Positions 1 to 64,000 of a stretch of DNA of 64,000 nucleotides are shown here, piece after piece (position 1 is the stretch's first letter; each line of letters begins with the position of its first letter). A model generated the notes under the pieces. That model was not told where the DNA came from, ran no database searches, and saw only the letters and a program-made list of their open reading frames with translations. Source of the DNA: Chaetoceros tenuissimus. Lineage: Eukaryota > Bacillariophyta > Thalassiosirophyceae > Chaetocerotales > Chaetocerotaceae. A program made the position numbers and the translations under genes. The stretch lies in assembly GCA_021927905.1 (NCBI GenBank), contig BLLK01000057.1, positions 124,001-188,000 on the forward strand, in the 5' to 3' direction.

Positions 1-2472
1 GCTAGCAACCATGAAAAGAAATGATTCCTTTTTCGAACCGTCAGAATCAAGAAGTATTGAGGCACCGCAATTAGTAAAATAGACTTTCTGTGTATCAGTC
101 ATAAAAAATTTCTTCTTCTCTAGATTTGTAACGAATTGTTCCACGAGGTACTGAAAAGCCTCCTTTTCACTATTCATATGAGTAGGAGGAGCGTCGAGTA
201 TTTCAGCTTGTAGATAAGTACCTTCTTGTTGAAGTAAAGAAATTGCATCACAAATTTTTGTGGGTTGGAGATATGCACTCAGAAACAAATGCTCCATAAA
301 CTTAACTTTCTTTGAATCAGAAAGATCAGGAATACCTTTTACACAATTTGCACAAAAATCAGTTTACTTAAAAAGACACAGTACCAAAAGCATATTCAAT
401 TACTTACAGAATGGTAATTGTACAATCTTTTCGAGAAAGTCATACCCATTGATTCCAGCCCGATCATGAACAGTATAGTGCTCGTCAATACTGGCAACTA
501 CGAGTCGAGTATCAATTGCCAAATAGCACGTTATCGGGCTCTCACTTAAAAGAAGAAACACTGCCTCAAGCACAGATACAACAGTTTGGGAGTTACAGCG
601 ATCGAGGTCGTCTACGAATAAGCACATCCGTACTCTTCTAGAAGGTGAGTTCCTTTCTCTTAGATAATCAAATAGATATTCGGCTTCTTTCTTGATTTCA
701 CCCATATAACCCATATCTTGTGAGAAATCTCGACGAGAATGTTGACCTCCAAGGAGCGCTGCTTGGAATATCTCTTTAGAATTTCTTCGGAGATAAGGGA
801 GTACATCACGTTTGAAGATGAATACCTTATTCCAGAATGGAATAGGACTAATGGTGAGAGATATGATTCCTCCTATCCATTTATGAGAACGATTGTTTTT
901 AAAATCAAATATTGCTTTGGAAACAAGAAGCCAAATACCAATAGATGTTCCAGCGACAGCAAGAATGAATGATATAATAGACCAAATATAAAACTCCTGA
1001 AGCGCCTTCTTTCGCTTCTTCTGCTTCGTATCCCAGTCATCATTCTCATCTTCATTGGAAAGGGCAATGCTAGCTCGATGCAATCTTATTTCGTTGGAAG
1101 TGAACTCACTTTCAATAGCAGACCAGATATTTTCCATGAAAGATGCCCACAGGTTGTCAGTTCCATTGTAAGTCCATGCATTGAACTCAGCAAAGATGTA
1201 TTTTGTCTTTTGCTTCTCAAATATCCTCTCTGTACTAGAGCCCTTGTTTTGTTGTACCTCGCTCAATTGAAGTTTCTCCTTGATGAGTGTCCATAGCTTG
1301 GACTTTCCACAGCCCCATGGTCCAAAAAGTCCAACACAAAAGTACGCATCCGATTTCTCGGCTTGTTGCACAACATATGTGATTCCATCCGCGAATACCT
1401 GATAACCAAGTCTGTCTGGCGTCTTTTTTGGATCATCGTTAAGCCCAGTAATTTGGCTGTTGAAGCAGACTTTCATTCTGTTTTTTTGGCGAATAGTGTT
1501 GCCATAACCATCACCAAACTTAGAACAAACATCTAGCAAACTTCTTCCTTCACTGTTTGTGCATGATATTAAGTCTCTAAATTTATCCAACAATTCATCA
1601 AATATATCCTTCGGAAGATAAGGAGAAGAAGCAATATCAAATAAAATGGAGCTTCCAAGATTTTCTTGATCATCGCCAACGAGAATGGATCTATGTTTTT
1701 GGATTGCTTTAAGCTTTTCTTCCAAACTTATCATTGGGTTGAAGAATAGACAGTGGAGTGGAGTGAGATTACAATCATCCTCTTGTGCCCAATCATTAGC
1801 AGTGAATTCCTGACTGAGAGTTGGATCCTCACTACTGCAGATTGTATGGAGTGGGAATTCATCATGGCGGGATTTGATCCATGCGTTGACTCTTAAATTG
1901 TTCTTGTTATAATCACCTTTTTCATCTACTTCAATTGGAGACTTCTTTATCAATGCTGTATCGGCAATTATATATTCACCAAGTTGAGTGTGCTGTGAAG
2001 CATGAATGATAATCAACTTTTTACAATGTGCAAATGCCCAGTTATCAATCTCTCTACAAGAAGGTGGTATAAAGATTGATGTCAAAGATTTACAGCACCA
2101 GAATGCACTATCTCCAATGTACTCGAGATCTCTCGAAAGTTTGACAAACGCAAGTTTTGAACAAACCCAGAAAGCACTTTTCTCAATTCTCTTGACAGAA
2201 TCGGCCATGAACACTGTCTTGACATTCTTACAGCCGAAGAAAGTATACGTAGGAATCACTTCCACTCCTGGAAGAACAATAATGACCTCCCAAGCTTTTC
2301 TCTCTTTATTATTGTAAACAAGAAAATTGCGATTATGATAAACTCCTTTCAACAGTTTCTCTCCGTTGTAAAAGAGAGTCTTCTTGCCTTTGTACATGTG
2401 AACCCCTCCATCTTTGTACTTCTCACTGATCTCCTTCCATTCCTTATTTGTTAACTTCCGCAATAACCTCAT
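1..2472 (-). CDS. LRR_5 (BspA-like) protein fused to a KAP-type P-loop NTPase; 3' end outside the window
   Basis: The N-terminal ~180 residues are the LRR_5 domain shared by all family members here. A helical, ankyrin-like stretch follows (about 190-320), then a KAP NTPase domain. The Walker A motif GPWGCGKS lies near residues 384-391. Two hydrophobic segments (about 495-520 and 532-553) separate it from the Walker B motif LFVDDLDRC (about 618-626), as is typical of membrane-inserted KAP ATPases. A 72-nt GT-AG intron (336-407) joins LEKIVQLPFC to IPDLSDSKKV, a natural KAP continuation, and the frame stays open to base 1. The start is ATG 2472, aligned with the family start MRLLRKL; the frame upstream holds no ATG. 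KAP ATPases occur in animal neuronal proteins and in bacterial systems that include phage defence. A sensor or signalling role is inference. Confidence 0.85.
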
Positions 2473-2801
2473 ACCAGTAATCTTGCCAAAGTCTAGTTTC
2501 CTACTAGTCAAAATAGACTACTTTGCTTACTATTTGAAGCATGAAGCGGTGGGGAAATGGGGAGTAGAGGTGAGATAGAGGTTCTTGCGTTCATGGTTCT
2601 TGCTGTGTTGCTTTGTTGCTTGTCGGCACATTTATATGTACGTGTGTACGTACGTATTGATAACGCTTTTAATAACCGTCAAGAGAATGATCATTTCTTT
2701 TGCCTCTTTTAGTTTACTTCTTTTCTCAATCTCATTCACGACTTGGTCATGAAAAGTCTGTTTCAACCCTATTAATAAAAACAAGGAAAATACATTTTAA
2801 C
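2473..2801. other. Intergenic region between two LRR_5 genes
   Basis: This holds the 5' flank of the LRR-KAP gene and the 3' flank of the next minus-strand gene. The GGTATC...GATACC palindrome found upstream of most other family members is absent. A short alternating run of GTACGTAC type lies at about 2635-2655. No gene is seen. Confidence 0.5.
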
Positions 2802-3651
2802 TTATTCTCTCATATTATATTCAATACCCATCAAATCCAGAACATATCTTTTTACAACGGCGCTCTGATCGATATCCGCAAAAGGGTTCTCCTCCAAATA
2901 TCTCAAAGGAGTAATACCAATTCCATTTGGCTTTTTGAAAGATTTCAATCCTTGTTTCTTTACTATTTCATATATAATATCAGTCATTGGATTGAAGCTA
3001 CAGCATGCACGATGAAGTGCATATTCCTCGTCATCTCCATGGACATTTTTGATCCAAGCAGTTACTTCATCCGTATAGCCAGTCTCAATTTCATGAGGTG
3101 GTACCGGTCCAAAAGGTGATGCTTTGAATAAAGCTGCGCAAGTGTCAAGAGCGAGATAACCCAAGGAAGTGTGTTGAGGCACTTGGAAGATTAGCAACTT
3201 GCGACAATAGGTAAAAGGAATGTAACCAATCTCTCTACAAGATGGCGGAATAAAGATTGAAGTAAGGGAGGTACAGTTACTGAATACAAACGTTCCAATA
3301 AATTCCAAATTTCTCAAGAACTTGATAAAAACGAGACTAGTGCACCAAGAGAAGACCCAATCTTCAATTCGTCGTAAAGTATCGGCCATGATTACTACCT
3401 TGACATTCCCACATCTAATGAAAGTACCTTCAGGAATTATTTCAACTCCGGGGAGGAAAATGATGACTTCCCAAGATCCTCTTTCATCTTTATCATAGAT
3501 GAGAGGTCTGGCAATTGGAGCCCTTCCTTCCATCAACTGCTCTCCATTCCATGCATATGAGAGTCCTTTTGCCTCGAAACATGTGGACACCTGGACCCAT
3601 TTTGACTACTTCCGCCCATTCCTTCTTTGCTAATTTTCTCTGTATCTTCAT
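2802..3651 (-). pseudogene. LRR_5 family gene with one frameshift
   Basis: The start ATG 3651 gives MKIQRKLAKKEWAEVV, the family N-terminus, up to the conserved GVHMFRGKRTL. Against the consensus ACTCTC-TTTTAC-AACGGAGAG, this copy has four extra bases near 3545-3560, which moves the rest into another frame. From there the LRR_5 repeats (SWEVIIFLPGVEIIP onward) and the carboxy-terminal tail run without a stop to 2802 and end LDLMGIEYNMRE. It lies 330 bp from the LRR-KAP gene on the same strand. It is either a young pseudogene or an assembly error at one site. No splice sites near the break explain it. Confidence 0.7.
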
Positions 3652-3963
3652 TATGCAGACAAGATATAATGAAAAGTAGCATACTTTTTGCTTTATTAAC
3701 TCTTTGATCAAAAGATCCACTCGCACAGGTGTCAAGGAAAAGGCTTCTCACTTTATTGACACTGTAAAAGGCCTGTTTGTATGTTTAACTTCCTTTTACC
3801 CGTCAAGAGAATCTTCTCGTTTTGATCGGGAAGAGAGAAAGGGAGAACACAAGCGAAGACAAAGCAACACACATAATAGTGACTAACTTGTCTCATTATT
3901 GTTGTGGTACTTCTAATTCCAAGCAGTTCACTCATTACCATTCCTATTACCTCATATCAAACA
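3652..3963. other. Divergent intergenic region
   Basis: This separates the frameshifted LRR_5 gene (minus) from the Na+/H+ exchanger gene (plus), so promoters for both should be here. No family palindrome and no further gene is seen. Confidence 0.4.
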
Positions 3964-5784
3964 ATGGTCAACGCTACAGTCGCCAACATATTAAACAAGT
4001 TTCATGAAAATGAACATTTAAAGTCACAAGAAACATATGCACCGACAGCGACACCCCTCCTCGACGTCGAGGAACAACACGAAGAAGACGCCTATTCACT
4101 CACATTTCTAAACATTATCCTCATATCCTGCATCATTCTAGCCTACATTATCAAAGAACGTAAACTCTACTTTCTACCAGAATCAGCAGCGGCAATGTTA
4201 TTAGGCACAGCAGTAGGATTCATCGTCAATGTCTTTGTACAAGATGTGACTCTGTTTAAATTTTCACCTGAATTCTTCTTTTTTGTATTGCTGCCGCCTA
4301 TTATTTTTGAAGCGGGGTATGGACTTGATAAACAAGGTTTTTTTGAGAATATAGGTGCTATTACCATGTATGCCGTTTTTGGAACCATTATTTCGACTTT
4401 TACAGTGGGTTATTTGGTTTATCTATGTGGGAGACATGGGTACATTGATAACATATCGACTTCGAATCCATGGGAGGGTCTACTGTTTGGTGCATTGATT
4501 AGTGCCGTTGATCCTGTGGCGACATTGAGTATCATGAGTAATCCTGAATTGCAGTGTAATAAATTATTGTACAGTCTCGTCTTTGGAGAGGTAAGAAAGT
4601 ACATGACATACAGACAAATTTATATGTTTTTTATCACGGATGCTAACGAGCTATTACAGAGTGTACTCAATGATGCAGTGGCGATTGTGTTATTCAATAC
4701 ATTCAAAAACTTTTATGATCCAGATACACCGGATTTATCACGGTGGGATATACCCAAAGTATTCATAAGCTTTTTATCCACATCGGTTTTTTCAATCTTG
4801 GTGGGCGGAGCATTGGGACTCTGTACTTCCTACCTTTACAAACATTCCAATTTGAAAAATTATCCCAATATGGAATCGACATTATTGTTTTTAATGTGTT
4901 ACTTGTGCTATGCTGTGGGTGAATCACTGGGTTTGTCGGGAATCATGGCGTTATTCTTCAATGGGATTGTATTGAGTCATTACAATTCGCATAATTTATC
5001 CGAAAGTTCGAAACATGCAACTGAACAGATTTTTGCCACTCTGGCGACTATATCCGAGACCATTGTGTTTTTATACATGGGTATGGGAGTTTTTACGGGA
5101 CGGTTTGCAGATTGGAATTGGAGATTTAGTTTATTTGCCATGATGTTTTGTTTGATTGGGAGGTTTTTGAATATCTTTCCTCTCAGTTTCATTTTGAATA
5201 TTTTTCGGGAACGCAACAAGAGTCATATCAGTAAGAAAATGCAGTCTGTACTTTGGTTTGCTGGATTACGTGGAGCGATTGCCTTTGCATTGGCTGAAAA
5301 TTTTCCAGGTGATAATCGTGACACCTATGCGACGGGTACTTTGTCGATATGTTTCATGACAACCATTATCTGCGGAGGCTTTACGGAGCGGATGCTTGCT
5401 GTTACTGGTATGAAGGAAAATCATGATGACAAAAACATTCTTGACGATCGTGAAGTTGAAGATGGTGAAGAAGAAACATTTTTCGATGATAATAACTTTG
5501 CGATATTTTCAAGTCCAAGCAAAGATATGGAGGAAGCATACAGGGGCATCAAAAAGGTTGTAAATAAATTTGACAAGAAATATCTTGTGCCAAAATTTGG
5601 AGGAGAATTGGATTCGCCCAAACCAAAGGAAACTACAGTTGAACGAAAACTAGAACTTGAATTGGAAACAATGACCAGTAAGAAGAATTCAGATATTGAT
5701 GACGACAACATCATTGATGAATTTGAGCTCGAACCAATGCCCATAGGAAATGAAAATGGTCGTGCAAGGAGTTCATTCTTATAG
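3964..5784 (+). CDS. Na+/H+ exchanger, CPA1/NHE family
   Basis: A multi-pass cation/proton antiporter for plasma-membrane or endomembrane pH and Na+ control. A short hydrophilic N-terminus leads into about 11-12 hydrophobic segments. Family signatures include LPPIIFEAGY, the AVDPVA motif of TM5 and the acidic FGES-VLNDA motif, followed by an acidic tail of about 150 residues. The start is ATG 3964; the frame is open farther upstream but has no earlier ATG. A 69-nt GT-AG intron at 4591-4659 splits FGE from SVLNDAVAIVLF. It is a multiple of three and free of stops, so the unspliced frame stays open and would carry 23 extra residues inside the ion-binding motif. The spliced protein is about 583 aa. 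Confidence 0.9.
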   Translation: MVNATVANILNKFHENEHLKSQETYAPTATPLLDVEEQHEEDAYSLTFLNIILISCIILAYIIKERKLYFLPESAAAMLLGTAVGFIVNVFVQDVTLFKFSPEFFFFVLLPPIIFEAGYGLDKQGFFENIGAITMYAVFGTIISTFTVGYLVYLCGRHGYIDNISTSNPWEGLLFGALISAVDPVATLSIMSNPELQCNKLLYSLVFGEVRKYMTYRQIYMFFITDANELLQSVLNDAVAIVLFNTFKNFYDPDTPDLSRWDIPKVFISFLSTSVFSILVGGALGLCTSYLYKHSNLKNYPNMESTLLFLMCYLCYAVGESLGLSGIMALFFNGIVLSHYNSHNLSESSKHATEQIFATLATISETIVFLYMGMGVFTGRFADWNWRFSLFAMMFCLIGRFLNIFPLSFILNIFRERNKSHISKKMQSVLWFAGLRGAIAFALAENFPGDNRDTYATGTLSICFMTTIICGGFTERMLAVTGMKENHDDKNILDDREVEDGEEETFFDDNNFAIFSSPSKDMEEAYRGIKKVVNKFDKKYLVPKFGGELDSPKPKETTVERKLELELETMTSKKNSDIDDDNIIDEFELEPMPIGNENGRARSSFL

Positions 5785-5939
5785 ACTACCACATGGGTAG
5801 GGTAGTATTCCCGTTGAAATACATAATTCAAAATAAGGTTGCTATATTGTTTAATGTAGCTTCTGTATAGGTCTGATTATATGTAGCATGCATGCCTTCA
5901 AGGTACTGCAAACTTTTATCAATCATCTCTAGACCATTT

Positions 5940-7892
5940 CTAGACCCAAACCAGTCCATTGCCATACGTATCAGTGTTGTTGGTGCTCTTTTTCAAATCG
6001 TTCACAAGGATAGTCTCATCGGCCTCCATGGCAATATCATCAGGGGTACATCCATTACATATCTTTGGTTTTGCGCCAAACTCTTCCAGAATTTCCATCC
6101 ATTCCACAGGCTTCAAGCTAAGTACGTCTCTCAATAAGTCGGCAGGAGTAGGAAATTTAAATCCGCCGGTTGTAGCTACAAAAGCCTCATTGCTAGCAAT
6201 TCCCATCTCACCCACTTTTCGAATGATTAACTCTGGAGTCAATGCGCCCTTCTTTCTCTGCACTAAATCTAACGCGTCCTTGGTACCTACACAGGTCTTG
6301 TGATCATCTCCAAGTATGGATTGCTGCAACAACAATGCCTCTTCTAAATGTGCAATTGCGTCATCGTACAATTTCCATTTCAATTTGATACTTGCCAAGT
6401 TACAAAGTGTACTCGCAATCCCTAGAATCTTTTGCTCCGACCCAATTTTATCATGATTCAGTTTCTTTTCAAGCGGACTAGCAGTTGCCCTCTTGACATT
6501 CAATCGCTGTATTCTCAACGATTCTTCAAATGCTTTGGCAGCTTCTACGAATTGGGATAGTTCATACTGACAACATCCTATATTATTCAGCAATCTCGAG
6601 ATCTTGACATCACGATGTGATAAATTTCTTCTTCGAATGGTCAAGGCATTCTGAAATGCTAGATTGGCATAATGAAATTGACGTAATTCCATGTGTGCCA
6701 TTCCAAGTTGAGCATATGATATTCCTAGATCCAAATGAGTAACTCCTAAAGTAGTTCTTCGAACTGTAACAGCTTTGCGACTCATTTCAATAGCCTTTTG
6801 AAAATTCTTGAATCGCATATGAACAGTAGATAGATTGTGATAGGCCGTACCGACTCTATAATGATATGGACCGTACATTTCCGTGACACCTCGTAGTAAT
6901 TCTTCTAAAACTTCAATAGCTTCTTGATATTCGCCATGTGCAAGGTGTTGAGAAGCTAGTTGTTGGATAGCTTTGAGGTTCCGTTCAGTTTGTGACTTTT
7001 GTACTTCCATTCTAGATGCTGAAGACGATGAAAAGATGGAAGCATCTGATGATGGTGTCGATGATTTTGAACGCTGAAAGAAACGTTTCTTCTTCTTTCC
7101 ATCGGTAGCTGGTGAGGAGGGAGATTCATAATCCGTAGATTCAGTAATGACCCCTTCACTGACTGCTTGTAGCTTTGCCAATTGCCATAGAGGACCACCA
7201 GATGCATGAGAGTCATCATCATTTTGATCCTCCTCGTTCAATTGTTCAGGAGTCACTGGTGCAGTATTTGGTGTGTTGGAAGCACTAGAGCTAGAAGTAG
7301 GTACCATAGGAGGTTTCAATTGCTTCGTGGGAGTTTTCAATTCCGAGACTTCCTTTTCATTGGACATAGCATGTTTTTCCAGGATATCAAGAGTCTTTGT
7401 TTGAATGTGATCGTCATCTAAATCAATTGCTTCAATAGAAATATTTAAAGCATCAATTGTGTCCATCGTTGAATAGTTACTTGGTGTAGAGACATGACTA
7501 CTGCTACGAGTACCAGCACCTCTCTTCATCAAAAGACGTTTGCTATTTTTCGCCACCTCTGTTTCTTGAGATTGAAACGTGTGTTGACTCTTGACAGTCT
7601 TTTCAGCTATAGAAATTACATCTCTAGATTTCTTTTCCCTAGGTTTCTTCACTAAAGGACCGACACGCCATTGCAATCTTCGCTTTGGCTTTTTATGCGG
7701 ATTCAAAATATCAAATCTAGAATCATTTGGTGCGATAGTTGATGCATCTGAAGCGATAAAGTTCATCTTTGGCTTTTTCGAAGCGTTGTTGATGGTGTTG
7801 AGATCATGTAGACCTATGGCATCGGAATCATCGTCGAAATTTGTTTTATGAATGGAGAGACCCTGACTAGATGAATGGAATCCCAAAACCAT
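5940..7892 (-). CDS. Kinesin-light-chain-like TPR protein
   Basis: A 650-aa protein starting at ATG 7892. The first ~300 residues are low-complexity and basic/Ser-rich (KKPKRRLQWRVGPLVKKPREKK) and probably disordered. From about residue 315 there are four to five tetratricopeptide repeats of the ~42-residue kinesin-light-chain type, with the recurring pattern A.....A......G..H......Y.NL, for example YHNLSTVHMRFKNFQKAIEMSRKAV. These repeats form a protein-binding scaffold; the partner is unknown. The tail (about 560-650) has a conserved-looking segment with PTPADLLRDVLSLKPVEW. No introns are needed. Its 3' end converges on the exchanger gene. Confidence 0.8.
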   Translation of the reverse strand: MVLGFHSSSQGLSIHKTNFDDDSDAIGLHDLNTINNASKKPKMNFIASDASTIAPNDSRFDILNPHKKPKRRLQWRVGPLVKKPREKKSRDVISIAEKTVKSQHTFQSQETEVAKNSKRLLMKRGAGTRSSSHVSTPSNYSTMDTIDALNISIEAIDLDDDHIQTKTLDILEKHAMSNEKEVSELKTPTKQLKPPMVPTSSSSASNTPNTAPVTPEQLNEEDQNDDDSHASGGPLWQLAKLQAVSEGVITESTDYESPSSPATDGKKKKRFFQRSKSSTPSSDASIFSSSSASRMEVQKSQTERNLKAIQQLASQHLAHGEYQEAIEVLEELLRGVTEMYGPYHYRVGTAYHNLSTVHMRFKNFQKAIEMSRKAVTVRRTTLGVTHLDLGISYAQLGMAHMELRQFHYANLAFQNALTIRRRNLSHRDVKISRLLNNIGCCQYELSQFVEAAKAFEESLRIQRLNVKRATASPLEKKLNHDKIGSEQKILGIASTLCNLASIKLKWKLYDDAIAHLEEALLLQQSILGDDHKTCVGTKDALDLVQRKKGALTPELIIRKVGEMGIASNEAFVATTGGFKFPTPADLLRDVLSLKPVEWMEILEEFGAKPKICNGCTPDDIAMEADETILVNDLKKSTNNTDTYGNGLVWV

Positions 7893-8734
7893 CTTGATAG
7901 TCTATGCTGTAGTGAATGTGGAGATTATATTTGCTTTGAATGTAGCAATTAGATGTCTGCAACAGATATGTAATAAAACTGTTGCATTTCAAAAACACAC
8001 AACATGAACATATCGTTTGTGTTGTATTCTCATCGTTGGAGTCACATTTCAAAAATTCAGATATGTTTTAACAAGACTCAAGTAGACATGCCTTGTCAAA
8101 TGACGTAATTAGGCGTTTCTTGACTCTAATCAGACTACTTCTTATTTTGAGAAAGTCAAATTGATCGTGCTGCATAGACTGAGCAGAGAATGAATACAAC
8201 TAATTTCAATCACATGCAAAATTTAGAGGTTTCATCTCTTGATCAGAAAAGCTTCAAAGAACTGATTGACTATTTGAGTGCTGAATAGGGGTCCAAGAAT
8301 GCAAGAGTGCGAGAATGTGAGAATTGTGCGTCTTGCATACGTTGCACAGGATAGTCGGATCGGATGAAACTAAAGTAGGTTGTCCTACATAGACGGAATG
8401 AATGAGAACCACTGATTGCTTCTTTTCCTTGCACTTAACATTCATAATACATGTAATGAATCTAGTGCCCCTTTATTTCTCTTCAATTGTTTCAGAAGCA
8501 ACTAAATATATACCAAAAAATAGATCTTGCTTGGTAATTGAAAAAAAGTAGGACGAAAACTCGGCTGGCTTGTAAAAAGACAAACATAAAAGGAGGACGT
8601 CAGGAAAGCGGCAAGAAGATCTTTCCTATCTTCTTTCTGTTACAAGTGAAGTAGATTTTCAAATAGTATCTAAGAGTGCCTCAGAAACAGCTACTTCCCT
8701 ACTAGCAACAAACATAAATTCTCATACTTTCAAA
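7893..8734. other. 842-bp divergent intergenic region
   Basis: This holds the promoters of the TPR gene (minus) and the Iwr1-like gene (plus). A TGACGTAA bZIP-type site lies at 8101-8108. One short ORF (8190-8288) is listed separately. Nothing else is recognised. Confidence 0.4.
8190..8288 (+). pseudogene. 32-codon ORF resembling the C-terminus of the local HSF-like gene
   Basis: ATG 8190 opens a 32-residue frame ending FKELIDYLSAE. The HSF-like gene at 62339-63094 has FHLLIDYLSANDEH near its end, and about 20 bases (ctgattgactatttgagtgc) are identical between the two sites. It may be a scrap of an HSF gene 3' end or a chance short ORF with convergent sequence. No HSF DNA-binding domain lies nearby. 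Confidence 0.3.
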
Positions 8735-10561
8735 ATGGCACGAACAGTATTACGAGTCAAACGAAGGAGAGACGATCCGACACCTCCATCCACATTTAAA
8801 CTTCAACCTGAATCTAGAAAACGACGACGAGGAGAGGAAGACGATGAAGAAACAAATGAATTGACCAACATGCTCTCCTCTTCACACTTTCAAAAAAGAC
8901 AGGAATCATCCCTTGTCACGATTGGAAGTAGCATCAAGCCACCTATTGAACAGGACAATGTTCAACCAATTTTATTTCGCAGAGTGGAAACAGTCAGTCA
9001 TAAACGGAAATCGCATCCGGATAATCATGTACAAGTTGTAGATGCTACACTAGATTTCGAAAAGCATCATGTCAAGCCTTTACCGCAATCTATTCAAGAG
9101 GAAACTGTACATTCTTCCAAAAAGCCTAGGATAAGTTTACAAATGGTGGATACGAAAATCATGTCCGAGTCGGAATTCTGGAGGCAACATTCTTCCACGG
9201 AGAATACAGAAGTGGGTCTAGATTGCAAAGAAAAGGAAGCAAAGGAAGAAACTCAGGCTTTATCATCAAAAAAGGATTTACGAGCGAGAATGCGACGAAC
9301 TGTGAGTAAAATGTCGACTTCATCGAGTACTTCGAATATATCCAGGGGGAAGAAAATTCTAGATCCAATTAGTCGACAGATACAAGATGGTTTGAGTAAT
9401 ATCCATTCTGTACCGAGTACGCAAGTCACAGAGGCGATTATGAAACATGTACAGCTTTTATTGCAATATCCAGACAAGGTGAATGTACTTTCCAATAATG
9501 GATCTGGGACGATATTGCATGCTTGTGCGCTTTACAATTCTGTGGAGGGTACCAAATATTTACTAGACAATTTAGCTTCCAAAATTGATTTTCAAAAGAG
9601 GGATAGTGATCATCATACCGCTTTGCAAATTGCACATTCGGTAGGTAGTCGTGGTGTAGTCGATGTCATTCAAACTTATTGGAGTGGTGATGATGGTGAA
9701 GATTTTGGAGAGGAAGAACGGGATGAAGATTTTATTTACGATGTGTATTGTGTTGATGATCATCATCACAAAAAGGATGGAAAGTTACATCATGCGCATA
9801 GTCATCATTTACCGAGAATACCTCAGGGACATTTGGAGCATCATCCACCGGGGGAATTACTTTCGACGGAATCTTTACCGAAACTTGCACAGAGTCCAAG
9901 ACCGCCATTGACTACTCCGCAAAATAGTATGAATCTTGATCCATCGTATCCACCTTCTACTACAAGTCATTTGAGTGAAGATGGAAGTATCCCTCCTGTC
10001 ATTTCATTAAAGGGAGGATTCGGATATTGGAATCAAGATGGTGAATTAGTTTTAGATATACATCCCGATGCAGACATGGCGGATTCGGATTTAGAAGACG
10101 ATGAATACGATTCCAATCGAGAAGATTGTGACGCCAATGAATATCCGGATGATGATGACTTGGACGATTTAAACAACTCCGATCATGAAGTAGGTCATCA
10201 TTTCCATGCCAATATTGAAAGAGGAACAGGAATGACTCCTCCTAGGTTTGCAAATGGACATGTAGAAGATAATCGATTGCATCAATATGAAGATTCCGAT
10301 GAGGAAGATGATTACTATTATGATCAGACTACTTACATGGATTTTCGAAATAGACCGGTAGATTTAGGTACATTGAAAGTGAGTGGAACTAGCAATGGAT
10401 TTGTCAGTAGCTTACATGATGAAAATGATGACGATGTTGAAGGTGAAGAAGAGTACAGCGGCATCATGTATGGAGCTGACTCTGAGCGATGGAGCAATGA
10501 ACGTATATATTGCGAGACGGAGGCATTTGATCCAATCATGGATGGAGATGATTCGGACTAA
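8735..10561 (+). CDS. Iwr1/SLC7A6OS-like RNA polymerase II nuclear-import factor with ankyrin repeats
   Basis: A 608-aa protein starting at ATG 8735. The N-terminus MARTVLRVKRRRDDP matches the start of SLC7A6OS/Iwr1 proteins. FRRVETV follows at about 81-87, then the Iwr1 signature DEDFIYDVYCVD (330-341), and DSNREDCDANEYPDDDD (about 459-475), the family's DSD-N-A-N-YPDE element. Between the N-terminal motifs and the signature, residues ~248-315 hold two ankyrin-like repeats (GSGTILHACALYNSVEGTKYLLDN; DSDHHTALQIAHSVGSRGVVDVI). In yeast, Iwr1 carries assembled Pol II into the nucleus. The ankyrin insertion and the long His-rich, acidic linkers are unusual for the family. The frame is uninterrupted. 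Confidence 0.75.
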   Translation: MARTVLRVKRRRDDPTPPSTFKLQPESRKRRRGEEDDEETNELTNMLSSSHFQKRQESSLVTIGSSIKPPIEQDNVQPILFRRVETVSHKRKSHPDNHVQVVDATLDFEKHHVKPLPQSIQEETVHSSKKPRISLQMVDTKIMSESEFWRQHSSTENTEVGLDCKEKEAKEETQALSSKKDLRARMRRTVSKMSTSSSTSNISRGKKILDPISRQIQDGLSNIHSVPSTQVTEAIMKHVQLLLQYPDKVNVLSNNGSGTILHACALYNSVEGTKYLLDNLASKIDFQKRDSDHHTALQIAHSVGSRGVVDVIQTYWSGDDGEDFGEEERDEDFIYDVYCVDDHHHKKDGKLHHAHSHHLPRIPQGHLEHHPPGELLSTESLPKLAQSPRPPLTTPQNSMNLDPSYPPSTTSHLSEDGSIPPVISLKGGFGYWNQDGELVLDIHPDADMADSDLEDDEYDSNREDCDANEYPDDDDLDDLNNSDHEVGHHFHANIERGTGMTPPRFANGHVEDNRLHQYEDSDEEDDYYYDQTTYMDFRNRPVDLGTLKVSGTSNGFVSSLHDENDDDVEGEEEYSGIMYGADSERWSNERIYCETEAFDPIMDGDDSD

Positions 10562-10720
10562 TCTAAATTTGAATACGTAGGCAGTCATACTCACATAATG
10601 AGGAATCATTGCTATACATATCTAGCAAGTTTTTAAAAGGAACATTTCAGAATGAAAATGCAAGTCCATTGTATGCATAGAATAGTTAGGCATTGTTGTG
10701 ATGAATCTATCTATACAGTA

Positions 10721-12298
10721 CTATTTCTCTTTATTGCGAGGGCGTCGACTATGTGGGTCAGCTTTGAAAACTGTTTCCAAAATAGCTATTTCATTATAAT
10801 GCAAGCCATTTTTAGCAATATTCTTCAGAATTTCAATATCTACTCTTGATTTGGACATAAATGAATATTCGTCATATTTCCCTGATTTAAAAGCTTCCCG
10901 GTATTTGTATATGAAGTCAGTTAGGTCAGTAAACCTTGGTGGTCTCTTGCAATCCAGTCGTACAACACAATCTAGATGCTCTAACTTGAAAGAATCATCT
11001 TTTTTGTGAGGTGGATTTTTGACAGAGTGAAATTGGACTTGACCATATGTCAACAACATCAGATGAAGTTGTTTATATTCGGATACAATGCGTTCACAAA
11101 GCTCCTTTGGAACTGGGCTTACTTCTAGTTGTGAGATATGTTCTTGAGCATCGGCGTTCTGAACAGACTCTGTCTGTGTATGAGTATTGCCGGTATTTTC
11201 TTCCAATCCTTTATTAGATGATTTCTCTTCTTTCAATGAACCTTTACCTGAAGCGTATCCAGGGAGACCAAACTGATAGAAAAATTTGGTTACTACAAAC
11301 CAAGGTGGTGGAAAAGTTTCATGTTTGAGATCTGACGGGAACTCTGGATGTTCTAGGTACCTGCCATATATGACTAAAGCAATGGCATAGTTGATAAAAC
11401 GAATATTTAAACCCTTCCAATTGCGAACTGAGCGCAATTCTTTGACGGTGCATGGAAACATGATGAATTCCAATCTTGGCAATAAAAGTTTCATAACAAT
11501 AGCCATTAGATCTTTATCTGAATCCGATTCGTAGGATGGAATTTCATTCAAGGATAGTGTCTTGGTGAGAATTTGCGGAATTTCCATCTTTCCAACATGA
11601 GAAACTTCTGTATCAGTGCACAGTGCATTGGATTTTAGAGAAGCAAAATGACGGATCAGTGGAACATGCTGTACGTTTGCGAATGTGAGAATATGAAAGT
11701 GAATAAATAATATTGAGTAAATGCGTTTGACTTACTGATGCAAAATATGGAGAGAGAAGAATAGGAACTCTCTTTTCCATGAATTTATAAAACTCGCTTT
11801 CGGATTTCAACTTATTTTGGATGAACTCGGTAAATATTAAATTGTTAATATGAGGAGAAAGTGAATCATACATTTCAGACTGTAATTGTGTAAGTTCAAT
11901 TTCAGTTGATTTCAAATCAGCGGTACTCATTATGTTTTTTAATTTTTCCATGTGTGTATTGATTGCGGCATCGATATTGTATTTTATATTTGCTTTGAAT
12001 TCTTCCATGAAACCAGCAACTTTCTTTTTCCGGGTAGCTGATTTAGCTTTTCCAACTGAAGGAAAAAATGAAAAAATGAAATTAGTAAATAATGAAATGC
12101 AGAAATAGAAAGCAAATTATAAAACGCACCATTTTCCTTAGGTGCATATCCGAAATAGCTTCTCAAGTCGGTTGCAGACATGTTGCAAAAAGTTTGTTCT
12201 ATTTGTTCTGTCAAATTGGAAGAATCAACTAAATCCTTTTGTAATTCAGCATAGAATTGACTTGCTTCAGATGCAGCATTTTCCAAAGTTTGAGTCAT
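10721..12298 (-). CDS. Unrecognised three-exon protein, about 478 aa
   Basis: The exons are 12298-12130, 12055-11736 and 11668-10721, with introns of 74 nt (12056-12129) and 67 nt (11669-11735). The donors are GTGCGT and GTAAGT, the acceptors CAG. The spliced length is 1437 nt, in frame throughout, from ATG 12298. The N-terminal half is helical and charged (EFKANIKYNIDAAINTHMEKLKNIM), probably coiled coil. A middle segment has LLLPRLEFIMFPCTVKELRSVRNWKGLNIRF. A Ser/Gln-rich linker follows, then a tail with FTDLTDFIYKYREAF. There is no signal peptide or membrane segment. I do not recognise the family. The splice junctions are well supported by frame and consensus. Confidence 0.65.
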
Positions 12299-12815
12299 CT
12301 TGTTACAACCAATGCTTTAGAGAGCTGAAAGAACTTGATATTCATATGATTGACCAAGACGCTGCATGTAAACATGGTTGTTGATTGCAATGTTGTGTGT
12401 CGAAGAGATGCGCGATATGTGATTAGAAATATTGTAAAAGCGTTCTGTTGAAGATACCTTCTCAATAGGCCATTTAATGACGTATATCAATTAACGGTTC
12501 AGCTAACTGTCATGATTACAGAGGCATTTGATCATAATAGAGAGGATTCAGACTAGTCCAAGTTTTAAATAGATACTGTACTTACGAAGTAAGAGTATTA
12601 TTTTTTAGACATGTGTCGACAACGAAATAGTAATTTGTGATACGCATGAAAATGAAACATTGAAGCTTGTTTGAAGATGGGACTCATCTTGGACCTCTCG
12701 CAGCCACCCATTTTTTCTTTTTGAGGCGACGCGGCGATACACACTCAATTTCATCTAAATACAATTACTATTGTACTGTACGAGTATATTACATCAAGAG
12801 TTATGAATCTTTAAA
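12299..12815. other. Divergent intergenic region with a possible gene-end scrap
   Basis: This carries the promoters of the unknown minus-strand gene and the PPR-TrmB-like gene. At 12519-12563 the sequence reads GAGGCATTTGAT...GATTCAGACTAG, close to the last codons of the Iwr1-like gene (10520-10561, EAFD...DDSD stop). It may be a small duplicate of that gene's 3' end. No gene is called. Confidence 0.35.
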
Positions 12816-15158
12816 ATGTTTGAAAGTCTATTCAAAGCTGCTACAGAAGAAAAGAAGAAGCCAGAGGATGAAGTCAACCACCAAAAGAAAAAGGTGAAGA
12901 AACGCAAGAGCGGAAAGAAAAAGTCTAAAAATGAAACCTCTCCTAAAACAGAGACGATAGAAATGAAACCTCAGAAAAAACCTACAATCAATAAAGTGAA
13001 GAATGATCAAAAGTATTCCAAGAAACAAAAGGCGCCATCGCCAGAAGCACTAGAGCTTTCTGCAAAATTGAAACAACTGTGTCAACAAAAGAATCTTTCT
13101 GAAGCTATTAAAATATTCAACGCACCATCCAATAAAGCTTTACTCGATGGTCATCATTTATGCATAATGGTTGATTTGTACGGAAGATGTGGAAATATTG
13201 CCCAGGGACAAAAGCTAGTAGATAATTGGAATGGACCTATAAATATTCAAACAAAGACTGCTTTGATGAAGGGATATTGTCATTGTGGAGCTCTGGAACA
13301 GGCAGAAGAACTCTATCTTGATATGCTTTCTTGTGGAAAATCTAATCGGCGTGAACGACCAAATGTACGCACACTCAATACTTTACTTCGGGGATGTCTC
13401 TGGGCTGCGGTAAACATCAATAAAGAGAAAAAGTCTGAAATGAGTGGTGGAGTAGTGACTGCTGATTCCATATGGCCTTCTAAAACAAAAGGGACCGGTG
13501 GATCTTTTATCATACCAGATCTTTCTTCCTATGAATATTACATCTCCTTGCTTTGTCAATCTTTAAGGTGTGATGATGCTTCCCGGATCTTAAATGACTT
13601 TATTGAAAAATTCCAAGTAAAGGAAAATTTTAACAGGTCATACACTGCAGCAGATCCAAATGCACTAGAGACCTTGGCTATTTCCTACTATAATCTTTCC
13701 AAAGCGTATGTTCTACTAGGTCAATTTGGAAAAGCCAAAACTTGTACTGACAAAGTTCATCACATATCGAGTAGTTTAAGACAAATGAAAAGTGGTAATG
13801 GTTCGATACACCAAAATAAAAAAGTGCAAGGTGGAAAACGAGCCTGGAGACAAGATGAAATTTCAGATCGAAGAATTGTTTCGAATTCTCTCTTTCGAGA
13901 ACATAAACTCAGCGAACTTGAGACAAATACAAAAGCTTTGCAAGAGATAATGTCCAAATCACACAATGATAAAAAGTTTGATGCGAAAATGTATGCTAGA
14001 CAAAATGCTAGAGAAATGATATGCAAAGTTTTATACTTTTCGGGTGGTGGTACAACTGACTTATCTGCAGCCAATCAGTCAAGGTTATCGGCTGATGCCA
14101 AGTCAAGAGATTACAGCAATATGAAACGACATTTGATTAATGCACAATGGTATAGCTTTGGTTTGCAAATGTTGATGCAGGTCGCTTTTCCTCAGGAACA
14201 AATTCATCGTATTGAGAGTGGGGAGCGTAATCCCACACCATTGTCACAACAAGATTGTTCCAAAATTTTGAAATTATTGAAACTGGATCCAAATTATGTA
14301 CTTCATGAAGATGGTACAGTCAATTTCAGTCGTGTATTTGATCGTCCAATACACAGTACAAACAATCTGAATATTGAGCTTGGCAGTGGATTTGGAGAGT
14401 TTGCTATAAATCAAGCCTTGGCCAATCCAAATGCCTATTACTTGGCAACAGAAATGAGATCGGATAGGGTTGGACAAATGAACACTCTCAATATACTATC
14501 ATCGTTGCATAACTTGGCTTCGATTGGTACAGAATGTGGAAATTTCTTGAAAGACAGAATCCAAGAAGGATCAATCAATACAATCTACTGCAACCATCCT
14601 GAACCTCCTACTCAAACTTTTGGAGCAAATAATTCCTTGCTCAAATTGATTGCTAGTGGTAAGGCAGAAGAGCCTGCGCATATGTTGAATTCAAAGACTT
14701 TGCTTAGTGCTGGATTATGTTTACACAAAGACAATGGTAGATTGGTCATTGTCACAGATAATAGATGGTACGCTAATCTCATTTGCTCCAGTATACTATT
14801 AGTGATGAAAGATAGACCAAACCTTTTTCATCAAGTGCCATTGAACGAAGGCTTTACAAAGCTAGAAACGTTTTTTGGATCTTCACATTCATCTGTAGAT
14901 CTGTACGAAGGACAGCCATCGCAAACAATAGGGCACTCAATACGAAGTTCAAAAGGAACAACCTTTTTTGATAAATTATGGAGAAAAAATGCAGGAAAGC
15001 ACGCAGATTCATCGAAACGCTTTGTGATTTGTGTCAGCCGGTCTGCTATTTCTAAGCCTACTGAAAACAAAGGTAGTAAGAAACGCAAACGTAGCCTATC
15101 AAGGCAACAAGCAAGAAATGAACGTAGAATGAAGAAGAAGCTAGAGGAATCTTCGTGA
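12816..15158 (+). CDS. PPR-repeat protein fused to a TrmB-like (tRNA guanine-N7) methyltransferase domain
   Basis: A 780-aa protein starting at ATG 12816. The first ~75 residues are Lys-rich (nuclear, nucleolar or RNA-binding type). Residues ~80-320 contain degenerate pentatricopeptide repeats (HHLCIMVDLYGRCGNIAQGQKLVD; TKTALMKGYCHCGALEQAEELYLDML). The C-terminal third is a Rossmann methyltransferase like TrmB/Trm8: motif I ELGSGFGEF at 521-529, then ATEMRSDRV as the following acidic strand. CNHPEPPTQ (592-600) sits where TrmB has FPDPW. The tail is basic (KGSKKRKRSLSRQQARNERRMKKK). The likely role is RNA-guided or tRNA methylation; the substrate is not certain because the FPDPW motif is altered. 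No introns. Confidence 0.7.
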   Translation: MFESLFKAATEEKKKPEDEVNHQKKKVKKRKSGKKKSKNETSPKTETIEMKPQKKPTINKVKNDQKYSKKQKAPSPEALELSAKLKQLCQQKNLSEAIKIFNAPSNKALLDGHHLCIMVDLYGRCGNIAQGQKLVDNWNGPINIQTKTALMKGYCHCGALEQAEELYLDMLSCGKSNRRERPNVRTLNTLLRGCLWAAVNINKEKKSEMSGGVVTADSIWPSKTKGTGGSFIIPDLSSYEYYISLLCQSLRCDDASRILNDFIEKFQVKENFNRSYTAADPNALETLAISYYNLSKAYVLLGQFGKAKTCTDKVHHISSSLRQMKSGNGSIHQNKKVQGGKRAWRQDEISDRRIVSNSLFREHKLSELETNTKALQEIMSKSHNDKKFDAKMYARQNAREMICKVLYFSGGGTTDLSAANQSRLSADAKSRDYSNMKRHLINAQWYSFGLQMLMQVAFPQEQIHRIESGERNPTPLSQQDCSKILKLLKLDPNYVLHEDGTVNFSRVFDRPIHSTNNLNIELGSGFGEFAINQALANPNAYYLATEMRSDRVGQMNTLNILSSLHNLASIGTECGNFLKDRIQEGSINTIYCNHPEPPTQTFGANNSLLKLIASGKAEEPAHMLNSKTLLSAGLCLHKDNGRLVIVTDNRWYANLICSSILLVMKDRPNLFHQVPLNEGFTKLETFFGSSHSSVDLYEGQPSQTIGHSIRSSKGTTFFDKLWRKNAGKHADSSKRFVICVSRSAISKPTENKGSKKRKRSLSRQQARNERRMKKKLEESS

Positions 15159-15240
15159 AGATAAATGTAATTCTCTGTACTCATTATGTCATTATATGCA
15201 TATATTTATATATCTGTTCCTAGTTGGCATCTCTCAACTC

Positions 15241-15750
15241 CTAAGGCTTTAGACTGTTTCCAGTCTGACAAACATGTTCTACATTTTTTGTAAAGTCTTC
15301 AATAGTTTTCATTGCCTCAAACACTGCATCAATAGACTCATCATCAACTACAACCAAGCTTTCACGAAAGTAGTCCACAAACGGTTCTTTATTCTTCTTT
15401 TTCTTTTTCGTCGCTGTTGGTTTGACAACATGTTCTCGATCTTTTGCCTTCAGAATTGTCTTTTGGACAACTTCCCAAGCAGATGATGCCTTGGCACTGT
15501 TGATACCATGTTCTCTCTCTTCGTCACGAGCTATTGCAATCAGTTTTGCAAGTTCATCAGATAATTCATCAGCTCGATGACTTTTACTGTCTGAATCGAG
15601 GAGTTCGCCTTCTTTTAAATCTTGGCAAATATCTTTTACGACTGCAAGCTGATCGCGAAGGGTTTGAAGCGCAGCATTCAGCTCCATCACTTTCTGCTGT
15701 TGTGAATTATTTTCATCGGAAATGGCTACAGGAGGAGAAGCGATATCCAT
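15241..15750 (-). CDS. Small coiled-coil protein of unknown function
   Basis: A 169-aa protein from ATG 15750. It is mostly helical: a heptad-like stretch (KVMELNAALQTLRDQLAVVKDICQ), a charged middle, and a Lys-rich patch KKKKKNKEPFVDYF at about 114-127. There is no signal or membrane segment. Upstream, GTAAGTAAG read on the minus strand (donor at about 15826) and an AAAAG acceptor just before the ATG fit an intron in the 5' UTR. It converges tail-to-tail with the PPR-TrmB-like gene, 82 bp away. Family not recognised. Confidence 0.6.
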   Translation of the reverse strand: MDIASPPVAISDENNSQQQKVMELNAALQTLRDQLAVVKDICQDLKEGELLDSDSKSHRADELSDELAKLIAIARDEEREHGINSAKASSAWEVVQKTILKAKDREHVVKPTATKKKKKNKEPFVDYFRESLVVVDDESIDAVFEAMKTIEDFTKNVEHVCQTGNSLKP

Positions 15751-16278
15751 GTAGTTTCTTTTGAAAAAGAAGGAGAATTAGATACAGAATATGATTCTAT
15801 ATGAATAAAAGTGTTCTTACTTACGTGAACTGCTCAAATGTTTCACCCTCCTTTACATTTAGAGACACGGAGTTCTTTCGTGGTAGATGGTTGGTGGTAA
15901 AGCCATCACATCTCAAAAAGAAGAGTAGGAAAGGTAACACAATTCTGTTCATTTTGAAAGGGATCAAAGTATAATTATGGATATCTCATCCATGAAAATG
16001 AATTCTTTCAAGGAGTGTTCTTGTTCTTGTGTTCTTCTGTTTGTAAAGTCCGCATTCCGCTTCGGAAATGGGACTCAGACATCTAGCTGGTAATGAACGG
16101 TTAATTCTCCATTTTCGACACTTCAACATGCGACATGCATGGAAAATATTTGTTCTTTACTTTTCAGTCGATTTACAAGGACTCTTTGTACAATGACAAT
16201 GATTAGCGAGATGCAAGATTATTTATTTTACATACGCTTTAACTAAAACTACCCCAACGATAAAAAGATTCAGTTTCG
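15751..16278. other. Intergenic region
   Basis: This holds the promoter and a possible 5'-UTR intron (about 15760-15826, minus strand) of the coiled-coil gene, then the 3' flank of the methyltransferase gene. No other gene is seen. Confidence 0.4.
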
Positions 16279-18176
16279 TTATTCAAAAAAGTGTTGCCAC
16301 ACCTCTTCCGTAAATTGAATTGCTCTGAAATTGTGTGGACTCCAAATACTTCCCAATTTTTTGTCATGGGGGACGATTTTAGGAATCGCATGTATCTTCT
16401 TTCCGCATGGAGAATCTACAAGAGTTTTAATGTACAAGAGTCCGGGTGAAACCCTTTCTATACCATGAGAATCAAGGTTTTCCATCCAGGTATTGAATTC
16501 ATCACTATCTACTGCTCTTCGTCGTGCATATTCGATGGCAGAAAGAGGAAATTCATTTGTGAATAAAATTCCTTTGGCATCGACATCTTTATCCCACCAT
16601 TCACGTATCTTTTCTATAACATCATCTTTTCCATAATCATCATTGGAAATTGGTGGATTCATAAACTCTGATACAATAGCTAGTAAGCCTTGATCCTTTC
16701 GCAGTAGCTTTCCCGATATTTGTACTACTCGTCTTAAAACATCATCCCCTGATGAGCCTCCAGTACTGAATTGGCCATACCTCTTATTGATTCCTTCTGA
16801 AACTTCATCTCCTACGTTTCGTGGCGTTGGTATGAATGGAGGATTGCAAAGAATCATATCAAACGTGTTGTATGGCTTTCTCTCTTCTGAAATAGATAAG
16901 ATATTCTCCTTTGAAATCAAAGATTCATCACACAAGTCAGCATGGACCGTGTTGATACGACTATCTTCCATGCCATTGAACAAACTGTTGAATTTGGTAA
17001 ATCTCAACGCTCTTTTATTTATATCAACGCAGATGGCAGATGCACAAGGGTCTATATATTTCAATGTCATGAGAGTTGACAAAGCTTGAATTCCCGAACC
17101 AGAACAAAAGTCTATTAGTTTGAAAGGGGACATTTCTTCGTTTTTTCCTTTCGGCGAAAATAATCTTTTCAAATGAGATCGAATAGGTTTATGTTGACAT
17201 AGAGCCAAACTATCCGGACCTATATACATGACGGCTGGTAAATTCATTTAAATCATGTAAGATGAGAAAAAGTCGATAATGCTTTACGTATTGGATTGAA
17301 GATGGTTTTGAACTTACCACCATCTTCTTCGCATCCAACGGTTGTCCGACAAAGTAGTGTAGGATGTAAATCTGTCACGAGTATCATTGATGATACTTCA
17401 TTCTCTGAAATATTTCCAGTCTCTTCGTTTCTCCGTAGCAGAGGTATTGAGAGTGGAAAGATGTGAACATATGGAACAATGATTTCTTTATCTATTTCGC
17501 ATGGGAATGCCAATCCCAAAGATTCCATCAAGGATATCGTTTCACTCCCTCCAATCAGATTTTTTTCCAATATAGATCGTGGAATGGCATATCCTAAAAT
17601 AAACATGGCTACAAGACTTCGTAATGAAGAATTCTCCAAATCAGTTCCATTCGGAAGCACCTTTTCACCATCCAATGGTGGTAAATGAAAAGATTTTTCA
17701 TTCAAAGCAGTAGCAACAGGCTTCAAGTACACAGGACCAAACGTAGACGAATTTATTCCAAACATTCTTTGAATATTTTCATGGTTGAAGCCCACTCTCT
17801 CCAAGATAAATCGAAGTTTCTGAATGTTGCAAAATGTATCGTCACTTTCATTACAGATGCCTGGAAATGGACAAGCTGCATCTTGTCGTTTCAAAGAAGT
17901 TGAAGCAGCTGATATCCTCACATCCGCAGTCATTATACTTGGATACTTTTGTAAAAATTCTTTATAGTATGGGACCGCTGACTCATGACCACATTTCACC
18001 CTCACATCCCTAGCTTTTTCTAACAGTTTTATCGAATCGTCTTCATTCTTCGCGATAGAGTTTTGTGTACTCGTTGTGCTTCCAGCATTTTGATTATATG
18101 ATGCAGCAAGAGCCAAAGTTGACTGGAGCGTACAGCCACAGATAAAACACAAAAGGGCTAAATATTTATAAATCAT
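16279..18176 (-). CDS. Secretory-signal methyltransferase, HemK/N5-glutamine or N6-adenine-like (NPPFIP motif)
   Basis: Two exons, 18176-17318 and 17234-16279, are joined by an 83-nt GT-AG intron (17235-17317). Spliced length is 1815 nt, 604 aa. The intron joins TVGCEEDG to AVMYIGPDSLAL, typical of the pre-domain before this methyltransferase fold. The N-terminus MIYKYLALLCFICGCTLQSTLALAA is a signal peptide, perhaps part of a bipartite plastid signal. S-adenosylmethionine motif I is DFCSGSG (about 328-334) and the catalytic motif is NPPFIP (about 417-422), shared by release-factor glutamine and DNA/RNA N6 methylases. The 300-residue N-terminal region is unrecognised. Either exon alone could be mistaken for a complete gene; frame and domain continuity favour one. 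Confidence 0.75.
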
Positions 18177-18230
18177 CGAAGCGAAAACTGCTCTTCTTTT
18201 GTAATGAAATCATGTAATAATGATAACTAG

Positions 18231-19474
18231 ATGTAGCTAGAGTATGTATATATGATGTGTAATAATTAGTGAGTATGTAGTATGTATGTACAGATACGAT
18301 ATCCGTATTGGATAGGGACTAGGTCTAACTCCCCCCCCATACTGCCAAGTGTGTCCTGATAGACTGATGTCTTATCCAATGCTGTGTCTCTGCTCAGGTC
18401 CTTGTCTGTAATGAGGTATATACTTTCCGAGTAACTTGTCGTTGTGTCTATAATATAACGTCTGACCTAGTGATTTGGTAAGTGTATCGCTTCTGTTGTC
18501 ATGTGTATGTATTCTTTTCATTTCAATTATGTCTTTTTCGACCCACTCTTGTAACTTGAATTGTTTAATGTCCATATGTCTTGAGTTCTTGGTGGGTTTA
18601 CTTGCGTCTGCCATCAGAAGTGCTGCATTATTATCTATGTGTAGTATCGTTGCTTCTGATTGGCATATGTCGAGCTCATTTAGTATCGTTCTTACGTAGC
18701 ATATTGCTTTTGCTGCTTCGAATGCTGCTGTGAATTCTGCCTCTGCAGTAGATGTGGCTATTGTTTCCTGAAATTTTGTTTTGTAGTAGACTGTACCTCC
18801 TGCCAGTGAGATTACGAATCCTGATATTGATTTCCTGTGGTTCGTGTCCGCTGCCCAGTCTGAATCTACATATGCTGTTGCTTGTGAAGGTTTATCGTCT
18901 GGTGTGTCAGTGTTTTCCTGTCGAAGTTCGCTCTTGATGGAGGGTATAGGCATGTGAGGTAGTTCGTTGTTGTCATCTTTCCTCCAGTAGTAAATGCCAT
19001 CATCTTCTGTTTGTGCTAGGTATTGGTATATTTCTTTTATTGCCTGGTAATGTTCTTTTGCTGGGTTGTTACTGTATTGTGAGAGCTTGATGACTGGGTA
19101 GGATATGTCAGGTCTACACGTTATCATTGCATATAACAGTTCTCCAATGCCTTGTCTATAATTCATTTGCATCTCATGTTGTAGCTTTATTTGATCTTCT
19201 TTCGTTGCTGGTGGTACTGCTGTTTCCAGTGAAGTTATATATGCGTTATCGGCTTTCATTGGTGTTGGCTTTTGTTGCTTGTATTGTGGCTCCAGCCATT
19301 CATGCCCTCGAAGTATCTTTTGGATGTATGTCTTGTTGTGTATTTTGATGTATTCTTTAGTTTGATCGACATCTACAGCTAGAGTATATGTATATATGAT
19401 GTGTAATAATTAGTGAGTATGTAGTATGTATGTACAGATACGATATCCGTATTGGATAGGGACTAGGTCTAACT
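18231..19474 (-). mobile_element. Broken Ty1/copia LTR-retrotransposon fragment
   Basis: On the minus strand, about 18372-19370 encodes the end of reverse transcriptase (KEYIKIHNKTYIQKILRGHEWL) and the RNase H domain of a Ty1/copia element, with the conserved AYVDSDWA, TAEAEF and HIDNNAAL motifs. Nearly identical direct repeats of about 100 bp (18231-18331 and about 19377-19474) lie at its ends and look like LTR portions. A G-rich polypurine tract on the minus strand abuts the first repeat. Most of gag-pol is absent, so it is a partial, non-functional relic. The similarity of the end repeats suggests a fairly recent origin. It sits just upstream of the first LRR_5 gene of the tandem array. 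Confidence 0.85.
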
Positions 19475-19541
19475 GATGTTGTCCAAATGAAAATGTGTTG
19501 TATTTTTTGTTGTTCCTTCTTCGTCTGTCGGGCGTCGATGT

Positions 19542-19572
19542 TTGGTATCTACCAATACAACAAGGATACCAA
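19542..19572 (+). promoter_or_regulatory. LRR_5-family palindromic promoter element, copy A
   Basis: TTGGTATC and GATACCAA arms are separated by 15 nt (TACCAATACAACAAG), ending 132 bp before ATG 19704. Twelve family promoters in the window share it. Confidence 0.7.
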
Positions 19573-19703
19573 CATTTCAACTGTGAAGGTGACGGGCACT
19601 TCTTTTTATGATATTTCAATTGAATTAGATTAGACTGCTACTGCTGCTAGAAAAGACATGTGTTCTTGAAATGTAATCTAATATCAAACATTCAATATTC
19701 AGT

Positions 19704-20540
19704 ATGAGATTACTCCGAAAACTAACAAAAAGGGAATGGAAGGAAATTAGCGAGAAGTACAAAGACGGAGGAGTTCACATGTACAGAGGAAAGAGAACTC
19801 TATTTTACAAAGGAGAAATACTTTACAAATTTGAGACTGGAGAGTATTTAATCTATGATAAAGATGAAAGAGAGTCTTGGGAAGTCATCATTGTTCTTCC
19901 TGGAGTGGAAGTGATTCATCATGGTACTTTCAACGAATGTAGGAATATCGAGACTGTCATCATGGCTGATACAGTTAAAAGAATTGAAAATGAAGCTTTC
20001 GATAGTTGCTTGAATCTCAAGTTTGTCAAACTATCCAGAAGTTTGGAATTTATTGGAACAAATACATTCTGGTACTGTAAATCTTTGACTTCAATTTTTA
20101 TTCCAGCATCATGTAGAGAGATTGGCGATTGGGCATTTTATAATTGCAAAAGGTTGTTAATCTTGGTATTGCCTCCGTATACTCAACTTGGTGAGGACGT
20201 TTTTGAAAGCACAGCATTGATGAAAAGGTCTCCATTTGAAACTGATGAGAATGGCGATTATGATAGAAATGACGACAATGAGGAGGAAACAGTAGATCAA
20301 TGGATCAAGTCCATCAACAATGAAGAAGCATACGTTCTTCATCGCGCTTGTTCCTCTTTTAATCCATCGTCCGAAACTATCCATGTACTCGTAAAGCGAC
20401 AAGGTATTGAATCAATGAGAATGAAAAATTCAATCGGAATCACTCCTTCCCAATATTTAGAAGCGAATATATTTGCTGGGATCTCAGAAAAAGAAATTGT
20501 GAATAGATATATTTTAGATATGATGGGAGAAGTATTTTAA
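19704..20540 (+). CDS. LRR_5 protein, array copy A (278 aa)
   Basis: ATG 19704 opens MRLLRKLTKREWKEISEKY, the family start. Residues ~20-55 form the conserved GGVHMYRGKRTLFYKGE entry. Residues ~60-170 are LRR_5 (BspA-like) repeats with the recurring pattern IP..TF..C.N...V.M...V+.IE..AF..C. The last ~100 residues are a family-specific helical tail (HRACSSFNP...IGITPSQYLEAN...RYILDMMGEVF). There is no signal peptide, membrane segment or catalytic motif, so it is probably a cytosolic recognition or scaffold protein. It nearly equals copy D over the first ~220 residues but differs in the last ~50. Confidence 0.85.
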   Translation: MRLLRKLTKREWKEISEKYKDGGVHMYRGKRTLFYKGEILYKFETGEYLIYDKDERESWEVIIVLPGVEVIHHGTFNECRNIETVIMADTVKRIENEAFDSCLNLKFVKLSRSLEFIGTNTFWYCKSLTSIFIPASCREIGDWAFYNCKRLLILVLPPYTQLGEDVFESTALMKRSPFETDENGDYDRNDDNEEETVDQWIKSINNEEAYVLHRACSSFNPSSETIHVLVKRQGIESMRMKNSIGITPSQYLEANIFAGISEKEIVNRYILDMMGEVF

Positions 20541-20921
20541 GCAATACGGCAAGATAGGTCTTCCATTCATATTTTAATATGTATCGTTTCTATAAAATAA
20601 ACAGAAATAAAGTTATTTCAAGTATTTATTTTCTAATCATTGCATGAAAACATTCTCGCCAATCATTCTAGAATAAATCTCTTGATATGACCATTCTGGG
20701 TTCATAACCACAAAGGAAAAATGAAGATCATATAGACCAACTGCATTGAAACTAGTAAAACTTCAATTTTTATTGAATAATTTTTTATTTCTATAAGTTG
20801 ACTTCCTTCTCAGTTTCTCATGTTATCTCAATCGATCCTTTTGGTCAAACCGATATTTCTGTTTTCTGTGCCCTTTTGTTTTCTCTCCTTATTCTTCGTC
20901 CATCTGTCCAGCTTCCGATGT
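20541..20921. other. Array spacer with conserved 3' module
   Basis: About 50-70 bp after the stop is TTTCTATAAA.TAAACAGAA followed by TATTT..AGTATTTA. The same 3' module follows most array copies. The rest is AT-rich spacer; no gene. Confidence 0.5.
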
Positions 20922-20952
20922 TTGGTATCTACCAATACGACAGTGATACAAA
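20922..20952 (+). promoter_or_regulatory. LRR_5-family palindromic promoter element, copy B
   Basis: TTGGTATC with a slightly degraded right arm GATACAAA, ending 111 bp before ATG 21063. Confidence 0.65.
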
Positions 20953-21062
20953 TGATACGAGAGAAGAGAGAAGTGAAAGTGGATTACAATTGAATTAGAC
21001 TACTGCTAGGCTAGACTAGAGACATGACCACTTGAAATTGAATCACCTCTCAAATCTATAAA

Positions 21063-21887
21063 ATGAGACTACAGAGAGACTTCACAAATAAGGAATGGAA
21101 GGAGATTGGAGAGAAGTACAAAGATGGAGGTGTTCACATGTACAAAGGCAAGAGAACCTTTTTCTACAACGGAGAGAAACTTTTGAAAGAAAATGAAGGG
21201 CCTCTTATCTATAATTATAAAGAGAGAGATTCTTGGGAAGTCATGATTGTTCTTCCCGGAGTGGAAGTGATTCATTATCATACTTTCGATGCTTGTGAGA
21301 ATATTAAGACAGTCATCATGGCCGATACAGTCAAGAGAATTGAAGAAGGTGCTTTTGAGGGTTGCTATAGTCTTGAGTTTGTCAAACTATCGAGAAACTT
21401 GGAATACATTGGAGATATGGCATTCCATTGGTGTAAATCATTGACTTCAATCTTCATTCCTCCATCCTGTAGAGAGATTGGTAGTGGTGCATTTTGTGGA
21501 TGCCACCAATTGTTAATCATTGGAATGTCTCTGCATACTGAACTTGGTGAGTTTGTTTTTCAAAACACAGCTGTGCTAAAGAATTCTTCAATTTCCATCG
21601 ATAAAGATGGTTTCTATGAAGGGAATGACGATGAAAGGGTAATTCGTTGGGTCAAATCTATAAATGATGAAGATGTATATGCTCTTCACCACGCATGTTC
21701 CTCCATCAATCCGTTAGGTGATATAATTCATGATTTAGTGAAGCAACAAGGCATCAAAGCTATGAGAATACCAAATGCAATCGGCGTCACGCCATCCCAA
21801 TATTTAGAAGCAAATACGTTTGCTGATATCTCAGAGAAAGATATTATTAATAGATATATTTTGGACTCAATGGGAGAAGTTATCTAA
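21063..21887 (+). CDS. LRR_5 protein, array copy B (274 aa)
   Basis: MRLQRDFTNKEWKEIGEKY opens the frame at ATG 21063. The architecture is that of copy A: GGVHMYKGKRTFFYNGEKL entry, LRR_5 repeats, and the helical tail ending YILDSMGEVI. Its 3' flank (after the stop at 21887) is nearly the same as that of copy I at 32403, which suggests exchange or shared descent of gene ends. A mini-ORF ATG-ACC-ACT-TGA lies at 21024-21035. Confidence 0.85.
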   Translation: MRLQRDFTNKEWKEIGEKYKDGGVHMYKGKRTFFYNGEKLLKENEGPLIYNYKERDSWEVMIVLPGVEVIHYHTFDACENIKTVIMADTVKRIEEGAFEGCYSLEFVKLSRNLEYIGDMAFHWCKSLTSIFIPPSCREIGSGAFCGCHQLLIIGMSLHTELGEFVFQNTAVLKNSSISIDKDGFYEGNDDERVIRWVKSINDEDVYALHHACSSINPLGDIIHDLVKQQGIKAMRIPNAIGVTPSQYLEANTFADISEKDIINRYILDSMGEVI

Positions 21888-22034
21888 AGCAACGAAACAA
21901 GATAGATATTCAATTCATATTTCAATACATAATGTTTCTATAAAGTAAACAGAAACATATCTATTTGAAGTATTTACCTTATAATTATTGCTCGCCTATC
22001 ATTTCCTAAATAAATATCTTCTTCGCAATAGTGG

Positions 22035-22065
22035 TTGATATCTACCAATACAACAGTGATACCAA
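22035..22065 (+). promoter_or_regulatory. LRR_5-family palindromic promoter element, copy C
   Basis: TTGATATC and GATACCAA arms, 15-nt spacer, ending 95 bp before ATG 22160. Confidence 0.65.
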
Positions 22066-22159
22066 AATCAACTGCTGCACTTCTTCGTAAACAGAACAGC
22101 AATTTCAATTCATTAGAACGGAGTAGAGATGTCGAATCTTCATCTATACACTCTATTCA

Positions 22160-23005
22160 ATGTATAAAATGAGATTACAAAGAGGCTTCACGAATAAAGA
22201 ATGGAAGGAGATCAGTGAGAAGTACGGAGATGGAGGAGTACATGATTATAGAGGAAAGAAGACTCTCTTTTACAAAGGAGAGAAACTTTGGGAAGGACGT
22301 GGCAAGAATGGTCATCCTATTGTCTATGATTTGGAAGAAAGAAACACTTGGCAAGTAGTAGCAGTTCTTTCCGGAGTTGAGGAGATTCCTACAAGTACTT
22401 TCTATGAATGCAGGAATGTCAAGACTGTCATTATGAGTGATACAGTCAAGAGAGTCGAAGAGTGTACTTTCCATAGTTGCATTAGTCTCGAGTTTGTCAA
22501 GCTATCAAGAAATTTGGAATACATCGGATGGGCTGCATTCAGTCACTGTACTTCTATCTATTCAATCTTCATTCCGCCATCCTGTAGAGAAATTGTCCAT
22601 CTAGCATTTTCTTTCTGCGAGAAGTTGACTATCTTGAGTGTTCCTCAAACAATTGAACTTGGCGAAGGTTTGATTTTTGGTACCAAATTGATACAAGCAT
22701 CTCATTTCGACGCAAACGGACGCGGTGGCTATAGCAACAATGCCGAAGTCAACGAGTGGATTACACATTTAAATCAAGAGCAAGAATTTGCTCTTCATCA
22801 CGAATGCGCATCCTATGAACCTTCCAAAGATAACATTTATGAAATGATAAAGGAGCAAGGACTTTCATCTCTCAATACAGAAAACAAAATTGGAATCACA
22901 GCATCGAAATATTTACAAGAGAATCCTTTCTTTGAAAATGAAGTTGAAGAAAAGAAATTGATCAATAGTTATGTTCTTGATCTAATGGGTGAATTCATTG
23001 CTTAA
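22160..23005 (+). CDS. LRR_5 protein, array copy C (281 aa)
   Basis: The start is ATG 22160 (MYKMRLQRGF); ATG 22169 is the position other members use. It belongs to a sub-branch with GGVHDYRGKKTLFYKGEKLWEGRGKNGHP, LRR_5 repeats (TFYECRNVKTVIMSDTVKRVEECTF) and a tail ending YVLDLMGEFIA. It pairs with copy J (32684-33538), which it matches almost throughout. No catalytic motif. Confidence 0.85.
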   Translation: MYKMRLQRGFTNKEWKEISEKYGDGGVHDYRGKKTLFYKGEKLWEGRGKNGHPIVYDLEERNTWQVVAVLSGVEEIPTSTFYECRNVKTVIMSDTVKRVEECTFHSCISLEFVKLSRNLEYIGWAAFSHCTSIYSIFIPPSCREIVHLAFSFCEKLTILSVPQTIELGEGLIFGTKLIQASHFDANGRGGYSNNAEVNEWITHLNQEQEFALHHECASYEPSKDNIYEMIKEQGLSSLNTENKIGITASKYLQENPFFENEVEEKKLINSYVLDLMGEFIA

Positions 23006-23173
23006 AATTTACAAGAAGCAAACTATATCATTATAAATAAATCTTTTTTATTTTTTTTTTTTTCTATTTCTGCATCTAGTGCTTTGAATAAGAGATAGGA
23101 GAAGCAATCTTTCTGCGTGGATGCGTTTTCCATTTTGTTTTCTTTCTTCTGCGTCTCTGTTGTCTATCCATGT

Positions 23174-23204
23174 TTCGTATCTACCAATACGACGGTGATA
23201 CCAA
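23174..23204 (+). promoter_or_regulatory. LRR_5-family palindromic promoter element, copy D
   Basis: TTCGTATC and GATACCAA arms, ending 140 bp before ATG 23344. Confidence 0.65.
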
Positions 23205-23343
23205 CATTCCAACTGCGACAGGCGACAGGTGAAGGGTGTGATGGGCTAGATACTTCTTGTTTTCCATTTCAATTGAATTAGACTGCTAAGCTAGAAAAGA
23301 GATGTGTACTCAATATTGAATCTCCTTTCAAACATTCAATAAA

Positions 23344-24180
23344 ATGAGATTACTCCGAAAACTAACAAAAAGGGAATGGAAGGAAATTAGCGAGAAGTAC
23401 AAAGACGGAGGAGTTCACATGTACAGAGGAAAGAGAACTCTATTTTACAAAGGAGAAATACTTTACAAATTTGAGACTGGAGAGTATTTAATCTATGATA
23501 AAGATGAAAGAGAGTCTTGGGAAGTCATCATTGTTCTTCCTGGAGTGGAAGTGATTCATCATGGTACTTTCAACGAATGTAGGAATATCGAGACTGTCAT
23601 CATGGCTGATACAGTTAAAAGAATTGAAAATGAAGCTTTCGATAGTTGCTTGAATCTCAAGTTTGTCAAACTATCCAGAAATTTGGAATTTATTGGAACA
23701 AATACATTCTGGTACTGTAAATCTTTGACTTCAGTTTTTATTCCAGCATCATGTAGAGAGATTGGCGATTGGGCATTTTATAATTGCAAAAGGTTGTTAA
23801 TCTTGGTATTGCCTCCGTATACTCAACTTGGTGAGGACGTTTTTGAAAGCACAGCATTGATGAAAAGGTCTCCATTTGAGACTGATGAGAATGGCGATTA
23901 TGATAGAAATGACGACAATGAGGAGGAAACAGTAGATCAATGGATCAAGTCCATCAACAATGAAGAAGCATACGTTCTTCATCGCGCTTGTTCCTCGTTT
24001 AATCCATCGTCCGAAAATATCCATGCACTAGTTAAGCGACAAGGTATTGAATTAATGCGAATGAAAAATACAATCGGTGTCACTCCTTCTCAATATTTAG
24101 AAGCAAATAAGTTTGCTGAAATTTCGGAGAAAGATATTATCAACAGATACATTTCAGAAATGATGGGCGAAGTATTCTAA
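23344..24180 (+). CDS. LRR_5 protein, array copy D (278 aa)
   Basis: MRLLRKLTKREWKEISEKY at ATG 23344. It matches copy A over the first ~220 residues with only a couple of changes. Its last ~50 residues (ENIHALVKRQGIELMRMKNTIGVTPSQ...YISEMMGEVF) match copy G instead. Its second two-thirds lie inside the 3.1-kb near-identical duplication. Mini-ORF ATG-TGT-ACT-CAA-TAT-TGA at 23302-23319. The family domain description is under copy A. Confidence 0.85.
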   Translation: MRLLRKLTKREWKEISEKYKDGGVHMYRGKRTLFYKGEILYKFETGEYLIYDKDERESWEVIIVLPGVEVIHHGTFNECRNIETVIMADTVKRIENEAFDSCLNLKFVKLSRNLEFIGTNTFWYCKSLTSVFIPASCREIGDWAFYNCKRLLILVLPPYTQLGEDVFESTALMKRSPFETDENGDYDRNDDNEEETVDQWIKSINNEEAYVLHRACSSFNPSSENIHALVKRQGIELMRMKNTIGVTPSQYLEANKFAEISEKDIINRYISEMMGEVF

Positions 24181-24325
24181 GCAATGAATCACAGCATGTA
24201 ACTTTTCTATAAAGTAAACAGAAGTAAGCCTATTTGAAGTAATTACTGTAAATTATTCCTCTTCAAAAACCAGTTTCGCCATCATTTATGCCTCTCGTAT
24301 CTTTTCACAAAAATTTTCCGCCGTG

Positions 24326-24356
24326 TTGGAATCTACCAATACGACAGTGATACCAA
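24326..24356 (+). promoter_or_regulatory. LRR_5-family palindromic promoter element, copy E
   Basis: TTGGAATC and GATACCAA arms. It is 1157 bp from ATG 25513, but removing the inserted transposon and one target-site copy leaves 126 bp, the usual spacing. Confidence 0.65.
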
Positions 24357-24381
24357 GGGTGATACTAAAATCTAGTAGAAG

Positions 24382-25404
24382 CAGGTGGTCTGGCGTGAGG
24401 GGGTCCGATGTGAGAGGGTTCGTGAGAGGGTGACTTGGACGCATAACCTGAGCATTCTAACAACAAGTTGGATGAGTTATTCCCGTCTTTTTGAATTTGG
24501 CCGTTGGTGTGCGTTGCTGCTCTTCTTCTCGTTTGTTGAACAGCATCCACCTCTCTCACATAAAACCTTCTCGTCATCTTATGCCATGGTAAGTTTGTCT
24601 ATTTGTTTTCACTACAATGTACTCAACTCATTTCTAAAATAATTTCTGCAGGTTGATTTTCGCATCAGAATGAAGTGAGATGTACTGGTAGGGTTGGCTT
24701 AGTTTATTTGATGCTAAGATCTTGTTCATCTACACAACTACCGTTCATTTGGGTGATCGATCGCACAGTTATTCTATTGCATGGAGGTTGCAGGATCTAA
24801 ATACAATTTGGCTTTAGAAAATATGAGATGGTGAAGCAAGCGGTTGAAACATGGTCTGGAAGCCTTTTTCTAAGGATTTTTTGGATGTTTTCAGCCCAAA
24901 CTGACAACTGACATATGTTGTTGTTTCACTTTTCACATTCGGTTTGCTAAATGGTGACTATTAACACTGTAACAGAGCACCTCCAATTCAAATCCTTAAA
25001 TGGGAAGCAAAAGGGACTATTCAGAGTATAATTCAAAATGGAAGCATCCTAATTTAAAAATATAACATCCAATAAGTATGTTTCAAAATTATTTCTAATT
25101 TGATGTACAATAATAATACTCAATTGCCTATCTAAAATCTATGTAATATATATTTTAGACATTAAAAAAAGCATGCAGGAGGCGAAACCCTCGTTACCAA
25201 CATCGACTTTTTCCATACGTTATCATAGAGTCTCCACCACCTTCTGATGTTCTTTTGTTTTTTTTCTTTATCACTGTTTTCTGGGATTGATTCAAATGGA
25301 AGATTTTAATGAGATTTCAACACAGGAAAGAGACTTAGGTTATGCGTCCAAGTCACCCTCTCACGAACCCTCTCCCATCGGACCCCCTCACGCCAGACCA
25401 CCTC
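24382..25404 (+). mobile_element. Non-autonomous DNA transposon, 1023 bp, with 67-bp terminal inverted repeats and an 8-bp target duplication
   Basis: Inverted repeats at 24383-24449 and 25337-25403 (AGGTGGTCTGGCGTGAGGGG... to ...TTGGACGCATAACCT) differ at one base. AGTAGAAG flanks both sides (24374-24381 and 25405-25412). No transposase is encoded. A GTAAGT...TTTCTGCAG pair at about 24592-24652 looks like an intron, so the inside may derive from a spliced gene. An 8-bp duplication fits hAT- or P-like elements; the long inverted repeats leave the family open. It is inserted between the promoter palindrome and the start codon of copy E. Confidence 0.8.
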
Positions 25405-25512
25405 AGTAGAAGACGCTTCGACGCTTCCTTCAAAGCCATTTCAATGGAATTAGACTGTTAAAAGAGATGTCTACTCGAAATTGAATCTCCTTTGAAACAT
25501 TCAATATATAAA

Positions 25513-26346
25513 ATGAGATTACTAAGAGGTTTCACCAATAAAGAGTGGATGGAGATCAGTGAGAAGTACAAAGACGGAGGGGTTCACATGTACAGAGGCA
25601 AGAAAACTCTCTTTTACAACGGAGAGAAATTATGGCAAAAACATGAAGATCCAGAAGAAGAAGGCTGGCCTCGTGTCTATGACTATAAAGAGCGGCGATC
25701 TTGGGAAGTCATCATCATATTACCTGGAGTTGAAACCATTCATTATGGCACTTTCCATGCTTGTAGGAATGTCAAGACTGTCATCATGGCCATTAAAGAT
25801 GTTGCATTTCATTGTTGCTATGGTCTCGAGTTTGTCAGACTATCAAGAAACCTCGAGTACATTGGAAAAAGTGCATACTATTCCTGTCAAGCTTTGACTT
25901 CAGTATTCATTCCGCCATCATGTAGAAAGATTGACAATGAAGCATTCTTTTTGTGCAAACAGTTGGCAATCTTGGGATTGCCTCAACATACTGAACTTGG
26001 TAGAAGTGTTTTCCAGTACACACCAATGATAAAAGCATCTCCTATTGAGACAGATTATGATGGTTGCTATTATAGAACCGACGAAAATGAGGAGGAAGCA
26101 GTCAGATGGGTCAAGTCAATCAACTATGGCGATGCTTGCGCTCTTCACCGTGCTTGCGCTTCTTTCAACCCCTTGTCTGAAATCATTCATGATCTAGTAA
26201 AGCGTCAAAGCATCAACGCTATGAGAATGAAAAACAAAATAGGCATCACTCCTTCCCAATATCTGGCAGCAAACACGTTTGCTGATGTATCAGAGAAAGA
26301 GATTATCAACAGATATATTTCAGACATGATGGGAGAAGTATTCTAA
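25513..26346 (+). CDS. LRR_5 protein, array copy E (277 aa)
   Basis: ATG 25513 (MRLLRGFTNKEWMEISEKY); the open frame upstream has no ATG. The middle reads TVIMAIKDVAFHCC where other members have TVIMADTVKRIE..AF..C, so about six residues of one LRR_5 repeat are missing. The tail ends YISDMMGEVF. A transposon lies in its promoter region. Identical to copy H. Mini-ORF ATG-TCT-ACT-CGA-AAT-TGA at 25467-25484. Confidence 0.85.
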   Translation: MRLLRGFTNKEWMEISEKYKDGGVHMYRGKKTLFYNGEKLWQKHEDPEEEGWPRVYDYKERRSWEVIIILPGVETIHYGTFHACRNVKTVIMAIKDVAFHCCYGLEFVRLSRNLEYIGKSAYYSCQALTSVFIPPSCRKIDNEAFFLCKQLAILGLPQHTELGRSVFQYTPMIKASPIETDYDGCYYRTDENEEEAVRWVKSINYGDACALHRACASFNPLSEIIHDLVKRQSINAMRMKNKIGITPSQYLAANTFADVSEKEIINRYISDMMGEVF

Positions 26347-26653
26347 TCAATGAAGCAAGATTGATCTTGAATGCATATTTCAATAGGTTACTTTTATTTA
26401 AAGTAAATACTAGAAGCAAATGTATTTGAAGTATTTATTATTTATCGCCCATCATTTTCTAGATTAATCTTAACCGCAAATGAAAATGAAGATCAGACAG
26501 ATTAACTGTAAGGAAACTAATAAATCTTCAATCTTTTCTTATTAATTAATTCCATTGTTTCTATAGTTGCTTCCTGCTTTAGTTTCTCTCATTATATCTC
26601 AATTGATTCATTAGCTTTTTCGTTTTTCTCTTTTTCGTAATTGGTCTTCCAAT

Positions 26654-26684
26654 TTGGTATCTACCAATACGACAGTGATACCGA
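26654..26684 (+). promoter_or_regulatory. LRR_5-family palindromic promoter element, copy F
   Basis: TTGGTATC and GATACCGA arms, ending 121 bp before ATG 26805. Confidence 0.65.
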
Positions 26685-26804
26685 AATCAAGGGGAAGTAG
26701 GAAGGAAGTAGGAAGATATTTCGATATTTCAATTGAATTGGACTGCTTGCTGAAGACATGTATGTGCACTTGAAATTCATACTTTGAAACATTCCATATA
26801 TAAA

Positions 26805-27650
26805 ATGAGATTACAGAGAGGCTTCACGAATAAAGAATGGAAGGAGATTGGAGAGAAGTACAAAGATGGAGGAGTACATATGTACAGAGGAAAGAAGACA
26901 TTCTTCTGGAACGGAGAGAAACTATGGGAGGAAGTCGAAGATGAAGATCCAGAAGAAGAAGGCTGGCCTCGTGTCCATGACTATGAAGAGAGAGAATCGT
27001 GGCAAGTATTAGTTGTTCTTCCCGGAGTGACAGTGATTCCTAATCGTACTTTCTATGAATGCAGAAATATAGAGACAGTCATCATGAGCGATACCGTACG
27101 AAGAATCGAATGGAGTGCTTTTCATTGTTGCTTTAGTCTCAAGTTTGTCAGACTATCCAGAAGTCTCGAGTTTATTGGACATTACGCATTCTATGCCTGT
27201 CGATCTTTGGTTTCAATCTTTATTCCGCCATTGTGTAGAGACATTGGCGATTATGCATTGTGTGAATGTGAAAAATTGATTATTTTGGGAATACCTCAGC
27301 ATGTACAACTTGGAGAAAAAGTGATTGCTGCTACATCATTGATAAAGAAATCTCCAATTGAAAATAGACATGGGTACTATGATAGAAACAACGAAAATGA
27401 AGTAGTCCGATGGGTCAAGTCCATCAATAATGAAGAAGTATACGCTCTTCACCGTGCTTGCGCTTCTTTCAACCCCTTGTCTGAAATCATTCATGATCTA
27501 GTAAAGCGACAAGGCATCGAAGCTATGAGAATGAAAAATGCAATGGATGTCACTCCTTCTCAGTATTTAGAAGCCAATACATTCGCTGATATCTCGGAGA
27601 AAGAGATCATCAACAGATATATTTTAGATGTAATGGGAGAAGTTATCTAA
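26805..27650 (+). CDS. LRR_5 protein, array copy F (281 aa)
   Basis: ATG 26805 (MRLQRGFTNKEWKEIGEKY). It has a charged insertion EEVEDEDPEEEGWPRVHDYEERESWQVL after the entry motif, then LRR_5 repeats with TFYECRNIETVIMSDTVRRIEWSAF, and a tail ending YILDVMGEVI. From about residue 63 to 230 it is almost identical to copy I. The 3' flank carries the TTTCTATAAAGTAAAC module. Confidence 0.85.
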   Translation: MRLQRGFTNKEWKEIGEKYKDGGVHMYRGKKTFFWNGEKLWEEVEDEDPEEEGWPRVHDYEERESWQVLVVLPGVTVIPNRTFYECRNIETVIMSDTVRRIEWSAFHCCFSLKFVRLSRSLEFIGHYAFYACRSLVSIFIPPLCRDIGDYALCECEKLIILGIPQHVQLGEKVIAATSLIKKSPIENRHGYYDRNNENEVVRWVKSINNEEVYALHRACASFNPLSEIIHDLVKRQGIEAMRMKNAMDVTPSQYLEANTFADISEKEIINRYILDVMGEVI

Positions 27651-27967
27651 AGCAATGGAGCAAGATTGATCTTGCATTAATTTTTCTTTATGTAACATTT
27701 CTATAAAGTAAACGGGAAGTAATAAAGCTATTTGAGTATTTCACAATTATTGATTGAAACATTCTCGGCTATCATTTCTAGAATATTCTTAACTGCAAAG
27801 GAAAATGAGGATCGGACAGATTGACTGTAAGGAAGTTAGTAAGTCTTCAATCTTTTATTATTTTAAATATTTCTATAGTTTTTATAGTTGCTTCCTGCTT
27901 CAGTTTTTCTCATTATTTACTTGATGCTTGCCTTTTTCTTTCTTTCTTTCGCTGTCGGTTCCTGCGA

Positions 27968-27984
27968 CGTTTACCAATACGACA
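27968..27984 (+). promoter_or_regulatory. LRR_5-family promoter element, copy G (left arm degraded)
   Basis: The right half ACCAATACGACAGTGATACCAA is intact; the left arm is replaced by GCGACGTT. It ends 114 bp before ATG 28098. Confidence 0.55.
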
Positions 27985-28097
27985 GTGATACCAACATTCC
28001 AACTGGCAGCTCTTTTTCTATGCCATTTCAATTGAATTACACTACTAGAGAAGATATGTGTACACGAAATTAAATCACCTTTCAAACATTCAATAAA

Positions 28098-28934
28098 ATG
28101 AGATTACAAAGAAAACTGACGAATAAAGAATGGGAGGAAATTAGCGAAAAGTACAAAGATGGAGGAGTACATGATTATAAAGGCAAGAAGACTCTATTTT
28201 ACAAAGGAGAAATACTTTACAAATTTGAGACTGGAGAGTGTTTAATCTATGATAAAGATGAGAGAGAGTTTTGGGAAGTCATCATTGTTCTTCCTGGAGT
28301 GAAAGTGATTCATTATGGTACTTTCAACGAATGTATCAATGTCAAGACTGTCATAATGGCCGATACAGTCAAGAGAATTGAAAATGAAGCTTTCGATAGT
28401 TGCTTGAATCTCAAGTTTGTCAAACTATCCAGAAATTTGGAATTTATTGGAACAAATACATTCTGGTACTGTAAATCTTTGACTTCAGTTTTTATTCCAG
28501 CATCATGTAGAGAGATTGGCGATTGGGCATTTTATAATTGCAAAAGGTTGTTAATCTTGGTATTGCCTCCGTATACTCAACTTGGTGAGGACGTTTTTGA
28601 AAGCACAGCAATGATGAAAAGGTCTCCATTTGAGACTGATGAGAATGGCGATTATGATAGAAATGACGACAATGAGGAGGAAACAGTAGATCAATGGATC
28701 AAGTCCATCAACAATGAAGAAGCATACGTTCTTCATCGCGCTTGTTCCTCTTTTAATCCATCGTCCGAAAATATCCATGCACTAGTTAAGCGACAAGGTA
28801 TTGAATCAATGAGAATGAAAAATACAATCGGTGTTACTCCTTCTCAATATTTAGAAGCGAATAAGTTTGCTGAAATTTCGGAGAAAGATATTATCAACAG
28901 ATACATTTCAGAAATGATGGGCGAAGTATTCTAA
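28098..28934 (+). CDS. LRR_5 protein, array copy G (278 aa)
   Basis: ATG 28098 (MRLQRKLTNKEWEEISEKY). The first ~90 residues differ from copy D at many sites (GGVHDYKGKKTLFYKGE). From about residue 93 it is nearly identical to D and lies inside the 4754-bp-period duplication. The breakpoint thus falls within the coding region and makes a mosaic gene. Mini-ORF ATG-TGT-ACA-CGA-AAT-TAA at 28056-28073. Confidence 0.85.
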   Translation: MRLQRKLTNKEWEEISEKYKDGGVHDYKGKKTLFYKGEILYKFETGECLIYDKDEREFWEVIIVLPGVKVIHYGTFNECINVKTVIMADTVKRIENEAFDSCLNLKFVKLSRNLEFIGTNTFWYCKSLTSVFIPASCREIGDWAFYNCKRLLILVLPPYTQLGEDVFESTAMMKRSPFETDENGDYDRNDDNEEETVDQWIKSINNEEAYVLHRACSSFNPSSENIHALVKRQGIESMRMKNTIGVTPSQYLEANKFAEISEKDIINRYISEMMGEVF

Positions 28935-29079
28935 GCAATGAATCACAGCATGTAACTTTTCTATAAAGTAAACAGAAGTAAGCCTATTTGAAGTAATTAC
29001 TGTAAATTATTCCTCTTCAAAAACCAGTTTCGCCATCATTTATGCCTCTCGTATCTTTTCACAAAAATTTTCCGCCGTG

Positions 29080-29110
29080 TTGGAATCTACCAATACGACA
29101 GTGATACCAA
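29080..29110 (+). promoter_or_regulatory. LRR_5-family palindromic promoter element, copy H
   Basis: Identical to copy E and likewise parted from its gene by the transposon. Confidence 0.65.
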
Positions 29111-29135
29111 GGGTGATACTAAAATCTAGTAGAAG

Positions 29136-30158
29136 CAGGTGGTCTGGCGTGAGGGGGTCCGATGTGAGAGGGTTCGTGAGAGGGTGACTTGGACGCATAA
29201 CCTGAGCATTCTAACAACAAGTTGGATGAGTTATTCCCGTCTTTTTGAATTTGGCCGTTGGTGTGCGTTGCTGCTCTTCTTCTCGTTTGTTGAACAGCAT
29301 CCACCTCTCTCACATAAAACCTTCTCGTCATCTTATGCCATGGTAAGTTTGTCTATTTGTTTTCACTACAATGTACTCAACTCATTTCTAAAATAATTTC
29401 TGCAGGTTGATTTTCGCATCAGAATGAAGTGAGATGTACTGGTAGGGTTGGCTTAGTTTATTTGATGCTAAGATCTTGTTCATCTACACAACTACCGTTC
29501 ATTTGGGTGATCGATCGCACAGTTATTCTATTGCATGGAGGTTGCAGGATCTAAATACAATTTGGCTTTAGAAAATATGAGATGGTGAAGCAAGCGGTTG
29601 AAACATGGTCTGGAAGCCTTTTTCTAAGGATTTTTTGGATGTTTTCAGCCCAAACTGACAACTGACATATGTTGTTGTTTCACTTTTCACATTCGGTTTG
29701 CTAAATGGTGACTATTAACACTGTAACAGAGCACCTCCAATTCAAATCCTTAAATGGGAAGCAAAAGGGACTATTCAGAGTATAATTCAAAATGGAAGCA
29801 TCCTAATTTAAAAATATAACATCCAATAAGTATGTTTCAAAATTATTTCTAATTTGATGTACAATAATAATACTCAATTGCCTATCTAAAATCTATGTAA
29901 TATATATTTTAGACATTAAAAAAAGCATGCAGGAGGCGAAACCCTCGTTACCAACATCGACTTTTTCCATACGTTATCATAGAGTCTCCACCACCTTCTG
30001 ATGTTCTTTTGTTTTTTTTCTTTATCACTGTTTTCTGGGATTGATTCAAATGGAAGATTTTAATGAGATTTCAACACAGGAAAGAGACTTAGGTTATGCG
30101 TCCAAGTCACCCTCTCACGAACCCTCTCCCATCGGACCCCCTCACGCCAGACCACCTC
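29136..30158 (+). mobile_element. Non-autonomous DNA transposon, second identical copy
   Basis: Same element and same AGTAGAAG flanks (29128-29135 and 30159-30166) as 24382-25404. It was copied by the segmental duplication rather than by a second insertion, because flanks and position match exactly. Confidence 0.8.
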
Positions 30159-30266
30159 AGTAGAAGACGCTTCGACGCTTCCTTCAAAGCCATTTCAATG
30201 GAATTAGACTGTTAAAAGAGATGTCTACTCGAAATTGAATCTCCTTTGAAACATTCAATATATAAA

Positions 30267-31100
30267 ATGAGATTACTAAGAGGTTTCACCAATAAAGAGT
30301 GGATGGAGATCAGTGAGAAGTACAAAGACGGAGGGGTTCACATGTACAGAGGCAAGAAAACTCTCTTTTACAACGGAGAGAAATTATGGCAAAAACATGA
30401 AGATCCAGAAGAAGAAGGCTGGCCTCGTGTCTATGACTATAAAGAGCGGCGATCTTGGGAAGTCATCATCATATTACCTGGAGTTGAAACCATTCATTAT
30501 GGCACTTTCCATGCTTGTAGGAATGTCAAGACTGTCATCATGGCCATTAAAGATGTTGCATTTCATTGTTGCTATGGTCTCGAGTTTGTCAGACTATCAA
30601 GAAACCTCGAGTACATTGGAAAAAGTGCATACTATTCCTGTCAAGCTTTGACTTCAGTATTCATTCCGCCATCATGTAGAAAGATTGACAATGAAGCATT
30701 CTTTTTGTGCAAACAGTTGGCAATCTTGGGATTGCCTCAACATACTGAACTTGGTAGAAGTGTTTTCCAGTACACACCAATGATAAAAGCATCTCCTATT
30801 GAGACAGATTATGATGGTTGCTATTATAGAACCGACGAAAATGAGGAGGAAGCAGTCAGATGGGTCAAGTCAATCAACTATGGCGATGCTTGCGCTCTTC
30901 ACCGTGCTTGCGCTTCTTTCAACCCCTTGTCTGAAATCATTCATGATCTAGTAAAGCGTCAAAGCATCAACGCTATGAGAATGAAAAACAAAATAGGCAT
31001 CACTCCTTCCCAATATCTGGCAGCAAACACGTTTGCTGATGTATCAGAGAAAGAGATTATCAACAGATATATTTCAGACATGATGGGAGAAGTATTCTAA
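30267..31100 (+). CDS. LRR_5 protein, array copy H (277 aa)
   Basis: ATG 30267. The protein is identical to copy E, including the short LRR_5 repeat, so it arose by the recent duplication. The dosage effect is unknown. Confidence 0.85.
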   Translation: MRLLRGFTNKEWMEISEKYKDGGVHMYRGKKTLFYNGEKLWQKHEDPEEEGWPRVYDYKERRSWEVIIILPGVETIHYGTFHACRNVKTVIMAIKDVAFHCCYGLEFVRLSRNLEYIGKSAYYSCQALTSVFIPPSCRKIDNEAFFLCKQLAILGLPQHTELGRSVFQYTPMIKASPIETDYDGCYYRTDENEEEAVRWVKSINYGDACALHRACASFNPLSEIIHDLVKRQSINAMRMKNKIGITPSQYLAANTFADVSEKEIINRYISDMMGEVF

Positions 31101-31407
31101 TCAATGAAGCAAGATTGATCTTGAATGCATATTTCAATAGGTTACTTTTATTTAAAGTAAATACTAGAAGCAAATGTATTTGAAGTATTTATTATTTATC
31201 GCCCATCATTTTCTAGATTAATCTTAACCGCAAATGAAAATGAAGATCAGACAGATTAACTGTAAGGAAACTAATAAATCTTCAATCTTTTCTTATTAAT
31301 TAATTCCATTGTTTCTATAGTTGCTTCCTGCTTTAGTTTCTCTCATTATATCTCAATTGATTCATTAGCTTTTTCGTTTTTCTCTTTTTCGTAATTGGTC
31401 TTCCAAT

Positions 31408-31438
31408 TTGGTATCTACCAATACGACAGTGATACCGA
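31408..31438 (+). promoter_or_regulatory. LRR_5-family palindromic promoter element, copy I
   Basis: TTGGTATC and GATACCGA arms, identical to copy F, ending 120 bp before the lost start codon at 31558. Confidence 0.65.
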
Positions 31439-31557
31439 AATCAAGGGGAAGTAGGAAGGAAGTAGGAAGATATTTCGATATTTCAATTGAATTGGACTGC
31501 TTGCTGAAGACATGTACACTTGAAATTGAATCTCCTTTGAAACATTCAATATTCAAA

Positions 31558-32403
31558 ATAAGATTACAGAGAGGATTCACAAATAAGGAATGGAAGGAGA
31601 TTGGAGAGAAGTACAAAGATGGAGGAGTTCACATGTTTCGAGGAAAGAAGACTTTCTTTTATAACGGAGAGAAACTTTGGGATCAAGGTGAAGATGAAGA
31701 TCCAGAAGTAGAAGGTTGGCCACGTGTCCATGACTACGAAGAGAGAGAATCGTGGCAAGTATTAGTTGTTCTTCCCGGAGTGACAGTGATTCCTAATCGT
31801 ACTTTCTATGAATGCAGAAATATAGAGACAGTCATCATGAGCGATACCGTACGAAGAATCGAATGGAGTGCTTTTCATTGTTGCTTTAGTCTCAAGTTTG
31901 TCAGACTATCCAGAAGTCTCGAGTTTATTGGACATTACGCATTCTATGCCTGTCGATCTTTGGTTTCAATCTTTATTCCGCCATTGTGTAGAGACATTGG
32001 CGATTATGCATTGTGTGAATGTGAAAAATTGATTATTTTGGGAATACCTCAGAATGTACAACTTGGAGAAAAAGTGATTGCTGCTACGTCATTGATAAAG
32101 AAATCTCCAATTGAAAATAGACATGGGTACTATGATAGAAACAACGAAAATGAAGTAGTCCGATGGGTCAAGTCCATCAATAATGAAGAAGTATACGCTC
32201 TTCACCGTGCTTGCGCTTCTTTCAACCCCTTGTCTGAAATCATTCATGAACTAGTAAAGCGACAAGGCATCAAAGCTATGAAAATTACAAATTCAATCGG
32301 TGTCACGCCTTCCCAATATTTAGAAGCGAATACATTTGCTGACATCTCAGAAAAAGAGATTATCAACAGATATATTTCAGATATGATGGGAGAAGTTATC
32401 TAA
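31558..32403 (+). pseudogene. LRR_5 gene, array copy I, with start codon changed to ATA
   Basis: The family start reads ATA-AGA-TTA-CAG (31558-31569) where the others have ATG-AGA-TTA-CAG; the frame beyond it is intact to 32403. No in-frame ATG lies upstream. The next in-frame ATG is 25 codons downstream, inside GGVHMFRGKK, and would remove the N-terminal segment. The rest is normal: LRR_5 repeats almost identical to F, and a tail (KAMKITNSIGVTPSQ...YISDMMGEVI) closer to B and A. A shortened protein from the internal ATG is possible. Confidence 0.65.
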
Positions 32404-32556
32404 AGCAACGAAACAAGATAGATATTCAATTCATATTTCAATGATTCTATAAAGTAAACAGAAATATATCTATTTGAGTATTTACCTTATAATTATTGCG
32501 TTTAAGAACATTCTCGCCTATCATTTCTTAAACAAATATCTTCTTCGTAATGGTGT

Positions 32557-32588
32557 TTGGTATCTACCAATACAACAGGTGATACCAA
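32557..32588 (+). promoter_or_regulatory. LRR_5-family palindromic promoter element, copy J
   Basis: TTGGTATC and GATACCAA arms with a 16-nt spacer, ending 96 bp before ATG 32684. Confidence 0.65.
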
Positions 32589-32683
32589 AATCAACTTGCA
32601 GCATTTCCGAGCAATTTCAATTCACTTTAGAACGAGAAGAGATGTACATTTGAAATTGAATCTTCATCTATACACTCTATTCG

Positions 32684-33538
32684 ATGTATAAAATGAGATT
32701 ACAGAGAGGTTTCACCAATAAAGAGTGGAAACGCATCAGTGAGAAGTACGGAGATGGAGGAGTACATGATTATAGAGGAAAGAAGACTCTCTTTTACAAA
32801 GGAGAGAAACTTTGGGAAGGACGTGGCAAGAATGGTCATCCTATTGTCTATGATTTGGAAGAAAGAAACACTTGGGAAGTATTGATAGTTCTTCCCGGAG
32901 TTGAGGAGATTCCTACAAGTACTTTCTATGAATGCAGGAATTTCAAGACTGTCATTATGAGTGATAAAGTCAAGAGAATTGAAGAGTGTACTTTCCATAG
33001 TTGCATTAGTCTCGAGTTTGTCAAGCTATCGAGGAATCTTGAATACATCGGATGGGCTGCATTCAGTCACTGTACTTCTATCTATTCAATCTTCATTCCT
33101 CCATCGTGTAGAGAAATTGTCCATCTAGCATTTTCTTTTTGCGAGAAGTTGACTATCTTGAGTGTTCCTCAAACAATTGAACTTGGCGAAGGTTTGATTT
33201 TTGGTACCAAATTGATACAAGCATCTCAGTTCGACGTAAACGGACGCGGTGGCTATAGCAACAATGTCGAAGTCAACGAGTGGATTAAACATTTAAATCA
33301 AGAGCAAGAATTTGCTCTTCATCGTAAATGTGCATCCTATGAACCTTCCAAAGATGACATATATGAAATGATAAAGCTTTGTGGTCTTTCATCTCTCCAT
33401 ACAGAAAACAAAATTGGAATCACAGCATCGAAATATATGCAAGAGAATCCCTTCTTTGAAAATCAAATTGACGAAAAGAAATTGATGAATAGATATGTTC
33501 TTGATCATATGGGTGAATTCATTACATTTGATAATTGA
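32684..33538 (+). CDS. LRR_5 protein, array copy J (284 aa)
   Basis: ATG 32684 (MYKMRLQRGF). It is a near copy of C in promoter, entry motif (GGVHDYRGKKTLFYKGEKLWEGRGK) and LRR_5 repeats. It differs in the tail (MIKLCGLSSLHTENK; YVLDHMGEFITFDN). It is the last gene of the plus-strand array, 57 bp from the end of the convergent bestrophin-like gene. Mini-ORF ATG-TAC-ATT-TGA at 32642-32653. Confidence 0.85.
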   Translation: MYKMRLQRGFTNKEWKRISEKYGDGGVHDYRGKKTLFYKGEKLWEGRGKNGHPIVYDLEERNTWEVLIVLPGVEEIPTSTFYECRNFKTVIMSDKVKRIEECTFHSCISLEFVKLSRNLEYIGWAAFSHCTSIYSIFIPPSCREIVHLAFSFCEKLTILSVPQTIELGEGLIFGTKLIQASQFDVNGRGGYSNNVEVNEWIKHLNQEQEFALHRKCASYEPSKDDIYEMIKLCGLSSLHTENKIGITASKYMQENPFFENQIDEKKLMNRYVLDHMGEFITFDN

Positions 33539-33595
33539 CTCTTTTATGAAGTGTTATAAATTAATCTATGTTTTGCATCATTTTTCCATGCGTCT

Positions 33596-34828
33596 CTACT
33601 GCTCTACTTTTCCACTCTCTCCCATAGTCTCCATTTGAGTCAAGTAACTCGCCTTGATGTTATCTACCCCGTCCGAAATACCTTCACTGTACTGCCTCAA
33701 TGGCAAAATATTAAATGGTTCCTCCAACTGCATGCCAATGTCGCCAATGCCAAGCACAGAGTATGAAATTAATAACGATGCTGGAATAGTCCCAATTGGT
33801 CCTACCGCAGGATACAATGCAAATGGAAGTAAATTACTCCAGAAAAAGAATAACCTCGAGGTATGTCTCGTAAAGCATACCGGAATGGGAGTTCTCAATA
33901 CACGTTCTGCCATACCAAGACATCCCACAAGTCTCTGTACTTGTTCATCCATTTCTCTGTTATAGATAGGGTCACAGCCATCATTATTTGCAATGATACT
34001 TCTCATCATGGCCGATATCCTCAATGGCAAATGAGTCCGTTCCAAAAAGTTACTACAAATATAGGTAAAATCAGCATCACTCTCATCATTGTCAAACACA
34101 TCCTTTATCTCGGCATGAAATTCCGCATATCTCGCATCTTCAAAGTTGGGCATATCCCGTCTCATAAAATAATACCCACCTTTATAATTCAAATGCCAAT
34201 GAACCGAAATAGGATACGCTTTAATCAACTTCAACATTCGTTCCCTTTCTTGTTCATCACTGATCCACATCATACTATTCCCCGCTAAATCTCTCGAAGA
34301 GTTATTAATTTCACCCCAAAAGATTCGAGCTTCTTGAAACCTATCGTAGGAAGCATTCAATCGAAAACCAGCTAATAACCCAACCGCAGTGGTGGCACCC
34401 ACCATGGCACTTCCCTCAATGTGCAATTCCTCCAAGGCATGATTCATATTATAATAACTTAGCATGGCAGCTACCGTCCCCGTCACTGCTAAATCCGGCA
34501 ACAAGAGTCTATTCAATGGACTAGAACTTAGAATGGATTTTAAATGACGCCAGGATCTCCATGGAGATTTATGACGTTCCCAATGGAAGGGTGTAAAGTT
34601 TACATCTCGAGATGGTGATCTTCGATTGTTACGGATGAGACGACCATCATCGCAGTGATGATCGATGCGAAATACTTGTAGTTGAGATTTACGTTCTTTT
34701 TTTTGGACATAGTATTGAGTTTTTACTTTTGGCTCTATGGAAGAGGAGGAAAAGAAGGTAATTTGTAGAGATGGCAGATGGATATTTTTCGTGGAAGATA
34801 AAAGACGCTTCGATGATAGAGATTGCAT
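33596..34828 (-). CDS. Bestrophin-like anion channel (RFP-TM/UPF0187 type)
   Basis: A 410-aa protein from ATG 34828. The first ~45 residues are Ser-rich and basic, like an organelle transit region. The bestrophin-family core follows: RLNASYDRFQEARIFWGEINNSSRDL (about 155-180) and hydrophobic segments around 115-135, 145-160, 305-330 and 335-360. The late LEEPFNILPLRQYSEGI matches the conserved C-terminal helix of plant and algal bestrophins. Such proteins in algae are thylakoid or plastid anion (bicarbonate or chloride) channels. Location is inferred. It shares a promoter with the divergent plastid-targeted gene. Confidence 0.85.
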   Translation of the reverse strand: MQSLSSKRLLSSTKNIHLPSLQITFFSSSSIEPKVKTQYYVQKKERKSQLQVFRIDHHCDDGRLIRNNRRSPSRDVNFTPFHWERHKSPWRSWRHLKSILSSSPLNRLLLPDLAVTGTVAAMLSYYNMNHALEELHIEGSAMVGATTAVGLLAGFRLNASYDRFQEARIFWGEINNSSRDLAGNSMMWISDEQERERMLKLIKAYPISVHWHLNYKGGYYFMRRDMPNFEDARYAEFHAEIKDVFDNDESDADFTYICSNFLERTHLPLRISAMMRSIIANNDGCDPIYNREMDEQVQRLVGCLGMAERVLRTPIPVCFTRHTSRLFFFWSNLLPFALYPAVGPIGTIPASLLISYSVLGIGDIGMQLEEPFNILPLRQYSEGISDGVDNIKASYLTQMETMGESGKVEQ

Positions 34829-35214
34829 TTTAGAAATTTATGAGATGCTGGAACAGTTTGTAGAGTAGTCAATGAAATATAATTAGAGGACTGCAATGAA
34901 TAAAGTTTAGTAAATTCATGGATTCATTTCTCATTCCTCTCTCTTTGGAACTGCATCGAGAAACGCAAGATATGTTGTACCAGAACATTCCAATGTCTTC
35001 ATTCTTTTGACGTCATCATAGTGACGTCACTATATTGGATAGCCAATAGAAGAGATGTACCAGATAGCCATTTTAGGAGTCCCATTCTTCGCAGCCACAG
35101 AAAAAACGCACGAAGTTGAAGTGCAAAACATAACAACAGTAACAGATCTTCTAATTCAATTGAAATAAACTACAATTTGAAACTGTACTGAAAGTCTAAA
35201 CAAATATTACAGTC
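34829..35214. promoter_or_regulatory. Bidirectional promoter with two TGACGTCA bZIP sites
   Basis: Perfect CRE-type palindromes lie at 35008-35015 and 35022-35029, 14 bp apart and roughly midway between the two start codons (180 bp from 34828, 186 bp from 35215). CCAAT-like motifs flank them (about 34990 and 35041). In Phaeodactylum, TGACGT CO2/cAMP-responsive elements control carbonic anhydrase genes through bZIP factors. Application here is inference. Confidence 0.6.
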
Positions 35215-35952
35215 ATGAAGACCTTGACACTGTTCCTCCTATCAGCAATCATTGTCCAAGCAGCGGCATTCACTCCTTCTCTTCCCCTCTCTTCTTCCAC
35301 TTCTTCGTCAACATCAACAATACTCTACGCGAAAAAGAAGAGCAATCAAAAGAAAACATCGGGAGGAGGATTTGGAGCATCATCCCAAACATCAAAACCA
35401 TCGACTCAAACAAGATCTGTATCGGGCTATACAGGATCAGGCACTAAACCACTCGCCAAAGCAGCCAATACCTTTGATCAAATTCGTAAAGTATACGGTA
35501 AAGAAGGTACCTCCGACTTATACATGCGATCACCATTGAATGATCCAGAAATATTCTGGTATGTCGGTAAAGTCGTCCGAAGACTCGATAGAGATGAACA
35601 AATGGAAGGGGAAATTTTACCAAATGAAATGGAAGCAGTCATTAGTCAAAAACGACTCATTATGGAATATGCAAAGCATCAACTTCGTCCACAGAATTTT
35701 GGAGGGCCATATGCTTCTTCATTGGAGTTGTGGATTGCACCAGGTGATTCTGAAATGGATGCAGTGCAGAATAAAATTTCATTGGTGAAAGTTACTGGTT
35801 CGACCAAGGATTTACGAGAGGGGTTTTCGGTGAGTGATGTTGGGTTCAATCCTGAAATTTATGTGGGGGATGAACAAAAGGATGGTGGATTGAGAGTGAA
35901 GAGGGACGAGAATGGTGATCCTGTCAAGGATGTTTTTGAAATTAATAGTTAA
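35215..35952 (+). CDS. Plastid-targeted protein of unknown function (245 aa)
   Basis: The N-terminus MKTLTLFLLSAIIVQAAAFTPSLP is a signal peptide with an AAAF-TP junction, the diatom plastid (ASAFAP-like) signature. A Ser/Thr-rich transit region and a Lys/Gly stretch follow (to about 80). The mature part (about 85-245) is soluble and acidic: TFDQIRKVYGKEGTSDLYMRSPLNDPEIFWYVGKV, then a beta-rich tail. I do not recognise a named family. Divergent from the bestrophin-like gene, so co-regulation is plausible. Confidence 0.75.
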   Translation: MKTLTLFLLSAIIVQAAAFTPSLPLSSSTSSSTSTILYAKKKSNQKKTSGGGFGASSQTSKPSTQTRSVSGYTGSGTKPLAKAANTFDQIRKVYGKEGTSDLYMRSPLNDPEIFWYVGKVVRRLDRDEQMEGEILPNEMEAVISQKRLIMEYAKHQLRPQNFGGPYASSLELWIAPGDSEMDAVQNKISLVKVTGSTKDLREGFSVSDVGFNPEIYVGDEQKDGGLRVKRDENGDPVKDVFEINS

Positions 35953-36132
35953 TTTTAAATGAAAATGTGAATGAAGGAGTGTAGCAAAGTGAGATCTCAC
36001 TCATGAGTGTGCTTCTTTGGAGATGTACAGTACTACAATTCGAATACAATTCAAAAGTCATACGTGGCTAACGATTGTAAACTATACGTCTTACATACAA
36101 AATCAATATAGTAAGCTTTAACTTTACAAATT

Positions 36133-37688
36133 TTAGCTATCCTTATCTCCTCCAGATTTGAAGACCTCCCAAAAGGCGCCAAACCATGAATAATCATTAT
36201 TATTCCGACGAATAGACCTCACACAGGGTCTTGTATACGTCAAGAGAAACACTGGACCATGTAACGTTAACAAGCATCGCGAAATGATGTTGAGAACAAA
36301 TGGATACTTCGTTCGTGACATTTGTAGAAAGCCAATGATCAATATTGGAGTGTAGCACAGGAAGTAGCCAAAGAGATATGTTAGAGAGTGTTTGATTGCT
36401 TCTTCTTCTCTACTGAGAGATGTGTTGGTTGAGGTTCGAAGAGCAGAAAGTCGGCGTAGAGATGACTGTACTTTAGTTTTGTTGACTTGAACTTTTTGCG
36501 ATGGGCAATCTGTCTCATTTTGTGCTTCGGCTCGGATGGATTGTCTTACTTTTCTCAAGTCGAAAGCAAATGGATCAGAAGCGTTTCCCGATCTAGAGGC
36601 AGCCACATAGGTCTTAGTTGGAAGTTCTGGGCACAGCTGGATTTCCTCTTCTTCTGAGACAGATGATGAGAAGGAGAAGTCTTTTGTATCTCCTCTCTTA
36701 TAAGATGTCTTTTGTCCCTGTATTGTTTCAGAAGAGTCTGGTTCTCCTGGAGTATCCACAGCGATGGCATTTGGTGCGGTACTCAGACTTTGCTTTTCTT
36801 CATCATTGTTATCTTCGATTACATTCGACATGCTCATGACTTTTCTATTTTTTGTACGTCATTGAGCTTTGTAAAACTGGACTAGATGAATTCATTTGTA
36901 ATTGAGACTTTGGTGATGCATTCTCAGTGTTTCTTTCAAACAGCTTCTTTACTTTCGCTGGAAAAGTAACAACAGATGCCAAAAATCTAAAGCATACAGA
37001 TGAATCATTTCCATGTCCATTTCCACCTGAAAGGCTCCATCTATCTCGCTTTTGCTTCATGAGTACTAGGGAATGAATGATCATAAACGTAAATGTCAGC
37101 ATTACAAAAAATACAATGAAAAATGGCACCCCAGAAAACCATAACCCATACTGCATTGCGAACTCGTCCGCGTTCCCAATAGCATACAAAGCTTCACCTT
37201 TGGGGGCTAGAAAAGATGAAAACATGGTTCCTATCGACTGCAGAAGTACATGCAAGCTAAATCCGAAAACAAGTCTTCGTATTGCTTTTGTAAGTTTTAC
37301 TTTTGAGAAGCATAGCATGCAAAGCATGAAGGCAGCCATAGCCACGGTTGAAATGAAACCACTTGCTACATCTGTAGATATATAGGACATGATGAGGTTT
37401 TGAGATACTTGCATTGTTGCTTGATATTAACAGCGGTGTCACGTAAGAATACCGATTTTGTGCTGCAAATGAAAAATCTAATTTCGGTTCCAATCGACTA
37501 ACAATAAAGTAGTAATACCTTTCTAAAAGATCTTTTTCTGCTTGTTTAAAAACTGCACTCGAAAAAGTCTCGGAAGCTTTCTGAGTCGAGAAATTAAGCT
37601 TTTCGTAAGACGAGATCGTCACTTTTTCCAATATTTGGTGTTGAATTGCAACCATATTTCTTGCCACAAAATGAGTTGACGAACGCAA
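36133..37688 (-). CDS. GPCR-like multi-pass membrane protein; exon structure unresolved
   Basis: Three reading-frame blocks make up the gene. 37688-37430 encodes a soluble N-terminal part (THFVARNMVAIQHQILEKVTISSY...SFAAQNRYSYVTPLLIS). 37414-36845 encodes three strong membrane segments (about VASGFISTVAMAAFMLCMLCF, RRLVFGFSLHVLLQSIGTMF and WFSGVPFFIVFFVMLTFTFMIIHSL). 36837-36133 encodes a long acidic loop, then SLTYLFGYFLCYTPILIIGFLQ and a final segment ending LLTYTRPCVRSIRR. The layout resembles a receptor with a long third cytoplasmic loop. The first junction could be an intron, though the best-fitting one is only 37 nt; the second looks like a single-base frame break. Whether it is functional is open. 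Confidence 0.55.
37427..37680 (-). repeat. Inverted duplication, arm 1 (pairs with about 38015-38274)
   Basis: The minus strand here (ACTCATTTTGTGGCAAGAAAT...CTTACGTGACACCGCTG) matches the plus strand of arm 2 with moderate divergence. It encodes the N-terminal part of the GPCR-like protein. Confidence 0.8.
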
Positions 37689-37799
37689 GAAGTTACATAC
37701 TGTTCATTTGAATAGTTTTCGAAAGATTCGTGTAATTACATTAGTTGTAGGTTGACTTCAAAATGATTTATTTGAGTGTATAGAAGACATGGTCGATTC

Positions 37800-38274
37800 A
37801 TGATTCGAAATTGGCTTCAAATTCACTCGATTTCACAGACCAATGACGGAGATTGCGTCATTGTTGGTACAGTCTGTACGTACGATAAAGAATCAAAGAA
37901 AACATGGTTGAGAATGCTATTGCGATATCAATATTATAATGATTCTATGGCTAAACTAATTACATATTCATTCAGACAAACACTTCAAGAATATATTTGT
38001 AACTTCTCAGAATCGACAACTCATTTTGTAGCGAGAAATATGGTTTCGATTAAACTGTGAGATAACCGAAGTAAGCTACTTTGGAGGCTAATTTCTCGAC
38101 TCAGAAAGCTTCCGAGATTTTTTCGAGTACAATTTTGAAACAAGCGTAAAAAGATCTTTTAGAAAGGTATTAGTACTTTATTGTTAGTCGATTGGAACCG
38201 AAATTAGATTTTTCACTTTGCAGCAAAAACTCACAAAAAATTTGTATTCTTACGTGACACCGCTGTTAATAGAA
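37800..38274 (+). pseudogene. Inverted, decayed copy of the GPCR-like N-terminal region
   Basis: The plus-strand frame from ATG 37800 (MIRNWLQIHSISQ...FRQTLQEYICNFSESTTHFVARNMVSIKL) ends at 38060. After the stop, similarity to arm 1 continues to 38274 with changed frame. It contains ~70 residues upstream of THFVARN that are not evident next to the minus-strand gene, so it may preserve a lost upstream exon. No membrane segments follow. Confidence 0.6.
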
Positions 38275-39503
38275 ATGGCAATAGAGACTAGGGGGGAAAG
38301 TTCTCTGTTTGTGTGACGAGGAAAATTGCTGGTCGCTGGTCGCCCTTCGAAGGATGCATACAGTACCTTACGTACGTATGAACATGTACCAGACATGGAA
38401 AATGAAAAAATGTTTTTGTCGGAAAAGGATTATTGCACGGATCATATCTAATATGGTACCGTCTGTTCATAAACTTAACTTCAACTAGAGTGTGAAAATG
38501 AAAAAGTGATTTATCTCTTTTCGCAATTTGATCAAGTATTTGATGTAGGACTTGTCTTACTATTTTCTCGCTTCTGCCTCATGATTCCTCAAGAATGGTA
38601 TTTGTTCTCTCGATACTTCAAAATAATTAGAATTTTGTTTTGCTGAGCAAGAAAAAAAAAAGAGATAGCAATTTGTCAGCATGTTCTAGTAATTGAAAGA
38701 GTCGATATGGGAAAGAATTTGCTTTCATATTCTTACTGTGTCTGTTGCTTTCTTTCTGTATTTTGTTATGGTCTCAAGTTAGTGTTGTGCTGCAATACGT
38801 GGTAGACATGGGAACGAATAAGAGTTTTTTCATTTCAGCATTTTATTTTTGGCAAGTGAGTCAAAATGTTTTGCATTATTTTTAATTTACTTGTTCAACA
38901 AATAAAAGAAATAACAAAATTGAGATAGGAAGGATGGAATATTTCCCGGAAGCAAAAAGTCAAAAAGTCAGAAAAGCAAGAAAAAAGCCTATTACAATCA
39001 GACAAACTAAGATGCAATACCAAGATTCGTAGGTACGTATGATGGCTTTCTCTTAGTTCTTGGTTTCTGATAGGATTGAATTACGGAAAAACATCTGTTT
39101 TGTTTAATGTCACTGATTACAAAGATCAAAGAGCTGCTTGAAGCTTCTTCTCGTGATCATCATTCATGAAAAATCTAGAACAAAAGAGTGTATTTTCAAA
39201 TCAATCATAAAAACAGAGAGACCAGGCATAAGGGAAAGATGACGCATGCAGTCACTTTACGAAGCTAGATATGTGGCATTCTAGCCACTAGTCATTTACT
39301 GTTTTCTACTTGTTGCTTGTCGCTTGACTGTCGCATCTCTCATTGTCTTATCCACCCATCACACCCCACATCTTCTAAACCCGATTCTTCCGAAACGATG
39401 CGATTAAGTTTTGAAGTTTTTCAAAATTTACAAATTTTCTTATATAGGTTTTTAATTTTAAAAGTTACGTTAGGTACTTTTCATTCATTGACTTCTACAA
39501 GTC
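38275..39503. other. 1.2-kb non-coding stretch with an HSF scrap
   Basis: AT-rich. The only recognisable piece is the HSF N-terminal fragment at 38672-38728. Sequence around 38930-39000 (GAAGCAAAAAGTCAAAAAGTCAGAAAAGC) loosely resembles the region upstream of the HSF gene near 40500, in keeping with a decayed duplicate. No gene is seen. Confidence 0.45.
38672..38728 (-). pseudogene. HSF gene fragment
   Basis: The minus strand from ATG 38728 reads MKANSFPYRLFQLLEHADK, against MKSNSFPCRLFQLLEHADK in the HSF gene at 39504-40379. The match ends at ADK, just before the rest of the DNA-binding domain. Confidence 0.7.
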
Positions 39504-40379
39504 TCAATCAAATACTGAATTGAGTTCGGACAAATTATTTGGGAGCAAACTTTTTTGCTGGTTAAGAAAGTTTTGCCAAAGATTCAGATCATTGCTTTCA
39601 TCCCAAACTTCACTATGATCGGCATTATCAAGTAATGGTGTGACCTCAATGCATCTCTGTTCATTATGATCATCCAAACATGAAGATTTTCCTTTGTCTG
39701 TCGAAGAAGTTCTTTCTCTCGTCGCTGTCACTGCTGCAGCACCAGTGATAGTATCTTTGATCATCCCTGATCTGTAGACTGAAACAAAATCAGAACTGGT
39801 TTTGAGAATCTTGACAGCAAAGTTGCCTACATCTGTGCAACAAGGAATATTAGAGTATGACGGTGCAAAAGGATGTGCTTGACCACATACACCTGATGGA
39901 GTATCAGGTTTAGCGGCACCACCAGCACCGAATGAGGTTTGTTCTTGAATTTGGTCTTCTTGAAGACTGCTTGCGGTTGTAGGAAGCCATTCCATTTCAT
40001 GAAACTTTGGCTCGAAAAGCGGGCATGAGCTACCAAGTATCGCACTCGAGACAATTGTACCAGGCTTTTGCCGTTTCATATTAAGGCAAAGATCTATTCT
40101 CGTACGGAGGAAGGACTTGTGGTAATAGCTCTTGAAATCGGGACTGTTCACTCTCCTGATCTGTACAAATCCCCAAAAATTGAGGGACCGCCGGAATGAA
40201 TCATATTGAGCTGTTGCAAAGAACAGCAGAGGCAGGACTTCATTTTCCAGTCTTTTCTTGTCTTTGATGAGGAAGGATCTTCCATGTGGTTGCCATGATA
40301 TAATTGCCTGCAAGTCGGGAGACTTGTCAGCGTGTTCTAGTAATTGAAAGAGTCGACATGGAAAAGAATTGCTTTTCAT
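39504..40379 (-). CDS. Heat-shock-factor-type transcription factor (291 aa)
   Basis: ATG 40379. Residues 5-100 form an HSF DNA-binding domain: FPCRLFQLLEHADKSPDLQAIISWQPHGRSFLIKD, then QYDSFRRSLNFWGFVQIRR (recognition helix and wing) and YYHKSFLR. The remaining ~190 residues are Ser/Asp-rich without a clear heptad oligomerisation region. Diatoms carry a large HSF-like family, so the target is not predictable. A single exon. Confidence 0.85.
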   Translation of the reverse strand: MKSNSFPCRLFQLLEHADKSPDLQAIISWQPHGRSFLIKDKKRLENEVLPLLFFATAQYDSFRRSLNFWGFVQIRRVNSPDFKSYYHKSFLRTRIDLCLNMKRQKPGTIVSSAILGSSCPLFEPKFHEMEWLPTTASSLQEDQIQEQTSFGAGGAAKPDTPSGVCGQAHPFAPSYSNIPCCTDVGNFAVKILKTSSDFVSVYRSGMIKDTITGAAAVTATRERTSSTDKGKSSCLDDHNEQRCIEVTPLLDNADHSEVWDESNDLNLWQNFLNQQKSLLPNNLSELNSVFD

Positions 40380-41102
40380 TTTGCTTTGGTGATTTTATGT
40401 GGTACTCATGGCAGCAAGGAGAGTCGAGTCGATGATCTTGTGTACTAGAACTAGAAGAAAGGGAAGGAAGGAATTGTTGCTCGTTCAAAAACCAAAGCGG
40501 AAGCAATATGTCATAATGTCATAGTGTCAGAAGTCAAGAAAGCAGAACTCAGTACAAAAAACAATATGCCACTCATGAATACACACAGGTAGAGTTAATA
40601 ACCTTCTCTTGAAGTTCTGGGTTTCTGAACTTAAAATAACATTCCCGGGTTTGTAACTTTGTATTTTTAAGTTACTAGCAGGTTTGAAGCTTTTAGATGG
40701 ATGATCACAGTTTATCATCTGTTCAACTAAGTTACAAAAGTAAAATATAAGGAAGAGAAGGATAGAATACCTAGGATGAATCGAATCTCTGTGCTCCTAA
40801 ACCAGATGCAACAAAATCTCAAATTCTCACTATTCGATTCCACTACGACTAAAACATCAAAAGGAAAGTACGTCAGTGGCTTCTCATTTCGAGTTTCCTT
40901 GAAGCATGAAGTAAAAATAACACATGCGACAAGTCAAGAAAGCAGGAATGCAAAAAGAGTTGAAGTGTCAAGAAAGCAGGAATGAGGATCCTGTTCTCAT
41001 AACTTCTGTGTTATCTAAAAGACATTACCATTATAAAATACATTGGGAGAGTCATTACTAGATCAGAAAGTAGCCGAGCTGTAGGGTTAGAGTAAGCTTC
41101 AG
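40380..41102. other. Intergenic region between the HSF gene and the GPCR-like pseudogene
   Basis: No convincing gene. A 17-nt unit TCAAGAAAGCAGGAATG occurs twice at about 40937-40984, with further TCAAGAAAGCAG near 40535. Confidence 0.4.
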
Positions 41103-42310
41103 CTACCCATTATCATCATCTCCTCCATATTTGAAGACCTCCCAAAATGCACTTATCCAAGAATGATCATCATTATTCCGACGAATAGACCTTACATAGG
41201 GTCTAGGATACGTCAAGAGAAACACTGGACCATGCAACCTTGACAAACATCGTGAAATGATGTTGAGAACAAATGGGTATTCCGTTCGTGACATTTGTAG
41301 AAAGCCAATGATCAATATTGGAGTGTAACAGAGGAAGTACCCAAAGAGATATGTTAGAGAGTGTTTGATTGCTTCTTCTTCTCTGCTGAGGGATGTGTTG
41401 GTTGAGGTTCGAATAGCAGAGAGTCGATGTAAAGGAGATGTGACTTTCGTTGCCAAGTCCTTATTTCCTTCTTGATCCAAATTGACGTTTGTGTCGTTGT
41501 GGATCGTCTTATTTTCTTCAAGTCGAAAGCATATGGATCAGAAGTATTTCCTGTTCTTGATGCTGTTATGTATATTTTGGATGTTACTTCTGGACACAGT
41601 TGTATTTCTTCATCATATATTGAGAAAGTGGACGAGACTTTTGTTTCCTCTTTTTCAAATGAAACCTTGCCTACGTACTCCTTTTTAATTTTGATTTCTA
41701 TATCATTCGAGGGAGAATGACAAGAGAAAGCATTTTTGTTGTTAGGAACGGTTCTCATAGCAACATGAGGAGATGAATGTTGAAGTCTTGAAGTTGCTGA
41801 CGCTTGCGCAGCAGATGAATCAACTAGACTTGATTTTGCAACATCAATTGAATTTCGTTCAAACAGCTTCTTTACTTTTGCTGGAAAAGTAACAACAGAT
41901 GCCAAACATCTAAAGCATACAGATGAATCATTCCCACCTGAAAGGCTCCATCTATCTCGCTTTTGCTTCATGAGTACTAGGGAATGAATGATCAAAAACG
42001 TAAATGTCAGCATTACAAAAAATACAATGAAAAATGGCACCCCAGAAAACCATAACCCGTACTGCATTGCGAACTCGTCCGCGTTCCCAATAGCATACAA
42101 AGCTTCACCTTTGGGGGCAAGAAAGGATGAAAACATTGTTCCTATCGACTGCAGGAGTACATGCAAGCTAAATCCGAAAACAAGTCTTCGAATTGCTTTT
42201 GTAAGTTTTACTTTTGAGAAGCATAGCATTCAAAGCATGAAGGCAGCCATAGCAATGGTTGAAATAAACCACTTGCTACATCTGTAAATATGTAGGCAGC
42301 GATGAAGTTT
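41103..42310 (-). pseudogene. Degraded copy of the GPCR-like gene
   Basis: Close to the gene at 36133-37414 over all membrane segments (KVKLTKAIRRLVFGFSLHVLLQSIGTMF; GLWFSGVPFFIVFFVMLTFTFLIIHSL; SLTYLFGYFLCYTPILIIGFLQ). One base is missing in the first membrane segment (about 42265), which shifts the frame there. A second frame change lies near 41470 before the last two segments. The N-terminal soluble part is absent upstream. Same strand as the first copy, about 5 kb away. Confidence 0.75.
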
Positions 42311-42963
42311 TGAGATACTTGCATTGCTCGTTCAGCAGAATGAAATAAGGTCTAATGAAGTGGTAAAGTATCGACTGTGAAGTGAAATAGATATCATCAA
42401 TTCTTTCCGTAAGAAGCCGAGAAGCCGAGAAGCCAAGAAACCTTAAGAAGGCCAGCCAAATATGAAGCAAGTAAATTTTACCGGAAGAATTCTAAAAGAA
42501 TTTACGAATTTACTTATTGATTATTGGTATTTCGGCATTTCGTATCGGAGAAAAGAAACACTTAATCAACTTTGTACGTACTTTGATCATTATGAGAAGT
42601 GACGTAGTTTTTGAAATTTCATCGTGTCAGGAAATAGCCTAGAGGCTTCTCATTCTCAACACATCGGGAGGTTCTGCTGAAATACTAGTGAACAAAAAGA
42701 TGAGTGCTCAAATCGATGCATGCACGACTGACTTCCTCCAATCATTATCATGAAGAACAGAGAGAAGAACTAAGACTTCCACTGAAGAGTAAAGAAGGCG
42801 AAACTTTATAGATTGAATACAATCACAAGAAAAGAAAATAATTTGAACTATTCATTCTTTTTTGAAAAGATCCATCTCGATTACAAACTATCGATAGCAG
42901 GATCAGAAAAGATAAAAGAAGACCGAGTCTTCAAATTTCATGAATATTAAGTAAAAGAACACT
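42311..42963. other. Intergenic region
   Basis: No similarity to the N-terminal part of the GPCR-like gene and no other gene recognised. A GAGAAGCC triplet repeat lies at about 42418-42437. Confidence 0.4.
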
Positions 42964-43774
42964 ATGGGATCGTGTGTATCAAAAGATAATGTTGCAGTCG
43001 ATACTACTGCAGCTGTAAAAGCATCTCCAGAGAGTCATCCTAAAGTAGTCAAGAAGCAAAAGAACATTTCCAATAATACAGTCCAGTCATCCCTTGATAA
43101 CAATACAGCGAACGCCATATGGCAGTGAAGAATACTACAATTCAAAACCTCGTCATCAAGAAACTCTCGGAACGCAGCTATTTCAGTCTTTTATTCATGG
43201 ATGTTTATGCTAATGCAACTGCACTTTCTGTTTTCCTTGTCGGTTCTCAAAGATTTGTAGATGGAAGCATGACTATCAAGGCACCTATTGTGCTACTATT
43301 AAGTCCTACACTAAGGTCAAGTAGCTGCTTTTAGAAGTGCTAAGCTTTTCGTTGCTTCCTGATCAAGTGGCGGACCTCCGCAAAGACTTCTTGATCTTTG
43401 ATCATGGCTCAGGAGAAATAACTTACAAGACCTTCAAGAACATCCTCATGGAAAGAATGGATGCTAATGAGGATGAGATTGAAGCTATTTTCAATGCAAT
43501 GCGCGTCAGCAAACTAGAGAGAAGAATTCATTGGCATGAATTTGTAGCGGCGCGTATGAAAAGGTACGATGACAGAAACATCAAGATTGCTTTTGATCGC
43601 ATTGATGTTGATCGCAAAGGCTTCATAACGATTCAAAATATTCTAGACATTATTGGAGTAGACAAGAATAGGCAAGATGACGAGGCACAAATTCTATGCT
43701 CTAGTCTCCATCATTCAGACAAAATTATAACAAACAAGATAGCCAAATTTCACTTGAGGAATTCAGGGAACTAA
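42964..43774 (+). pseudogene. Chimeric remnant: CDPK-like N-terminus, TRP-channel fragment, degenerate EF-hands
   Basis: ATG 42964 opens MGSCVSKDNVAVDTTAAV, an N-myristoylation and palmitoylation start typical of calcium-dependent protein kinases; the frame ends at 43128. At 43119-43308 the sequence switches to a ~88%-similar copy of the channel exon at 56201-56380 (MAVKNTTIQNL...FVDGSMTIK). From about 43337 an EF-hand region follows (DQVADLRKDFLIFDHGSGEI; AFDRIDVDRKGFITIQNIL) whose loops lack the usual position-12 acid. No kinase domain is present. It looks like a kinase gene gutted and patched by channel DNA. Function doubtful. Confidence 0.6.
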
Positions 43775-43826
43775 TCGTGCTAAGATAAACTTAATGAGTA
43801 AGAATTCCGAAAAGATTGTAACTTAG

Positions 43827-46800
43827 TTATAATTGTGTAGCAAGAGACAATAGCCTACAAATACCGTTGATAATCTTTGTAGAGTCATCATTTTGTTTGG
43901 TCTCTTCTGAAATCAACAGCTCAACTTCTTTTTGCAGTGAATACTTCATCTCACGAATCATCACCGCATTCTGTGCTTGGATTCCAACTTCAATCCAATC
44001 ATCGATGATGACTTTCTGCTCGGTATGTTTAACATGCAGATTCTGTCCAAAAATTAGAAGGGAGAATGGTTGAATTGTTGCTGTAGTGCTTACCCAGGTT
44101 CTCGAGGTTGCAAACTTCTCTTGGTATACAATCCATTCCGTGCTCAATTTCTTCTTGTAATTTGTACTTGATTTGTGAAAGTGAACCTTATCTGCCTTTG
44201 AATACAAAGTAATTTCACCTGAGACATCTTTTGACGCATGTGCAATGTTTGGATACAGACCCGAGGTAATGGCAGCGTCAACAATCTCTTCCTTGAGTTT
44301 ATTTCTATTGCATGAAGATGACATGGAACTCAAATCTGCAAGGGACTTGACTTTGGCGTCAACGAATCCAATAGATGCTATTAGCTGAAAGAATTGCTTT
44401 CTGTTCTCTCCAATTTCGAGCAAAGACGTCCTGTTCAAAAAGTTGCCTTTGATGAATTTTCTCGCGTTCGAGGGACTGACCTCTAAGGCCTTATTATATG
44501 CCTCCCATACTCTACATGCAGTGAGGAAGTCAGAAGAATGGTGTTTTAAAGAGTTTTGAACAGCAGAAATGTGCGATGAGTTATCAAGGTTGGTAACAAA
44601 AGGACTCTTGGAGCAGTTGAGAAAGGATACAACGGTCAGTATTGAATCTAGCACACCAAATATGGACCCATAAAGAAGCATTTTGCCTAGTCGCACGTGC
44701 ACAGGCAACTTTGCCAAATGTCTACCTAGTGCAGTGAGCTTCTCTTGTCTTTTTGCACTCTTCTTAGTTGCAAAAGGCTCAATCGCCCCAACTTCTTCGA
44801 GAACTTTCAGAGCGCTTTGTACAGCTTCATTCGTTGGAGGTTGAGGTGCCTGAAGTAAGAAGTCCATGCAATTATCTGATAAATTACCAGCCAGTATACT
44901 TAGACAAACTTCCTCCAGGGGAACTCGCATGAGTTCGGGAGCTGATTGCTTCTTCATTGTATAATTAGCAGTCTTGGAAGAGTAAAGTTTACAGCATATA
45001 CCAGCTTGGACACGACCAGCTCTTCCAGCTCTTTGTTTTGCACTTGCTCTTGAACACCACATAGTTTTCAAAGTAGACGTAGATTTACTTTGAACAACTT
45101 GTCTTTCAAGTCCTGTGTCGATAACGCAAATGCAATCCGCAATCGTAACACTCGTTTCGCAAATATTGGTGGCTAAGACAATTTTTCTACATCCTCTTTT
45201 CGGAGTCGCAAAAGCTCTTTTGTAGTTTTGTTTGGAAAATATTGTAGAATGCATCGGGATGATAATAAATCTATTCTCATCTCCGAAATAAGGATTACTC
45301 TTGAGTAAATCATGAAGTTCCCTGATCTCACCAATACCGGGCAAAAAAACTAGCACCGATCCGTTCGAAAGACCGTCACAATTCGATGATGGTGAAACAA
45401 GCATTGTGTTTTCATGTGTATTGACGAGTAAAAGACTAAGAAGATCCTCAATTAACTCAAAGTTGATAACTTCTTCATTGACAATCTCCATAGATCGTCG
45501 TGTTGGCATTGAATACTGAGCATATTCATCTGAAACATGCAAAGAATCGAGTTGGGATTCTAAGTCAACAATGGTTCTTTTCTTTTCGCCTCCTTTTGTC
45601 GTTACCCACATGGATGTAGTATTGCCCTCCCGTAAATTTCTCAAAGCATATCTTGAATCTTCTTCGATTACATGAGATGTTGCTTCGAAAATATTTTCCA
45701 GGTAATAATCATTTACAGGGTAAGTTCTCCCTTCGATTTTGAAAAATGGTGCCCCATTAAAGAATTTACAAAAGAGTTCGGCATCAAGAGTTGCACTCAT
45801 AAGAATAACTTTTAAATCTTTTCTAGTAGTATGCAGGAGCCTTCTCAATGCAATGAGAAGAAAGTCAATTTGCCACTGCCTCTCTAGAATCAGATTTGAT
45901 CATGAGCTCATAAATAGACAAGTGAAATTTGCTACAATGGAACTCAACTCACCGTGTACTTCGTCCACCACTACATGCGAGATTCCTTTGAGATTTGGGT
46001 CGTCGACAAGACGGCGCAGAATAACGCCTGTGGTACAAAACATCAGTTTCGTTCTTTTTGATCGTTTGGTTTCCATCCTGATAGAATATCCAACTAAGCC
46101 ACCAACTGGTGCATCATCGAGTTCCTCTGACGTTCTGTCTGCGACAGAAATAGCTGATATTCTTCTCGGTTGTGTGACGACTATATTGACCTTGTCACCG
46201 TACCCTCTTTCTAGAGCATCTTCAAGAATGAATTGTGGACATTGAGTAGTTTTTCCTTTTATTGCAGAAGAGAGTTGGATGAGTTGAAATATAGATATGA
46301 CGAAATAGTAAATGACATTCCAGTCTTACCTGCACCAGTTTCTGCGCACAAAACTGTAACGGGATGCTTTTCAACAACATCTAGAATCTTGTCTCTATAG
46401 GCATGCATTGGCAAGTTAACTCTCACAGCCAACATCTCTTTGTACGAATCATCTTGCTGCTTCCTTTTAAAAAACTTTTGTAAGCGCTTCCCATCCTCAG
46501 TAATCGTACTACCATAGATGCTAGGACTAGCATTCTCATTCTTCTCTTCCTCGTCTGAACCCCATGACTCTTCGTCGTCCCAATCCGTCACTTCTTCTTT
46601 CTCTTCCTCTACATCTAATGCTTTGCTTGGAGGCTCAGAAATGTCATCAGGCAGAGAATCTTGGATCTGTTGTAAAAGACTTTGAGTTTGCCTCTCGCGT
46701 TCATTTTGAGCCAAAGAACTCTCAATATCTTTGCTCTTTTGCTCTTCATCTAACCATGACTTCCATAGGTCTTTGAACGTAGGTGGTAGCAAACGATAAA

Positions 46801-48280
46801 GTGGAAGCGAAGGATCAATTTCGTACAAAGCTTTTGTAGCTGCAAAATGCTCAGCATCCTTGTACTTTGCAAAAGGACCTTCATGATTCACCACCATTTC
46901 TTCGTTTTTTACTTTCATTATAATGGAGCAACCATTTCTACTACCAGGCATTTTGGTGAATTTTGGCTTTGGAATTTTCTTTTTCCGACATTGCTCGAGA
47001 AAGACATCTTTTGGTAATTTACCACTCCAACCAACAGGAATATTGGCTACAAGATCTTGTTTTGAAGTTGTTACAGGAGGCTTGGCATCTTCACTAGCTG
47101 CAGTTGAAGCGACGGGAGCAGGAGCATTGAACAAATCAAACATTCCTCCGCCATAATCTTCTTCGTCTTCCTCCTTCTCTTTTGTATTCTCTTCAATCAT
47201 AGGTTCTGCAAGCGCAGCTTCTTCCGCTTCCTTTGCCTTTTGCTTTGCAATTTTACCTCTTACACCTTTGGCAACTCCCTCATTCTTTTTCAATCTCTTT
47301 TTAATCTCTGCAATTTCATGTTTACTACGCATATAATTTGCAACATCATCATTTAGAGTTTCTTTGTCTTCCTTGATTTGGATTTCTAGCTTTTCAAGCC
47401 TTATTTCATTTACTGACTTTTCAGCGGCCTGCTTCGGTTCAATTTTGGCTGACTCTTTCTTTGAAGAATTCTCACTCATGATATCGGCAAATTCATTGTC
47501 TTCTTCTTCCTCTTCATCATCATATTGATATTGTTGCAACAAGAGTTTTCTCTTGAATTCATCTTTATCTTCGGATTGCACTGGCGCATCCGAGACCTCC
47601 TCGATATCTTCTCCATCTTCTTCATCATATTCTTCATACTGATATTGCTGCAAGAGCATCCTTTTCTTCAACTCCTCATCTTCTTTTTCTTTCTGGATGT
47701 CTTTTTTAACAGCATCATCAGTCTTGAATTGTTTCCATGGCTCAGTCACAATCTTTTCTTCCATCACTGTAGTACCTTCATCAGCGCTACTCTCAACCTT
47801 GATGGGTTTCTCAATACTGACACTACCAGAAACATCATCCACTTGATCTGTAAACAATTTCGGTAGTTCTTCAGTAGAAACATGCATACACATCCAGTCC
47901 AAAATATGAGTCAAACTAAGCGGATTGACATCTTCCATTGGACGAGGATAAACATAATCACCGGAAATAATACTCGAAAAAGCCTTTACAATTTGTTCCT
48001 TTGTAAATCCCAGCCGAGTCAATTCTCCATTAAGATGTTCAATCTTTTTCGCCATTTTCAAATCATGAATGTTAAATTCAATCTGTCGTTTTTGACGCTC
48101 TACAGGATCTAATCGTTCATGTTCTAAAGTTATTTTGAGGTCATCTATAATTTTGACAATTTCTTCTTGAGTAGATCTGGAGACTTGTACTTCTTTTCCT
48201 TTTCCTGGTACAGCTGCTTGTTTCTTGACTGGTTGGCCGTAGCCTCTTGCATCCCGTTTACTCTTTTTCTTTTTTGCCAT
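43827..48280 (-). CDS. DEAH/RHA RNA helicase, DHX29-like
   Basis: Exons 48280-46330, 46255-45953 and 45883-43827; introns of 74 nt (46256-46329) and 69 nt (45884-45952). Spliced length is 4311 nt, 1436 aa. The first intron splits the Walker A motif AETGAGKT and the second splits motif II DEVHER. Other motifs: SAT (LMSATLDAELF), FLPGIGEI, ATNICETSVTIAD and QRAGRAGR. The N-terminal ~600 residues have a UBA-like helix set, a long acidic coiled coil, and a dsRBD-like segment (PKDVFLEQCRKKKIPKPKF). The C-terminus has the helicase-associated and OB-fold regions. DHX29 works in 40S scanning on structured mRNA leaders; this assignment is by layout. Confidence 0.85.
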
Positions 48281-48543
48281 TGCAAGTGTTCAAATTGAAT
48301 GGATAGAGATGCAAATAATGAAGATAACAAGAGCTTGTCAATGGACTTTTGCTTTGTTGTGTCCATTAGCGTCTGGCCTCAGTACGAGCAAGGATAAACC
48401 GGTTGACGTATGGACGGAATACTGGTTGCATAACCGTCCATCATGTGACGAGAGCGCTGGTGTTTATTATTTGTTTATTTCGTCAATTGCACTAGCTATC
48501 TTTATTGCTCCATGTGCAACTTCTCAGCAAAATTCAAATCCAA

Positions 48544-49365
48544 ATGAAGATAAAAGGGAAATGGACGAAAAAGAAATGGGCAATGATTGCAGCATTGGGT
48601 CCGGGAGTACGAAATTATAGAGGAAAGAAAACTCTGTTTTACAAAGGAGAGAAACTATGGGAAGGAGATTATGTGTTTGGTGGACCTCTAGTCTATGGTC
48701 AAAGAAAGAGAAACACTTGGCAAGTCATTATTATTCTTCCCGGAGTTGAAATCATTCCTGCGTGGACTTTCTATGATTGTAAGAATGTCAAGACTGTCAT
48801 TATGAGTGATACAGTCAAGAGAATTGAAGATAATGCTTTCTGGTGTTGCGATAGACTCGTGGTCGTCAGACTCTCAAAAAATTTGGAATACATTGGAGAT
48901 ATGGCATTCTCTTCCTGCAAACGTCTCCGTTCAATTTTTATTCCTCCGTCTTGTAGAGAGATTGAATATAGAGCATTTGATGAGTGTCATCAGTTGATCA
49001 TTTTGAATGTTCCTCAACAAACTCAACTTGGTCAAGATGTGATTGCTAATACCAAATTGATTGAAGCATCTCATTTCGAAGCAGATGAAGATGGTGAATA
49101 TGAGAATCAAGAGGAAATCAAAACATGGATCAAAAATATAAATCAAGGTGAAGAACACGCTCTGCATAGAGCATGCTCATCGTTCAATCCTCGAGGTGAC
49201 AGGATTTATGCAATTGTGAAAAGGGTAGGTATTCAAGCCTTTCGGGAACCAAATTCGATCGGCATTGCTCCTGCGCAGTATCTTGAGGCAAATTACTTTG
49301 GTCGAGTTGATCAGACAAAGATAATCAATAGGTACATTCTAAACTTGATGGGCGAGATTGTATAA
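48544..49365 (+). CDS. LRR_5 protein (273 aa)
   Basis: ATG 48544 gives MKIKGKWTKKKWAMIAALGPG, matching the start region of the frameshifted member at 3651; the open frame upstream has no ATG. Entry motif GVRNYRGKKTLFYKGEKLWEG, LRR_5 repeats (TFYDCKNVKTVIMSDTVKRIEDNAF), and a tail ending YILNLMGEIV. It is divergent from the helicase gene and lacks the family promoter palindrome. An upstream ATG (48510) opens a short ORF that ends before 48550. Confidence 0.85.
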   Translation: MKIKGKWTKKKWAMIAALGPGVRNYRGKKTLFYKGEKLWEGDYVFGGPLVYGQRKRNTWQVIIILPGVEIIPAWTFYDCKNVKTVIMSDTVKRIEDNAFWCCDRLVVVRLSKNLEYIGDMAFSSCKRLRSIFIPPSCREIEYRAFDECHQLIILNVPQQTQLGQDVIANTKLIEASHFEADEDGEYENQEEIKTWIKNINQGEEHALHRACSSFNPRGDRIYAIVKRVGIQAFREPNSIGIAPAQYLEANYFGRVDQTKIINRYILNLMGEIV

Positions 49366-49737
49366 ATATATTATATAAATTAAACTACAGCTTGTTGCCT
49401 CGTTCACATAGATGGTATGTACAAAGATACACGTCTTGGATTCGACTTTTTCCTTTAGTTCTGATCTTTGGAGGTTTACAAGTTTGAAAATTTCAATGCA
49501 GATATAAACAAGGATAAGAAATAATTACAAGCTTTATTATTTTCATTGTTGTAGACTTTGTACAAGGTACAAGAAAGAAGATGATTTTCACCAATTAATC
49601 AATCATCATTCGACATAGTCGTCAAGGAATTCATCTTTGCAAAAATTTTAAAAAGTAAATACTTTGAATATTTCTGTTTACTTTATAGAAAAGTAACGTA
49701 TTGAAATATGAATTGAGTATGTATCTTGCGTCATTGC
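49366..49737. other. Convergent intergenic region
   Basis: This lies between two tail-to-tail family genes. Near 49670-49690 it carries the reverse of the family 3' module (TTTACTTTATAGAAA), belonging to the minus-strand gene. No gene. Confidence 0.45.
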
Positions 49738-50223
49738 TCAGAATACATCGCCCATCATTTCTGAAATGTATCTGTTGATAATCTCTTGCCCCGAAATATC
49801 AGCAAATGTATTCGCTGCCAGATATTGAGAAGGAGTAATACCAATAGCATTTTTCATTCTCATGGCTTCAATGCCTTGTCGCTTTACTAGATCATGAATG
49901 GTTTCAGCTATTGGATTGGAAGAGGAACAAGCGCGGTGAAGAGCGTATGCTTCTTCATTATTGATGGACTTGGCCCATCGAATTGCTCTTTCATCATCAT
50001 TGTCGTCATAGTAACTATAGTAAAACTCCATCGAAGAAAACAGTTTAAAGAATTGCTCTCGAAGTTCTTCTCTTTCAAGTAGAACTCTGAAATTCAAAAA
50101 GTGGTTCTTTTCAAAGATTTCTAATAAATGTTCATTTCTTGCATTTTCATAATTTTCAGTGTTTCGCAGTAGAATTTCGAGGCAATCCTCTGGAATGCCA
50201 ACGGAAGGCCAATAGTCAGTCAT
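49738..50223 (-). CDS. Chimeric family member: unrelated N-terminus joined to the LRR_5-family tail (161 aa)
   Basis: ATG 50223 (MTDYWPSVGIPEDCLEILLRN). The first ~75 residues are helical and unlike the LRR_5 domain; no family is recognised. From ERAIRWAKSINNEEAYALHRACSS onward the protein is the family tail, ending YISEMMGDVF and close to copies E and F. Upstream it has the family palindrome (50354-50384) at the normal distance, and downstream the family 3' module. Thus promoter, tail and terminator are kept while the LRR core is replaced. Confidence 0.65.
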   Translation of the reverse strand: MTDYWPSVGIPEDCLEILLRNTENYENARNEHLLEIFEKNHFLNFRVLLEREELREQFFKLFSSMEFYYSYYDDNDDERAIRWAKSINNEEAYALHRACSSSNPIAETIHDLVKRQGIEAMRMKNAIGITPSQYLAANTFADISGQEIINRYISEMMGDVF

Positions 50224-50353
50224 GTAGTTGGTGGATAGGTAGACGAAAGCTCTGTGTTGGGATGATAGTTGGTATACTTTAGAGGAGCACAAAGATATCT
50301 AAATGAAAATCTATCTATCAATCTGTCTCTCTCTTCTCTGTTCTGCTGTGGTG

Positions 50354-50384
50354 TTGGTATCATTGTTGTATTGGTAGATACGAC
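50354..50384 (-). promoter_or_regulatory. LRR_5-family palindromic promoter element of the chimeric gene
   Basis: Read on the minus strand: arms GTCGTATC and GATACCAA, 15-nt spacer, 131 bp before ATG 50223. Confidence 0.6.
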
Positions 50385-50710
50385 ACGTCAGACGGACGGA
50401 CAAAGAAGGAAGAAAACAAAAAAAGTACAGTATTTACTGCTCGTATGACGAGCCCACCAACCACTAGAACATAAGGATCACCTTGTAGTCTCATGCTTAG
50501 TCATAGTATCTATACAATAGTATGTTCCATTGTCCATGAATTCATTATTAAATAGAAGAGCTATTCAATTCCATTGTACTAGCTTTGCTATGTGCACTGT
50601 CTTAGCAAAATTCATACGTATTTATATGTTAGCCTACTAGTCCGGCCACATTTCAAAAAGGAATAGGCGGCGTTCTGTTCTGGTCGTATTTAGATTATCT
50701 AGTTTACATT

Positions 50711-51823
50711 TCATACACTGTTGCCAAGTCTTCTTCTTTTCATATCTGCATATATAACATCTTTCTGCTCTCGAAACATTAAAGAGAGCTTGCACAACAC
50801 CTGAATTCTATCTTGCAAACTTCTTTTGCATGACTTTTCTACCTTTTCTTCGTTCGTAGTCTCTTTCTCTTTTGAATCTTGGTAATTTGATTCGATTGCA
50901 ATTTGCTCATTATTCTGTTTGATTTCACTTTCTTCTTGTTCAGTATCAATGCCATTTCTGACAGCGTGTTCAAGTTCTACTCTCTGTTCACCTATTTCTT
51001 GGAATTCACCCATGAGACCAAGAACATATCTATTGATCAATTTCTTTTCTTCAATTTGATTTTCAAAGAAGGGATTCACTTGCAAATATTTCAACGCTGT
51101 GATTCCAATTTGGTTTGCTGTGTGTAGAGATGAAAGACCTTGCTCCTTGATTATTTCATATAACCTTTCTTCTGATGGAGGACTGTATGCGGAGCATTCA
51201 CGATGAATAGCAAATTCTTCCTCTTGATTTAGAAGTTTAATCCACTCATTGACTTCGTCATTGTTGTCATATTCACCATCTTTATCTACTTTGAAATAAG
51301 ATGCTTCAATCAATGCGGTATGAGCAATCACATTTTCACCAAGGTCAGTGTGCGAAGGAACACTCATAATGATCAACTGTTTACAATACATAAATGCTTT
51401 CTCGCCAATCATTGTACACGATGGAGGAAAAAAGATCGAAGTCAGCCATACACAGATGTAGAATGCATACTTTCCAATAAACTCGAGATTTCTGGACAGT
51501 TTGACAAACTTGAGATTGAAGCATTGAAAGAAAGCTGCTTCTTCAATTCTTCGTACACTATCGGCCATGATTACTTTCTTGACATTGATACACTGAAAGA
51601 AAGTACCTTCAGGAATGATCTCTACTCCTGGAAGAACTATAATTACTCGCCAAGTATTTCTTTCTTCAAAATCATAGACAAGAAACTCACGCGGATTTTC
51701 GCAAAGCTTCTCTCCTTTGTAAAATAGAGTCTTCTTTCCTCTGTACATGTGAACTCCTCCATCTTTGTACTTCTCGCTAATTTCCTTCCACTCTTTATTC
51801 GTGAAGCCTCTCTGTAGTCTCAT
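50711..51823 (-). CDS. LRR_5 protein with charged C-terminal extension (370 aa)
   Basis: ATG 51823 (MRLQRGFTNKEWKEISEKY). Normal entry motif and LRR_5 repeats (TFFQCINVKKVIMADSVRRIEEAAF), and a C/J-type tail (QIGITALKYLQVNPFFENQIEEKKLINRYVLGLMGEF). About 95 extra residues then follow that no other member has. They are Glu/Lys/Gln-rich with a basic end (DMKRRRLGNSV) that could be a nuclear signal. Confidence 0.85.
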   Translation of the reverse strand: MRLQRGFTNKEWKEISEKYKDGGVHMYRGKKTLFYKGEKLCENPREFLVYDFEERNTWRVIIVLPGVEIIPEGTFFQCINVKKVIMADSVRRIEEAAFFQCFNLKFVKLSRNLEFIGKYAFYICVWLTSIFFPPSCTMIGEKAFMYCKQLIIMSVPSHTDLGENVIAHTALIEASYFKVDKDGEYDNNDEVNEWIKLLNQEEEFAIHRECSAYSPPSEERLYEIIKEQGLSSLHTANQIGITALKYLQVNPFFENQIEEKKLINRYVLGLMGEFQEIGEQRVELEHAVRNGIDTEQEESEIKQNNEQIAIESNYQDSKEKETTNEEKVEKSCKRSLQDRIQVLCKLSLMFREQKDVIYADMKRRRLGNSV

Positions 51824-51944
51824 TTTATATATTGAATGTTTCAAAGGGATTCAATTTCAAGTGCATATGTCTTCTCTAGCTTAGCAGTCTAATTCAATTG
51901 AAATAGTGAAATAGTTCGTTTCCTTGTTGCCCCTTCTGTTCATG

Positions 51945-51975
51945 TTGGTATCACTGTTGTATTGGTAGATACCAA
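51945..51975. promoter_or_regulatory. Perfect palindromic promoter element shared by divergent family members
   Basis: TTGGTATC, 15 nt, GATACCAA with both 8-nt arms intact. It lies 122 bp before ATG 51823 (minus strand) and 127 bp before the pseudogene start at 52102 (plus strand). Confidence 0.7.
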
Positions 51976-52101
51976 ACGTCAAGGGGTCAGACGGACGAAG
52001 AAGGTAGAAAATAACAAAGTACTCATCCATCACATGAAGAGCTAATTAATTCAATTGCACTAGCTTTGGTATGCACCATCTCAGAAAAAGTAAAAACTGA
52101 A

Positions 52102-52957
52102 ATGAAGTTACAAAGAAAACTTACAAATAAGAATGGGCGGAGATTATAGCATTGGGTCCAGGAGTCCGAAATTATCGAGGAAAGAAGACTCTCTTTTAGA
52201 ACGGAGAAATATTTTGGGAAGGGCGTGGCTGGTACTTTTGGTGAAAATCCTCTCATCTATGATCGAGAAGAGAGAGAATCTTGGGAAGTATTAATAATTC
52301 TTCCCGGAGTTGAGACTTTTCCTACATATACTTTCTTAGATTGTGTTTGCATCAAGACTGTTATCATGGCCGATACAGTCAAGAGAATTGATGCCACAAT
52401 TTCAAGTTTGTCAAACTTTCCAGATATTTAGAATTTATTGGATATGCTTCATTTGAACACTGTTGTTCTCTAACTTCAATTTTTATTCCGCCATCTTGTA
52501 GAGAGATTGGGAATGCTGCATTTTATAATTGTCAAAAGTTGACCATCTTGAGTGTTCCTCAAACAACTGAACTTGGTCAAGATTTAATTAGATACACGGA
52601 ATTGATTGAAAAATCTCCTTTTGAAGTTGATGAAGATGGTCTTTATTACAAATATGAGCAGCAAGTCAACTGGTGGATTTTAAATATTTAAATTATCAAG
52701 AGAAACTCGCTCTCCATCGCGAATGTGCTTCCATTGAACCCTTAGAAGAGAACATTTATGAAATCATCAAGCGCCAAGGTCTTTCATCTCTTCATGTCAA
52801 GAATCAGATTGGGCTAAGTGCTTTTGAATATTTGGAAAAGAATCCATATATTGATATCAATGAACAGAAACTGATCAAGAGACTTGTCCTTGAGCGACCT
52901 GATGGGGGAAATCATTACTTAATTCGACATGAAGATAACTCTAATAAAAATAACTAG
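52102..52957 (+). pseudogene. LRR_5 family pseudogene
   Basis: ATG 52102 begins MKLQRKLTNKN, then the frame is lost within 12 codons. Family sequence can be followed in successive frames: GVRNYRGKKTL, LIYDREERESWEVLIILPGVE, LTSIFIPPSCREIGNAAF, and a tail with LHRECASIEPLEENIYEIIKRQGLSS. Several frame breaks and the loss of the usual end (here LERPDGGNHYLIRHEDN) mark it as dead. Confidence 0.8.
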
Positions 52958-53154
52958 GCATTCGTTCCTGATACAAGATATATTCTATTAAGTAACAAAC
53001 GTATAGAAGGAGAAAGTAAGAGAAGCGGATTGAGCTGAATGATGAAAATGAAAGCGAGAAAGTGAATGTTATCCAATGATTGCACTCGTACAGCTTCATT
53101 CATAGCTACGTAGGCAGCTAGTAACATACCAGAGGCGCTAAAAACAAAAAACAA

Positions 53155-53226
53155 ATGAAGCGTCAAAGAAACTTGACGAATAAGGAATGGAGAGAGATTG
53201 TAAAGGATGGATCGGGAGTTCGATAA
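53155..53226 (+). pseudogene. LRR_5 N-terminal fragment, 23 codons
   Basis: ATG 53155: MKRQRNLTNKEWREIVKDGSGVR then a stop. This is the family's first 20 or so residues; no LRR repeats follow. Confidence 0.7.
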
Positions 53227-53722
53227 AAATTCACTTATCTCAGCAAAGTTTTGTAAGTATACAAGGAATCATGAAATTCAAATGGAAGTTGGTGTTTTCA
53301 TAGGTATTACTATTATACATCACCATCTGCATTGAACTCATTATGTTTTCATGTAATGGAGGAAAATTCAAGTGATCTGAAAATGGAGTAATTTACTTTT
53401 TCAAACTCTAATTGGAAATTGACTAAATTTTTAATAATGTACATTTAGTCCTGTGTCAAAAGCCATTAAAATATTCAAAACTTGAGTAAGTCGTGGCTTA
53501 TCGCGTCACATCTAACGGCACAAATTTCCAATTTCAGCGATTTGCCTGGACCAATTTTCTATTGAGAGTTTGCTGCTAATCTGCAAACTCTTTGCTCTTA
53601 CATGTCTCATTCATCGCATACTCTCTGCTCTTGAAGGGCTAGTCTGGAACGATTTCAACTTATATAAATACTTTCTCTGCTGATTTAAAAGCTATCTATC
53701 AGTACCATTTAGAAAAGAAAAC
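53227..53722. other. Intergenic region
   Basis: AT-rich region between the LRR_5 scrap and the ankyrin/TRP gene; holds the latter's promoter. No gene seen. Confidence 0.4.
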
Positions 53723-56700
53723 ATGAGCAGTCCAATCACTCTCTACATTGTACCAAATACAGGTCTCGAGATTGATCTAGAAGGAGAACATGTCAAGAGG
53801 TTTGCAAAAAAGAGTGTACTACCAGCCAACATTTCTACTCGAAATTCTTCACCTCGAGCTCGAAAGAGTGCCTCCAATTACACCATTCATGCATCTGAAC
53901 TCGGAAATTACCTCAAGGAAGGAGTCTCACTTGAAAAGGTTTATTCAGGACCCTATTCTCCCTTGAGTGATGTGACTCTTCCTTCTGCCATTCGTAAAAT
54001 TGCAGGTATACCCGAGAATGCTCGTTACTACACGTATATCCATCCTCCAAATGATTTAGCACGAGATATAGATAAAGCTAAAGTCAAGGATGTACCTATG
54101 ATGAAATTGAAAATGGAAGAAGAAAACGGCTTTGCTTCTCCTTTTATTGCAACTCTCGGAGGATACGTTTACCTCGACAAAGATTTAAGCATAGTTTCAG
54201 TCAATGCTCTATCACTGCATAAAACAAATTATGATTTGAAATTGAGTGGACCATTCCCCACTGATTCTCTATTTTCTCAAGAAATTGTCAAAGGTCGTCG
54301 TGCCAAGCCATTTGTATTAGATTGCTTTTTTGAAGTTGGTTATGTTGCTTCAGCGTGGATACGTCCCAAGGAAAAGTTTCATAATAGACTTGCCACTGAC
54401 AAGCATGAATATAGCAACGGTTGCTTTTTATTCTTCAAAGATGATGGATCCAGTTGTGTATATAGTATTGATGCTTCGGGGTATATTGATCCCAATGGGG
54501 ATACATCGCCATTGGCCGATGCATTTCGAGTTGAGAGTCAGGTATCTGCTAATGTCAAGAAGAAATCTTCTTACGTCTTGAATCATATTTTACTTTCGGA
54601 AGAAGAAAAGAGTAAGGATCGAAAACTTATCAAAAGAATTCAAAATGTTTGGGATTTGAATCAGTACATTGATCATCATATGCAAGGGGAACGACGAGGT
54701 CTTTTGCATACGGCTGTCAAGAATGGATGTACCAAAGATGACATTGCAAAAATACTTACAATTGCACCTAGAGAAGAAGAGAACTTGTTGCATAAAGATG
54801 AGGTTGTTGGATCTACTCCTTTGCACTGTGCATGTAGACATCAGCCCAAGAATACAGAGTTGATTCAATACTTGATTGAGAAGAATCCTAAAGCTGCCAC
54901 GATGAAGGATAAGTTTGACAGGATGCCACTTCATATTGCATGTGATGTTGGTATTTCTCATACTGTCATTAAAGCACTCATTGATGCAGATGTGCAGAAA
55001 AAGAGTATCAAGACAGCGACGAAACTGAATGGGAGGTTGCCTATCCATATTGCATGTTTCAACAAGGAAATTGAAGAGGAATCCATCAAGCTTTTGTGCG
55101 ATGCTGATCCTAGCAATGGTACTCTACTGACATCTTCTCTTGACGGACGCTTACCATTGCATTGTGCTGTATCCCAAAAGATGGATGTCGGCATCATTAA
55201 AATACTCTTAGGGCTGAATGAGGTTGAAGATGATGCGACTCATTCGAATGAAGCGATTGAGGTTGTTACTGCATCAGCGCATAGAGCGAGAAATGCTCTA
55301 TATGAAACTTACCTCGGTATGCTCCCACTCCATTTAGCTGTATGGAAGAATTGCCCTGTGGATACAATTGAAGTGCTGCTAGAAGCAGATACTCGTCAAA
55401 CTACTGTCATCACTACTGTCGGGCATCAATCTCACTTAGTTCGTGACATGAATCTCATCGACGAAGATGAAAGGGAGTCGCAGAGACAACTTGAGATTGC
55501 AGCTACTACTAGAAGCTATTGCGAGGAGGGTATGATCAACAAAGATTATGATGACTCTATTGCAGATACATTGGAATCGGGAAGATCCAGCGAAATTGAG
55601 GTTCAACTTTCTTCCAGCAACGATGATGCAAAAGAGGTGAATGTAACTGCACTCCATTTAGCAGTACAAAATGGCAATGGAGATGTCATTTTGAGATTAC
55701 TTCAGAAAGAGACTGACATACGTGAAGGAAATAATACATTGAAATATGAAGATGAGTGCATCAAGCTTCAGGATAAGGACGGGAGGACACCACTGCATCT
55801 ATATATAACGAATGAAGGAATGTCGAAACGTACGAAACCAGATCCAAACATTGTTTATGCACTTTTAGAAATGGACTACTATGGCGAAACGACACACATC
55901 AAGGATGTCAATGGGTTTTTCCCTTTGCATTGCGCAGTTGATAGAGATGATGCTCACGTTGATATCGTGGAATACCTCTTAATGGCAGAAGAGCATTACT
56001 TTGCTCATTTGGCTAAAAATCAGATATTCACAGAGGACAAAGTCAAGAGAAGTACTCATACATGCGACGACAGAAAAAGGAGTCCGCTTTACCTCGCTGT
56101 GAAGGCTGGAGCTAGTGAACAGGTTATAGAGAAACTTCTTGCGCCTCAGCATTTCTATTTAAAAGGTTTCGACGGTACGCTTGTAACTGGTATTTCATCA
56201 ATGGCAGTGAAAAATACCACAATCCAAAATCTCATCATTGAGAAACTATCAGAACGCTGCTATTTCAGTCTTTTGTTCATGGATGTCTATGCTAATGCAA
56301 CTGCACTTTCTGTTTTCCTTGTCGGTTCTCAAAGATTTGTGGACGGAACTATGACAATCAAGACGCCTATTGTGCTTATAACTTGTGTCGGTGTTTTTAT
56401 TCTTCGAGAGTTCATTCAATTAAAATCCCAGAGTTCTACATATTTTGCCGATGCTTGGAATTGGATGAATGTTTCATCTATTACAGCCTTAGCTCTTACT
56501 TCAATGCATATGCTTCAAAATCAGGGTAAAGCACTTACTGATTTTGACATTGATAGGAGACTCTTAACAGTTACTGGGGCATTGTTGATCGCACAATTCA
56601 CATTCTTCCTTCGTTCGACTTTTCTTCCTTTCGCAAGATTTGTTGGAGGTACGTGTGTGGATGCTTTAATGAGCATTTATAAATGGATGCTTGTCAAATT

Positions 56701-57653
56701 AATATTTTATGTGACTTGTGATTCTAACGCTTTCTTTTAACCCTAACTCTAGGGCTTACGATGATATTCTCAACTCTCGTCCCTTTCTTCATTGTAAGTT
56801 CTCTTCTACTTCTAGCATTTGCCTATGGATTTTACATTCAAGACGATATTGATGAGTGCGATAACATAACAAATTGCTATGCGTGGACATTGAATGGATT
56901 CTTCTCGGGTAGCGAAGGCACATCCGATCTGTTAGATGTCTTGTTCGGGGTGATTGCAATAGGTGAGTTGCAAAATGGTGACTTAATGAAAAATCTATAT
57001 AGTTTGATTGCTCATCTTTATTTCGCTTCCTTGACTATATTCCACTGCACAAAAAACGAGTAGTTGTGCTTCTCAATGTTGTCATTGCTATCGTTTCGGA
57101 GGCGTGGGAGTCCGCAGCCGATAGAGCATTGAACCTGTTTTGGAAATTTAGGCTAGAATTCCTTACTGAAGCTCGTTTCTTTGCGCATATGGATCGCAAA
57201 TTTTGCCGTGGAGGATTTGTCGAAAAGTTCGGTGATGTAGTTGATGGAATAGTTGATGTGAAGTTTGTAGACAACACTCCATGGAACAAATTTCCGTATT
57301 CAATGGTCAAGTCTAAGAGGCAATATAATGACCCTTTTGCATACTTTCATGAAGATATCGCAAAGAAGATCAGAGATGCACATAGTTTACAGGCTGATTT
57401 ATATTGGACGAAGACTGATTCTCGACGCAAGAAACGTTCTAGAGGATGGAAGAAGACGCGGTACTGGCTGTCATTGTCGAAATGGATTGGACACGCTTCA
57501 CTCTATTTCTTCCTCTGTCTTCTTGGCTTAGTAACAGCAGGATGGATGTGGCCTCAGTCTTTAAGAAGACAGGTTCTAGCTATTGGAGTTCGTAAAGAGC
57601 ACTCCAAGAATAATAAAAACAGCGAGGAGGTTGAGGTGAAAAAGAACAATTAG
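53723..57653 (+). CDS. Ankyrin-repeat TRP-like cation channel (1241 aa)
   Basis: Exons 53723-56648, 56753-56962 and 57064-57653; introns of 104 nt (GTACGT...CTCTAG) and 101 nt (GTGAGT...GAGTAG). Spliced length 3726 nt. The N-terminal ~310 residues are unrecognised. From about 320 to 800 there are eight or more ankyrin repeats (GSTPLHCACRHQPKNTELIQYLIEKNP; GRLPLHCAVSQKMDVGIIKILL; MLPLHLAVWKNCPVDTIEVLLEAD). Membrane segments start near 870; FILREFIQLKS and DAWNWMNVSSI resemble TRP S4-S5 signatures. The first intron joins ARFVGG to LTMIFSTLVPFF and the second joins GVIAI to VVLLNVVIAIVSEAW, the S6 pattern. The tail is basic and helical. Gating is unknown. Confidence 0.8.
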
Positions 57654-57828
57654 ATGGAGGTAAAAGCATCATATTAAGGAGAATACATCGACCTTACTTA
57701 TCAACAGCTTTATTTGTAGATCGAGGAGGAAAGATCAAAAGCAAAATTATTAAGAATCAACCCACTTTTTATTTTACCTCCCCTCCCGTTTTTTTTATTT
57801 TCATTTTGACTTGCTTACTTTCCCAGTT

Positions 57829-60141
57829 TTAATAAAGTTCAAGTCCCGTTTTAAAAATATTAATATCTCTTGATTTCTCAAGGACCGCAAGATATTTCTC
57901 AGCTGACATTTTCAATTTGTCATCACTAGCTTCACGCGATACTTTCTCAATAACAGTCAGCATTGCTTTGAAATGTCCATTGTCTGCTGCTTTTCGAAGG
58001 AACTTCATAGCTTTCCCCTTATCACGAATAGCATCAATATTATGATAGGCTTTAGTCATTAATATCATTGAATCCATATGCTCCATTTCTGCAGCTTCCT
58101 CCAACATTTTCATTCCTTTGGAAAGGTCTTGAGGAAATATTGGATTTCTACCTTTCATGTAGAACTCACCAACCACTGCAAGTGCACTTGGTAACTTCTG
58201 CTCGCAAGCACGCTCGTAGTATTTCTTTGCATCCTCAGGGGCCGGTGCAAAGTGCATTTTCTTTGTTGTTGGATAACAGTATTCAACAACTATTGGGCCG
58301 TCATAGTAATCCCCATCTTCATGACAAATCGGATCTTGAAGACATGCTAACGCTAATTGTGCAGGTGCATAGTCTAGATTGTTTGCTAACCACAACAATT
58401 CGTTCTTTGCATACTGTAATTGCTCGTCTTTCTCTACAAGAGCGTTCTCGACTAGCACACCATTTAGGATAAGCTGAACAAATTTAAGCCTGGTATTATT
58501 TACATGCTTTCCAATTGGATACTTATCCAAGAGCATGCTTAAGTGAATGTGCAAGGTTGGCTCATCTGGTCTAGCAAACTCTTTCAATTTATTTGCACAA
58601 CCTAGAGAACACGCCTTGAGGTATGAGAGAGGTATTCCATCATTAGCCTTGCCATCGTTATTTTCTGGCTTTCCATTGCATGGACCACAATACATGTAAG
58701 ATCCACAGCAAAGACAATACACCTCACTGCCATCATCACGTTTCAATTGGGAACAACTATTGCAAAAGTTGCTTCGACACTTCGTTGCCTTTTCATCTTC
58801 TTTTCCATTCTTGATGATAATAATTTCTTCGCTTGGAAGCGCTTCGATGAAATTTTCTTTGCTACATGATTTCTGGTGAACTTTCCAATGTCGTCGTTGA
58901 CACTCTTTGCTGCAGTAGTAAGTGTTCTTGCACGCAGAACAAACAGAGGTGTCGGCCTCTCTTCTACCGCACCCATAGCACTGATGTAATTTCTTATTTT
59001 TGGTTTTCGCAACTAACATACCAGCCTTTTTTGTCTTTGACTTGCTTATCTTTACCGTAGAATCTTTGAACACGTCATTTTGGATACTCATGAATGTTTT
59101 CATCATGTCTTCCATCCAAGCTATGCTTATTCCACTTTCGTACGACCAAGCAAATAGCTCTCTAGCAAATGGAACCGAAGAGCTATTCAAAGGATATGGA
59201 GAAGACTTGAGGACTTTCTTGCTTAGATTCTTCACACCATATTCCTCGCAACCATGCGGAAATTCCTCAAAGTCATGCCCTGTTTTGACTTGATTGTCTA
59301 CAAAGCAACTCATGCAACATAGCTGTGGTCTACATGTAATCCCCATCCCCTTTTGAGGATTAAATGTACTCAATAGCTTGCCAACCATGACATACTTTCT
59401 TTCAACAGTTGCATCCAAAAGATTTGCACAGAATGGGCACATTAAAATAGAACGGTGATCTGGCACATCTTCGTCTACTTCAATAGGTAACCGTCCCTTA
59501 TGGTTTCCTTTACGAAAATGATGAGCAAAGTACCATAGGTCCTCAGGTGTAAAGTAGCATTCTCCCACATACATGAAAACAGATTCATGTTGTTCAAATT
59601 TCAGACCGAGGTTGCATTCTAATCCGGGCCTCTCTAAATTCACCTTTACTAGATGAAATGGAGATACCGTAGAAGAACCGTTTAGGAAATACTGCCTCCC
59701 GAGCTGCAGCATCTCTTTTGACTCAAATGTTTGCGGTGGACGAGATGAAGAGAACTTTTCATCATGTAGTTGCTTGACTGCATCTACATAAACCTTGTTG
59801 AAATTTCTTTCATACTCAATTCCATCTAGCAATTCCTGTAGCACTTTAGCCGATGGTCGAGAATGTTCCTCAATTTTACCAAGAATCTCTTCCGTTTGCC
59901 TAGGCGGTTTTCGGTGCTTTTTTTCTAGTTCCTCTTCAAGCTTTAGTTTCTGAAATTCTCGAATAGTTGTAACAGCACCTGAGCCTTCTTGGTTTCTTTG
60001 TTCAAGTAATGCTGCTTTACTCTTTTGTTCTTCCTGGAGAACGCAGTTTGAGCACTTTCTAGTAGACGCAGGTCTCAGCCATTGCTTTTTACTATAGCTT
60101 TCTTTCAAAAGCTGTTCTTTGCAGATGCTACAGATTTTCAT
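57829..60141 (-). CDS. MYND zinc-finger and Sel1-repeat protein (770 aa)
   Basis: ATG 60141 (MKICSICKEQLLKESY); the frame upstream lacks an ATG. A Cys-rich N-terminus (CSICKEQ...CSNC) is followed by a middle region with CPFC and CCMSC pairs. The MYND finger CYGCGRREADTSVCSACKNTYYC...HWKVHQKSC lies near residues 386-425, with another Cys cluster after it (CNSCSQL...CLCCGSYMYCGPC). The last ~170 residues have Sel1-type repeats (AKKYYERACEQKLPSALAVVGEFYMKG; KAMKFLRKAADNGHFKAM). It is likely a protein-interaction adaptor. Such MYND/Sel1 proteins are frequent in diatoms. Confidence 0.8.
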   Translation of the reverse strand: MKICSICKEQLLKESYSKKQWLRPASTRKCSNCVLQEEQKSKAALLEQRNQEGSGAVTTIREFQKLKLEEELEKKHRKPPRQTEEILGKIEEHSRPSAKVLQELLDGIEYERNFNKVYVDAVKQLHDEKFSSSRPPQTFESKEMLQLGRQYFLNGSSTVSPFHLVKVNLERPGLECNLGLKFEQHESVFMYVGECYFTPEDLWYFAHHFRKGNHKGRLPIEVDEDVPDHRSILMCPFCANLLDATVERKYVMVGKLLSTFNPQKGMGITCRPQLCCMSCFVDNQVKTGHDFEEFPHGCEEYGVKNLSKKVLKSSPYPLNSSSVPFARELFAWSYESGISIAWMEDMMKTFMSIQNDVFKDSTVKISKSKTKKAGMLVAKTKNKKLHQCYGCGRREADTSVCSACKNTYYCSKECQRRHWKVHQKSCSKENFIEALPSEEIIIIKNGKEDEKATKCRSNFCNSCSQLKRDDGSEVYCLCCGSYMYCGPCNGKPENNDGKANDGIPLSYLKACSLGCANKLKEFARPDEPTLHIHLSMLLDKYPIGKHVNNTRLKFVQLILNGVLVENALVEKDEQLQYAKNELLWLANNLDYAPAQLALACLQDPICHEDGDYYDGPIVVEYCYPTTKKMHFAPAPEDAKKYYERACEQKLPSALAVVGEFYMKGRNPIFPQDLSKGMKMLEEAAEMEHMDSMILMTKAYHNIDAIRDKGKAMKFLRKAADNGHFKAMLTVIEKVSREASDDKLKMSAEKYLAVLEKSRDINIFKTGLELY

Positions 60142-60646
60142 GTTTTGCAACAACGCTAATTTATAAAACTTTTCTTCTTATTGGTCAAAAATATGAAATC
60201 AGGTTTGACTTCCTAGTTGACATGTTGCACATAATGTATGGCAGAGAAGTGGTTTCAAGAACGACGTACGGACAACAGACAACAGGATATCACATATTTC
60301 GAAAAGGCCTTTTACCCGAAATTGACTTTGGAAAAAGTCTGAAAAACGAATCAACGACTCTTGCATGATGTACGAATTTTAGAATTGAAATCGTATTTGA
60401 GAGATCAATTTTTAGAGAAAGTAAAAAAAAGAATGTAAATGAGTCATTGCGTGAGCTCATGATACACTGGGTACATTGTATCTGATACCTAAAGATATTC
60501 GAAAGAGAGAAGTACCATACTCGCAGCTCGTACTTCAACATTTAAAAAGTCATATAGATAAGAGTTAATGTTCGTCTGACGAGTCAAGATTGATTTCAAT
60601 ATAATATAATATGCACTGAATGTAAAATGTAGACCTGATTTCCCAC
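60142..60646. other. Intergenic region
   Basis: Promoter side of the MYND gene and 3' flank of the lectin-like gene. No further gene. Confidence 0.4.
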
Positions 60647-62125
60647 TCATCTAGTATGCAAGAAGAGTAGAATAAGAAATGGCATAACAAGTAAAGCAAA
60701 CGTTTCTCCTCTCAAAACGGAACCTGATGCCATCTTTGAAGTGAGTACTTGAGTATCATCGTGGTCAATACTGAATTTGTCGAAATTGCAGCTTACTCCA
60801 GCACAATTACCAACGTTTCGAAGCGTCACGTCGACTTCCCCTGAGATGAGAATGTTCATAGTGAAGTACTGTCCATCCTCATTTAAGCATCTATACTTTA
60901 GATCATCCATAAAGTCTTCCATATCACAATCAATGACAGAACCTCTTCGTTGGCAAGCATCCAGAGCAAACAAATGTGAAAATTCAAGTTTTTCATCTTC
61001 ATGAATCTGAGCGATAGTCCATCCCCTCAAAATAATATCTCTATACAACCTTACTTGTCCAAAACGTCTTTCTGCATCATATCCAAACCTCCAAGTCTTT
61101 CCATGTTTACTCTGACTAATGAAATCAGACCCAAGCTCAAAGTTCCTCTCACTTTCATTGTCTGTGCAAGCTCCAAGTAGCAGCTGTTAGTGTCGAGATT
61201 TGATGCAATAGTCCTCACTTGGACCAGCGAGTTTGATTTCTCCATGAGTTCCTTGCGTCCAAAGTTGTAGGTTGTTTTGTTTGTTATCGTAGAGTTTACA
61301 TTTCTGTATGAGTAGTTGTTGATTGACGTCTTTGTCAGCAGGAGTGAGACACCATCCGAGAGGTGCATTGGATTGGTCGAGTTGGTTATTAGTAGACTTG
61401 ATGAGAAAACCATCACTTTCGTCTTCAGTTACAATAGACCATTCTTCTCTCAACACGATGTCTATATACAACCTCACTTGTCCAAAGCGATACTCATCTT
61501 CATCTCCATACTGCCAGGCTTCATATCCAAGCCTCCAAGTCTTTCCATGTTTACTCTGACTAATGAAATCAGACCCAAGCTCAAAGTTCCTCTCATTTTC
61601 ATCGTCTGTACAAGCTCCAAGTAGCAGCTGTTGGTGTCGAGATTTGATGCAATAGTCTTCACTTGGACCAGCGAGTTTGATTTCTCCATGAGGTCCTTGC
61701 GTCCAAAGTTGTAGGTTGTTTTGTTTGTTATCGTAGAGTTTACATTTCTGTATGAGTAGTTGTTGATCGACGTCTTTGTCAGCAGCAGTAAGGCAATCAC
61801 CGAGAGGTGACTTTATGAGAAATTCTTGAGAGGATCTATCAGCAGATGGCATATTGTGAGCTACAAGATTCATCAAATGAGAATCCATCTGTGTCTTATG
61901 AATCAGAGAGAGGGTTTCACTTTCACAAGTCTTAGATTCATCCAGCTCGTTAAGAAGATCCGCTGTTTTCTCCATGTATAATTCTTTGAAATTTATAGAA
62001 TCAATGCCAGTCTGTACGGATGCGTGATCCTCATTTGACAGCTTGGCGTAAGAACACGTCACGAGTAAAATCAAAAGCAGAGAAATCTGTACTGGAAACA
62101 TGGTTGCTCGTTTTTGTATCTTCAT
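60647..62125 (-). pseudogene. Secreted, probably GPI-anchored beta-trefoil lectin-like protein; frame interrupted once
   Basis: ATG 62125. MFPVQISLLLILLVTCSYA is a signal peptide. Two tandem carbohydrate-binding-type repeats follow, each with C.TAADKDV..QLLIQKCKLYDN, LQLWTQG and EDYCIKSRH...LLLGACTD, the QxW pattern of beta-trefoil lectin domains. The repeats are nearly identical to each other. The frame is interrupted once in the second repeat and then continues in phase to a C-terminal region (EFSHLFALDACQRRGSVIDCDMEDF) and a hydrophobic end LLVMPFLILLFLHTR that fits a GPI signal. The shortened product would keep one whole repeat. Likely a surface glycan-binding protein. Confidence 0.65.
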
Positions 62126-62338
62126 CTAGTTCGCTTCAATTATTGAAAATGTATTATATTGTAGTATTAGACTTATTCTTTTTATCTCTTGAAAGAATGC
62201 AAGGCTAGCTAGTGAATACATATATGTTATGAATAGTATCTTTCATGGAGGAGTCGTAAAACTTACATTATTGAAAAATATGATCAGAGCAATAAAGAAA
62301 CGCAGTGGGATTGGAATGCTTTAATAGCATTCCCCATC

Positions 62339-63094
62339 ATGCCATCGAATCCACTTTCTACACACAAATCAATCGCACAATCTGAGGCTAACAAAGAACA
62401 ACAGCGTTCAAAGAGAGGAGGTGTGAAGTACCCTTTCCCACAACGTCTATTTGATCTACTCCAAGATATCGATGTGAAAAAGCCTGAACTCTCTCACATC
62501 ATCTCATGGCATCCTAACGGAAAGTACTTTCAACTTCATAACCGCATAGCGTTTGAGAAATTTGTCCAAAAGAAGTACTTTGATCAATCAAAGTATGCAT
62601 CCTTCCGTCGGGACAATGATGGTCTTTCTACTGATACGTACATCAAGAATCCTGAAACACACAACAAGAAGAAACAAATGGAAAACAAAGATATATCCCC
62701 CTCCCCAGGTGCTATTGGTTCATTGTCTCTTTCTACGTTTCCCTCATTACCGTATCCGTCCTCTTTATTGGTAGATATCGATCTATTGGAACCAATTGAG
62801 ATTCATGAGGGTTCTTTTTTACCTACTAAGGAAGAGATGAGGATGCATGATGGTGATCCTCTTCATAATGTTTGTAACAACAATGAAGCTATGGTGCTAT
62901 TAGGAGAAATGCTGTCGATCGAGGATCAACAACCAGAACAAAAAGCAGCAACATCAAACAAGAACGTCAATAGTGATCGAGACACCAGTGTTTGCTCTGG
63001 AAAATCTAACGAGCAGGAGGACTATGAGTTTCATTTACTGATTGACTATTTGAGTGCAAATGATGAACACATTTCCAAATATCTATTTTCTTGA
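62339..63094 (+). CDS. HSF-like protein with an incomplete DNA-binding domain (251 aa)
   Basis: ATG 62339. Residues 34-91 match the first part of an HSF domain: FPQRLFDLLQDIDVKKPELSHIISWHPNGKYFQLHN...FDQSKYASFRR. Where HSFs continue with QLN.YGF and the wing (…YYHE.FLR), this protein has DNDGLSTDTYIKNPETHNKKK, so half of the recognition helix and the wing are missing. No intron boundary restores them. The rest is Ser/Pro-rich, ending FHLLIDYLSANDEHISKYLFS. It may be a non-binding regulator or a decaying gene. Confidence 0.75.
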   Translation: MPSNPLSTHKSIAQSEANKEQQRSKRGGVKYPFPQRLFDLLQDIDVKKPELSHIISWHPNGKYFQLHNRIAFEKFVQKKYFDQSKYASFRRDNDGLSTDTYIKNPETHNKKKQMENKDISPSPGAIGSLSLSTFPSLPYPSSLLVDIDLLEPIEIHEGSFLPTKEEMRMHDGDPLHNVCNNNEAMVLLGEMLSIEDQQPEQKAATSNKNVNSDRDTSVCSGKSNEQEDYEFHLLIDYLSANDEHISKYLFS

Positions 63095-63641
63095 ATAAGA
63101 GTACCAATGTTTTTCAAACATCACGCTCAAGAAGAACAAAGAAACAAGAGTAGAAAATAAAATCAAAATAAAAGGAAGATACAAAATTCCACATTCTACA
63201 ATATTTCTTCTTTGACCTATGTACTACTTTTTTACTCCTTTGTTCATGGTGTTTTTTATTTATATTTTCTTCAAATGTTCTCATAACTCATCTCAAAGAG
63301 GAATAAATCACTGAAAAGAAATCTGGAAGTAGATTCCTCCTTTCCAATGAGAAGTTCTCGAACGTCATTTCCAAGGACAAAACCGCAAGACATTCCTTTC
63401 GGAAAAAGAAAACAGATGCCGTACCGTCGTACCACGTCATGTTGAAATTATAAGATGGGGCTAAAAAGCTCTTTTCTTCAACAATGACGTACCATTGCAA
63501 CCATTTACTGTTTCAACGGGCAACAGCTTTCATTTCGTTCGTTTATGAATATTTTTTTTATGAATAGACTACAACAAAGCAAGCAGAAAGCCATTATCAG
63601 AAAGCAAAAAAAATACACAAGATCAAACCTCTAGAAAGTAT
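63095..63641. other. Intergenic region
   Basis: 3' flank of the HSF-like gene and promoter of the next plus-strand gene. AT-rich; no gene. Confidence 0.4.
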
Positions 63642-64000
63642 GCCACAAATTGATAGCAAAAGGAAAGAGGCAAAGGAAAAACTGAAAGCCAAGCACCGGA
63701 TTGTGTTCCTGATTTTTCTATTTGCAGTAAATTTGTGCTTGAGTGGACATTACCTCACTCGTCATGTACAGGAAGATTCTTCCATGGATGTCATATTCTT
63801 TGATGAAAAGGATGATATAATGGGCAGTGCTGAGTTAGAAATCGATAGGAAAGACGAAGAACATATAATACGTGACGATGCAGCTTTGGAAAATTTCAGC
63901 GAGGACCAAAAAGAAGTAAATTTAGATGAAGTAGAAAGATTTCAATACTCGGACATATGGCTCAAAAGTTCGAAATTCTCAAATATCAATGAAGACTTGG
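63642..64000 (+). CDS. Start of a type II membrane protein gene; runs off the window
   Basis: ATG 63642 opens a frame with no stop to the window end (119 codons). A basic cytosolic head (KRKEAKEKLKAKHR) is followed by one hydrophobic anchor, IVFLIFLFAVNLCLSGHYL (about residues 21-39), then an acidic lumenal stem. This is the layout of Golgi glycosyl- or sulfotransferases, but no catalytic part is visible. Confidence 0.6.

Follow-up and report, generated by a model that had tools for sequence, protein, structure and literature searches.

Why is a 31-nt interrupted palindrome kept alike upstream of twelve members of a single gene family, and what would read it? This question arises from the window, i.e., the whole 64-kb stretch of Chaetoceros tenuissimus DNA that was analysed, which has a GC content of approximately 38%. 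Pfam matches in the window comprised two HSF-type DNA-binding proteins, a DHX29-like protein, a bestrophin, a Na/H exchanger, a PPR protein with a methyltransferase domain, a MYND-Sel1 protein, and LRR_5 proteins. One of the LRR_5 proteins was a fusion to a KAP NTPase (Pfam), a domain that may recall receptor-type proteins. Several protists have expanded sets of BspA-type LRR_5 genes.

The LRR_5 family and its upstream motif

With the window's own family proteins as queries, tblastn detected 16 LRR_5-family copies, namely ten genes in a plus-strand array (19704..33538), the plus-strand gene 48544, a broken plus-strand copy (52099-52894, start at 52102), and four minus-strand copies (LRR-KAP, 3651, 50223, and 51823). 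The Pfam scan took in three of the ten array genes, and the remaining seven were placed by homology. LRR_5 (PF13306) scored 59.8-81.8 bits against a cut-off of 27.7 in all seven full-length or near full-length members scanned. The truncated gene 50223 gave no Pfam match and aligned solely with the C-terminal part of the family. The array genes start at 19704, 21063, 22160, 23344, 25513, 26805, 28098, 30267, 31558/31633, and 32684; the ninth has ATA (31558) where its relatives have ATG, and its next ATG is at 31633.

The motif consists of the left arm TTGGTATC, a 15-nt spacer, and the right arm GATACCAA, the consensus arms being perfectly complementary over 8 bp. Ten copies (a1 to a10) precede the plus-strand array genes. 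Copy a1 (19542..19572) is a perfect dyad located 131 nt before ATG 19704, and a2 (20922..20952, one mismatch in the right arm) lies 110 nt before ATG 21063. One left-arm mismatch was found in each of a3 (22035..22065, 94 nt before ATG 22160), a4 (23174..23204, 139 nt before ATG 23344), and a5 (24326..24356, 125 nt before ATG 25513 when an insertion is subtracted). Copy a6 (26654..26684) has one right-arm mismatch and is 120 nt from ATG 26805, whereas a7 (27964..27994, 103 nt before ATG 28098) has lost its left arm, with six of eight positions changed, and retains an intact core and right arm. Copies a8 (29080..29110) and a9 (31408..31438, with the ATA at 31558 in the start codon position) lie within duplicates of a5 and a6, respectively, and a10 (32557..32588, 95 nt before ATG 32684) is a perfect dyad with a 16-nt spacer. 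Two further copies are on the minus strand: m1 (50354..50384), with two left-arm mismatches, 130 nt before ATG 50223 and with TGACGT directly upstream; and m2 (51945..51975), a perfect dyad 121 nt before ATG 51823, with TTGACG one base upstream. The latter is also 126 nt from the divergent broken family copy at 52102.

The insertion (24382..25404, approximately 1 kb and non-coding in appearance) separates the motif from the leader of a5. It carries 70-nt terminal inverted repeats (97%) and is flanked by an 8-nt direct repeat, AGTAGAAG, at 24374-24381 and 25405-25412. The identical insertion is found in a8 by duplication of a5; two gene blocks at an offset of 4754 arose by recent duplication and are 100% identical over approximately 2.5 kb in BLAST.

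As an earlier note on this DNA had claimed, the 12 copies stand before the ten array genes and before 50223 and 51823, every one preceding a family gene on the correct strand. The claimed spacing was also borne out: the distance from the motif end to the start codon was 94-139 nt with the insertion subtracted and the ninth gene measured to its ATA. In a matrix scan of both strands of the window, the 12 copies scored 22-51 bits and the next best place 9.2 bits, the value of 22 bits belonging to the copy with the 16-nt spacer because the matrix has no gap. With leave-one-out matrices, every copy was within the top 11 positions of the window. The exact motif pattern gave three matches in the window against none in 100 shuffles, and the 15 exact copies of the arm 8-mer TTGGTATC on both strands of the 64 kb were all inside the 12 sites. 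The motif is therefore real and, within the window, specific to the LRR_5 family. No relatives and no copy of the motif were detected in the scanned viral and prokaryotic contig collections, an absence that is expected for a eukaryote and says little about diatoms given the content of these collections.

Conservation of the motif and its flanks

Changes per site were counted by the Fitch method on a tree of the coding sequences from 11 copies, 50223 being left out. The whole motif showed 0.52 changes per site, compared with 1.68 in the leader (101 columns), 1.00, 0.73, and 1.64 at the first, second, and third codon positions, and 3.03 in the 45 nt upstream (39 columns), the last rate being inflated by uncertain alignment. 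Hence, the motif did not diverge at the pace of its flanks, and the claim of a conserved element was not refuted on this point. The 9 non-redundant of the 12 copies showed a pairwise identity of 87% in the motif, versus 43% in the 45 nt upstream and 57% across the leader. Even copies with dS near 1 differed at 2-4 of the 31 motif positions when a7 was left out. The contrast was weak in close pairs: a3 and a10 differ by one base and one indel in the motif versus 5/39 upstream, and a1 and a4 show 5/31 motif differences though their dS is 0.11. The leader is partly conserved and the copies share ancestry; the motif marks where promoter conservation is highest and is not an isolated island.

Within the motif, the Fitch values were 0.00 for the core (no change over 9 sites), 0.25 for the right arm, 0.83 for the spacer, and 1.12 for the left arm. 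Conservation of the inner TACCAATAC, which had been noted before, was complete: positions 9-17 (TACCAATAC), 19-20 (AC), 24-28 (GATAC), 7, and 31 were invariant in all 12 copies. The left-arm value owes much to a7; when this copy was set aside, the two arms were about equally conserved. BLAST similarity of a7 to a1 and a4 begins exactly at the T of TACCAATAC; a7 thus appears to be joined where the left arm meets the core.

Three of the 12 copies (19542, 32557, and 51945) hold a perfect dyad, eight carry 1-2 arm mismatches, and one has lost its left arm. Owing to this loss at 27964-27994, the spacer of 15 nt, once 16, which had been stated for all 12 copies, can be stated for 11. Changes in both arms were found in none of the 12 copies; this lack of mirrored (compensatory) arm changes counts against an RNA hairpin. 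The dyad in the consensus is indeed perfect, as the earlier note had it, but its symmetry was overstated there, together with the proposal of a dimeric protein that was drawn from it: it is the asymmetric core, not the arms, that is constrained most strictly.

A second conserved block, ATTTCAATTGAATTAGAC, was found downstream of the motif. In 11 of the 12 copies it contains a TCAHW word (a2 has TACAAT there), which follows the motif by 28-64 nt and precedes the start codon by 50-88 nt. PMC4686930 proposes TCAHW as an initiator-like consensus of Phaeodactylum, positioned there 26-61 nt upstream of the start codon, and PMC3599244 describes the oomycete INR+FPR element as apparently lacking in a diatom. 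ATTTCAATTGAATTAGAC may be the initiator. TCAHW is common, with approximately one per leader by chance according to our estimate, and conservation of the block consequently weighs more than the word. If the block is the start region, the motif would be untranscribed promoter DNA.

Taken together, the motif is probably a sequence-specific protein-binding site of the proximal promoter that the members of the LRR_5 family inherited in common and that selection has maintained. A DNA-binding complex would read the core TACCAATAC, with its CCAAT pentamer, plus the flanking half-sites TTGGTATC and GATACCAA. The motif lies approximately 95-140 bp upstream of the start codon, and ATTTCAATTGAATTAGAC follows it at 28-64 nt; one complex would control the LRR_5 family genes together. 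The earlier proposal of a shared cis-regulatory site is well supported by the identity of 87% against 43-57% in the flanks and the 0.5 against 1.6 changes per site at third codon positions; its dimer and dyad part is weaker. Shared promoter motifs are generally known from protist multigene families, and shared promoter elements of gene families are an already known kind. The likeness here is one upstream element common to the paralogues of a tandem family, and the difference lies in a diatom LRR_5 (BspA-type) family and in the interrupted dyad. In the literature, no description of the motif was recognised among the matches listed. A specific upstream element would offer a handle on what switches the LRR_5 family on and a route to the regulator.

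Family promoters with other palindromes

The motif sequence was absent at LRR-KAP, 3651, and 48544, in agreement with the earlier note. However, in the promoters of 3651 and 48544 a comparable place is taken by interrupted palindromes of different sequence, which are perfect. On the plus strand, ATGGACGG-n16-CCGTCCAT (48410..48441) is located upstream of the LRR_5 gene 48544-49365, and on the minus strand, GTAAAAGG-n20-CCTTTTAC (3764..3799) is located upstream of the LRR_5 gene starting at 3651; in each, one base separates TTGACG from the first arm. In front of the LRR-KAP gene (ATG 2472), TTGACGG is followed by the core-like TATCAATAC (2654..2682, minus strand), and no inverted repeat was found after TTGACGG in this promoter, the best having 4/8 mismatched. 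The m2 promoter itself reads TTGACG-T-TTGGTATC-n15-GATACCAA. The earlier conclusion that there are at least two regulatory classes thus holds for the sequence; since two of the three exceptions have palindromes of their own, the classes may represent variations on a single architecture.

Of the 31 TTGACG words in the window, 3 are followed after one base by a perfect 8-bp repeat (spacer 10-25), against 0.021 expected. With m2 set aside as the seed, the probability of two or more among 30 TTGACG words was 2e-4, a post hoc value that became 0.002 rather than 0.0002 with the looser anchor TGACG. TTGACG was also the 6-mer most often preceding such a repeat (three times, versus at most two for any other). 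All three TTGACG palindromes lie between divergent genes or remnants: that of m2 is 121 nt from the start at 51823 and 126 nt from the broken copy at 52102, that at 48410-48441 is 129 nt from the start at 48280 and 102 nt from that at 48544, and that at 3764-3799 is 112 nt from the start at 3651 and 164 nt from that at 3964.

These observations could be read as one promoter architecture, TTGACG-N-arm-spacer(15-20)-arm, whose arms (TTGGTATC, ATGGACGG, and GTAAAAGG) change their letters while staying complementary. The palindrome would then sit mid-way in divergent promoters and serve both directions, and the tandem array would have inherited one side. If true, operator and regulator variants would be co-evolving, with each variant addressing one sub-family, and a change of arms without loss of complementarity would offer a rare view of an operator system as it diversifies inside one gene family. 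We consider this reading doubtful. The window contains 32 perfect 8-bp inverted repeats (spacer 12-20), compared with 16.3 ± 4.6 in 30 first-order Markov sequences, and such a repeat is present in 5 of 22 non-family upstream regions, two of the five being the palindromes shared with 3651 and 48544. Moreover, TTGACG is absent from the array copies. The nearest relative of the 48544 gene is the divergent remnant at 52102, with which it shares GPGVRNYRGKKTLF and CAATTGCACTAGCT; for this remnant, TTGACG is on the other side of the palindrome, which makes simple homology of the two sites doubtful. A MAFFT alignment of all promoters, including the three without the motif, was untrustworthy, the TTGACG words not falling in one column.

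TGACGT boxes are known in diatoms as bZIP, aureochrome, and CO2-responsive elements. TGACGT immediately precedes the palindrome at m1, at m2, and at the 48544 gene; in contrast to these boxes, none is found before the array copies, and the 3651 and LRR-KAP promoters have TGACGG.

Alternative explanations for the motif

The alternative that survives best is a homodimer operator, in which the two arms are read as a dyad and the symmetry itself is functional. Operators with dyad symmetry, bound by dimeric DNA-binding proteins, are a general class, and the 8-bp inverted repeat with fixed spacing resembles them. The perfect complementarity of the consensus arms, their spacing of 15 nt (16 once), half-site centres 23 bp apart (approximately two helical turns), the about equal conservation of left and right arms without a7, and the other perfect dyads in two sister promoters all speak for such an operator. 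Nevertheless, its invariant part is the asymmetric core, with 0 changes over 9 sites, whereas the dyad is perfect in 3/12 copies and shows no mirrored changes. One arm is dispensable in a7, where the coding frame is still open. A homodimer operator is therefore regarded as possible but tentative.

It is unlikely that the motif is simply a CCAAT box bound by an NF-Y-type complex with incidental arms. The pentamer CCAAT lies inside TACCAATAC in 12/12 copies in the same orientation. PMC3599244, which deals with the CCAAT box as an NF-Y site in stramenopile promoters, places most Phytophthora infestans boxes no more than 150 nt from the start codon and upstream of the initiator, and the motif is placed in parallel, tens of nt upstream of the likely initiator and within approximately 150 nt of the start codon. 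However, CCAAT occurs 209 times on both strands of the window, and the pentamer alone is thus uninformative. The conserved block is much longer than a CCAAT box and restricted to the family in the window, GATAC (24-28) and AC (19-20) are equally invariant, the consensus dyad is left unexplained, and CCAAT is missing from the sister palindromes at 3764 and 48410. An NF-Y-like partner of the binding site is plausible through the CCAAT in the core, yet it leaves the conserved GATAC unexplained.

An RNA stem-loop in the 5' leader (8-bp stem and 15-nt loop) controlling translation or stability appears improbable. The perfect copies a1, a10, and m2 fold at -8 to -12 kcal/mol, two sister genes retain pairing with quite different arms, and spacers of 15, 16, and 20 fit a loop better than a rigid protein dimer. 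In contrast, the folds of a2, a3, a5, a7, and m1 are weak (-1.2 to -3.6 kcal/mol), the arm changes are one-sided, the loop is better conserved than the stem, and no Rfam match reached the gathering score in the window. Furthermore, the motif is probably upstream of the transcription start.

Mere inheritance, by which recent tandem copying and gene conversion would keep the promoters alike without function, is very improbable. The two recently duplicated blocks and the converted coding tracts common to a1 and a4 indicate that both processes occurred, but conversion tracts would bring the flanks too, and the motif persists in non-redundant copies whose flanks are saturated and whose dS is near 1. 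Accordingly, inheritance was down-weighted or rejected on this evidence, as were the RNA stem, a coding exon, and a splice site on theirs. A hidden coding exon or splice site behind the conservation is scarcely credible: an ATG abuts the motif in a1, a2, and a4 and opens a short frame, but the 1-nt insertion in a10 breaks any frame, the left-arm GT is missing in a3, a5, and a8, and the core changed at 0/9 sites against 1.64 changes per site at third codon positions.

Duplication and possible exchange within the array

The a5-a6 and a8-a9 blocks of the plus-strand LRR_5 array, whose members are numbered a1 to a10 in order, were compared at an offset of 4754. The duplication that gave rise to a8-a9 from a5-a6 is recent, because the blocks showed 100% identity across approximately 2.5 kb. 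An insertion of approximately 1 kb, carrying 70-nt inverted ends and an 8-nt target repeat, was present in both duplicates (24382-25404 and 29136-30158).

The coding starts of a1 (19704-20003) and a4 (23344-23643) were 100% identical over 300 nt, whereas their copies of the 31-nt palindromic promoter motif differed at 5 of the 31 positions. These results suggest gene conversion limited to the coding part.

In a7 (motif at 27964-27994), likeness to a1 and a4 started precisely at the motif core, as if the core were a rearrangement junction.

Truncated and disrupted family members

The family member at 49738-50223 lacked the LRR part; its motif-bearing promoter was followed by the C-terminal domain only. 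A disrupted LRR_5-family copy was located on the plus strand at 52102-52894, divergent to the minus-strand 51823 gene. All three of its frames contained stops, and its intact stretches resembled the plus-strand 48544 gene.

Leader frames and paired boxes

Visual inspection showed that most array leaders, between motif and start codon, contain a short upstream reading frame that opens with the ATG of ACATGTG...CTTGA (e.g., 19657-19668); this may be an upstream ORF or a piece of DNA element.

Two fully palindromic TGACGTCA boxes, separated by 6 nt, were observed at 35008-35029, flanked by a bestrophin gene (33596-34828, minus) and an ORF (35215-35952, plus). The boxes are reminiscent of diatom CO2-responsive bZIP elements.
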